From assembly GCA_022385755.1 (NCBI GenBank), contig MU278351.1, positions 623,594-687,593 of the forward strand: a DNA stretch of 64,000 bases, given 5' to 3'. Each line of letters begins with the position of its first letter. The first letter of the stretch is position 1. The stretch is from Trametopsis cervina (Eukaryota; Basidiomycota; Agaricomycetes; Polyporales; Irpicaceae). The position numbers were made by a program, and so were the translations under genes. This document shows positions 1 to 64,000 of the stretch, one piece after another. A model generated the notes under the pieces. It had not been told where the DNA came from, did not search any database, and was given only the letters and a program-made list of their open reading frames with translations.

Positions 1-899
1 ACCGCCTGTGCTGCAGTACTAGCTGCTACTCGACTGCCTCTTAAGGTCTCGACCTGCGTTTACCATCCTCTGCTTAGGCACCCAAATCATCCTCATATCC
101 AATACCGCTGCCACGCAATCGGACTCACCATATTCCTCAGTGCTAGCAGTTCTCGCCACCTTGGTCCGCGGCTGCTGGGTTCTCTCTCCCGTGCACGGCG
201 CCCGCTCTTAGCCAGGCTTTCCCAAAGGTACCCACGCACGGCTCACGAGTCAGATGCCGCTGTTGGGCTGAACAGGCCGCCTCATGACCGTCTGATGTGA
301 AGTGAGTGGTCGGTCGTCCCGGGGATGATAGGCACTGAAGAGGTTCATCTCTGTTCATGGTCTCGATTCGATCCCGCGTCGAGCCTCCTCCTCGGCTGGC
401 GCGCCCTGGCATGCGTTTTCTGCCCCTGCTCGCTCGTCGGCTCCGAATCCCTACCACACAATTGACGCTACGCGGAAGCTCTTTTCCATATGCTTCCGCC
501 AGAGCCGTCGATGCAGCTTCACCTCGAATGTGGAATTTGCATATCATCATGATGCACCCATCTGTGATTGGTACATCTCATCTCAGATAGTGCACCGGCC
601 GAAATTACTGTACTGTACATCCAACCACTTCATGTGGTTTCATCGTGCATATATCAATGCGGGACACAGGCTAGTGCGCGTGGTGAAACATTGCTCCTGG
701 CTGGTCCGAAATATATATAACTGGCTTGATGGATCTCTTACAACGCCATGGTGGCTGTACACAGTGAGGTCATGTCTACAAACATGGACCTCGTCTCCCT
801 ACCATTTGTGCACAACCAAGATTGGACCGAGGGCGTAGTTCGTTTCCAGTATTTAGCATATTAGCTATGCAGCTAAAACCAATCCTTCACAATCCAATG
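1..899. other. Left edge, no supported gene
   Basis: I see no convincing gene here. Short open frames on both strands (for example 357-590 plus and 143-550 minus) overlap each other, lack recognisable domains and have Arg/Pro/Ser-rich translations typical of chance frames in this base composition. The last part is the 3' flank of the minus-strand methyltransferase gene that ends at 900. Confidence 0.5.
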
Positions 900-2634
900 T
901 CATTTGAAACGTTCTGATTCCGCTAGGACAATGGCTACGTTACGCGCACTTCCAGATGACTGGTCAAACAAGTTAATAAGCCGGGTGTCGAACCCCCTTT
1001 CCTGATATTTGTGTCAGCGATCTAGCCATGCAATCGGGTGAAGCAGGATTTACCTTCAGCTCAGCTTTTAGCCACAGCTTCCGATCAAGTATGAGGAAGC
1101 TCTCGACCACAGGGCCAAGGATGCATCGCAGAAATTGGAAAACCTCGACGCGCCCCTCAGCCTCCTCATCCCGTCTCGCTCCGTTGAAATCCATCTCGAA
1201 CTTTTGGCTGGCGACCTGCAAGAAACTGGACCAGCTGTCATAGGCAGAGTTATTTACACGCCCCAAACGCTTCCCCGTCATTTCAGGGTCCTCTGAGGCA
1301 CCGCGCTCATGTATCAGACCCGATAGAAGGGCGCGCCACGTCGTTTTTCGGAACGCCAGCTTCGTGCTAGCCAAAGCTGCAGGGGATCGACACCATTGCG
1401 ATGGTGCTTGAGCCGCCATCTGCAAGTGATTTTCAGCCAATCCAATATGTCTTCCGGTCAGAGATATCTGATCTTGGGTTGCAACATGTAAGAATATGTA
1501 AGGCATGGAGATAAAGCATGGCATATCACCTTCGTGGCGCAAAAGATTATAGCAACAACCGACTACGAGAGCCGCTGCAGGTCTCCATAGGCGAGCATCC
1601 GAGGAAGATTGCACTTGTAGTGTGATAGCCCGGAAAATGTCCAGAGTGAGCGATCCACAAGCATGAAGCGCCACGAATAGGACAGGGATCTTGCGCTTTT
1701 CGTCTCGAAATGCTGCTGCCGATGTAGCGAGCCATTTGTCGACGACCTCGATCAGCGACTCAGGATTGATAGACAACGTTTCATATGTGAGGCTGCCTTG
1801 TGGTAGTTGGTTTCCTTCAGCTTTTTGCCGTTTGTCCCCCTTTTTCTTCGTGTTCTCGCGCCGTACTGCACCGTCGCTCTGGACCGTACTCCAATCCAGC
1901 GCCAGGACATGCAACCCGAGCTCGTCACGGAGAGCCCGGGATAGGTATGCCTAACTGAGCGATCAGTGTAAAACCTCCTATCAGCGTCCAGAGTAGAACA
2001 GGAGTGATCGTTCTGCTACATTTATTCAGAACAGAAAACGGCACTGCACGAACGAGAGCAACAGAACGATCACTCCTCCACGCCGGTCAGAGAAGCCAAG
2101 TAAGAATATCGCACGAACTTGGCCAGCGCCGACATCGACGACATGTCGGATATACAGTCCAGATTCTTGGAGATTTAGGAGGATATTCTTAGCGTAGTCG
2201 ATTGTGCAGGCTACTTCATGAGCCTTCTTCGGCGACATTCCGTGGGTCTTTGACATCTTAGAGCACAGTGAGTCTGATGCGAGAACAGGAATGGTCGCTG
2301 GGACAGAGGTTTCGAATGCCTGTTCCCTCCTGAGCTGCAGAAGGCGTGCCTCCCTGATGAATGCTTGCAGTTCCGCTGGGATCAAGGCAAGTAGACGCGG
2401 ATCTGCGTTGTCGGGGTCTTGATAGTATCGCCAGAGCAGCTCCCATCTGCCCTCTTGCTTCAATGCGAGGCGGTCGACAGGCCAGTTCCACCATGAGGAC
2501 CAAGCGGGGGATGGGGCATATTTGTGCGAGGTGAGTTCGTTCGGGTGCTGGAGGAAGAATCTTGTCACATCGGATCTACGAAGAAAATCGCACAATTGGT
2601 CGAGAAATATATCCTCGGTGTCCTTATCGCTCAT
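900..2634 (-). CDS. METTL25/RRNAD1-type methyltransferase-domain protein
   Basis: A SAM-dependent methyltransferase-fold protein of the METTL25/RRNAD1 (Methyltransf_32) family; the substrate is not established in fungi. The reading needs two introns. The first exon (2634-2119) ends in the SAM-binding loop VVDVGAGQ, the intron 2118-1951 is removed, and the next exon continues AYLSRALRDELGLHVLALD. Family signatures follow: LHACGSL near 1650-1670 and CCYNLL near 1540-1560. A last intron after LKAELK joins to ERGFDTRLINLFDQSSGSARNVAIV, the characteristic RNVAIV C-terminus, with the stop at 900-902. The start at 2634 is the first in-frame ATG. A further 5' exon is possible, because vertebrate relatives have a longer N-terminus, but no splice pair upstream keeps the frame. 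The gene is divergent from UreG with about 450 bp between starts. Confidence 0.75.
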
Positions 2635-3086
2635 TTGGAGATATATGTACTAGTAAAAGTCTCAGAACGCGACCGCAGGAACGAATTGACTTACTCACGG
2701 TGGTACTCAAGCAGTCCAAGTTCCTTCCACAGCACTACCTGTGTCTAAAGCTTAGGCGCTTGAGCTGCTGGCCAGATAGCGTCTGACGCGGGTGGTCACG
2801 AAGCGTTACAACAGCTCGTCACACTTTTCGTCTTCGCGATACTGTAACTTGCTTCGTAACGGCTTGCTTGCCGTGCGTCAGTATACCCACCTAGCCTGCG
2901 TTTACACCGACACATCATGACCTGCTACACGGCAATCCACAGCGCTGGGATTATATCTCTTGCTCTTTCACCGCGCCTGGAGCTGGATCCACTGCAAGTT
3001 CGATAGCGCCGTAAGCGCCCCTAGGCCTGCTTATCTTGTGATCAACCCTACTGCCTTTGTCGCCTTCTACCACCTCGAAACGTAGA
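2635..3086. promoter_or_regulatory. Shared divergent promoter region
   Basis: About 450 bp lie between the starts of the minus-strand methyltransferase gene and the plus-strand UreG gene, so it must hold both promoters. I see no clear TATA box or named operator in it. Confidence 0.35.
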
Positions 3087-4184
3087 ATGTCCACTGCAAC
3101 GACCGTGCAGTTTATCAACAGCCTTTCGGGCAGCGCTGCCCAACAGGCGGTCTCCCACTCACACGACCATGGTCATAGCCATGATCACGGGGGTGAGCAT
3201 GGACATACCCATGAGCATTATGATCACGCAGGTGAGTTACATCCACCGATTATGCGCATAAAGTAACACCAACCCATGAAATCTGCATTCCAGGTAAATA
3301 CTCCGAGCGTGATCTGCCCGACTACAGTGCACGGAACTTCGAGGAGCGCGGCTTTACTATCGGCATTGGCGGGTCAGTGGTTCCATGTATCAGGACATGG
3401 AAAATTCTCATATATGCTTCCCTCGAGCAGTCCAGTTGGCTCTGGAAAGACCGCACTTACTCTTGCGCTCTGTCAAAAACTTCGTGAAGAGTACAACATT
3501 GGTACGTAACTTCGGTCTTAAGGTACTGTATTGGCTTACACGAGTCGCTCAGCCACTGTGACAAACGATATCTTCACACGAGAAGACCAAGAGTTCCTCA
3601 TTAATAACAAGGCGCTGCCGGCTTCGCGGATCTTGGCCATCGAAACTGGGGGCTGCCCGCACGCAGCCATCCGTGAGGATATCAGTGCAAATATGGGCGC
3701 GCTGGAGACCCTGCAAGCGAAATACGGGTGCCAACTTCTACTCGTTGAGAGCGGAGGAGACAACCTGGCAGCAAACTACTCTCGTGAACTGGCGGACTAT
3801 ATCATTTATGTGATCGACGTCTCAGTAGGTGTCCATGTCGCTCTAAGCAGAGTCGCATATTGATACCCTGCAGGGAGGAGATAAAATCCCGAGAAAAGGG
3901 GGCCCTGGCATCTCACAGTCGGATTTATTGGTCATCAACAAGGCATGTACACCCTTCCCCCTGTCGTCACAGTTCTCACTCTCTTGCAGATCGACTTGGC
4001 TCCCTACGTTGGAGCATCACTGGAGGTCATGAATCGTGATTCTAAGCTTATGCGTGGCGATGGGCCGACACTTTTCACTAGCGTCAAGCATAACCAGGGC
4101 GTTGATGACGTGGTAGGCCTTGTGTTGGCGGCGTGGAGAACGGCGGGGAGCCCTGGCATTCCAGGCAAAGTCAGTGACGAATGA
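3087..4184 (+). CDS. ureG: Urease accessory GTPase UreG (nickel metallochaperone)
   Basis: UreG is the cytosolic SIMIBI-class GTPase that delivers nickel to the urease active site. Six exons can be read: 3087-3231, 3294-3372, 3431-3501, 3553-3824, 3874-3942 and 3990-4184. The N-terminus is a His/Asp/Gly-rich stretch (residues about 28-50) as in fungal and plant UreG, likely nickel-binding. Then come the P-loop GPVGSGKT, the [10 protein letters not shown] switch region, the conserved CPHAAIRED motif whose Cys-Pro-His binds nickel, [24 protein letters not shown], and [12 protein letters not shown] near the end. The start at 3087 gives MSTATTVQF directly before the His-rich part. The intron 3943-3989 has a GC donor (AAG/gcatgt); no GT alternative keeps the INK-IDL frame. 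No other urease gene is in the window. Confidence 0.93.
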
Positions 4185-5640
4185 ATGACAGAAAGCAAAG
4201 TGTATAGTATATGCGGTGTGCGTTCTTAACAATTCAAGGAACGACGGAGGATGTCGTTTACAAATTGCAGAGATTCCTTCTACCCGAACGGTCATCGTGA
4301 CCGCTGCGCACGAAGTCATCCGCGCTTGGTATTCACACTTCACCGTTTCCCCGTTTCCCATGTCTTTTGCAGGACGCAGGTGCATCCAGGGAACGTTCGC
4401 CGCCAGCTGACGCTGCAAAGCATTGATTCAGGCGCAATGACTTCTCAAGCCTCTTCGAATGACCCGTTTCTCAACGTTCGTACAAACTTCGCTCTTTGTC
4501 GCCATTATTTGCTGATGGTCATGGAAGGGTTCTTCCCCATGATTTGGTAGACCTTGACCAAAGAGCGACATCCCGTATATGCGGCAAGTCTCTCACAACG
4601 ACAAGGCCGCAGTTGATTCCTGAGAGTCAGTTGACATTGAAGTCGGCATCGGCGCGCGCGCTCACTCTGTATAAGCCGTGTCGTATTTGTGTTGCAACAG
4701 TACACCACCTAATTACCGCATAGCACGGAACCTGGCACACGTGCGGGACATTCACGTTTGCCTGTGTTTGCCCCCACGTTTATTGCGCTACGTTCTCTTG
4801 CGTTCCTCATCTTCTCACATTCATAGGCCTTTTCGGGGTAACGTACCCACAAGCTATAAATTGCACCGACCCCCGGACTGAAAGGTTAAAAATAAGGTCC
4901 ATTCATTTGAGACTGGACCTGACGCGGTATTTGGAAAGCTAAACGGGGATCAGCGCACGTCAGTCCGACCTCGACAGCGGATGACCCGGCAGGTACTCTT
5001 CGCTAGTGTGTTAAACAACTTAGACCTTTCGTATACTGACGCACGTAGAATGCTTCATAGGTGATCACACGTCGCGTTACCGAACTTCGCTATTGCGTGT
5101 CAACCAGACTTTGGCCGACAAGGCGCCTAGGATGGGCTGGATGCATAGGCTACAAATGCCGCCTGGATGGTCCTCGGCCATACTGTGAAGATGACACGGT
5201 CAACCATCACGAGTGCCTACATGCCTGTCATTCTAAGTCCGTGTCTGGGGCGGTGGATCCTTTGGGTGGGAGATGGGCTGAATACGTCGCAGCCGTAATG
5301 CGAAGCCCTCATGTATTTTTGGTGAGCACTGTCCTACCCGCAGCCGTCGGAAATGAATAGACCGTTTACCCTTCTGAGGCACGTCTTAAGGTCAGGAGGG
5401 ACGAGCAACATTCCTTGCCGCGAATGCGTTGAGACTCCACTGGCAAAGAAGGCATACGCCAGTGATCCTTTCGACTTCGTAATGGAGTCTCATGGAGGCA
5501 CGAGGTCCGGGCTATACACGGCGGCTGTAGAACGAGGCAAACGTGCTCGGACAGCCGTGTTTGGCAATGAGGAATGGCCTACCGCTTTGAGCTTTCTCCA
5601 GAAAATATCGAGGCTAAAAATTCCCGTACGCCTTTTCACT
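4185..5640. other. Gene-free stretch between UreG and the His-rich precursor
   Basis: Nearly 1.5 kb without a supportable gene. Open frames (4251-4550, 5061-5360, 5353-5871 plus) have no recognisable domain, signal peptide or splice continuity. The last 80 bases are the core promoter of the His-rich precursor. I see no transposon ends or long repeats. Confidence 0.5.
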
Positions 5641-5643
5641 GCG

Positions 5644-5650
5644 TATAAAA
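5644..5650 (+). promoter_or_regulatory. TATA box of the His-rich repeat precursor
   Basis: TATAAAA 77 nt upstream of the ATG at 5721. The other two secreted repeat precursors have TATA elements at nearly the same distance (78 and 84 nt). This is an unusually well-defined core promoter for this window and suggests strong or inducible transcription. Confidence 0.6.
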
Positions 5651-5720
5651 GCAGGAGCGAAAGCCCTCTGGTAGAGCAAGCACATCGCTTCTGCAACTCG
5701 CACCCCAAAGAAAAATCATC

Positions 5721-6789
5721 ATGCACTTTGCTCAGCTCTCTGCCTTCGTCCTCTGCTCGTTTGCGGTTCTGGCTGCCGCCAGGCCAGCTGCCGTCGCTGA
5801 CGCTGTTACTGCTATCGATGTGCCCACTGCACCCACCGTCAGTGCTGCTGAGACAGGTATGTCAACAATAGCGGTTCATCTACATCTCTTACCCAAGCGT
5901 TACCCACAGGTCCCGTCGACGATATCCGTAAGCATAACCACCACCACAAGCATCCCCGTGCTGAGGACAGCGTCGTCGACGATGCTGGTAATGATATGTC
6001 ATTCACTGCGCCGCACGAATGCTAACACAGACATAGAGGATGTGCGCAAGCACCACCACCACAAACACCCGCGTGCTGATGCCGCCGACGATGCCGAAGA
6101 CGTTCGCCACCGTCACCACCACAAGCATCCTCGAGCCGACGACTCTGAGGACGCTGAAGACATCCGCCACCACCGTCCCCACCACAAGCATCCTCGGGCT
6201 GATGATGCCGAGGATTCGGAGGACGTCCGCCACCGTCATCACCACAAGCACCCTCGTGCTGATGACGGCGAGGATGCTGAGGATATTCGTCACCACCGCC
6301 CCCACCACAAGGTACCTCGTGACGATGTCGAAGAAAATACCGAGGCTGTCGGTGGGTATCTGATGAACGCGGGATCATATCGCCTTTACTGACATAGTAG
6401 TAGATGATATTCGTAAGCATCACCACCACAAACACCCTCGCGCCGATGTCGAGGACGCTGAGGAAAATACCGCGGTCACTGGTAAAGGTCTTTTTAGGGA
6501 ATAGCCTAGCTGTTGCTGAACATGTTCCTTAGAAGATGCCCGTAAGCACCGCCACCACCACAAGCATCCCCGTGCTGTAGTGGACGATGAAGAGGACATC
6601 CGCAAGCATCACCACCACAAGCACCCTCGTGCTGATGAAGAGGAAGCGGGCGAAGACATCCATAAGCCTCACCGTAAGCCTCACCACAAGCATCCTCGTG
6701 CGGAGGACAGCGAGGACGCAGAAGATGTGCGTAAGCACCGTCACCACCACCACAAGGGTCCCCGTGAGGACGTTGCCGACTTGGACTAA
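5721..6789 (+). CDS. Secreted His/Asp-rich repeat precursor with KHPRA units
   Basis: A predicted secreted protein of 291 residues; no named family recognised. Five exons (5721-5856, 5910-5987, 6031-6351, 6398-6481, 6533-6789) join in frame, and every intron is phase 1. Exon 1 holds a signal peptide (MHFAQLSAFVLCSFAVLAAARP) and a short spacer. The remainder is about eleven units of 20-30 residues built as EDxRxH, a His-run, KHPRA, then an acidic linker. Inside exon 3, units alternate between HRHHHKHPRADD and HHRPHHKHPRADD, giving a 40-residue higher-order repeat. Each Pro-Arg is a possible Kex2 site, since Kex2 also cleaves after PR in killer preprotoxin. The His runs could bind Cu, Ni or Zn. 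Inference: a Kex2-processed repeat precursor, or else an intact His-rich metal- or wall-binding protein. Two acceptor choices 6 nt apart (exon 3) and 3 nt apart (exon 4) remain open. Confidence 0.8.
6031..6789 (+). repeat. Tandem repeat array coding KHPRAD units
   Basis: In-frame tandem units of about 60-66 bp, densest at 6040-6340, with a 120-bp higher-order period. The coding unit is a His run, KHPRA and an acidic linker. Units are imperfect at both DNA and protein level, so the array is not a recent expansion. Confidence 0.75.
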
Positions 6790-7101
6790 AATAGTCCCAG
6801 CGTATATTCTCTCTTCCTGGTGAAACGGTGAGGAGAAGCACAGGTTTTCGGTCTGCTGCCTTGCATATGAGTCTACGATGATGCGTTCGTGGTAAAAAGC
6901 ACAAAATTTGTAAAAGCTGGCCCCAAAGATGTACTTGTAGCAGCGTATGAAATGAAATGTGTCGTGTATAGGATCATCGCCCATTTGAATATTGAGCGCC
7001 GAGAGAACCACAGTTGCTTAAATAGGATTTACACGAAAGTTTTGATGCGCGCTCAGAATAACTTGCAGGTCTGTTTGTAGCACAACTGCACTTCTCCTCT
7101 C

Positions 7102-10100
7102 ATGGCTGGATCCTCAACAGATTCACATTCACTTGTGAACTTCGATGAATACAACGGAAAACTGCAGGCCTCTGCCTTGAAAGCGACGCGAAATGCCGTC
7201 TCTCTACCAAATGACCTTGGCTTCTACCGTACAATGGATAGAGGGATTGCAGAAGAGGTCGACACTTGTTCTTCCCGAGTACTAGCACTTGCCAACCGAC
7301 TTCTTGATCTTGTAGCCACAGGGGACAGTAGTCGTGTGAACAAAGCGAAGGGAAAAATGGCGTTGGAACATGATGACATCGTGGACACCTTTAGGTCATC
7401 GGTGGTAGATGCTATGGACCAACTAATGGAGAGAGCTGTGAGTAGCACTTTCTGCTATGCGCATAGATATTAATAATAGTTGCAATGTGCAGGATACATG
7501 TCTTGATGAATTCCGGGGTTTGACGAAGCCCCCGGCCATTGCAGTCAATCCTGAGCCGAAAAAGCAGAAGGTACGTTTAAATCTGTGTTTATGTGATATC
7601 TCTTGCTTATATGCATGTCAGGCCGCTAAGAAACCTACTGCATCCTCCGGACGTCTTGATCCTGTGATACAACACGCATCCCATTTACCTAAGCCGCAAC
7701 TCAAGTTCAGACGTAAAGTCAACAACGACGATGCTCTTCCATGGCGGCCCACCCTCCGACACAAATACAATGCCCAGGTGCCTCTCGGGTATGACCTAAA
7801 ATCCTCGAATGAAGGGGATGTGGATAGCTCGTATGTCTATTGTACGCTCGCTCAGCTAACACGCAGTGAACATGTATGTAGGCCACATCCGTATCGTCAT
7901 GAAATCAAGAATATTTCGTACCCCTCACATATGTTTGTCTACGCGGAACCGATACCTCCGAAGTCGTTTGAAGAGACACCGTTCAAATGGGTGGAGACAC
8001 TAGAGGAGCTTGCTGCTATGCTGGACGAGCTGCGGCAAGCGAAAGAAATAGCGATTGACTTGGAGTATCACAGTTACAGGTCCTTCACTGGATTTGTCTG
8101 TCTCATGCAGATAAGCACTCGGAAGCGCGATTGGGTAGTTGACACTCTCGTTCTACGAGACGAATTGGAAGACCTGAACGAAGTCTTCACGGATCCTGCC
8201 ATTGTGAAGGTATGGACATAGAGCTTATGTTGACCGTATTTGTGATACTAAGATCTTCTGTGCTTTAGGTCTTTCACGGAGCTGATAGCGACATCGTTTG
8301 GCTGCAACAAGACTTCAATCTATATATCGTCAACCTGTTCGATACCTATCACGCTTCGAAAATTCTAGGTCAGCTGCTTCTCGCGCGGTGTATAGTTTTG
8401 TAGTAAACTCCTGCCATTCTAGACTTTCCACGTCATGCGCTAGCGACATTGATGGAGATGTACTGTGACTTCACACCCGACAAGCGATACCAGCTTGCCG
8501 ACTGGAGGATTCGGTGTGTATTTCGTCTCTTAGAAGCGCTAACCCCAGTCTTATACTGTCTAGACCTCTTCCCGAAGCAATGCTAAATTATGCTCGTTCC
8601 GACACGCATTTCCTCCTTTTCATATACGACAACCTCCGAAATGCACTTATCGACTGTGCACAGTCCCGCGCTGCATCACGCGCGCAGAGCCCTGCAGAAC
8701 CGCAAGCGGGCACGTCAACGGGCGTCGATCCTTCGCATGCGCTCGTCCGTGAAGTTTTGTCCCGCTCGCAGGACACAGCGTTACGAGTATACGAACAAGA
8801 GACGTACGACGCTGAGACCGGGTCCGGACCCAGCGGATGGGACACCCTCGCGAGAAAATGGAACAAGGCTGCTTTGATGGCTGGAGAGCGAGACAGCGCG
8901 CGAAGACGGATATATCGCGCAGTGCATGCCTGGAGAGAGCACGTAGCTCGAGAAGAAGATGAGAGCACGCGGTAGGTGACACGTTTTTCTCATCGCCCGT
9001 ATTCTTACCAGGATTTCAGCTACGTTGTTCCGAACCACCAACTTTTTGTGTTGGCAGAGCAAGCCCCGCGGGATATGGCTAGTCTGCTGAGCCTTTTCCA
9101 GCATGCACCTGCTATTATCCGACGACGCGCGAAAGAACTCCTGGATACTATTCACGAAGCATCGAAGGAGGACGTAGTGCCTCCGGAAGCTACGACGTCA
9201 CAGCCAAGCGTGGTTGAAACCGTCGAGGTAGTCATGACCGCTGTGGAAGAGGTGAAGGAAAATACTGTTCAGTTCTCACAGGGAACGCACGACGTTCGGT
9301 TATGGCCGACTGGTGAGCTCTGCCTGGCCATCTGCGAGTCCGCTGATTGACGTTGTATCACTTACCAAACTCTAGGTGGAAGAAAGATCAACGTTTCTTC
9401 ATCGCTGTTTGGCGCCAACTTGGGAAACATCAACACAGCAAAAAGCGGAAAACGCACGCTATTTATATCCGAACGCAGTTCCTTATTCTCTGATAGCACG
9501 CCATCACAGCCGGTAAGCTTCCTCTGTCACTGGAAGCGCTACGGAATACTCTTATCGATTCTCGGTCGCAGGTTGTTAACGTGCAGGCGCAAAGAGTCCG
9601 GGATGTCGTTGCTCGGATACACGGCGGGCTCAGTATAGCGCCTGCTATGCCGTCACTGCCCGCTGCGTCTGCGTCTATAGCAGCTGAGGAATCAGGAAAT
9701 ATGGAGGTCGTCCCCGAGACAATTACGGAGCAGGTCGAAATCCCGTTCGTGCCCGCCAACGAACGCCAGGATAAAAGGGCCGCAGTCGTCGAGACCGTCG
9801 CAGACACGATCGTCGTGGTCGGACAGCCACAGCGCAAAAAGCGCAAGCGCGAGAAGAAAGCTGCGGATGTTTCAAACGTGCAGCGTGAGTCCGAGCAGCC
9901 GGCCGCAGACGCGGAGTTCGACTACTCTACGGTGTCGAATATTCTGGATGAAGGGTCTGATCACGAGCCCGCAGGGCCTGTGGGAGGTCCTCGAAAACGC
10001 AAGCAGAAGGGCCAAGGTATGTTGATTCAGAAGGTCGTGCACATGAGGTTATGTGCTGACTTCCGCACGTTCATTAGGACATGTCGACCACGGAGGATTC

Positions 10101-10163
10101 CGTGCACCACCGAAGGCTCCTAGCGAAGTCAGGAGAGGCAACCAGTCCCGCACGTTCAGGTAG
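7102..10163 (+). CDS. RRP6: Nuclear exosome 3'-5' exoribonuclease Rrp6/EXOSC10
   Basis: Rrp6 is the distributive DEDDy-type 3'-5' exonuclease of the nuclear exosome, trimming rRNA, snoRNA and aberrant transcripts. The N-terminal exon (from ATG 7102) is the PMC2NT domain that binds the Rrp47 cofactor. After a basic linker comes the exonuclease domain: [12 protein letters not shown] (8051 onward, Asp and Glu ligands), [16 protein letters not shown] (8270 onward), [13 protein letters not shown] and LNYARSDTH (8589 onward, catalytic Tyr and Asp). The HRDC domain is split by an intron near 8975 and continues as [14 protein letters not shown]. The C-terminal tail is charged, with KKRKREKK and KRKQK nuclear-localisation-like clusters. 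The last intron joins KGQ to [13 protein letters not shown] and ends at TAG 10161-10163. About eight introns. Length and domain order are usual for the family. Confidence 0.92.
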
Positions 10164-10668
10164 CTCAGCCTTGTGCAGTGACTGAGGGGACTTGTAGCAA
10201 ATCTTTGGGTATCCGCATCTTTCCTATCTTTACTGTCTCATCTCGCAGAATGAAAGCGTCTCTTGTCAGGATGATCACATCACTCACTAGTACTGAGACG
10301 CCTGGAGGCTATTTATATCGCAGCTAAATATACTACGAGCGCTGGTAATAGGCCCTGAGCAGTATTTTGTGGCGGTAGGAGACTCCAGTGTTGACCAGAC
10401 TGTTGTGCATATCCAGCGACGTTAGGTAGACACTGGGTATATTGCTCGACGATGCTTTGCTATAGTAAGATGTGAAGCAAATGGAGACAACACGATCAAC
10501 TTCTGGTGGGATGATCGTAGACTGCGGTACCGTAATGCCGACATCGGCTTCGTCATGGATTTTATTTCTGGCACACGACCGGTTCGTTGTTGTTGGGAGG
10601 TAGGAACAACAAAACTGGCAAGATATCATGCCTCCTCCTTCACTGCCCTCAGATGCCACCCCTCTGAC
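10164..10668. other. Intergenic region between RRP6 and the Stealth gene
   Basis: About 500 bp between two plus-strand genes. It must contain the RRP6 terminator and the next promoter. An in-frame ATG at 10555 could extend the downstream protein by 38 residues. Nothing else is recognised. Confidence 0.4.
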
Positions 10669-13225
10669 ATGGCCATACACCGTTACCTCCCACTGCCCAT
10701 TGCACAACTAACGGCGCAGGCGCCCGCACCTCAGTGGTGGCGAAGACGAGCGAAACATGCCACCTATATCCTCACTGCTACCGTCACCATCTTTTTGCTG
10801 CTCAGACACACCGGCAATCTCTTAGAAAACGACAACACAGACACCGACCCAGATGCCCAACATGAGTTCACATACGACGCTTCGCTAGATGCTGCCTACC
10901 TGCCCTTCAAACCGTCCAGAAGACCAGCACCCTCGGAAGGACTCAAGCATGCCACAGAACTACCCTTGGCGTGTTTAGATTCACATCTCTCACGTGGTGA
11001 ACTTTGTTATAATTCCTCTTCACCGCAACTAGATATTGTATGGACATGGGTGAATGGCTCCGACATACTACTGAGGGATGCATGGATACGCATAGAGAAC
11101 TCCTTTGGTGAGGACGACCCGTATCGGCCTACCAAGTCTGTTAGAAGGGCTCGACAGTTCCGGTCAGTAATGTCAGTCTATTGTGAATAACAGTAGCTGA
11201 TGGGTGTAAAACCTTACAGTGACCATGACGAGTTGCGCTTTTCTATGCGCTCAGTGCTTAAATCTTTCAAGGCGTACAGCGGGAAATTCCATCTTATAAC
11301 ATCCGATTTCGCTGTGCCTATAACCGATCCAAATGCCACGATCACACCTGGCTTTCGGCTGGGCCAGGTGCCGCAGTGGCTCAATACCGGATTGCAGGCC
11401 TGGAGAGACGACAAAATCAGCCTCAGGACTATTCATCATGCAGATCTATTTGACCCCTATCAGGACACTGTGTTTAACAGGTACGTTATATCCACGGGAG
11501 GAAACTTAGCCCTTTACACAAGACACGTGTAGTTACGGCATAGAGTCTCAATTCGGACATCTGGAGGGTGTGTCGGAGAACTTGTGAGCTATTCGCCCAG
11601 ATGATGTCGTGCGTAGCAGCTGACATCAATGTTATCAGCATTTACATGGTGCGTTCTGAGTGGGATCATCCCGCTTATATACTTACGTGGCTGAGGTAGA
11701 ACGACGACTTCTTTTTCCTGAGGGATGTGACGCCGCGTAGTTTTTATACCTCAGGTGAGCCACGCAGAACGAGTTATCGCATGATAGATGCTCAACGACG
11801 TTGCATTCAGCGTACGGGATCGTATTGCGCATGCAGAGCGATTTACTGGTACAACCAACGCAGTACGCCAAGGGGCAACTTAGAGGCGAGTGGCGAAGCC
11901 TCGCCGCTAGTAACGTTCTTCTCGGTAATAGCATCCTCTCCACCATCTCTGATAACTTTACTCACGCATTTTCTTCTTAGGAGACCGCTTTGGCAGCCGC
12001 CATCGACCCTACGTAACTCATGAAGCAAAGGCTTCCTCCCTCTCCCTTCTCCACGAGATCTCCCAGATTTGGCCCAGCGAACTTGCCACTGCGGCAACAC
12101 ACCCGTTCAGAGAAACAAAGTCCGGCGAGAGCGATCTCAGCATGATATTCCTCATGGTACACTTTATTGTGGAGCGATGGCGCGAGGCACTTCTGTGGTC
12201 ATGGGTAGTAGGAAAACATGGGCAACTAGATGATACGTGGGGAGAGTTGGAAACCACGAGGGCCTGGAAGGACTTGGGTGGGGATGAGAATGACATGACA
12301 GCCAGGTTGCTGGTACATGCGGGTCAAAGAGACACATTGGAATCTACGAGGGTCGCTGAGAATCTGAAGAAGAGCGGCCTACATAAGGAGGACCAGACGA
12401 GGTATGTGTTCGGTAAGTGTTTCCTCTGTGTACAATCCGTGACGCGCCTTCCTAATCATCGTATTCGAACACAGCCTCGCAGGACGGATACCCCTACACC
12501 GGCTTTCTACCAGGGCCAAATAAGTGGCCTAACTATTCCAGGAACAGTACCAGGCTGCAGTGCTCGATCGAAACAACATGTTTCGCAGACCATCATGGAC
12601 AGCCGTTCACGCGCGCTAGCGATGTATTCATGAACGTCGCGTTTCGCCGAGTTACCTGCGGGGATTGCAGTACGTGTACCTTGCACTGAATACACCAACA
12701 AAGCTGACTTTTTGTGTAGTCATTGCTGCACTGATTGAAGCGAGCGGAGAGCTCGGCCTGAGGGCATTCCTTCCACCGGCCTCCCGGGTCTTGCCGTCTT
12801 TAGCTGGCAAGATCGCCTCATCAGACACGGCAGAGATACCTCACCTACCCCTCGTCAGTAGATGGGAGGACGGCAAGTTCTCCCTGCGGGATGTCATGGG
12901 TACCTCGCGGGATATGAGCGTCCGACAGTGGTCCTTGCGACTGTTGCAACGATATCGATTCGTCATCGGTACGTTTCCGTCCTTCCTTTACAAGGGATCC
13001 ATTGGTGCTCATATACAATTCTGTTTAGGAGAGACTCCCTCACATTTCGGAATGCTGCGAAGTCCGGCTGAAGCGACGGCTATGATCCGTAAACTAGAGC
13101 GCGAGCCGGAAAAGGTGTTGCTTTGCGTTAACGACGATGTGGATAGGGACGACGAGAAGGTCGCCAAAGTCCTTCAGAAGTGGTTCACGAGTATGTGGCC
13201 AGAGCCCGCTGCGTGGGAGAAGTAA
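10669..13225 (+). CDS. Stealth-family sugar-phosphate transferase (Xpt1/GNPTAB-like)
   Basis: A type II membrane protein with Stealth conserved regions, related to vertebrate GlcNAc-1-phosphotransferase and to Cryptococcus Xpt1, which transfers xylose-phosphate to protein glycans in the Golgi. From ATG 10669, a short basic cytoplasmic tail is followed by a membrane segment (ATYILTATVTIFLLLR). CR1 is DIVWTWVNGSD (11035 onward). CR2 is RDHDELRFSMRSVLKSF, formed across an intron at about 11172-11219. CR3 is ENFIYMNDDFFFLRDVTP, which needs a 10-nt microexon at 11639-11648. CR4-like sequence (DGYPYTGFLPGPNKWPNYS, DVFMNVAF) lies at 12475-12650. The C-terminus ends PEPAAWEK at 13225. All exon joins keep frame. 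The start could instead be 10555. The sugar donor cannot be read from sequence. Confidence 0.85.
11639..11648 (+). other. 10-nt microexon in the Stealth CR3 motif
   Basis: The exon before ends GAG AAC TT (donor gtgagc). The exon after starts AAC GAC GAC TTC. Only the ten bases CATTTACATG, bounded by atcag and gtgcgt, restore the conserved FIYMNDDFF of Stealth CR3. The surrounding introns are 11584-11638 and 11649-11699. Confidence 0.8.
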
Positions 13226-13522
13226 GATTGCTGTTGTTATCTCATCACTCTCGTTTTCGTCCTCGATTGTCTCTCTTTGAAATATTTGTTAGGATGGTCG
13301 TTCTTTTTCGGAGACACTTGTTTGCTTCACATAACCTATTCTTGCTGTCGATCTTATAATGTTGTACAGGGTACCTAGACACCGGATGCTACGCCTACAT
13401 ACCACTGCTATGTTTGTGGGAGAAATGAAGAATTATTATTCACAATGTACACAGAACAGAATGTATGGTAACAACAAGACAAAACAACTACGCAGCCCAT
13501 AGGTAATAAGTTGGCAGGTACT
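13226..13522. terminator. Convergent 3' flanks of the Stealth gene and DUG2
   Basis: About 300 bp between two stop codons on opposite strands. It must hold both polyadenylation regions. No gene is seen. Confidence 0.4.
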
Positions 13523-16500
13523 TTACAAGAGCTCGCCTCTCTTCGACAGATTCACCAAGAAGCGCTCGACTACGGACTTACCACGCCGAAGGTTGGTCAA
13601 GGAGATGCGCTCATTAGGCAGATGCGCTTGGTCCTGGGGAAGAAGGCCAATCAATAAACGTTATAAGACCAAGGGGAAGAGCTCACAGTGCTCTGACCAA
13701 GGGGAAGGTGCAAGGCATGACAAGCGAATTCCTTCTCGAGATAAGGCACTGAAGGTATGGACTACGAAGCACGGCCTATGAGCCAATCTTCGACTTAGTG
13801 ACTAAAGTAGCAACGTACCCCTCCTTCTCTTATACGTAAGGGCTCCATGCCCCATTCGTCTCGGACAGCGTCTTGTAGCGCGTTGAAACAGAAGTCGTCA
13901 AGGTTCCCTAGCCACCAATCCGCAGTTCGCATAATGGTAACCTGAGTTGTTATGAGCAGTGAGCACCACGCAATCCAAGTTTGTACGGACCTCAAGTGCA
14001 TTCGGAGATTGCATTTTCGCGAACTCAGACTTCAGATGATCTTGTAGAGCGTTACCGATGGTTTCGAGATCTTGGTCAGGTACTATCCGTATCGAAACAC
14101 GGGCAGTGACCGACGATGGAATAACCGTCGCGTCTTACGACAGAGTCCATCAAAATTGGACATGTAATACAGCCACCGGAATTGCTTACTGGTCGCACCG
14201 GAGGCCTTGATGTCATGGATCGTGAGAGAAGGTTCTCGCCACTTTGCCGATAGTGCAGAGGCGGGGGTTTGAATCACGCCGGAAAGGACCTTGTATAGCT
14301 GACGCTCCTCATCCGTCAAAGGACGGACGCTGTCATCTAATGGGAGATTAATAAGGCATCTCCTTAACTACACTTGAGTCGTTCTTACAGAACGCAGGGA
14401 GAGTGACTTGTTTATGATCATCAATGAGAGTGCCTAGGAGTTTGACTCTACAGAACGGGTAAGTAAAAAGAGTAGCAAAGTAAGTGTGCCAGCTCACATG
14501 TCGATCATAGGCTCTACAATTGCTCCCCCGTCTACCCCAGAGTGAAGGTCTGGACCCTCACCAGAAACCTAACGGCAATGGTGAGTGGAACCAACAAACA
14601 GGGCAACATATGCAATCGTACCTGAACTTTGCAATGGATCACACCTCGAAGCCCGTACGTAATGCAAGGTGTGTCCTCAGCGATCCACGTAGAGTTGCTG
14701 TTCAGAGTTGCAGATAAGAACATAGAGATAACGCGTGCACCACGAGCACCTACCTAACCAAAATAGCGTCAATAGGTCCTATCGCATTCTGTAAGAGAAC
14801 TCAATCAATGAACTTTCATACCAAGGAGGTCATGAGAATGATATACCTTGTGTAGTCTCACGGTCTCCTCGAAGCCTCCACTGCCGGACTCCTCTTCTCC
14901 TTCTATCAGGAAGACTAGGTCTAGATCTAACGCACGTTTGCTGAGCAACTCTGCCGCGGCACAAGCGACAGCCATAATGGGGCCCTTGTTATCTGTCACT
15001 CCGCGACCGTAAAGGTACCCATTCCGTGCGTTGAGGGTGTAGGGATCTGAAGCCCAAGTGCTACTAGGAGCGGAGACCACATCGTAATGCCTGTAGTTCC
15101 ATACGTTAATGCCGTCCACGTTATACGGAAAAACAGTATAGCCACCCATAAAACAGAACCCTTTGTTTCTTACGCTCTGTTTGCCTCCCAACGAACGTTG
15201 CGAGTACAATAGGGCTTGTGTTTTCTCCTGTGGGTAACTAAACCGCACAAAAATTAGCGCGATAGTCTATAATGCCTGGCATTTACACACCAGCGATGCC
15301 TGCGCGCCCAATTGGATGAGACATTTGCGCAACCAAATAGCTGCTTGGCGACAGTCCTCCTTGTGCTTTGCAGCGCCACTGACACTCGGGATAGAAACAA
15401 ATCGGGAAAGAGCATAGACCATAGTGTCTAATGTAGAATTGTTCTCAGTCGAGTCTGACTTGTATAGAAGACGGCAGCGAGCGTTACCTCTAGTCAAGTC
15501 CAGTTCGCCATCTGCGTCTAATTTCTGAATCTTGGACGTTAAGTGCGGCGCGGGTTCAGGGGGACATACTTCCCATATCTGCGAAGCATGGTTAATCCCT
15601 ACACAGCACAGAGCAGTTGAAGGCGAGCCTTAATCTGATCATCGTTTGCGCCTGTGACAAGCGCGAATCTCTCGTTAACGTTTGAATTGTCACCTTTCAA
15701 GCGGGTGACTATGGATGATAGGATGATACCGGAATGCCCTGGCCAAGATGCTGTCATGTCGAACGCAGCAGACCAACGCTAGCAATTGTGAGGCATCAGT
15801 TCAGTTAAAGCGTAAAACATACTACGATTGTCACCTGAACCTCCCCGTTGGCGGAACATGTATACAAATCGGAGTGGAGCATGGACATAGAGAGTATGTC
15901 AACGTTCTAAAGCCACTTTAGTTATACACATAGCACACAGGAGACAGATTATGCATCATACCTCTGAGACTATAATCCTGCGAACGAGAGTCTTGGTATG
16001 GAGATCCCACACCTTTACATAGCCATCTTGACATCCCGCATATATAGAGTCACCTCTAGCCACAATGGCAAGAACAGCGCCCTGTTCACATTCGAAAGTG
16101 TGTTGCAGAACGGGTGCGCCCGTAGACAGCGACCATATCTGCCCACGATCCCGTTAGCTATTGGTACAAGGACGTATCCCTCGACAGAACTAACCTTGAC
16201 GGTCGCATCCCCACTTCCTGTGATAAGGTATGCAGTGGAACTCGAAGGCAATGGCACGTCATCGGACCCTTCACGATTGCTGCTTGGTACGATAGCCATG
16301 CAGTACACATAGCCATAGTGTGCTGACCAAATCATATTTTCTGCTGGTACCGATAATACCTGAACGGGATGTTGCCCATTAGACGGAAGAACACAAGAGT
16401 CCGAGCCTGTTGAAGTGCATCCTGGCGTTGAGAAACCCGTTTGAGGGGTAGGCGGTGTGGTGCGACCGGGATTCCGCGCATGCAAATCGGCGGGTTTGCG

Positions 16501-17186
16501 TTCATATTGAGGGTATGAATCGAAGAATTTGTGCACGCGGCGAGGCGACGCTGTGCCACTATGTACGCCTGATTCAGAAAGAACACGTTCGAGCGATGAG
16601 GCGCGAGATCCTTGACGCAGTGGAGATTTCGTCGCAGTCGGTGGCGGATGTAGGGATTCGAATGAGAACCACTGGATGGATGTGTTTTGACAACCGAAGT
16701 ATATTGTACTTGTCACAGAGCTCCAAGCCAGGCAAAAAAGATCACCGGAATCTGTCTCCATGTACGGGTTTAGAACGAACAGGGGCTCCAGGGTTTTCCC
16801 AGACCATATCTGCCAACCGATCAGTACACGCATAGACATCCAGCACGCCATTACCCACACGTATCGTGCTATCACCTTCGTCAAATGTGATCAGTATGCA
16901 GACCAGGCGCAGATGGAGGATGGCGCACACCTGAAGCGCTCAGCAGCCATTGTCGTTCAGGCGCATACTCCAAAGCCAACACGCTAGCAGTGTGTCCGCA
17001 TAATGTTGTTTTGAGCGTGAAACTACGCTTGTCCCAGACCTGATGCAAATCAATGTATGCCCACGATATCAGCCGCAGAACACGTACTGAGATATCATCC
17101 CCTTGGCTGCCACTGTATATATAGTTATCGTCCGCCGCCAACGCCAGCACGGAACTATTCTTCTGTTGTAGCGAGTGGTAGAGCAT
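13523..17186 (-). CDS. DUG2: Dug2-type glutathione-degrading peptidase (WD40 + M20)
   Basis: Dug2 works with Dug1 and Dug3 in the cytosolic glutathione degradation pathway. The N-terminal half (17186 to about 15550) is a WD40 propeller: CGHTASVLALEYAP, DSTIRIWSGKTL, GSGDATVKIWSLSTG, GDSIYAGCQDGYVKVWDL, NDDQIKIWEV. The C-terminal half is an M20 metallopeptidase: LFYGHYDVVSAPSSTW (zinc His and Asp), GRGVTDNKG, EGEEESGSGG, then SNSTWIAEDTPCITYGLRG, DLHSGVDGGAIVEPM, KWREPSLTIHDI, VSIRIVPDQD, RTADWWLGNL, EPLRIREGGSIPSVPYLE and DQAHLPNERISL, with the stop at 13523-13525. About fifteen short introns were resolved and all motifs are intact. One intron (15579-15628) has a GC donor. The start MLYHSLQQ at 17186 is chosen because the propeller begins at once; the frame stays open a little further upstream. 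Confidence 0.9.
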
Positions 17187-17881
17187 TGGTTGGTCCTCTG
17201 GACGCTGTACCGCTCGCCCCAGCGCAGCTGAGTCACGCGTAAGATGGACAAGAGTAAGGTTGATGACGGTTCGACGTACGGCTTGGAATGGTAGATACCG
17301 CGATCTCCGTCATATCTAGCTTTGTTGAAATGTTTATTTCAAGTCTGTCACGTAAATGTCCACTGCAGAGGGTAGCGAAGAGAAGAGAGTAAGGAAGTCA
17401 ATGTTTTGCTTCAGCTATGCCTCCATTATCCACATATGCTCGCGCGCTGTCAACTTCGCGGTTCTGTCGGCAACACGACGGCTGTTCCAATCCTCATGGG
17501 CGTTCGAGAGAAACATAGGTAGGTTACATATCTTCATGCGTGCACACGCGATATTGACGTCTTCGGCATATCCCGGCGGCATCCATAGTATGACGCACTG
17601 AGTGCTACATTTTTGCCGCGTACATACGTTGTTGTACAGCACTTATTTCTGTGACCAATACTGACAAAAGGATCCTGGCGTGCATCCTATCATGAAGGGG
17701 ATGAAGCCACGAACATAGCATACGCCGCACCAAGTCATGTTTACACCAGATTGTCGACAAAATCAAGAAAGAGACGGCACGCAGCAGCCACAGAAACCTT
17801 ACCGATCGAGGAAGGCTTGATCGTAAGCGGGTGACATAGTTTGCATAAAATGGTCTGTGAATATAGTAGCCGACGAGCGAC
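17187..17881. other. Stretch between DUG2 and the DHX33-like gene
   Basis: About 700 bp containing the DUG2 promoter and the 3' flank of the downstream helicase gene. Short frames at 17356-17601 (plus) and 17415-17642 (minus) overlap and neither has a recognised domain. The minus frame translates to a Cys-containing peptide ending TAKLTAREHMWIMEA, which I could not assign. Confidence 0.35.
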
Positions 17882-20555
17882 CTAGGCTTTTCGATGGTTA
17901 AGCATCGGCACTTCAGCTATAAAACTGCGTGGAACAGCGGAGACTCCTCGAGCGTAAATGTTTGTTGTATAAACCTGACAGCGGCATATGTGAACTTCTC
18001 TTTTGCAAGATGCACAGCGATGTCATACTCACCAACTCGTCGTATATGATGGCAGGGACTTTCTTGTCACAAAGTACTGAACTCAGATGTATTTTGACGA
18101 CCTGCTTAGGGGATGAATTTAGCACAATATCAAAGATGGCAGCGTTCACGTACTGATGGCCCCATCACCTGCTTATATGAACCATCGGGCTGCAGGAAGG
18201 CGCAATTCTGCACAAGCCCGCGCACGAGACTCTTCAGTATGGGTTGTTCGTTGTCGCCGCAACTTGTCTTCCAATCGATGTGCATCCGTTCACACACCTC
18301 TCTAAGTTGGGTGCGGATGGCAGTCGCCTCCACCAAGCAGCGGGAGTTGAGGAAAGCCTTCTGACACCAATCCTTCTTGCCGGCGTTGCTCTCAGTTATC
18401 GAGATTTCATCGTAGGCACGGATAATGTTGAGTATTGTCAGATGGTCTCCGCTTGGATGGTAGAACTTCTGTCGAGCGTCGTACGCGGCCCCTCGTTGGT
18501 CAGGCGAATCGTGAAACAGCTTGGAAGACGAAGAAAGTACAGAGATGATGTCGAGTATCTCCCGGACGCAGCCAACCTCTTTTGCTGCCAGCACGACACG
18601 TGCGAAACATGGCTCAACAGGTAGGAAAGCCATATCTCTACCATTCTGAGTCAGATTTTTCTTGTCGTCAAGAGCGCCCAATATGTATAATGTAGCCAAA
18701 GCAGATAATACTATTAACGAGTAAGTTGATGCTTGCATAGGGTGAATATGTTGTGAACACTGACCGGATTCTTGATCAGGTTTGTCCATAAAATCCAATT
18801 CTTCCAAGTCTTGTCCTAGACACTTTAATTGCAACAAGCTCGCAGTCAACGTGCAACGTCTGATCTCGGGTTCCGCTGACAACGACATTGCTTGGAACGC
18901 TTCCTCCGTGTAGAGGCGAAAACAAAATCCGGGACCCTGGCATTTATCGGCAAGCAGCCATTAGGGTACGAAAAGCGAACGTACTTCACGACCTGCGCGA
19001 CCAGCCCTTTGCATGGCGGAAGACTTAGTGATATCCTGAGTCAACAGAGTATCAAAGCCTGAGAATCATTAGCATTTGAAGCTTCGGCTGCTATCAAACA
19101 TACCAGAGCCACCAGATCGTGCAATATATCGCTTCTCTTTGAATTTGCCGCTATCAATTACATATTTGACACCGGAAATGGTGATGGATGTTTCAGCAAT
19201 ATTGGTGGAAAGAATGCACTTGCGCATTCCTTTAGGGGTAGGTGAGAAGATTTTGGCCTGCTGATTCTGAGGCAACGCAGCATACAGAGGACATATTAAT
19301 ACCTACAAGCAGTGAACACATGTTTGACGCGAACAAGGGCTTCCACTTACACCAGGGGCAGTTTGAGGTAGTCTATTGGCATACATCTGAATCGATGATG
19401 TTAGACCTTCAATATCATCTTGGCCTAATGAAGGTGAGCGAATGTATTCCAAGGAAATCTTCTCAACGTACCTGGAAGAAAAATTAACACATCTCCCGGA
19501 GGCTGATCTGTGTGAATTTGGAAGAATGTCCGGAGTGCAGAGTCTAGGTAGTCCGTCTGTGAAATCGACGTGTGATATATAGTCACAGGATGTTGTCGAC
19601 CTTGAACATATAGAATTTTGGCACTGAGTCCATGTCAGATTTGTACGAACGATGAAAGATATCGAGCCAGGGCTCACTGGTTGTAGAACGCGCTAAACTT
19701 CTCAGCGTCGAGGGTTGCGCTCATAATGACAATCTTCAACGGGCTCAAGGCAGTCGCAGGGCCCTTGCCCTTCCGATCCCTGGGCACGTTGCGCTTGGTT
19801 TGTATCGTTTTCAAATTGGCCATTAGTATGTCGGTCCTGAGGGTCCGCTCATGCGCCTCGTCAACAATGACCACGCTATAGCGCGACAGTAGAGAGTCCG
19901 ATAACAGCTCTCGAACCAGCATTCCATCTGTGACATATTTTATGCGCGTCAAATCCGATGAAGCTTCATCAAATCGCACGGAGTAGCCGACGAGCTTCCC
20001 AACCTCTGTATTTCTCTCTGCGGCCACTCGGGAAGCAAGTGAGGTAGCAGCAACTCGACGGGGCTGAGTGACTGCAATCATGCCATGCTGCGCGAGCCCT
20101 GATTCAAGAATGTACTGGGGCACCTCTGTGTAATGTTAGTCCACACGAACCAAATACACAACGCTGCACGTACGAGTAGTTTTGCCCGAACCAGTTTCCC
20201 CAACAAGCACGATCACATCGTTGTCTGCTATTTCTTGTATAAGCGCGTCCCTGCCTGTCCCAAAGTGAGAACTGTGGAAGCACTCTGCGCAAACGTACTA
20301 TGGCGAACCTTGCGCGATAGGCAGCGACTGGCGTTGCTCCTGGATAGACGACCATTCTCCAGCCTTCGCCCCGGAGTCCAAGGACTTATGTCGCTTCTGC
20401 ATAGACACCTGCCCATTCTTTTTTCCCGCCCTTACAGGGCTATTTTCCTCGTCTGAATCCATCCAAACGGTGCGCGGTCGTTTACCATGCTTGTGTGTTA
20501 TGTTCGTGCCCTTTGGCTGACTATTGAGAGCTGAGGGTCTTTTGAATTTCGCCAT
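17882..20555 (-). CDS. DEAH-box RNA helicase, DHX33/Dhr2-like
   Basis: An ATP-dependent DEAH/RHA helicase; relatives DHX33 and yeast Dhr2 are nucleolar and act in ribosome biogenesis. The start [14 protein letters not shown] at 20555 leads a short basic N-terminus. Motifs in order: [16 protein letters not shown] (about 20200-20105), [29 protein letters not shown] (about 19862), [45 protein letters not shown] (19270-19130), [13 protein letters not shown], then the ratchet/winged-helix region and OB fold ([19 protein letters not shown]). The last exon reads [25 protein letters not shown] and stops at 17882. [26 protein letters not shown] closely parallels human DHX33 in this region, so I favour DHX33 over spliceosomal helicases. 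Several short introns. Confidence 0.88.
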
Positions 20556-20861
20556 ATCTCGGCTACTATAGCATACCCAATGGATTTGACGAGTATGGCT
20601 AACGAGAGCAGATGAGGCTCGTGCTGACAATGGAAAGTCGAAAACTAATCCAAAGATTTCGAGACGGGCGTTTATCAATAGCAACGGAAGCGTTTGAGCA
20701 GCCAGGAAGAGCGTGACAAGATGACGTGACTATTTGTGACACTAGCGTGACACCCCGCGCATCTGTGCGTCTCGACACTTGCACTCTGCCGTACACATCG
20801 GCAAAACACCCACAACGAGCTCGAGTGAGAGTGGGGTATCACTCGTCTCAGAGCTCCTAAC
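20556..20861. promoter_or_regulatory. Divergent promoter, DHX33-like gene / SCC2
   Basis: 306 bp separate the two start codons. It must drive both genes. No TATA box stands out. Confidence 0.4.
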
Positions 20862-23800
20862 ATGAACGGGAACTGGTATACAGTACCTCAGCAGCAGAAT
20901 GCACGAATAGAGCATCAAGTTCCTTCAACGCCGGGCTCAGGTGTTGCAGTAGATGCTGTACACGATGCGCACAGATTATTAGCGGTGTACCCCTTTGCGT
21001 CGGCGACCCCTACAAATCATGGTACGCGTAGTTTTATGCTGCACTTCCGCGCATATACTGAGTCTTGCAGTCGCCCGCCATTTAAACAGCCTCTCATTAA
21101 CAGCCACACCTCCTTCCTATTATGTTCAGCCTACGGCCCATAATGCCCACTTGACCAACATGCAGCAATATCATTCACAATATTCTGAATATGCGCCAGA
21201 AATATCTCACCTAGCATCGCCCTCAACACCGTACAACGACAGGGGATATTGGGAGGCTCATCGAAACGAGGCAGTGAGGTATATTGGGCAACAGGGATCG
21301 TGCGTAGGAAACGTATATGAAATGGCAAAGGACTCACCTCCCGCTAGCTTCCTATATGACAGCGGGTCACACTGGGGAAACCACTACCGCAGTCCTTCGT
21401 CATATCAGCCGACACCATTTGCCCAATCCGTATTTCAGCATACTGCTCCTTCTACAGCATATCCGACACCTCCTCCTCCCGGGATTAGATCCTCTTCGTC
21501 ATCATTGGCTATGGCCTTAGGAGAACCCGCCCCTAAGCCAGTCCCAATGATTTATTCCTCCCAAGAGTCTCCAGCTTTCTTCGATGATTTCTTGGTACAA
21601 CAGACCGCCGAGCTGAAAGCCGCCGAAAAGAAGCCTGCTAAGTCTACAGGGTTAGAACAGACTCCTCGTCGTAAACGGGTCCACGACTATAGTCCAGACC
21701 CGTTAGCCCTGCCACCTCAGACACCACAGTCGCCGTCGAGAAAACGGAAGGCAGGAGCAGCATTTGAGTCTCCTATTGTGAAGCGTGTCGTCCCATCTCG
21801 TGATGTCCAAGAACTCCGGACGCCTACGGCTGAACACCCCGCAACTAGTAAAGGGACACCAACTCCTCGCGCGAGATTACAAGCTTATGTCGAGTTACCG
21901 CCAGTACCAAAGGAGTTCCTTACACCTCTGCAGAAAGGCAAGGGAAGAGTCCGAAGTGAAGACGCAGACCTCAGTGGAATCGGTCATATCTCAGAGGATG
22001 GGTCACCTGGACGTAGATTCATCGCGAATACTGCATCACCCGAGAAACGTGCGAATGGTGACCGCGACAGCCGAGGTCGGTCATATGCTTGTATTATACG
22101 ACCAAGTAGCTGATGAAAACTTTGAAGGCCCCCTAGAGAAATTCATTACCTTTGTGGAAGAAATCTTCGAGGCTGAGGATGCCTTACCTCCAGACATCGA
22201 CCCGACGGAATTGCCCTCTGAGTTCTTCTCATCATTGACCGCTGATTCTTCCCATCCTCTACTTCACCCTTTGGTTGTCAAGAAACTGAATAAACTGGTA
22301 ATCAAAGGGTCCGGCAAACACAGGCAAAACGTTCACGACATCAGTAGCGGTAGTCCTAGAAAGATGAAAAGAACTTTCGCAACGATTGAAATATCGACGT
22401 TGTCTCGGATTCTTCGAATGCTCGAGCGGTCGGTTGCAGCAGGGGAGGATACTGACCCATTCAAGACCACATCTACGGACAGGATAGCTGCTCGCGGCAT
22501 GCCTTCGCCTAAGAAGACGCCGAGGAAGAAAGCGGGCAAGGCTGATACCCGTGCACGCTCTACATCAGCTACTCCTCGCCCTACCGATGATAATGACGGA
22601 GACGAAGGGATGGACAACCTACAACAAGACATCACGGAGGCGGACATAAACGCGATGTGCAAGACGTTAGAAATAGCTCGAGATAGCTTATGCGCTACCG
22701 ATTGTTGTCTTACCTTGCTAACCAGTGATAGACTACAGAAGCAGGTAAGTGCGTGTGATGAAGATTGTACGGTTTTCTGACCCTGCTGGCAGTTGTACTC
22801 TGAGGAGCTTATTACGACGTGCTTGTCAACTGTGAAGAACCAACTCGTCAAGATCATTTATCCTTTCGTCGAGGCATCCGCTGAAGCACTCCATCAACTT
22901 CCGCCACTAGTGCACCATCTCATACAATCCTCTTCTTCTGAATCGGACGAGCGTCGTCTCGTCTCCGAGATTTTTCATTCGGTTTCGTCAATTATACCCC
23001 GTATCAATGACCTCGTCTCCTCAGATAGCATGAGCATGTCCGAGGCTATCGTCATTCAAGCCGTCTATGTAGCCATCGGGCCGTTCTTTGTGGTTGAGGG
23101 TGGAACTGATAGCAAAGGAAAGGAAAAGAAGAGTAGTGCTGTAATCAACACGCTAGGGTCTAGTGCTATGAGAGGTTTGCGATTAGATGCGCTGGCTTTG
23201 ATTAGAAGTGTAAGTCTTCTTGTGCTTCGCTGAAAGGTCCATCTCTGAACTATGTTCAGATATTTGGTAACTATGAGGACCAGCGTGGTTGGATTATCGA
23301 AGAAATCCTGTCGTCCCTTATAAAGCTTTCCGATAGCAAGCAGAAGGCAGGGCAATTCCGGTATGCTACATTGGTACTCATAGTAACTGGAAATCTTACG
23401 TTGATGGCAGTCTTCGGGATGGGCGATCAATACGTACGGTATCTGCTTTGTTGATGCAACTAGTTCAGACCTCCGCGCATGATGTGCGGGTCGACGTGGA
23501 TGCGCTTCGAAAAGCGCGGCAACAGGATCTCATAATGGGGGGCCAGCGGGCAGTAAAGGTGGAGAATCAAGATGCTTTCCTCGATGAGAAAGACATGGAG
23601 GTCAGTTCTGGATTGGTTAGCTGTATACTACACCGCTATTCTCATTCCAGACCTTTAGGAACTACGGCTCTACGCATCGGGATTAGAGTCTGCGACGAAG
23701 GCTGCTAAGACAATTATCGCATTCCTTACCCACCGGTGAGCTCTGTCATCCCCACATCTCTGCGAGTCTGACGACAATTAGATCCGGCAAGACCAAGTCC

Positions 23801-26800
23801 ACGAAAAATGCTAATGAAGTTGAATACCGTGCGATATTCGATAATCTTATTGCCGACCTCCTCACAGTGCTGTTTTGGCCTGAGTGGCCCGCTGCAACAG
23901 TCATATTGGGTGTAGCAGTGAGATTCATGGTGAATGAATCGCGGTGGAGAATGATCCATGTGCTCATCCAGTATTACACAGGTATCCTCCCTAGACGATA
24001 TCAAGACTTCTAGCCAGACTGAGAATAATGCTGCAAAGACGATGGCACTTGACCATCTTGGTATTATTGCTTCTCGGTTACGGCCCGCATCGACGCGGCT
24101 TGCTAAATCTAATCTGGCACCCATGGATGAGGTAATATCCCTGTCTCTGGGTATGATGTTGTAGTGACCCCCTTTCAGATCTTCTCACGCCGTGATATAA
24201 AAGCGCTGAAAGCACTCATGGACACGTATCGTGACATATCTTTGTATCTGTGCAAACGATCGCCCGAAGATCAAGCATATGAGGTCGGCGAGCTCATTCC
24301 CTCCGCTTTACGTTTCTAATTGTCGGGGCGGCTAGAGTGCGCGAGAGTTAACAATAGTCATGCTCGGCCAAGAGCTGGCAACATCGCTCAAACAATGTGC
24401 GTGCCTTCTAGAGGATCCAAACGAAGGCGATGTTGGCACTGCTGTACAAGTGGAGCTCGTACCGTATGGCAATAAGTTGAAGGAGGCGCTTCAGTCCATA
24501 TGGGACGACCATAACGTGGACGTCTTCGATTCTGGGTATGGAATACTTAGTGCTTTTTGTCCTCTACTCATCCACAGTAGGTCTTCGCCCGATGAAATAC
24601 AACGGATAGACCACCTCGCGGAGGAGGTCGGGATGACGCAAAGTCTTAGGAGCTATTTCACTCCGATGTTGAACACGATTATACAAAGTCTGGATGCACA
24701 ACCTGTCTTCATGCGTACTAAGGCTCTAAAGGCTCTTGGGCAAATCATTACCAGCGATCCCGAAATATTGTCTGCTGTAAGCTGCAGCTTCTCCATTCCA
24801 TCCTTCTGTATGCTTACCAGCGAGTTTAGAAAAACGTTCGCCATTCCATTGATACTCACCTGCTGGATAGCTCCTCCGCTGTACGAGATGCTGCCGTTGA
24901 GTTGATTGGAAAGTATATCATCGAGTCTCCTCGGCTTGCGGACCAATATTACAAGCAAGTTGCAGATCGTATACAGGTACGTCGCGCCAGACCAGACCTG
25001 TCGGCGTTTTTCATGTTTCAATAGGACACTGGATTGGGCGTACGCAAGCGTGTATTGAAGCTGTTCAAGTCTCTATATGGGGCCACAGAAGATCGTGTGC
25101 GACGGATTGATATTTGTAATCGTATCGTCCAGCGTATGGGAGACGAGGATGATACAGTGAAGGATCTGGCACTCAAGACCCTAGAAGAGCTATGGTTTTC
25201 TGATGTTCCCGTCCTTCCTGTTGCGGGAAAAGGTTCCACTCCAGTAGATGGCGATAAGTCGCAGCTACTCATGAAGGTATCCGTCATCATGGGGACTTCC
25301 GCATGCTTTAAAGATCGTCACTCGCCACTGGAGGACGTACTGCACAAACTCATTTCTCAGAAGGAAGGAATGGACGCAACGCACCTTCATCACCGGTATG
25401 GCCAAATCTGTGAGATGCTGATTGATGGCCTCGTCGATGCCTCGGATCTGCCCGGTTTTGTGTGTGCATTTCAGCCTTCGTTTTTGAGGTACTAATATTG
25501 CATTTTAGTCTGTCGTCAATTGCGTTCGGACGATATACCTCTTCACGGCCGCGTATCCAGCAATCCTCACCGCCAATCATGCTTCGACTCTACTTCCGTA
25601 TCTCAAGAACTCCTCAACCGTGCGTATAAACTTCATGTACTTATATTTGCCGACTTACAACGCTCCTACAGCCTGAAGACCAAATCACCTCCGACTACCT
25701 ATTGCGTATATATCGCTGTGCAATTCCTCATTTGCCCAAGACAGCAGTCAAGTTCGGCCAAGATTTACAATTAGCCCTGCAGCCGATGATTATCAAACCG
25801 TCTCCTGCTGCAGGTGTAGCGGTGCGTTCTCCCTCAAAATGTGACGTCAAAATAATGTATCTGACATCTCAAACAGGGACTACAAGAAACGGTTGCATGC
25901 TTATGCGCCGTGGTTCAGCACGTCACTCATGAATACAGGCGACTTGTAGCATTGCTGAAGTCTTGCAGTGGTGTGTTCATACGCTGAGGTGTCGTTACGA
26001 CATTCGTCTTACCGTCAAACGTACAGGCCGTCTGCAACAAACAGCCGCCAGACCACCGACAGCGCAAGTGTCCCAACAAGATATGCGCGCTTTACCGATT
26101 CTTGTATTAATCGTTGCTCTTCTATGTGAACATTGCAACTTTGACGACCTAAGGTCGCATATAGGTGTGTATAGACCCGAGCAAACGGCCAGTTGACGCA
26201 TATCTTATCAATTCTCTAGATTTGCGTCCAGATATCGATTCATTATCGCAGGTCAGCTCAGATCTTGACACGCTCTACAAAATGCTCACACCTGCCCAGG
26301 GCTCAATCACCGAGCATATCTATACTCTATTCCTGAAATTGTATAACAGATTCAGTGAAGTGTCTTTGAGAAGTCGTCTGTTGCAGTGTTTAGGTAGGAA
26401 TGAAGAGGTATGCAAGCCGTCGAGAGCTAATACTTGCATGCAGGTTTCTTGTTCCGTGCTCAGCCATCGCTGCTGACGGCCGAGCCATCGTCACAAATTA
26501 TGGACGACATCTTTGCATCTGATGACGAAGAAGCTCGTGGTCGTTTGTTGAAGATTATGCAAGACTTCCTTCTCGCTGAAGCAGACAAACATGCTGCTAA
26601 GGAAAAGGGTGTCGGTAAGATGGATATCGATGCTCCAATTACACTGTCTGATCTCTATTGAGTAGCTTCGAGAAACAAAAAGCTGCCGGAAACAGTGAAC
26701 ATGGAAGAACTTGTGGGCAACGCGGACGGCTTTGCAGAGTCTGGGTGAGTGCCGCACACGTCTATTTCAATATAACATTGATGCCTTTCTTCAGAGTGAG

Positions 26801-28098
26801 CTCGGCCATCGTGCAACGATACCTACAACCAATCCTTGCAGCCGCTCTATCTCAGAACGCCCAGATGCAGGCCCCCGCGGTGGATATTGTAGCATTCACG
26901 ATTAAACAAGGATTAGCTCATCCACTTCAGGTATGTTCGGGATCTTGATGCGGAAATAATAAGGTATTAATCGTCTTAGTGCTTTCCTGTCATCGTTGCT
27001 CTTGAAACGAGCCCTAACAACAGTCTGAGCGCACATGCGAGTCATCTGCACGGAATTTTGCACAGCAAGCATACGTCTCTGCTGAACACGCGCTACGCCG
27101 CGAGCGCTCGTGCCTCCTTCGACTATCAGAAGAGATGCACCCATACGGTGGTACAAGGTATGTACATTCATACGTAGCTTAATGTTGGACATACTCAGAC
27201 TGTCTTTCCAGGGTATCGCATGGCCCCAGGCCCCACGGCACTGTTACATCGCTGGTACACGCTGGTGCGAGAAAAGCGCCCCCTAAGGCAGGACTTCATC
27301 AAGGCACTGGTCAAGGTCTTTGATATTGATGTTGGAAAGACCTCTCAAGTATGAACATTGGCTATGGTGGAGAAGGTGTTAGGCTGACATCTGATTACAG
27401 GACGATGTTGACTTCACACGTTACATGGCTGAAAACTTCGCATCGTTTGATTATAGAACGCAGGAGGAAGTTCTAACGGTTTTGAAGTACCTCACGTCGG
27501 TCCTGTCCACTACCGGCATGCAATTGGTAGAAGTGGTGTCGCCATTGCATCTGCTAAAGCAGCTGCATGAGGACACACAAACGCCAGGGGCCGGTCCCGA
27601 AGTCGTCTTCGAGATCCTGTCCGAGGAAGGTCAGTGCATTCGACGCATGGTCATCTCCCTGGTGTTCACATGTCGTATCCAGAGTTACAGCGTCAGCTAC
27701 CCATGACGCGAAGTTCCGTCATCATCTGTATCATCATGTCGCTCAAGTCGTACTTGAAATCGCTTTATGGTATATCCGAGGAGTATGTGTCACTCCATGA
27801 TAGTAGGATCATAGTTGACTCCTTCTGTCTATAGAAAATCTTCGAAATGGGTCCTGGGAAAGAAGAGTGCAGTCGGAGATCGGCCAGCCGTAAGGCGTCA
27901 CGAACGTCCTCTAACCTGGGAGCAGTTACCGGCTGCAACTATGCCCATCCTCAGTACGCAGGATGTGGTTGCTCAGCGCCAGAAGGTAAGCTCATTCTAT
28001 CATTGGACGTTCTATCCACTGACATCCTGCAGTTTTTGCAAATCTGGGGTGAAGATGGTGTTTCTGCTGAACCGGAGGACGATTTCCTCGAGGGCTGA
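20862..28098 (+). CDS. SCC2: Cohesin loader Scc2/NIPBL
   Basis: Scc2 (NIPBL, S. pombe Mis4; Rad9 adherin in Coprinopsis) loads cohesin onto DNA. The gene spans over 7 kb with many small introns. Exon 1 (ATG 20862) is spliced at 21020 into a Pro/Ser/Gln-rich N-terminal region with basic clusters ([15 protein letters not shown]). The helical HEAT-repeat body begins near 22100 ([31 protein letters not shown]). Family-typical blocks include [111 protein letters not shown] (through 25100) and DIDSLSQ within the Nipped-B C-terminal domain. The last exon [21 protein letters not shown] ends at 28098. No break was seen, but I did not resolve every splice site. Confidence 0.88.
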
Positions 28099-28296
28099 CC
28101 GACTGGCAAGCGAACTCGTTCCTCATTTACTGGACTTTGACATTGCGCTTTCCTCTATCATTATTACCTGCTCTGTTGTTGCTCTCGGGGACTCTTGTTG
28201 CTTTGCATTTTTATACCTTAGATCAGGACGCAGTTGATGAGCTGCTCTAAAAATCTACTGTAATTGCTTGGGCTTGCCCATGTAATACAATAATGT

Positions 28297-29505
28297 TCAT
28301 TCTGGTCCACTGCCAGCCTGTCCCTCCTGAGGTAATGGAGGTTTCTGGATTTGGCCGTCGACAAACATAACAGGCCCTCGCGGGTATTCCCCAATAAGAG
28401 CCTTGGCAGCTTCATCGAGAGCAGGATCATCCTCGAATTTCCAATCCAGCTCGCCTCCGTATGGCTTTGGGAGATTCTGAGGGTCGATGAGGGTACGTAG
28501 AACGGGGCCCGAGTCCTTTCCCAGTACGTAAATCTTGTTTCGAGTACCTTCATCAAACCAAGGCTACAAAATGACCTTTAGTGCGAACCATACCAGCAGC
28601 GAACATAGAATTTGATGTTTATATATGTACCTTTATCCACCCCCAAACGGTTGGAAAGAAGGACGGTGAATTCACGATGGCAATGGTACCCAGGGTCTCT
28701 GGATAGTTTGCAGTGCCCATGGTGGATGCCTCCTGAAGGTGCTTCCGCCAATTCCATAACGTCCCTAAAGAGACATTCTCCAAGTCAATGATGGTAGTTA
28801 CAGATGAGATTGGAGTTGGCGATGTGGAATGTGGAAGGTGGGTGCACAGAGGCAAGTTGAATCTGATCATAAGCTCTTGAAGAACGAGGCTGTGTTCAAT
28901 GTCAGTGTAAGATCAGTGCATGTATCTAGTAACTGACATTCGCTGATACCGTCTCTCTGATGGGACGGCATTCAAATCCTTCTGCATCTTTGAGTCCAGG
29001 GAGCCGATTCGGTACACGTATAGAGGGAGACCATTCTACTCATATGAATGATATACATATGAGATTGCGAAGGTACATGGCCAGGCCCACCTTGTCCCTC
29101 GTTCCAGTCCAACGAGGATAGTATTTTTTCGCAAGCTCAAATTCATCTGGGGGGAAAGTGGCATAGAGATCGTCCACCTTATTCTTCACACGCCATGCCT
29201 CCGCATCCGCGAACTGCTTCTGAGCCTTGCCGGGATCGAACCGTCTTGCGCGAAGAAAGCGCCTTGGAGGGTAATAAAACTTACAATGTTGACATCTAGA
29301 ATATCTTTGATATATACCACAATGCTTACAATAGGGTGGGGTCGTCATGAGACGGCTTCGAGGTATCCGTACCCGACGTGTAGAGCTTAGCTTTCACAAG
29401 ATTCTCACGGAGCTGTGCGAATGCATCTTGCTGTTCTTGAGTGAGATGTCCAAGGTGGCCAGCGAGTACGTCCACTTTGACGTCGGAAGTCGGTTCTATG
29501 GACAT
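28297..29505 (-). CDS. Sec14-like CRAL-TRIO lipid-transfer protein
   Basis: A CRAL-TRIO domain protein of the Sec14 superfamily, which exchange phosphatidylinositol and other lipids between membranes. The start MSIEPTSDVKVDVLAGHLGHLTQEQ at 29505 leads the CRAL-TRIO N-terminal helices (QQDAFAQLRENL; after an intron RFLRARRFDPGKAQKQFADAEAWR). The lipid-binding domain follows: VTTIIDLENVSLGTLW, YPETLGTIAIVNSPSFFPTVWGWIKPWFDEGTRNKI. It ends with an acidic tail and PPLPQEGQAGSGPE, with the stop at 28297-28299. The substrate lipid cannot be inferred. Convergent with SCC2 (199 bp apart). Confidence 0.87.
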
Positions 29506-30129
29506 CCTACAGAGATCCAAGTTGTCTTACTACGGTGGTGGCGTATCAAGGACTCGATACATGTTTTCGCTCTAGGACCAACTCACCGACCGACCACTTT
29601 GGCACTTGACACACCAGCGTTGTTTCAAGGACGGCAAGATTCCTCAACAAGTTCTCTTCTCTTCAGATTCAGGCAATAAGGGCAGATGAAAGGCGAGAGC
29701 CTGGGGGAATCGAGATTCATACACAGTACAAGCATACGCGGCTTCACCGGCCCGAATCCACCCCGTCCTCTTCCGCCACAAAGCCATATGTTTCCTCAAG
29801 CTGAACATCCCGGAGGATGAAATTTCGCTGACATTCTATTGGTAGCACGTTCTATCGTCTTTCCCGTGTTACTCACTAGCAGAGACATCCTCTCTCTTAT
29901 CGTCTATCGACGTCTTCTGGGTTCACTATTGATACATGTCATCAGGGATGTCATCATCTTACAGGATGACAAAAAATCACTTTCACATCAACTGTTCGGT
30001 ACAAAACAACATGCTACTATTTTCCTATTTTCGGTGCCACAATAATGAGTCCGTGGACGACGTTAGCTAGAACAGACACATAAACGATAAGCTACTGGAC
30101 ATCAGGCAGCTCGAATGGACTTCGCCTAT
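29506..30129. other. Region between SEC14-like gene and Gly/Asp/Arg repeat precursor
   Basis: About 620 bp holding the promoter of the Sec14-like gene and the 3' flank of the repeat precursor, both on the minus strand. No supported gene. Confidence 0.4.
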
Positions 30130-30774
30130 TTACTGGCTGAGCTCACGAGGGCCACGACCACCCTCGCGGTCGCGATCGTTGTCGTCTCCTCCATGTCGGC
30201 CGCCATCGTCTCCTCCGTGGCGACGTGCCTCGAGATCGCGGCGACCACGTCCACGATCTCCGCCGCGGTCATCATCCCCGCCGTTTCTTCCATTGTCGTC
30301 TCCACCATGACGGCGTGCTTCTAGAGCGCGACGACCGCGCCCTCTTCCACGGTCGCCGTCGTCGTCGTTGCCTCTACCATTACCATCGTCGTCTCCACCG
30401 TGGCGGCGAGCCTCCAAAGCGCGAGGGCCACGTCCTCTTCCGCGATCGCCGTTATCGTCATTTCCTCTACCGTTCCCATCATCATCTCCTCCATGGCGGC
30501 GGGCAGTCAGCTCGCGGGGGCCGCGTCCACGACGGTCATCATCCCCCCCGCGATGGCCATCGTCATCTCCGCCATGACGGCGTGCTTCAAGGGTAATGTC
30601 ACTCCTCACTGCATTGGGGAAGGCGACTGAATACAATACAACTCTGAGCACGTCGTAGCATATGCACAGGACTAACAGGTGCTCACCAGCGGCGCTGTTT
30701 CCGTCAAGAGGACGAGCAGCGGCTGAAAGTGCAAAGGCACATACGACGAACGTAAGCAATTTAGCTGAGTACAT
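30130..30774 (-). CDS. Secreted Gly/Asp/Arg repeat precursor with LEARRHGG units
   Basis: A predicted secreted repeat protein of 188 residues, two exons (30774-30687 and 30608-30130) joined by a phase-1 intron. Exon 1 is a signal peptide, MYSAKLLTFVVCAFALSAAARP, plus eight residues. Exon 2 encodes five units of about 27-31 residues, each starting L(E/T)ARRHGGDD and followed by acidic Gly/Asn/Asp sequence and RGRG(P/R)R. Thus each unit has two Kex2-type sites: an invariant ARR before HGG, and a second site that alternates between RR and PR (GPRE, GPRA, GRRA, GRRD). Both are cleaved by Kex2. Predicted products are HGG-leading acidic peptides of about 18-25 residues and a six-residue spacer such as ALEARR. 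No Cys in the body. The function is unknown; a KEP-type peptide precursor is the inference. Confidence 0.8.
   Translation of the reverse strand: MYSAKLLTFVVCAFALSAAARPLDGNSAAGEHLLVLCICYDVLRVVLYSVAFPNAVRSDITLEARRHGGDDDGHRGGDDDRRGRGPRELTARRHGGDDDGNGRGNDDNGDRGRGRGPRALEARRHGGDDDGNGRGNDDDGDRGRGRGRRALEARRHGGDDNGRNGGDDDRGGDRGRGRRDLEARRHGGDDGGRHGGDDNDRDREGGRGPRELSQ
30135..30595 (-). repeat. Tandem repeat array coding LEARRHGG units
   Basis: Five in-frame units of roughly 81-93 bp. The most conserved part encodes LEARRHGGDD; the middle varies in length. The low-complexity composition leaves long open frames on the opposite strand, which are artefacts. Confidence 0.75.
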
Positions 30775-30850
30775 CTTGGTTTGGTCGGGTTGATAGTGGC
30801 TTCTGTACTAGGACACCGGTCGATCTCTCTCAATCGACGGAGTAATGCTT

Positions 30851-30858
30851 CTTATATA
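30851..30858 (-). promoter_or_regulatory. TATA box of the LEARRHGG precursor
   Basis: On the minus strand the sequence reads TATATAAG, starting 84 nt before the ATG at 30774. It matches the placement of TATA elements in the other two secreted repeat precursors. Confidence 0.55.
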
Positions 30859-31859
30859 GTCGTGAAACTGTTTCTTGAACCTTGATTGACCTGAAGTTCA
30901 GAGTACCATTTGTGTAAAGACACTACGAACGTTCGAAGAATTGGAAATTACCAAGGCACTGGTCACACGAGCCAGGGAAACAAAGCAAGCCCGGTGGATG
31001 GTAGTGCTCAATGCGCAGCGCGGTGGCGATGGCGCAGTGCATTTCACTAGACTTCATACCTTGGCATGAGGACTCACTTCCTAAATCCGGCGTTCGAATG
31101 ACACTACCCAGGGTGCGGTTTCCAATGCCGGTATACACTTCTGGGGTTTTATTGACAGCCGGTTCAATGAGTGCTGCGCCAGGTCCAAGGATCTCTCACC
31201 GTCAACATGCTTGGAAACGCTGCAGAACAGCCACAATGTGCTGTGTTGAAGATGACAGCTCGCGAGAATGCCACCGAAATTGAATGAGACGACTGGAATA
31301 GATATCCGTGAGCCAGCGTGATTTGGGTACAATCAGCCCAATATGTATAATTGTTCTAGACTTTCAGACAGCTGGCTACAAACTACAGCGCAGGCATCCT
31401 CCCATACAAATAACGACTTACTTCTTCATTGCCACGCCGTCGCAGCCTGTGCCAAGGATCGTCTCTTGAGTGCGCCGAGACAAGCCTTCCCAAGGCATGC
31501 GTATACCAGCTTTCCATTATTTCGCTTCTACAGTGTCTCATCGTTACCGTGGTATTGGTTCTGCTGCAAGTGCAGTGTCTTCGCATTGGCCCATCATGTT
31601 GACTGGCTGGATTAGCGCCAGTTCGTCTGGCGTTTGCCATCAGGCCCGGCGGTTGAACTTGAACTTTGCAGCTACTTTACATCCATCTTGACATGAAGGC
31701 TCGATATTAACGGAGCCCGTTCACAATATAGCACCATCCGTCCCTGAAGGTCCTGTGTACCGCCAAGGAAGAGTCGTGTCTGCATTCTCCTCGTTAAGGT
31801 GAAACCCAGCCTACTGCGGTCTTTACAAAGCATTCCGTAGCTCATCAAACGCGTTCTAG
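30859..31859. other. Intergenic region upstream of the FIST-domain gene
   Basis: About 1 kb between divergent genes. Frames such as 31011-31283 and 31383-31640 lack any recognisable domain and overlap frames on the other strand. I see no gene in it, though a short 5' exon of the FIST gene could lie here. Confidence 0.4.
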
Positions 31860-33333
31860 ATGGCGATGTATATAACAGCGAAAAGCATATTTGCCCGTTC
31901 GGCATCTGAAATCATTCGTTGCTTAGACCAAATTCCCGCAATAGCAGCAGGATCGCATACTGTGCTATTCTCAATATCCCCCGCGTCGTCTTGGCCTGAA
32001 TCTTCGTTGACGGAGCTCGTAAGTCATCTGAATTCTTTGCCACGCTCTCTGGGATGTTTGTCCGCACCTGTGCAACTCCGTGGGCATGCCAAGACGCGAC
32101 CAGCTGCGGAAGGAAGCATCCTTGACTCCACGGTGTGCTCAGTCGCCGTATTTGATCGTCAATTTGCCACGCCATTCCGTAGTACAATTCCTGGAAGAGA
32201 AGCAACTCAGGTCGGAAGATGGCACTCCTTTAGAAAAGCGGGCGATATCAAGCTACAGGACCATCAGCTTCCGGAGACGGGTGTTGACTGGGAGAGTGTC
32301 TGGGCGCAGAAGGATGTTCAACCGAAGGTGCCAGAAGAGCTGGAAACTCTCAGGCATGTGTATTTGCTCTTCTCATTCAGACAATATTAATCTATATATC
32401 TTAGTCCAGAGGATGTTCAGACGGTGATATACCTGTCTGATACAGCTCCCGAAGGCTTGAATAATGCCCTTCAATATTTTACGCATGCAAACAAGGTCTG
32501 CACCTTGTTCCTTTGTGCGGACATGGGGTCAAATAGTCATTCCAGGTGGGGATATTATCGCACTCAACCCCTTTCTTAACTGGACGACCACATACGCTGT
32601 TCTACAATGGAGAGATTCTATCGTCGGGTGCGGTAGGGCTATGCATCCATCGCAATCCCAGCCGTCCAACCTCGTTGAACGTCTATTGGCCAGACTTAGA
32701 CCCCGTAACGCCGACGCTCACTGTCACCGAGTATGTCGTGTCCATCCCATCGTATTTGCACATCGCTCACGCAGTTCTTGTTACAGATCAGAGAGCAATC
32801 TCATACATTCCATCAATGGTGTAAACCCTTCCCGGCTGTTGCTGAACGCAATTGAAAAGCTTGAATCCAGTGCCAAGGATGACACCTACTACGTTGGTGT
32901 GAAAGCTGCGCAGTTGGAGCCTAAAGGCTCACCGTCGGACCAAATATACGGCATAATGTCCGGTGACCCTTCACGAGGAACAATAGCCCTCGAAGGAGAG
33001 TCCGCACCCATGTCTGGGGCCGAAGTTCAAGTGAGTTACTCAGCCCCAGCCTCCACGTCTCCCCCGCTGACACATTTTCAGATTTTTCGCAGCCGTTCCG
33101 ACCTTCGATCTACCATAACGTCACGTCGTGGTATAAATTTTTGCAAGGCATACTCTGATGGGATAGATGTTCTCTTGGATCCCCCACATGACCCGGATGG
33201 TGCCATTGTCCTTGATGATACATTTTTGGCTGTGTCTGAAAATGGGCTGATCATGAACCCCCGAACCACGGCGCAAACCTCCGTGACGAACTGGAAGTCC
33301 ACATTACCCGGTAGCTCCTTTGTAGTCCGTTGA
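31860..33333 (+). CDS. FIST-domain protein (FIST_N/FIST_C-like)
   Basis: Likely a FIST-domain protein, a fold found in bacterial sensors and in the C-terminal half of eukaryotic FBXO22. The start MAMYITAKSIFARSASEIIRCL at 31860 is followed by TVLFSISPASSW, LGCLSAPV and a long segment with VAVFDRQFATPFRSTIPGREATQVGRWHSFRK. After introns near 32355 and 32495, the frame shows TGRPHTLFYNGEILSSGAVGLCIHR, resembling the FIST_N core. The C-terminal part (YYVGVKAAQLEP, VLDDTFLAVSENGLIMN) ends at TGA 33331-33333. No F-box is visible upstream, unlike FBXO22. The assignment rests on remembered family pattern, so it is moderate. Several introns. Confidence 0.6.
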
Positions 33334-34049
33334 CTACTCTAGTAAATAATCTCCCTCTTCGAGGCAAGTCATCTCTGTTTCACAGTATGCTACGTTTCCT
33401 TACGATCTGTAGGTTGTTCATCAGTAGAAAATGCTTGAACGACGAGCCTTATTTCGTACGTTATTCCTGGAGTAACTGGAGACCTACGTCGCTGATTGAA
33501 CGTGTTTGTGACAACGAGCAGTGACTGAGCGAGTAGAAAGTTGAAGAGTCACGAGACTCGTTGAAGCGCTTGTCCCTTAATAGGAAAAGCAGCGCCGTTG
33601 TGGCGTTCGATGGCCGACCGTTTGTCTGTATTTCATCGCCCGTCGGTTCACTCTTTTCTTCACGACTATTGTGAAACTCCTGCTTTAAGTTTTGAAAATA
33701 AGCATCCTGCCTTGGACACGGTGATAATATGATGGTGAGAAATATATCCCGCAGCAGTCTCTGAGTTGATAATATTTCGTTCTCCGGCAGCCAAGAATAT
33801 CAGGGATAGATCTTAGTCTTCCTAAAGTCTTCCTGGCTCGATTCCGCTTCGCGTGCAGAAGTGCGCATGTCAATCACATTTGAAAGGTATCAACTGCTCA
33901 ACTGGACACTCCAACAGTGATCAGACTTTCCCTCGCTCGTGTGATCATGGTTTTTTACACCATACGGATAGAATTAGGTCGTGTGCAAACCGCAGAGAGA
34001 AATCCTGTCGTGCTCTTGTGGAATTTCTTAGAACCTGGTGCTTGCTGCA
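33334..34049. other. Upstream region of the GRGDS repeat precursor
   Basis: About 700 bp between two plus-strand genes with no supported gene. Short frames at 33685-33873 (minus) and 33853-34131 (plus) have no recognisable features. Confidence 0.4.
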
Positions 34050-34056
34050 TATAAAA
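34050..34056 (+). promoter_or_regulatory. TATA box of the GRGDS repeat precursor
   Basis: TATAAAA 78 nt upstream of the ATG at 34128, essentially the same distance as for the His-rich precursor (77 nt). Confidence 0.6.
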
Positions 34057-34127
34057 GGCCGTCTGGATCTCGTTGCAATACCCAAGCATCAGCTCTTCAA
34101 CACCGATAACTCGACGCAAAGAAAGCT

Positions 34128-35210
34128 ATGAATCACGCTAAGCTCTACGCCTTTATTCTCTGCTCCTTAGCACTCTTATCCGTCGCTCGCCCTACACCCT
34201 CGATCGTTGGGCTCGACTCCTTCGCCTCCGGCTTGAACGCAAGAGCTCTTTCGGGTTCTGCCACCGGTCCTGATTCTGGTCAGTCCGCCTCCAAACTATG
34301 CTCATAGACTTTTCTCATTATGTATGACGTAGATCTAATTGTTCATGACCTCGCCGCTGTCGACCTTCCCGCCGGCGATGACGGCGACTCCCGTGGGCGC
34401 GATGATAGAAGGAGCCTGCTTGAAGCTAGGAGGCACGGCGGCGACTCCCGCGGCCGTGGCGATAGTCGAAACCGTAGGACTCTTGAAGCTCGCCGACATG
34501 GTGATAGCGGATCTCGGGGGCGCGGCGACAGTCGCGGCCGCCGTGACTTAGAGGCTCGCCGCCATGGAAGTGGTTCTCGCGGTCGCGGTGATAGTCGTGG
34601 CCGCCGTGAACTTGAGAAACGTCGCCACGGGGATAGCGGTTCCCGTGGGCGCGGAGACAGTCGCAGCCGACGCGACTTAGAGGCACGACGTCACGGCAGT
34701 GGCTCTCGAGGCCGCGGTGACAGTCGGGTTCGCCGTGGCGGACTTGAGAAACGTCGGCACGGAGACAGTGGTTCCCGCGGACGTGGGGATAGTCGCAGTC
34801 GCCGTGAGCTGGAAGCTCGTCGTCACGGAAGCGGATCTCGTGGACGCGGGGATAGTCGCGATCGCCGTGACCTCGCGAAACGTAGGCACGGCAGTGGCTC
34901 TCGCGGACGGGGCGATAGTCGATCTCGTCGCTCCCTCGAAGCTCGCCGCCACGGTAGCGGCTCTCGCGGACGCGGGGACAGTCGCGGCAGACGCGAGCTG
35001 GAAGCCAGAAGACACGGCAGCGGCTCTCGCGGACGTGGTGACAGTCGTAACCGCCGGGAGCTTCAAGCTCGCCGTCATGGAAGCAGCTCCCGTGGTAGAG
35101 GAGATAGTCGTGGTCGCCGTGACTTGCAGGCTCGCCGTCATGGTGACTCGCACTCTCGAAGCCGCGCTGCTGAGCTCGCAATCAATAGTTCACTCGCTGA
35201 AGCACTCTAG
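34128..35210 (+). CDS. Secreted Ser/Gly/Arg repeat precursor with LEARRHGSGSRGRGDS units
   Basis: A predicted secreted repeat protein of 342 residues, two exons (34128-34278, 34333-35210) joined by a phase-1 intron. Exon 1 encodes the signal peptide MNHAKLYAFILCSLALLSVARP and a spacer. Exon 2 has an acidic lead and then twelve units of about 21 residues. A typical unit is L(E/Q/A)(A/K)RR, HG(S/D)SGSRGRGDSR, xRR, then D or E. There are twelve RRHG junctions; three are KRR and nine ARR. The second dibasic site, usually xRR before D/E/T/S, is also nearly invariant. Kex2 cleavage at both would release 15-residue HG-leading peptides and a six-residue spacer. Eleven copies contain GRGDS. The signal sequence, intron phase and unit start LEARRHG are shared with the precursor at 30130-30774. 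Function unknown. Confidence 0.82.
34418..35165 (+). repeat. Tandem repeat array of 63-66-bp units
   Basis: Twelve in-frame units of 63 or 66 bp encode LEARRHG...RGRGDSR. The unit length is a multiple of three throughout. Because stops are absent from the repeat in other frames too, long open frames appear on both strands (for example 34426-35181 minus); these are not genes. Confidence 0.8.
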
Positions 35211-35591
35211 GCAGTTTTAGGAGTTTGCGCTAGGACGGTGTTTACTTACGTCAAGGTGTTCCCAGAGTCTACGTACTTCGCGTCTTCACTTGTGGCTTCA
35301 GTTCTTCTGTGATAGTAGCGGCTGCCAGCAAAGGGGGAGAGTGATTGGTCTCATGTCATGATCGCAAAACTTGTAAAATCCGTAGTATGTCCTTATCTGA
35401 ATGAACGCGTCATTCGTTATATCTACCAGTCCGCTTTGCTTTTTCAGACGTTGTAGTCGGCAAATTATCTGCCAAGGCAAGGTGAGTAATAAGACACACA
35501 TGTTGCTGCGATTAGAATTTCTGCTATATTGGAAACAACATTTATGACAGGACTACGCGCCGATATATGACAAGCACAAACATGGGCAGTA
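35211..35591. terminator. Convergent 3' flanks
   Basis: About 380 bp between the stop codons of the GRGDS repeat precursor and the RPAP3-like gene. No gene is seen. Confidence 0.4.
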
Positions 35592-37226
35592 TTATACGAT
35601 CCCCCAGGCTTTCCTAGTCACAGCGTCAGATATAGCAGGATGTTTCAATAAGTCCCAGACGGCCTTGATCAGCCGGCGTTCTTCTGCGTTTGTGAAGAGA
35701 ATTACAGTACTGAAGCGAGGTATTTGAGCGATACCGAGGAGGTATGATCGGATCAGCATTGTGTTGTCGCCGTGCGCAGCAGTGTTTTGTAAGATATCAT
35801 GAAAGACGCGTAGAAGGGAGACAAGGTGAGTGGGCTCCAACGATGTTTTGTAAACGGACGGGACACCGGTCGGAGGTATTTGTTGCTTGTGCCAATAAAC
35901 CGTGAGTTGAGCGTAGAATAGATCAGAAGAAGGGAGACGTACTAGCAGCGCCCACCTCTCTTCAGTGCTTTGTAGCGAGTCCCATGTGCGAGTGAAGTTG
36001 AACAATGTAACCGGCGAGTCTAACAGTGGAATCGGCTTTGTGCTGGACGGCTGAGACCGCGACGGTGATAACTCGTCCTTCGCAATCGGCGATACCGACT
36101 GCAAACTGATCGAATGAGACTTGTGAGGCTCAAGGGAAACCTTCGAAACCGGCGATTGATCAGATGTCTGTGTCGAGGGAGACTTTATAGCGCCAGGATG
36201 ATCCGATGAAGGCGGCTGAGTGCGATTAGAGACCCGTGCTTCAGACGATGTTGATGGACTCGTGTTGGAAGAAGGGGTAGGGGCACTTGAAGGTTTGGGG
36301 CGTGTATCGAATAGAGTATGCTGACCATTCGACCTAAAAATACCACCACCGGGTCTTGCTTGTTGGCTGTCTCGTGCTTTTTTGGCCTCTTTGAAGGTCG
36401 ATGGCTTTGGCGTACCAGTTGAAGGGTTTATGTTTATTGGTGATATGTCCGCTCCTTCAAGTGGTCGGCTTGACACAGCTGTCATGAGACCCTCCTTCGG
36501 GGATATCGAGTCCCGAGCTGGTTCGTGAGTGGACGCTGAGGGTACCGGGTCTATGTCAATGATTTTGATGGGTACCCTTCTTCGCGTTGTCGCTGTCGAC
36601 GCAGAGACAGGTATTTCCACGGGAGTTTTCTAAAGGCACCATTATGGTCAACACATTGAATGGAAACACTGATAATTGTGTACCTTCTTCATCCTTGCGT
36701 TGCGATCATGAATGGCTTGCGTGACCTTCTTCAATTCTTGTCGCGCGGCTTCGTTTTTGGGATCTAGTTGCAGTACATGATGGAAGTCTGAGTAACGGAA
36801 ATTAGTATGGGCCAAGGCTTCAGTCGCATGCAGCTTACCAGACTCTGCACCCTCCAGATTGGCCAAGGTCGCCCTTGCTTGCCCTCGGCGGAACCATCCC
36901 TTTGCATTCTTGCTATCCAGTGCGATCACGCAAGCGCAATCCCTTTCCGCATCCTCATTCCTGAGGCGTACATTTGAGGTTGATTGCGCGTTATTGATAC
37001 ATCATAGTCACCTACTTGCCTAATTTCAGGTATGCCGCAGCACGATTCAGTGGATATGTTGCGTTCCCTGGTTCGGCGATGATTGCTGCCGTGTAGTGTC
37101 CAATCGCTGCTACAAAGTCGCCAGACTTGAATGCTGCATTCCCCTAAAGTTGCAGCTAAGTTGGTCAGGATCTTATAGCCGCATCAGCGGTCGGCTCACC
37201 TTCTCCTTTGCGCCTTGTCCGCTCAT
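35592..37226 (-). CDS. RPAP3/Tah1-like TPR co-chaperone
   Basis: RPAP3 is the TPR subunit of the R2TP co-chaperone complex, which with Hsp90 assembles RNA polymerases, snoRNPs and PIKKs. The start MSGQGAKEK at 37226 is spliced to GNAAFKSGDFVAAIGHYTAAI. The TPR array follows with typical spacing: NATYPLNRAAAYLKLGK, NEDAERDCACVIALDSKNAKGWFRRGQARATL and FHHVLQLDPKNEAARQELKKV. A long Pro/Ser/Thr-rich disordered linker (36620-36030) leads to an RPAP3_C-type helical domain: TLFNFTRTWDSLQSTEERWALLVRLPSSDLFYAQL, then LVSLLRVFHDILQ, ending KAWGIV at 35592. Domain order matches RPAP3. The clamp-forming Lys/Asn/Arg of the TPR are present. Confidence 0.85.
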
Positions 37227-37685
37227 AGTGGATGTCTAATCCAACTTGTACTGCAGCAAATTTCCCACGATGCTCTGAACTTAGTCGGTACTATAGCGCT
37301 CACTCAGACCATTGACGAATGACACTGCAGCGCCAACGGTCGTCCTTATACCAGGGCACCTCTGCTGCAAATGATGTTGACCCGGTGTGTAGTGCGCGAA
37401 CAGCCGTCCGAAGGCTGCCAGTGGCTGGGGGGATGCAAGCGGCGTTGGTGAGATATCTCTGGAACGAATCTCTAATCCTATGGCAGAAGACGTCGCATCA
37501 TTTTGGTTTTCATGATTTGTGAAGGCTCGCGAACGTACATGAAGACGGAGAAAATGCGCCTCGGTTCCGCAACATGGCACGTGTAAAATGCGTTTATCTG
37601 TCACAGAAGCCTCCTTACGTTCATTCTCTGCTATTGGTGTATCTAGTCGTACGACGTCCGTGAATGCCCATTGGATCTATACCGC
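37227..37685. promoter_or_regulatory. Divergent promoter, RPAP3-like gene / unrecognised gene
   Basis: About 460 bp between two divergent starts. An in-frame ATG at 37588 could extend the plus-strand protein. No TATA box noted. Confidence 0.35.
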
Positions 37686-38901
37686 CATGCCGCCACCCCC
37701 AATGCTGAGCCCGGAGCTGTTATTCGATGCTGTGGCCTTTGCCGTTGCTCAATACGTGGACGATCTACTGGCAGGTCCACTAGAGGGGCAGGGTCAGCTA
37801 TCCCAGGTGGCACCATCTCTAACGGACGAATTGCTGATCAGCAAAGCATACAACCCCATCATAGCTTTGCTTCAAACGTCTTATCAATTCCGACATGTAA
37901 CCCTCCTTGTATTGTCTTTGGCTTTTAATCTACCACTTGACTCATCAGGCATCGGTAGGAAAGTCGCAGTCAGCCTATACGATTGTCTATGTGTGCTATC
38001 TGTTCTAACATATATCGCGTAAACAGGCTTCAATGCCACCCTCTCGTCTATCTGCATGATGTGCGCTCTTTGATTTGGGAATCAAGATCCAGCAAGCTGC
38101 TATTACATGAAGCCCATGCACTCTCCGAAGGCAAGGATGCAAAAATATTGGAACAGTATATGCTCATTCTCGACATCCAAGCAACTACATCTTTAGTGCT
38201 ATCGCCATTACGGCTGGCCACTAGCATTGTAAGTGACGATGCGTTGGAGTTATTTGATTACGCGAGGAACTCGTACGCGATGTTACTCTCACCCAAACAC
38301 CTCTCGCCAATCCCCGACCCTGTGCAAGCATACGCCAGGGCTCGTCTCATTGAAACTTTATCGCAGTTTTTTTCGGGTATGTGGCATACTCTGCTTGCTC
38401 TTTCATACACCTGACGTCACATGTATGAATGCACGTCAGCTCTCCCGCTGGCCCTCAATCTGTGCCTGCGACAATTTATAGCGATAATGAAAGCACATAA
38501 TCTGAGAGGTGACATGCTTCAAGATGCCTACGAGGTGTGACTTACTGACACTCACTGCGGAGCACCATATTGACGTGACTGGACCATGCGTAGACTGCCA
38601 TACACAATGTTGAGGTTCTAAAGGGCGTGTTGGGACATTTAAGAGACATAGAACGGGTCAGGCCTGTGTTCACGAGAGCAGATACCCTCCAGATTTTGGT
38701 AAGAGTTCTTGACACGTACCTCTCAGCTCCCTGAGAATTATTTACCAATGCATCTCGCAGCGTGGGTGCACTGCCGAGACGTGTGATGAGCTGTATGATG
38801 TTTCACCGAACGCGGATGTACTCTCAGAACATCAGGCAGACCTGCGAACGAGAGTTCAGCAGCTTCGAGATGCGCTCAAGAGTGACCGTGGCCTCATTTG
38901 A
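37686..38901 (+). CDS. Conserved-looking helical protein, function unknown
   Basis: I do not recognise this gene. From ATG 37686 it reads MPPPPMLSPELLFDAVAFAVAQYVDDLL, then helical segments: LISKAYNPIIALLQTSYQFRH, KLLLHEAHALSEGKDAKILEQYMLILD, DALELFDYARNSYAMLLSP and LNLCLRQFIAIMKAH. A well-supported intron (donor GAG/gtgtga) joins to TAIHNVEVLKGVLGHLRDIERVRPVF, and another to RGCTAETCDELYDVSPNADVLSEHQADLRTRVQQLRDALK, ending at TGA 38899-38901. The end looks like a short coiled coil. Joins near 37880-38030 are unresolved. No signal peptide or membrane segment is obvious. The coherent splice structure argues for a real gene. It is convergent with the methyltransferase 139 bp downstream. Confidence 0.6.
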
Positions 38902-39039
38902 GATGGCTTGGAAGGCACAGGTTATTTCGAGCGCCCGTGTTGGTATTGTAGTGTCAGGTTTCTCTTTCTGTGTTTTGTGGGGCAATATGCGTGGTATTGG
39001 AGGGGCCTGGCATCACTTTCGTCATATCGAGTCAATAAT

Positions 39040-40332
39040 CTATGACATATTGAGGCTCCGGTATACCCGACAGTGAACGCTAAGCACCCCACGAAATTCA
39101 TCGTAAGTTGATCATCTTGAGAAACAGAGCTAGGGACCAACCGGGCATGTAGAATCTCGCCCTCGGTTTCTGTCATACTAACCTCCGACCAGGTATCGAT
39201 GTTCCATTTCTGCCAGCCCCATCCGTCTTTGATCTGAATAACAAATTGGCAATGTGGCAATACGGAGGTGTGGGATACGAACCTCGGGTTTTTTATGTGG
39301 AGCTAGCACTACAAGCCACCGGCATCTGGTGCTAGAAAAAAAAACTTGGAGTACATGAGGTTTTAGAGGTATTCATGTATGCGTACCTGAGCTCCCAAAG
39401 TAATGAGAATAGTTCTGAAGGAGACGCGATTAGATGCAACGCGAATGAGCATATCACCATTTCTATGTTTGCATTTTTCGTTCTTTCCGGAATGGCATCT
39501 GATTCTCCTATTGGCCGTACTGACGATAAAGGCAGCGGGGGCAGTGAACCGTCTGCAATATCTTTAAATGCCAGCTGTGAACAATTGTACAGTCCAGTAC
39601 GAGCAAAAAAAGCGTCCGCAGTGTACTATTAAGTTAAGATGTGTATGTCAATGACGAACATGTCTTTACTCGAAGGAGTGTCCACGTACTGGATCTGCAG
39701 CTAAAATCGTGGGGCGTGCAAATGTTGGCTCAAGAGGAGGTGCCGTGAACGGGTTCACTCTTCCTCGTGGGGCATCGCTGAGAGAGTTCTGTGCCTCTTG
39801 GAAAGCATGAAGTGCTTTCCCGGTTTTCCACCACTCTATCAGCGACACAGTGGTTTCGCCGCTACCAGTTGTATTCATACTCAGCATAGGCTGAAGATTT
39901 CAGAGCGGTAAAAATGACTACCTGCCTTCAAGATAATAGTCAGCTGGAGTGCTATGGAAAGCACCGCTGATACCTACCACATGCCATATCAAAAACGGTG
40001 AATCCGTTCTCCCTAACCCTGAAGCTTTCCTTCGTCCACCACCTGGATGAGGTTAATGGTTTCGGGCTAGGGAAGTTTATACAAAACCACTTACTGGTTG
40101 AACCACAGAAAAAGACAGTTCTTGATACCAGGGAAATGCGGATTACGGTAGGTACTGCCAACTTTCGTATAATACTGGGGTTATAGGGCTTGTCAGTGTT
40201 GTGTCGGGATATGTTGGAATATAGTGGAACTGCGGGAGATAAACCTACATCTTCTACGCCGTGCTCGCTGTAGTTGTCCCGCATAGAGATCTTTAGATTG
40301 CCTGAGGCAGCCTCTCTGTGACTACGCGACAT
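39040..40332 (-). CDS. SAM-dependent methyltransferase, fungal type
   Basis: A class I methyltransferase-fold protein. The start MSRSHREAASGNLKISMRDNYSEHG at 40332 is followed, after introns, by GSTYRNPHFPGI and an N-terminal helical part. The SAM-binding glycine loop FDMACGSGETTVSLIEWW is formed across an intron near 39880-39960. Then come ILAADP (motif II acidic end), IEMVICSFALHLI (motif IV), SELFSLLWEL, RWLVVLAPHKKPEIKDGWGWQKW and the C-terminus HARVHCRVYRSLNMS, which ends at 39040-39042. The WGW and VHCRVYRS elements are what I recall from an uncharacterised fungal methyltransferase group. The substrate is unknown. About seven introns. No secondary-metabolite genes surround it, so a housekeeping role is more likely. 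Confidence 0.7.
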
Positions 40333-41053
40333 TGGGCGCGAAATTGGTAACTGCAGCGTCCTTGGTCAGCGGTTTGGTCAACGAACCTCTGAAGAAATAC
40401 AGTGCAGTACTGTAACCATTATGCAACGTGATAACTTGTATCGGCATTACGGCCCGGAATCTATTTGATGCGCCTTACCAGATACTGCATGGCCGTGAGT
40501 CGTCTACAATGCCGTATCTCTGCCAAAATGTGATTTTACTGGTATTGAAGGAGTAAAAGTCATACGTCCTGTGGATGAATCACGCTTACGTAGTTTCTAC
40601 GCGTCCGTAAAAATATCGATATGGACGATCATACGCGATCACGTGACCCCAATCGTTGCAGGCGCTGCTCGTGGGAATCGACGCGGTAGGGTCTCATTGT
40701 CGGTCTGAGTAGGGAAGACGTTGTTGTAAATGAGATGCGTGATAGAGCAAGGGATGCCAACGATTTCTTCTCGTGTGAATACATACCATCTCTTGCGCTA
40801 CGCTGCCGTCGAGAGGGCGGTTTTCGACGACGAGAGCGAGGCCGCGGACGACAGGCCGAGCAGTGATGTCGCCGCCAGCACGTGGGAGCGAGATTGTGCG
40901 CCTCGTGTTGGTTCAAGTTGAACAAAGGCTCTCGACTGGAGTCCGGCTCTCCTTCGTACTTCCATCACCACTTTATTGCTCTCTTCGCTCTCGCAAGTCT
41001 TTCCTCAACGCTTTTCGTATTGCTTTCGTCGTTTTTCACAGCCCCTCAAATCC
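40333..41053. promoter_or_regulatory. Divergent promoter, methyltransferase / MPS1
   Basis: About 720 bp with overlapping short frames on both strands (40629-40925 minus, 40730-40921 plus) but no supported gene. It contains the promoters of both flanking genes. Confidence 0.35.
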
Positions 41054-44051
41054 ATGCTCGCGTCCGTAATGGTTCCAGGCACGCCTCCGCTGAACGGGCC
41101 AATGAACACATATCGACCGCCGTCGACTCAACCCTCTCCTTCGTTGTCAGATGATTCTGCTATGGAGCTACCGGACTTCCCGTACTTTACGAACTCTCAA
41201 GGCGAATTTGTGCGCATGAAGACCCCGTCCCCAGACCATTCTCCTTCGCCATCTGGTGGCAGTAGACGAGCATCCCTATCGCGCTCCGAAAGTGCTCCTT
41301 GTGTCATTGATCAATCGCCAGCCCCAGGCTCAGTACCAGCAGCACGCCAATTCGCACGTGTCTCATCGGGACCTATCCCAACTGTGCCGACTATATCAAC
41401 ACCGGCGATGGCTTCAACCTACTTTCCCCGTTCAACAGGACTCTCGAGCACCGCGCGGAAGTTTACGAGTGCTCCAAGGAGAGTTGTCAGGCAGGAGGAT
41501 CGGGATGCTGCAGAGCGGGATCAGGGAAAAGAAAATGGAGACGCAATGCCCCTTGCGTCGTCGTCAACCAGCACACGACCTCTAGCGGAGGTTATGCCAG
41601 TCCCTCAACGCACTGTCGGCGCGAATGGAAGACCGGTCATGCCAGTGCCGAGCCGTTCTGTTAGGAGAAAGCCTGAACCCATTACTGAAGTTGATGACGG
41701 TAGGCAGATACCTTGCATATCGTATTCCACTGAGCTCATCCTTAGTCACATACAGTTGATGAAATTGGGCACCATCAACCACGTCACTCATTATCTACAT
41801 CCACGGGCATTCGTCCGCGACGATCAGCGAGTCTCAGCGATGCTGCTCCAGAGGATTTCCCAGCTACGTACATGCGCAGCGCGAATATAGGTGCAAGGAG
41901 AGTGACACTAGAAGAGAAACTCAAGCGCGAACGTGAGATTACACTGGAGGAAGGTATGTACAAATCCTGCACTTGAATTGCTATGGATCTTACCGAGCGA
42001 AACGCGTGCACGTCCTTCTTTCATGTGACTAAAATATACTCATTAGCGTACAATGTAGGTCTAAGAGGAAGCTCTGAGGCTCAAATCCAAGAATCACGAA
42101 AGACCCCCTCCCCAACACATGTTGCTACTCAACCTGCAGCGCTACGCGGACTTGCCCACTATCATCAACGAAAAGAATCGGACACCATACAAACCATGGC
42201 TACCTCAAGTTCACCCACAGTAGTCGAACGACGTGTCTCGCCTGGCATGGTGGGATCGGATTCTAATTCCAGCGGGGAGCATGGTCGCGAGCATCGTTAT
42301 GCGTATGTCAATGGTGATCACCTTTCTGCTGCAGGGATGTATCGGGATAAGCACAGTCCAACAACCGTCGAACGTCCGGTCTATCCCGACCCAATGTCCT
42401 CGTATGCGCACCAGAGCGGTAAGCCATGGGCTACGGACAGCGGACGAGACAGTGCCGGTGAGGAGGCGAGACCAGACAATCAATACCATAAGCAAGCGGC
42501 CAAAGCTGCGATGTCACAACAACGGATAACGCAGGCCTCTAGAAGAGCCCCTTCGGTCCCTCCACAGACTCAGCAGCAAGTTGTGAACGGAAAGTCGTTT
42601 GTGGTTTGTGGCATTCCCCTATTCAGTTATAAAGTATGATTGAACCCAATTACTCTTGCAGGTCAATAAGAAGGCTTATACTCGCCTTGAGATGGTAGGA
42701 AAAGGCGGTACATCACGAGTGTACAAAGTCATCAGTCCCTCTCATGAGGTTCTCGCCGTCAAGAAAGTGCAGTTAGATGACTCAGACTCAGAAACCATGC
42801 ATGGCTACATGAATGAGATTGCGCTGTTGAAGCGCCTGGAGGGTAACACGAGGATTATCCGCTTGCTGGATAGTGAGATCAAGCAAGGTTCTGGTGGCAG
42901 TAAGGGGATGCTTTTTCTTGTGATGGAACTTGGTGAAGTTGGTGAGTGTCGCACTTATCCGCTTACCCCTTTATTCTACTCACCATGCTGTTATGTAGAT
43001 CTTGCTAAGTTGTTACATGAGCAACAAAAGCGACCGATAGATTTTGTATGGGTCGCGTATTACTTCAAACAAGTAAGTAGTCGCGCACGGTCTGAGACCT
43101 GCAGCTCACAGATGGGGTCAGATTCTCCAAGCCGTGCATGTAATTCATGAAGAAAAGATCGTACATTCTGACCTGAAGCCAGCAAACTTCGTCGTTGTTA
43201 AAGGTCAGCTTAAACTTATCGACTTCGGCATAGCCAACGCCATCGCCAATGATACAACCAACATTCATCGAGATCACCAAGTATGTTTGAGAGTGTCCAT
43301 TCCTCGCGTATTCTTATATTCTTATTGGTTATCCGCAGGTCGGCACTGTCAATTACATGAGCCCGGAGACTATCGAGTATCCGGAAGATCTCCGACGTCT
43401 CAAAGTTGGCAGACCGAGCGACGTCTGGTCAGTAGGATGCATCTTATACCAAATGATCTATGGGCACCCTCCATTCCATTATTGCAATAGCATCGTTCAA
43501 AAGATGAAGGCGATTCCCGATCCCAACGTCGAGATACAGTTCCCCGCATACATACAGCAAGTCGTCAGTCCTGTCGACGCCAAACTGTCGTCTCAAGACG
43601 ACGCTGGGGCTGATGGCCGGGTTCGAGTCCCTGTCAGCATCATCAACACTATTAAACGTTGCTTGGTACGGAACCCGAAGGAAAGAGCAACAATTCCCGA
43701 ATTGCTCGCCGAAACCTGGTTGACGATGAGCGAACGTCAGTACAGCTTTTGCGTAGGCTCATGAGTGCCCACTGATAATCATGTCGTCTTAGCTGTTGCT
43801 CCTCGCTCTCCTTCGCCCCCGTCATCGCGATCACTACGTTCTATGCTGAATGAACACGAGGCCGTTATCAACATAAACCTCGTTAAGCAGATGTTGGAGT
43901 ATGCTATAACCCTTCCGAGAAAGGACCTAATTGATGACGACCTGGCTTCGGTAAGTGAATGTGATGTCTTCAAGGTCTCAGCAATGAACGCGTTACCTGC
44001 TTTTAGCACATGATCGACCAGCTACGAGACGTCTATTTCTCGCAGAGTTAG
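41054..44051 (+). CDS. MPS1: Dual-specificity kinase Mps1/TTK
   Basis: Mps1 acts at kinetochores in the spindle assembly checkpoint and, in yeast, in spindle pole body duplication. The N-terminal half (41054 to about 42600) is Ser/Pro-rich and disordered. The kinase domain starts [21 protein letters not shown] (42666 onward), with the catalytic Lys in LAVKKVQLD, the hinge [14 protein letters not shown], and [18 protein letters not shown] (43142 onward; HSD replaces HRD, as in Mps1 kinases). IDFGIAN is the DFG. Then come GTVNYMSPE, the P+1 region, [20 protein letters not shown], and [18 protein letters not shown]-terminal tail ends [14 protein letters not shown] at TAG 44049-44051. The domain pattern is diagnostic for Mps1. 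Several short introns. Confidence 0.9.
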
Positions 44052-44729
44052 CTCAGTCAACTTCGTGTTAAATGCCAGCTCAAGACGCCCCCACCCCGCT
44101 GCCTGCGGCTATTGGAACGCTTGACGCGTATCATCCATCACATGGGCCACGTCCCATAACGGCGCGCTACAGATTACGCAGCGGAAGAACAAAGACATGA
44201 AGACATGAGATGTACTTTACCTGTAGGGCAGGATGAAAAGGACCTTCGCATTGTAGGCTAGGGTTCGTTGCACACATTTCCATCGTTTATCATCATCCAC
44301 GCAGTATGCTATCAAGCTCTTTGCCCTGTGTTCACAGTACTCACACCGTTTACCTTTTCGTTACTTTCATTCTTTGCATTCAATTTGCTTAGTATGTATT
44401 GCATAATAACCCTTCGTAATCAACCGATCGCATGCCTGTATTCTACGCACTCATTCAAGTTTGTCTACTGTTTGAGCGACAAGCTACCAAACAGCCTATG
44501 CACAACGATAACATAATGTGAAGAGACTCCGCCCGACTGTGAGTAGTCTCATACTGGATCTACAATACCATGGATTTACCAGAGGCAGTTTGCCTACAAT
44601 ACGCAGAGGTCATTCCGCCACAGCTATGACCCGATGTAAGTAGCTCGACATTGGCAAGAATAATATATGAGTGATGTTACAATACCAAAAAGTAGAAAAC
44701 GTGAGTAAATACGATATCAGTCCATTCCA
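44052..44729. terminator. Convergent 3' flanks of MPS1 and PRP2
   Basis: About 680 bp between two stop codons. One open frame (44268-44516) is hydrophobic and has no domain. No gene supported. Confidence 0.4.
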
Positions 44730-48483
<3,754 letters not shown>

Positions 48484-48651
48484 GGACGTCTGAGGCAGGA
48501 GGTACTGTCACATATGGGCGTCTAATAGGTTCGATCGCACAGTGATAGTGTAGCCTTTTCCATCGTCTTTGCACAAGAGCCATAACCTAATTTGGAAGAG
48601 CATACTTTACTCGTTTCCCTTCCAGACACCCACCCGAAGACATAGCCCAAA
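48484..48651. promoter_or_regulatory. Compact bidirectional promoter, PRP2 / eIF2-alpha
   Basis: Only 168 bp separate the two start codons on opposite strands, so both 5' UTRs and promoters fit in this interval. One strand gives a spliceosome helicase, the other a core translation factor. Confidence 0.55.
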
Positions 48652-49998
48652 ATGCGATATTACGAGCAGAAATATCCCGATGTAGACGAGCTAGTCATGG
48701 TTCAAGTGAGAGAAATCGCAGAAATGGGTGCCTATGTCAAACTCGTACGCACACATTTGGCTCAAACGATGAAAGTTTTCAGCTAACATATGAGGTATAG
48801 CTCGAATATGATAACATTGAAGGAATGATTCTTCTGTCCGAACTCTCCAGAAGACGTATCCGATCCGTTCAAAAACTGATTCGTTTAGGACGAAACGAAG
48901 TTGTTGTCGTCCTCCGTGTGGATAAGGAAAAGGGTGAGTTCGGCGGTGCCACTGAACACCGCAAGCAAACTTAATTGTACCATAGGTTACATCGATCTGT
49001 CCAAACGTCGTGTCTCTCCCGAAGACATCGTCAAATGTGAAGAACGGTACATGAAATCGAAAGCCGTTGCCTCTATTATCCGTCATGTCGCTTCCAAGAT
49101 CCCATCATTGAACGACGATGGCCAAGAAAATCCGGATGCGAGTGCTGCAGCTGCAGAAGAAAATGCCCAGGAATTGAAGAAAACAAAAAGGGCCCAAAGG
49201 AAAGAGGCCTTAGAGCGCGGAGAAGCAGTGCTCGAAGAAGGAGGGGAAAGAGACGCGGAGAGCGAAGAGGAAAGGTGCAGGCAGCTCTATGAACAGATCG
49301 CATGGCCTTTGGGAAAGCTGTATGGTCATCCCTACGACGCGTTCAAGCTGTCCTTAACGTGAGTTCACATTGCAACATCACCCGACGCGACTAAGGCTCT
49401 GTTTCTTCTACCAACAGAGAGCCAGAAACAGTGTTTTCGCAACTGCAGAGCCCTGTCTCTCCTGCAGTACTTTCGCTACTTAAGGCTACAATCGCACGTC
49501 GATTAACCCCTCAGCCTATAAAGCTTCGCGCAGACATCGAGCTAACTTGCTACACGCCCGCTGGCATTGACGCTATCAAGAAAGCTCTTCGCGTTGGTGA
49601 GCAGCAGAGTACCGAAGCCGTGCCTATCAAAGCCAAGCTTGTGGCACCGCCGCTATATGTTCTAAGTTCGAATGCCACTGATAAGGTGAGCCGTGCCAGA
49701 CGTCGGCGGAGGTCGATTCAATGCTGAACTAGCTCTAGTATGCTGCAGTTGATAGGCTGGAACGTGCCATCGAGGCCATCCAAGGCTCAATCGAAAGTCA
49801 GGGCGGAGGACTAGTCGTTAAGATGAAGGTCAGTTGTGCCCTTCACTCCGCACATGGCAGTCTAGCTCACGTACTCGATGCCTTGCCATGCAGCCCAAAG
49901 CTGTTTCAGAGACGGAAGAGCACGATCTTGCACAACTCCTCGCAAGGGCTGCTCAGGAGAACGCGGAGGTTTCTGGAGACGAAGACGAAGAAGAGTAA
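48652..49998 (+). CDS. SUI2: Translation initiation factor eIF2 alpha subunit
   Basis: eIF2-alpha is the regulatory subunit of the eIF2-GTP-Met-tRNA ternary complex. Phosphorylation by Gcn2-type kinases on the Ser of [12 protein letters not shown] slows initiation; that motif is intact here. The start [19 protein letters not shown] (48652) begins the S1 domain ([36 protein letters not shown]). The helical domain and C-terminal domain follow: [50 protein letters not shown], and a final acidic tail ending at TAA 49996-49998. Between [10 protein letters not shown] and [21 protein letters not shown] there is an extra charged stretch of roughly 50 residues (about 49116-49285), in one uninterrupted exon, not present in yeast or human eIF2-alpha. 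Five or more introns. Confidence 0.92.
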
Positions 49999-50379
49999 AT
50001 ACACGAATCCGTCACGACTCCGCATCTCTGTGTAGACTAGTTGGCATCCTTCTTCGTCACCAGACGAAAATGTATTCAAAACAATAGGTGCGTTGTATAT
50101 ATATACGTCAGACTGATATGTATCCATATACATACGTCTTTCACTTCTTACATGCTCGCTCGGTATCAGTCATGGATGTGTACCCCCGTGCAGTATAAAT
50201 GCAAGGGCAGTGAAGTGCAAACACAGAAGGCCGAACTTCACACACACCTGTCGGGGGCTGGGGTCACCACAAGCGCTATCGAACGGCCCAAGTAGGCATA
50301 CCTTTCCCTGTGACACTCGCCACTGGTAATATCGGCCGGTGGGAATACTAACCAGTGACTCTCTTGGACCGCATCGACC
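49999..50379. other. Intergenic region before the questin-oxidase-like gene
   Basis: About 380 bp between two plus-strand genes. An A/T-rich stretch with tatata near 50097-50105 lies in the eIF2-alpha 3' flank. No gene supported. Confidence 0.4.
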
Positions 50380-52190
50380 ATGTCCCTCCCATCGACCATC
50401 CACCATGGCATTCTTAACCTTCCAGGAGCCTCGCCAGAGTCGAAAGCCACAGCAGAACGCCTTCTTGAACAAGACAGGCAAACCCATCACTGCCTGTGGG
50501 GGAAGATTGGATTTCACAATCATCTCAGTCACCAGTGAGTCGGCTTGCACCGTCGTGGAACCCGGACTAAAGAAAAATGCAGTATACTAGCTGCATATGA
50601 CCTCGGAGCCACTGCTCAGCAGCTGAATGCCATTTATGAGAGCGAACGGTCAACCTTGGACAATATCCATCTGGCGGATAGGAAACAAGGCATCGTTGAA
50701 GAACAACATGTGAATATTCTTCACACGAGCTGGACACAGTTTCTCGGACAAGACAAGTATGTGGTCCTTACACCACTTTACACGCGGCACGGGTCTGATG
50801 AACTCTAGGTACTATGCCTGTTATGTCAAATATTTCACCGGCGTAATCGCTGAGCTCGGTGCCAGTCAAGTGCTTGAGCAATGGGTGTTTTCTCCCGAGG
50901 CCAATGTGAGTGGAGTCAATATGGTCCTGCGATTCGTCAATGGAGCGTGAGTACCTCACTTTCAATAACGCCGTGCGAGTCTCATGCGTAGGATGGCAGC
51001 TTTCACCCACTCATTCAAACAGGAGTACGTAATTCTCTCCGTTATATTAATACTATTTATTGAAACGTACTCCAGTATGCAGTTGAATTCCAAAGTGATG
51101 CCATGCTAGCTCAAGGTATGTGACGAAAGGCCTTCGCTGTAGTAGCTCTAGTTGAACTGGCTTCACAAAATATCCAGCTCTCGCACAAGCTGCTATACAT
51201 TCTATTTCTACGCCTGAAATCTTCGATCTACGGTCTGAACCCGTCCAATCCAACAGTGATACCCAGCCTGAACCGTCCCATAGTCACCGTCAGCCTTCCC
51301 AAGGACAACCACTTCTTGCCATTCTTCGCCAGGCCTACGATTCTGCTGTCATGCATCCCGTCATGCCGTATGACTCGGAAGCTCTTCTGAGTAAGCGTCG
51401 TGATGATGCGTTGAGGGACGGAAGTAGGGCACAAGAGATCATACGCCTTTCCAACCTTTGGCAGGTCAATACCTCGCTAGACGGTGCGGCCTTTGAGAAA
51501 GAATGCGGCGACAAGATTGAGGAAATCATATGGGCGGCCACCCTTATCCTCGTAGCTTCAGGAAAGCGAGGACGGAAGCCACGGCTGGATTTCTTCTTAA
51601 TGCACATCTTGAATGCCAGTCTGTTCTTGCCGTCACTGGTGCGGACCTTGCAGACAAAGGATAGCAAGGCAATGCTGTTGAGGGCGGTGCTGCCTGTCAT
51701 GCTAATATACCTACTCGTCCGGGGCCGACCACGAATCGACGCGGAGCTCATGATGAGTTACAGCGCGTCGCCGAGACCACCAGGCGGCTTATGGAACGAT
51801 TTAGGCCCAAACAAGGCGGCGCTGGGGGACCCTCGTAATGACATGCATAGAAATCCGTGGCCCGAAATTCTTGCGTCCGTCGTGCACGCACCGGACGCGC
51901 ATGCCGTGAAAGTGATCCGCACGCTATGTTATGCGGCGAGGATGTATGGGACCACTGCCGAGGGTGGCGCACTGGGCGCTTTCCTGCACTCCAAAGGAGA
52001 TCAAGAAGATGAACAGGAATCTCACAAGGGAATGGCCAGAGTAGATGGAACAATCTTCGTGCGTGCAGCAGGCATTGTAATGGATACACTTGGGTGGGTG
52101 GACTTTGGACAGAGCCCTGGTGACTGGGATCGAAGTGGCCTTGGTTGGGAAGACGCGTGGAAGGAACCGGAGGGCAGCGCAGGGTTGTGA
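50380..52190 (+). CDS. Questin-oxidase-like protein (DUF4243)
   Basis: A member of the questin oxidase/AflY-like family (DUF4243). Characterised members cleave or rearrange polyketide rings as Baeyer-Villiger-type oxidases, but many fungal copies are uncharacterised. The start MSLPSTIHHGILNLPGASPESKA at 50380 is spliced at HNHLSH to ILAAYDLGATAQQLNAIYE. Family features follow: EEQHVNILHTSWTQFLGQDKYYACYVKYF, AFHPLIQTGYAVEFQSDAMLAQALAQAAIHS and, in one long exon (51240-52190), a helical C-terminal half with HNPWPEILASVVHAPDAHAVKVIRTL-type sequence and GTIFVRAAGIVMDTLGW. It stops at 52190. No polyketide synthase or other biosynthetic gene is nearby, so the substrate is open. Confidence 0.8.
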
Positions 52191-52349
52191 TGACATACTC
52201 ATGATGCGCATATTATGCTAGCGATTGTGCATTGGATACATACTTGTAGGAATTCGCGGGGTTGATTCAGGATGTGGACGAGGGACCGTTCGCTGTCTGC
52301 GCAAACAAGCGGTAGTTGCAAGCTGTCGGAACGTGACTATCTATCGGGC

Positions 52350-53050
52350 TCAGAGCCGAGCTTTAATCTTCTCAACCAGCTGAACCGCGTCGTCATCATC
52401 TAATTCATGTCGCGCTTCGTACTCCGCTCTATGCACCTTTCTCTGCATGAAGGTACCCGTCGGAATGACATCTTCCCTGGACTGCAATGAGTTTTCGCCA
52501 AATCTGGGCGCAGGAATGACATGATAATGGACCTGCAAATAATATTCATCGCCAGGCAAACAGTACAGAATATAGACCAAACCAACATGAGGCACTGCCT
52601 GAGCATACTCCTGGTTGCAAACGATATTCAGCGCTGTGTTCTGCAATGCTAGGATTCCATGGCAATCTCAGTGCTGACATTTCTCGACAGTACGCCCCAG
52701 TACATACCGCCAGTCAGTGCGTTGGCCACTTTAGTCACAGCATCACCAATGGCGGCGGCATATTCTTTCGGCAGTTCAGAAACCCGGGATACGTGAATCT
52801 TGGGGATAACCAAGGTATGACCTGGGCGTAACGGCAGGATATCTAGCAACAACAGAGTATGTATATATTCAGAGATCCTTCCCGGCAGGTTGAATAGCTT
52901 ACCTAAAATTGCGAACACCATGTCGTTTTCAAAGACCCTAAAGGCAGGTTCTTCCCCTTGTAGGATACGACAAAAGGCGCAGCGTGAGTCAGGACTCCAG
53001 GATGTATGCACTCTTCGCCCCTCGTGTGCTTTGATAACAAACGATGTCAT
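52350..53050 (-). CDS. HIT-family nucleotide hydrolase/transferase
   Basis: A histidine-triad protein; the family hydrolyses or transfers nucleoside phosphates (AMP-lysine, Ap3A and similar). The start at 53050 gives MTSFVIKAHEGRRVHTSW, then CAFCRILQGEEPAFRVFEND, with a CxxC as in Hint-type proteins that bind zinc. After an intron come DILPLRPGHTLVIPKIHVSRVSEL, and ALNIVCNQEYAQAVPHV, which an intron joins to HYHVIPAPRFGEN. The joined HVHYHV matches the catalytic HxHxHx triad. The C-terminal extension (TGTFMQRKVHRAEYEARHELDDDDA) ends at 52350-52352. At least three introns. The exact substrate class is not determined. Confidence 0.87.
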
Positions 53051-53304
53051 GTCTTATATTGAAGTACGGGTTGAAGGCCATTCTATCGAGCATGCCGCCC
53101 AATAGCGATGTGTGGACGAGTAACTGGCCAGCGTTCGGTAAATGCCGTGGGCCACGCGATCACGTGCCAGCCATGTTGAATATAGCGCGTTTGTCCTCGC
53201 TCGCCATTTCAACCTCCCAGCCGCAGGGGCATCACAGCAGTTTCTACTCTCGCTCCATCATTCCTCACTCATTTACTTATCTGCGAAACCTATCTAAACG
53301 CACT
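53051..53304. promoter_or_regulatory. Divergent promoter, HIT gene / PPC89-like gene
   Basis: About 250 bp between divergent starts. An upstream in-frame ATG near 53095 could extend the plus-strand protein, but the conserved-looking N-terminus begins at 53305. Confidence 0.35.
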
Positions 53305-56300
53305 ATGCCATCGAGGTCGCGGTCGGTGAACTTCGACTTCAGCATCAAGGGCGACGAGCTTGAGCACAACCGTATTCGGTTGGAACGAACCTTGCAACAC
53401 ACCGACATCTCCCTACACCTTTCATCCGCACCAGAAGATGATGACTGCTCGGACGTTGAGTACCCTAGGCACAACTCCGGGCCTGCTCCATTCGACGGCT
53501 TCACTTCCTTCGACCATCACTCTAGGGATCACTACGACCTTGCCGACGACCACTCCCATCCCAATGCGTGGTCATACCGGACTATGGACGACGAAGGTGT
53601 CAACCCTTACGAAGGGAGGACAGTTTCTACGGCAGCTCATCATGCCAGCGCACTGACATTGAGTGCTGGACTGGGGGGAAGAGGTTCAAGACGAGACATC
53701 AGCCTGAGTGGAGCAGAATACGATCCAGATAGACCATTGCATGGTATAATCGCTGGGTTTGGGACACACATACCAGGACTCGATGGTGACTCTACGAGGT
53801 CCAGGCCCTATGTACGTGAAGAGTTTCTTTCGCTGCCGGGAAAATATAAAAAAATGATTCCAGCAGTGGTGTTACGTCTACAGTCTCATGAATTCCCTTC
53901 TTGTAGATTTCCACTGTTGATTTTGATCCCCTGGTAGTCGACGATAGTGCCGAAGTGGAGAAAGTGTTTCTCGGCAACCGCGGTTCTATATCAGTCCCTG
54001 CTCCCCGCTCTTCAAGTAGTGCCTCAGGTTCTTCACGACCTGCAACCCCATTATCCCCGCGTCCCAAACTCTCCGATGCTCTGCACCAAGTCGCGTTTTC
54101 GCCGAAGCGACCCCGCAGTGGCCAAGTTCAGACGATCAAACAAGGATCAGCGAGGCCTCAGACATCGCTGGCGCGACACCTACCGCCAACATCCAAGAAG
54201 CCACATGGCACCGCAATGACCACAATCACTGATGAGGATGACGTTCCGACGCCGAAGTCGCGAAGCAAGAGTAATACGTCACTGTCTCGCATTTATCAAC
54301 AGTCGCTCTCATATGCTGCGCCCATAGAACCTGAAGTTAATGTGCTGCCTCCTACACCTCCTAGCGAAGAGAACACGTCTAAGTTTACACGATTGGCTCG
54401 TGGTCTTGCTAAGGAGATTGAAGACGAACAGAGTCGCCAATCTACAACAGAAGGGAAACCAGCCTACGCACAAAGCACTTTGCGCGAGAAGCACTCACGG
54501 ACCGACAGTAACAAGGTCCCTTTGAGGAGTGTGCTCAGTGATCTCCAGGACCCACGAGTGCAAGGGCCGGCACGCACTGCAGGAGCGCGTACCCCTCTGA
54601 AGGGTAAAGTATATCTGCCGGATATGACCGGACTTACCAGCGTCGTCACCTCTCCTGCAAAATTTGGCCCGGACTATTTGGGATACGAAAGTAAGAGTGA
54701 CAACGAGCTTGATGGTAAGGATATCCTCGATTCAACGTTCGAGTTGGGACTCATGCACTCGCACAGTCCGGCTGGCCACAACGTTGAACATTGTCCAGTC
54801 CAAGCTTGCTCACCTCGAGTCTGAGAACAGTATTTCCCGACGGCGTGTCAGGGAGCTTGAACTGGAGCTGGAGGATTGCAAACGACAGGTTGCCCGAGAA
54901 CGAACGAAAGTGCTCAAGCGAGAACTAGTGCTGACCGAGCAGCACAGTTCTCGCGAGGCGAAACTAGCGACACAAAGCGCACACGCGAAAAGCGGGGGCC
55001 CTAGCAGGTTATACGAAGTGGCCACGGAGGTAGATAGGGATGATCCCGAATTGAGCAGGTATAAGGAGGCTGTCGAGGAGAAGAAAGGTTTGTGTAGTCG
55101 CTTTGTCTCCATTGTCGTATATCTGATTGCCTTGCAGCTCTTGAAGCCCTTATTTCAAGCCTACGAGGGCACCTGTCTCGACTCACTTCCGAATTATCCG
55201 ACCATCATCGTCTTCTGCAAGAACTCCGTAATTTGCGCGACTCTGATGTCCGCGCCTTGAAGGATAAGAGCCGAGACATTGATCAGCTCCGTCAGGAAGT
55301 CGAACGACTCGGCGGCGAGGTTGAAGTGTTGCGCGGTGTGGTCGAGGAAGGCTTGAAAGAGAGGCGAGAAGTTCGCGAACTATCACGAGAGCTCTCTCAA
55401 TCGAGCGGATCTGTGCAAGTTGAAGACCATGTCGAGTCCGACGATGAAACCGAGCAGGCTGTTGACCATCCGAACGAGGAACAGCCACAATCCGATTCCG
55501 AAGATGAACTGAGCGGCCGGTCGACTCCGTCACCGCGACCTTCACCCATGCGGAATCGAAAGGACGACAAGACAATCCGTACAGATCAGGCCACGCTAGG
55601 CTCCCTACCTTTAGAGAATTCAACGATGCAGCCGCCCATAACTATGGAAGAGTATGATCGCATAGTACAAGAAGTGGTGGAGCGACGGTCTGAGAGATCA
55701 GTCTCTGGCACGGCCTCAGGTTCACACCGCTCCTCCTCACGTGCCTCTTTGCGCGGACCCTCCTCAATCCAGTCTATATCATCCTCCCACAGCCAGCACA
55801 GTTTCAGTAGGAGGGGCGCTGGTGCAGAACGTGATAATGCAGAGTTTTCAACAGATGCTGCTGCGCCCGCTGACCCAGCTGGCTGTCCGAGTCCATACAG
55901 AGAGCTGCATATCCAACAGGATCATGCTGGCTGGCGGCCTTCCCGCGATCCCACCAATAGACAAAGGGATCCGCGATCGTCCAACGGTGCTCCCGGGCCC
56001 TCTTCAAGAGCTGAATTCAAGGGTCGAGCCTCTCCCAATGAAGCCGCATTCCCCGAGATCCGTGGTGAATACCTCGAACAGTTATTCTTTTCCGCTCCCG
56101 AGCATAATGCAAACACCTGTACCGTCTGCCACCGAAGAACGAGAGCAAGGGGTGGTCGCAATTATATGACAGCCAATCGTAGGCGGAGCTCCTGGGGTGA
56201 TGCGCCTATCCCTCATGATACAGAAATTGACGAGGGCTTTGCGGAAGGATCGGAGGATGCTCAGACCGGTAGCGCAACGCACAGAGGGAAGGGAAAACGA

Positions 56301-56773
56301 CGGGCAGCACAAGATCAGGATGAGCAAGTTCCTCCCCAGACAGTGCTTGGTCGTGTGCTACGGGAGCTTGAAGACGACTTCACACACTACAAGAGGTTTG
56401 TGCGCGTTACTGTCTTTCTGATCTGGGCTTACCTTCGTATCATGGCAGCATCTATATCGAGTTAGCAGACCAATACAAGATCATAGATGCTGTATCGAAT
56501 GTAGCGAAGCGCAATGTCCTCGCTGAACATTTACGCGAAGTGATTGACATTCTAGAACAAAAGGTATGACTTACTTCATTGTCTCGGTCAGTCTCATTGA
56601 TTTTTTGGCGTCCGCAGGGAGATCAGATTGCGTCTCTGTACGACCTCCTCACGTTCAAGGACAAACCATTGCGGGAGTCTGTAGTGCCAGAAATGGCAGA
56701 CGACAGCGTATGGTCGACCGCGCCACAGGCTGGCGCATCCACACGGGAAGGCGTGCATGCCCGTAGAAGATAG
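53305..56773 (+). CDS. Spindle pole body protein, Ppc89-like
   Basis: Likely a Ppc89-type spindle pole body scaffold (Ppc89 centrosome-localisation domain plus Cep57-like C-terminus). The start MPSRSRSVNFDFSIKGDELEHNRIRLERTLQH (53305) matches the short conserved N-terminal motif I recall for these proteins. A long Ser/Pro-rich disordered part follows (53880-54750), then a coiled coil (QSKLAHLESENSISRRRVRELELELEDCKRQ, about 54795-55120, continuing SDVRALKDKSRDIDQLRQEVERLGGEVEVLR to about 55380). A second acidic disordered region leads to a NANTCTVCHRR segment (56108 onward) and the helical C-terminus VLRELEDDFTHYKR, IYIELADQYKIIDAVSN, LREVIDILEQK. It ends HARRR at 56773. Architecture, not pairwise identity, drives the call. 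Some splice joins were not fully resolved. Confidence 0.65.
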
Positions 56774-57015
56774 GCCGGCCCCTTCTGGCATTTGTCATCT
56801 CCGCCTCTTATTATCCTCTCATTTATCTCCTACACCGCAACGTGGTTTCTGGGTGTATCTTTTGAGTGTGTGTTCTGGTTTTGAGTATACAGGTGATTTC
56901 AACATTTTCACTACGCGGGCGCAGATATTTTGCGTAGTACGTTTCACTCCACCTTGAGCACACGTTGTATATAATTTGCTACCGCAAAAAATGTATCTGC
57001 ATACAATCCGCTCTA

Positions 57016-58170
57016 CTATAAGATTGCCCTGTAGTCATCATCATCAACAAGGTCCAAGGATTCGCCGTCCAGTTCGGCCCAGTCCGATATCGATTCATAG
57101 TTTTCTGTCTCGCCAGCAAACAAGACATCGTCGTCATCTTGGAGGTTGACTTGAGTAGAATGCCAGGCCAGAGAACCAAGGTCGCCGCCGATTTGCAAAA
57201 ACCAGGAAGGTGGAATAAATTCGACCTCAGGCCTAGAGAGACCAACATCACTCATTACCTCCGGCAGAGGAGTGAACTTGAGCACAGAATATTCAGATGG
57301 ACTTCCTAAGAGTGCTGAATTCGGCTGCGTCCGCTCCGTGTCGTAAGAGCAGCCACCAGGGTCGCCCTCATAGATAAGCTGCGATGATTCCGGCGATAAG
57401 AATCCCAAGCTCTGCGGCGCACATCAACCAGATCCCTGGAAGGGAATTTGTAGGAGCCACGTACGTATTCGATATCTTGCGAGGAAGAGTTCCAATGTTT
57501 GCAAGTTTCCTGGTATTCTTCATCTTCGGATTGTAGCATCGCCGTGCCTTTCATACAATCAGGGAGACTTTCTTGTATGTAGCCGTCGCCACCTGTGGTT
57601 TCTGTAGACTCGCTTCGGAAATCTTGAATGTCGTACAAGGTGAAGTCGTCTTCTTCAAATTTGATACGGTCAACCACAGCAGGAACGTAGGAAGTAGAGA
57701 CTGACGGCGCATGCGCATCATCCCAGCATAGAACGTCTGCGGGAAGAGGAGTCTTAGAGTTCTGGGAGATTGGGACAAAGTCAGAGTGTATGCGTAGCTC
57801 GTCACGGCATCGCTGAGATGTTTGAGTAAATTGTAGACAGCCAGACTTCACCGGAGACGGCCGGATTGATAGTTTAAGAAGACGCGCTATAGACGACGTC
57901 AATATCTCTTCGTATGAAAGTTCCGGTTCGGTTTCCTCCAAGGCATCCTCGGTGGGATTGGACGTGTGCGTGTATTCTACTAGTCTATGAGCAACGCGCG
58001 AATCCACGGAGACGAGTCGTTCCTTGAGCCGCTAGCATCAACTTAGTAGCTATCGAAAAAAGGAGATCTAAACTACTCACGCTCAACAATTGTCGGCTTG
58101 TCTTTTCGAAACACTGATCAGAAGAGCGCGCGATCATCCCCAGCATACTTTGAGACACTGAGGGAAGATG
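57016..58170 (-). CDS. Acidic protein of unknown function
   Basis: I do not recognise a family. Exons can be followed on the minus strand: KTSRQLLS, an intron, then RLKERLVSVDSRVAHRLVEY (58020 onward), a long exon with FEEDDFTLYDIQDF and SSQDIEY, and a phase-0 intron (donor TAC/gtacgt near 57460, acceptor ccgcag near 57412). The next exon reads SLGFLSPESSQLIYEGDPGG and runs to the stop at 57016. The C-terminus is strongly acidic (NLQDDDDVLF, DLVDDDDYRAIL). The 5' end is unresolved and may extend to about 58290. No signal peptide or membrane segment is visible. The coherent introns suggest a real, lineage-restricted gene. Convergent with the PPC89-like gene. Confidence 0.55.
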
Positions 58171-58328
58171 TGTGTGTTCGCTGTCCAGTTTCTACTTGAA
58201 AGACTACTGAGAATTTGCAATACAGTATCAGTGAAGCACGTACCCCTCTCCAACTCCCAAAAACCAAAGGATAGCGTCTAGGTTATTAGACTTGAGATTA
58301 AAAACCAGCTAGCACGTAATCCGTCACG

Positions 58329-58650
58329 CTACCTTACGAGGTGCAAGTCGACAAACTTCTGCATGGTCCGATCGAAAGCTGGTATGAAAGGTAAATAGGC
58401 CCGCGAAGAGAAAAGATCAGGCGCTGTAAATGAAAAGATGAGACATTCGGGATTACAATATACACTTGCACTCTTACTCTGCTCGTTGTTCGTGCCAGAG
58501 GATGCGAATGTGAACTTGATGTCGACAGCTTGAAGATATAAAAACGAGTTTTTGGTAGGTTGCAGGCCACCAGGAGGACCATACGCCCATGCAGAGGTCA
58601 GTGTCACTAACCAGTCGCTCAGTAAGTGAAACAAAGAAAGAAAAATGACT
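58329..58650 (-). other. Open stretch, possible exon, unassigned
   Basis: On the minus strand a frame reads TSAWAYGPPGGLQPTKNSFLYLQAVDIKF and then EQSKSASVYCNPECLIFSFTAPDLF, with no stop for about 110 codons. It may be an extra exon of the neighbouring hypothetical genes or a chance frame. I could not link it by a good splice pair. Confidence 0.25.
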
Positions 58651-59195
58651 AGTCGCAACCTCTAGGGCGATCATCTTCACGGTCCCCCGCATACAAGTCA
58701 GAGATTGTGCTTAATCCCAGTCGCTGACGATTCTGACCGGGCGTTTCAATACTAATGACCGACAAAAACGTGCCACTTACTGCCTTTAAATATGCAAGGA
58801 AGCGTTGAATACACCACGACCTGCGCAGCAGTGGGCTGGGAACATCCGTTCTATCGGCAGTCCCAGAGAACGACAGTGTGAGGTCGCGGTTAAGCAAGAT
58901 GTCGATACCGTGTGGCTGGTTAGTCTTGTCAACAGTGGGCGCAAGCTGGCTTTGCGCCGCAGCTAGTATATGCCTTGCATTCAAGGAGATGCTAAATCCA
59001 TCCGCGATCTCTTTGCTCTGCGTGCTGTAGGTGATCATGAAGGATTGAGAGGAGAGATGAGCGCTTGGACATGGCCGAGCACGGCACAAGCAAGCGCACA
59101 CAAACCACTGCCCCTCGAGTGCTCAACACAGACTTGATCAGCTCTACTGTTGACACAGCCCGATACCTGTTGTCTTCTACTGCACCATATTCCAT
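58649..59195 (-). CDS. Small hypothetical protein
   Basis: Not recognised. The start at 59195 gives MEYGAVEDNRYRAVSTVELIKSVLSTRG. After a likely intron the frame continues SFMITYSTQSKEIADGFSISLNARHILAAAQSQL and GIDILLNRDLTLSFSGTADR. An intron with donor GCA/gtaagt and acceptor ggtcag joins CIQRFLAYLKA to NRQRLGLSTISDLYAGDREDD and a stop at 58649-58651. The alternating beta-strand-like pattern suggests a compact globular domain. About 60 bp separate its start from that of Pkc1 on the other strand. It could be a fragment of a larger gene extending to 58329. Confidence 0.45.
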
Positions 59196-59255
59196 CGCCG
59201 TTCTTCCGTTGTAGACCGCCGCATTCGTCGCGGGCTATAGCTTCGTCAACTTGCG

Positions 59256-63283
<4,028 letters not shown>

Positions 63284-63575
63284 TATTGACGCTGACGCAC
63301 TTATGACCATGTTCATCACGATAATTAACACACTTCACTTTACCGAGCAATTTCTTGTATCAACCACCTGTTGCTGTTATGAGAGCAAGTTCAATGCATA
63401 CTGTTGTTACCCACCGGGTTTCTGAGACGATCACCGATTATTATAAGTCATTGGCCTCAGGTGTTCCGTAACTTCAAAACATGTCCACCTGTCCCAGGTA
63501 GACCACGGCTCTGGCTAATCGCATCATCATCGTCATCTCGATGTCTCTCCATCAATTCGTGGAAGCTACTGTATG
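63284..63575. terminator. 3' flank of PKC1 and of the small minus-strand ORF
   Basis: About 290 bp between two opposed stop codons. No gene supported. Confidence 0.35.
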
Positions 63576-63779
63576 CTACAGGGCAGCAATGGTCTCGTTT
63601 TCACGAGTCATCCTATGGACCTCCTCTAGTTTCCTATTCAATGCATTGCCGTTGGGGAGCAGCTCTTCATACCACGTGTCCATTTGTTCAGTCAGCTCTG
63701 GATATGATGTGATAACATAGAGCGACCTACCGAGCTCGCTCGCGTTCAAGTACGAGCGGTCTTCAGTGGGCTGTGCCAT
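63576..63779 (-). CDS. Small coiled-coil protein, hypothetical
   Basis: A 67-residue frame from ATG 63779: MAQPTEDRSYLNASELG, then a helical part, LTEQMDTWYEELLPNGNALNRKLEEVHRMTRENETIAAL, with a heptad-like pattern. The size and helicity resemble small subunits of multi-protein complexes (DASH, BLOC-1), but I cannot name one. A short internal segment with gt...ag ends (near 63698-63731) could be an intron but is only about 33 nt, too short for this genome. It may be a real small gene. Confidence 0.45.
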   Translation of the reverse strand: MAQPTEDRSYLNASELGRSLYVITSYPELTEQMDTWYEELLPNGNALNRKLEEVHRMTRENETIAAL

Positions 63780-64000
63780 AGTCTCGTTATTGAAACCGTT
63801 ATGATGTTTACTACCGAGATGGCAGCAGAGAACAGGGATTAAAAACTACGACTCACCCCGGTGGCTTCGTGGCGTGTGAATCCCCACGCCAACAATTGAC
63901 AAGCTTACCTAAAGCGGATGTAATTCTTCTACAATGATATAGATGTACAGAATATAGCGTACTAAAGAAGCGCGTAAATATAGCAATAGACCCAGTAGCA
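63780..64000. other. Right edge, no supported gene
   Basis: An AT-rich stretch upstream of the small minus-strand ORF. Nothing recognised before the window ends. Confidence 0.4.

What the first reader, a model, noticed from the sequence alone, without database searches (positions are those of the whole stretch)
5721..35210. Three secreted repeat precursors share a secretion module but not a repeat
The genes at 5721-6789, 30130-30774 and 34128-35210 have matching signal peptides (Met, Ala at position 4, Leu at 6, Phe at 9, Cys at 12, ending in ARP), a first exon that holds the signal, a phase-1 intron after it, and a TATA box at nearly fixed distance. Their bodies are entirely different repeats (His/Asp, Gly/Asp/Arg, Ser/Gly/Arg) separated by Kex2-type sites. 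This looks like one gene family whose cargo repeat has been replaced or has diverged beyond recognition. I infer Kex2-processed repeat peptide precursors (KEP class). I know of no described family with this signal and these repeats.
Basis: partly seen in the sequence, partly recalled or inferred. Interest (0 to 1): 0.88.

Follow-up and report, generated by a model that had tools for sequence, protein, structure and literature searches.

The report
Secreted fungal multi-peptide precursor gene trio
Three neighbouring genes of a mushroom-type fungus look like secreted strings of small peptides; two carry versions of a peptide also found in related fungi, and the third has the same export signal but a completely different, histidine-rich peptide.

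Summary
The three genes exist as described: same coordinates, matching signal peptides (10-12 of 21 residues identical; at most 8 of 21 for 113 other signal-like starts), a phase-1 intron after the signal exon, and a TATA box at -77, -84 and -78. A consensus signal query finds only these three loci in the 29.4 Mb assembly. One central claim is wrong. The bodies are not all different: genes 2 and 3 share an L-E-A-R-R-H-G repeat, and that repeat occurs in other Agaricomycetes (Lentinus, two Cubamyces, Steccherinum; weaker in Sphaerobolus). Those relatives carry a diverged signal, so the repeat is better conserved than the 'module'. Only gene 1 has an unrelated cargo: eleven acidic/His-rich units without a relative found. 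In all three, repeat units differ mostly at silent sites, which points to selection on the peptide. [quoted passage not shown] genes 2-3 belong to an older 'RRHG' KEP type and gene 1 is a paralogue with new cargo, probably cut at K-x-P-R. No expression or peptide data were available. Known kind, new members.

The parts
5721..6789 (+). Gene 1: signal exon plus four repeat exons (5721-5856, 5910-5987, 6037-6351, 6401-6481, 6533-6789), all introns phase 1; 288 aa, eleven acidic/His-rich units each holding K-x-P-R
   Evidence: splicing and translation; units
5721..5856 (+). Gene 1 signal exon, MHFAQLSAFVLCSFAVLAAARP...
5644..5649 (+). TATAAA, -77 from the gene 1 ATG
30130..30774 (-). Gene 2: exons 30774-30687 and 30608-30130, intron 78 nt phase 1; 188 aa, five RRHG units
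30853..30858 (-). TATATA, -84 from the gene 2 ATG
34128..35210 (+). Gene 3: exons 34128-34278 and 34333-35210, intron 54 nt phase 1; 342 aa, twelve RRHG units, eleven of them with GRGDS
34050..34055 (+). TATAAA, -78 from the gene 3 ATG

Best explanation
Three paralogous secreted peptide precursors of the KEP class, made by local duplication. Signal peptidase cuts at about A-x-A|RP (S-x-A in g3; inferred). In g2 and g3 a kexin cuts at L-x-[A/K]-R-R and at R-x-R-R or R-G-P-R, freeing cores that begin His-Gly or Arg-His-Gly (for g3 HGSGSRGRGDSR-x and variants, for g2 HGGDD...) and short acidic spacers; Kex1 would trim the basic end. g1 is a diverged paralogue whose cargo is now a +4/+5 block with mostly five His, alternating with a -5 to -7 acidic spacer, probably cut after K-x-P-R. 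Shown: gene anatomy, shared signal, shared g2/g3 repeat, silent-site excess between units, a kexin-type P-domain in the genome. Inferred: processing, secretion, and a role in interactions outside the cell (metal binding or membrane activity by the His-rich g1 peptide is only a guess).
For: Signal family. Shared repeat of g2/g3. Relatives: sequences. Selection on the peptide: all units in register, pS 0.755/0.757/0.671 against pN 0.192/0.203/0.202 for g3/g2/g1 (12, 5 and 11 units). Sites: 12 of 12 g3 and 5 of 5 g2 RRHG units read L-x-[A/K]-R-R before HG. The Leu lies at P4 for a cut after the first Arg (L-x-x-R), a reported preference of yeast Kex2, and at P5 for a cut after RR (PMC6258133, section 19 read; position is my reading). 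PR replaces RR at equivalent places: core ends of g2 are 3 RGPR and 2 RGRR, and the first HG of three relatives (P0001-P0003) follows RDPR, RGPR, RDPR. In g1, K, P and R are invariant in 11 of 11 units while the residue between K and P varies (9 H, 1 V, 1 G), with silent codon changes. At least one kexin P-domain locus, C5:761991-762302.
Against: No transcript, peptide or protease data. g1 has none of the strongest sites (KR, RR), and its RK is present in 7 of 11 units, once out of place. No relative of g1 found. SignalP was not available; signals were judged by hydrophobicity and the small-residue rule. PMC9769878 states that C. cinerea and other agaricomycetes have three kex2 genes; here one P-domain locus was found, a lower bound.
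Confidence: 0.72

Rival explanations
1. The proteins are secreted but not cut into peptides: intact, disordered, highly charged repeat proteins of wall or matrix; g1 a His-rich metal-buffering protein.
For: g1 has 55 His in 288 aa and no KR/RR after the signal; no processing data.
Against: Invariant K-x-P-R in 11 of 11 g1 units and L-x-[A/K]-R-R in 17 of 17 g2/g3 RRHG units, with PR/RR exchange at equivalent places.
Confidence: 0.2
2. The signal exon was moved between unrelated genes through the phase-1 intron (exon shuffling), so g1 is not a paralogue beyond exon 1. (A variant of the best explanation, not exclusive of processing.)
For: g1 body unrelated to g2/g3; phase-1 introns at both ends of its inner exons 2-4; intron after the signal in the same phase in all three.
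Against: Rapid decay or re-expansion of a repeat body after ordinary duplication gives the same picture; all three genes lie within 30 kb. I did not compare the intron sequences.
Confidence: 0.3
3. The three signals are alike by convergence on a hydrophobic leader.
For: Signal peptides are low in complexity.
Against: Position-anchored identity 10-12 of 21 including C12 and R21-P22, against at most 8 of 21 in 113 other signal-like starts; only these three loci in the genome (a query built from them, so partly circular).
Confidence: 0.03
4. Dikaritin-type RiPP precursors whose cores are cyclised by UstYa (DUF3328) enzymes.
For: Same precursor layout.
Against: The 5 UstYa matches lie on C1, C11 and C18, none on C4; 0-1 Tyr and 0 Trp per protein.
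Confidence: 0.04

Closest known systems
Kex2-processed repeat proteins (KEPs; Le Marquer 2019 PMC6339444, Umemura 2020 PMC7329392, Vogt 2022 PMC9769878)
   Same: Signal peptide, tandem units of about 15-30 aa separated by dibasic sites, no Pfam domain over its cut-off (g2, g3).
   Different: g1 uses K-x-P-R and partial RK instead of KR/RR; no paper main text with four strings of the RRHG repeat was found.
Hypothetical proteins of Lentinus brumalis (P0001), Cubamyces menziesii (P0002), C. lactineus (P0003), Steccherinum ochraceum (P0004)
   Same: Repeat with RR|HG after an aliphatic or, once, Phe residue; P0001-P0003 also GRGDS.
   Different: Signal of MQFK-NF type, clearly alike among themselves (z 14.8-53.6) but only weakly like g1-g3 (best g2-P0001, z 6.0, 1 of 2000 shuffles reaching it).
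MSDIN toxin genes of Amanita (start of abstract in the listing only)
   Same: A conserved leader with varying core is a known evolutionary pattern (recalled).
   Different: Recalled: MSDIN precursors are short, single-core and not routed through Kex2; no relationship claimed.

Membership tests
KEP (g1, g2, g3) | Signal peptide | tested here: inconclusive
   Hydrophobic leaders pass the filter and end in a small-x-A rule site; SignalP not available
KEP (g2, g3) | At least 3 repeats of at least 8 aa between KR, KK, RK or RR (Umemura's rule) | tested here: met
   In-silico fragments of at least 8 aa: g3 twelve HG-led (the last one a divergent C-terminus), g2 five HG-led
KEP (g1) | Same rule | tested here: inconclusive
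   7 RK sites give several similar fragments, but RK is missing from units 3-6, which stay in one fragment of over 100 aa, and the rule bars repeated sequences longer than 100 aa; KR, RR, KK absent
KEP | Cleavage by Kex2 to secreted peptides | not testable with these tools
   Needs peptidomics
Dikaritin RiPP | UstYa (DUF3328) gene near the precursor | tested here: not met
   5 matches, none on contig C4

The most novel reading that the evidence does not exclude
A KEP locus in which one paralogue kept the secretion exon and swapped its whole peptide cargo for a His-rich, charge-balanced unit cut at a [K/R]-x-P-R kexin site; such sites are not among those used by the published dibasic screens, so a hidden set of KEPs may exist.
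Probability: 0.3. Interest if true: 0.6.

Novelty: new member of a known kind. Interest (0 to 1): 0.42.

Why it matters
The functions of KEPs are largely unknown (abstract of PMC9769878). Here a repeat is shared across genera while its units inside one gene differ mostly at silent sites, which suggests that each peptide copy matters. The [K/R]-x-P-R site, seen in place of RR in relatives, can be tested directly and would widen KEP searches. The set of g1 against g2/g3 is a small, clean case for asking how a precursor gene changes its peptide.

Tried and rejected
Search for g1 relatives with the whole protein: 7995 candidates scored, none at E <= 1 (only the candidates sharing most words were scored, so His-rich words may have crowded the list); with residues 1-60: 270 candidates, none at E <= 10. 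Genome search with the Lentinus signal: no match, and the tool says an empty answer shows nothing. Genome search with P0001 whole: three matches, all in g3. Whole-protein genome searches with g3, g1 and g2 did not recover the other genes' signal exons, so that tool is weak for short diverged exons and more copies may exist. Of the 7 hits, P0006 (a gag-like protein by its look, no RRHG) and P0007 (no RRHG) were set aside as likely composition matches; P0005 (Sphaerobolus, E 3.4e-4) is weak and its gene model looks mangled; P0005-P0007 were left out of the signal comparison. Pfam: no family over its cut-off for g1-g3 or P0001-P0004. PDB with g3: none at E <= 0.001. A fungal RGD paper (PMC10344888, abstract and passages) names no such protein in what I saw. 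Pro-Arg cleavage by Kex2 (K1 killer toxin) is recalled; passages of PMC8999023 and PMC2515848 did not give it. Searches that led nowhere. Papers: PMC9769878 abstract, results parts 1-2 of 3, discussion and one methods section; PMC7329392 abstract, section 6 part 1 of 2, one methods section and passages; PMC6339444 abstract and passages; PMC6258133 passages and section 19.

Full report
Observation. The window is C4:623594-687593 of a 29.4 Mb assembly in 59 contigs. No transcripts were available. The first intron is phase 1 in all three, and all four introns of g1 are phase 1.

Signal. M1, A4, L6, F9, C12, A15, A20, R21 and P22 are invariant. I took every distinct ATG-started 24-residue stretch from the 59 sequences held at that point (many overlap) that passed a hydrophobicity filter without acidic residues near the start: 116 stretches, 3 of them ours, none verified as a signal. 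Our three match one another at 10-12 of 21 positions; the best of the other 113 reaches 5, 7 and 8 of 21 against g1, g2 and g3. A consensus query finds these three loci and no other at E <= 10; it was built from them, and the search is lossy for short exons.

Repeats. g2 and g3 are related: local score 285 against means of 158 and 154 in period-preserving shuffles, 0 of 500 reaching it either way. The LEARRHG pattern has 11 exact places in the genome, 4 in g2 and 7 in g3; at up to one mismatch there are 32 places, 13 of them in g2/g3, against 19 for the reversed control. g1 matches neither body above shuffles. A K-H-P-R-A pattern has 10 places, 8 of them in g1 and 2 elsewhere, with 2 for the control.

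Relatives. Of 7 hits at E <= 0.1 for g3 (7988 best candidates scored), five carry RRHG units: Lentinus brumalis, two Cubamyces, Steccherinum and, weakly, Sphaerobolus. So the host is probably an Agaricomycete near or in Polyporales (inference). The signal ends of P0001-P0004 form a group of their own (z 14.8-53.6) and resemble g2 best (g2-P0001 z 6.0, 1 of 2000 shuffles reaching it), g1 weakly (z 2.3-2.9) and g3 hardly (z -0.5 to 2.9). The simplest account is one family whose signal drifted between lineages while the RRHG repeat stayed; g1-g3 then share the lineage's own signal form, and g1 changed its repeat.

Selection. With all units in register, pS is 0.755, 0.757 and 0.671 and pN 0.192, 0.203 and 0.202 for g3 (12 units), g2 (5) and g1 (11). 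An earlier count on motif-selected units gave mostly lower pN but is biased by that choice. The units look old and kept alike at the peptide level, not freshly copied.

Processing sites. In g2 and g3, 17 of 17 RRHG units read L-x-[A/K]-R-R|HG. L-x-x-R, with the cut after that Arg, is a reported preference of yeast Kex2, so cores may start RHG or, if the cut is after RR, HG. PR stands for RR at the core ends of g2 (3 PR, 2 RR) and before the first HG of P0001-P0003. In g1 the eleven PR are all K-x-P-R (9 KHPR, 1 KVPR, 1 KGPR). I therefore read K-x-P-R as a kexin-type site, which Vogt et al. make plausible by reporting products cut after single Arg in Pichia (PMC9769878). This is inference. After the signal g1 has 0 KR, 0 RR, 0 KK, 7 RK.

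g1 cargo. Split by a rule of my own, the basic blocks carry net +4 (8 of 11) or +5 (3 of 11), with five His in 10 of 11 and four in one; the acidic parts carry -5 to -7 in 10 of 11 and -2 in the first, which the split cuts short. Charge balance of a cationic core by an acidic spacer recalls multi-peptide precursors of antimicrobial peptides (recalled), but no activity is shown, and Vogt et al. saw no antibacterial activity and no growth phenotype for the KEPs they tested.

Class. g2 and g3 meet the published repeat-and-dibasic rule; the signal was not run through SignalP. g1 meets it only in part. No UstYa match lies on C4. One kexin P-domain locus was found.

Novelty. Four sequence strings of the g3/g2 repeat occur in the main text of none of the library's papers, and no paper holds both 'Kex2-processed repeat' and 'Polyporales'. 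Supplementary tables, where KEP lists sit, were not open to me, so the RRHG type may already be listed there.

Noticed in passing
34128-35210: Eleven of twelve g3 units hold GRGDS, the classic integrin-binding string; also 4, 3 and 2 times in P0001-P0003, but 0 in g2 and in P0004 and P0005. It may be a by-product of the R/G/D/S composition.
   Followed up: partly
P0001-P0005: Public gene models of the relatives look faulty: P0001 seems to retain an intron, P0002-P0004 seem to run into another frame of the repeat (my reading). In this window other frames of g3 are open too (34426-35181 -, 34677-35153 -, 34699-35220 +).
   Followed up: partly
6395-6403: Three TAG in a row at the third acceptor of g1; each choice keeps the frame and changes only Val residues.
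   Followed up: no
window: Some neighbours are ordinary genes: 3'-5' exonuclease 7457-8218, Stealth-like 10555-11187 (below cut-off), RPAP3_C 35595-36620, C1 domain 60910-61830; 6 of the 10 stretches scanned had no family at E <= 0.01.
   Followed up: no
genome: Only three matches, at two places, to the multicopper oxidase domain (a lower bound), few for a white-rot fungus (recalled), which would suit a brown-rot or other habit.
   Followed up: no
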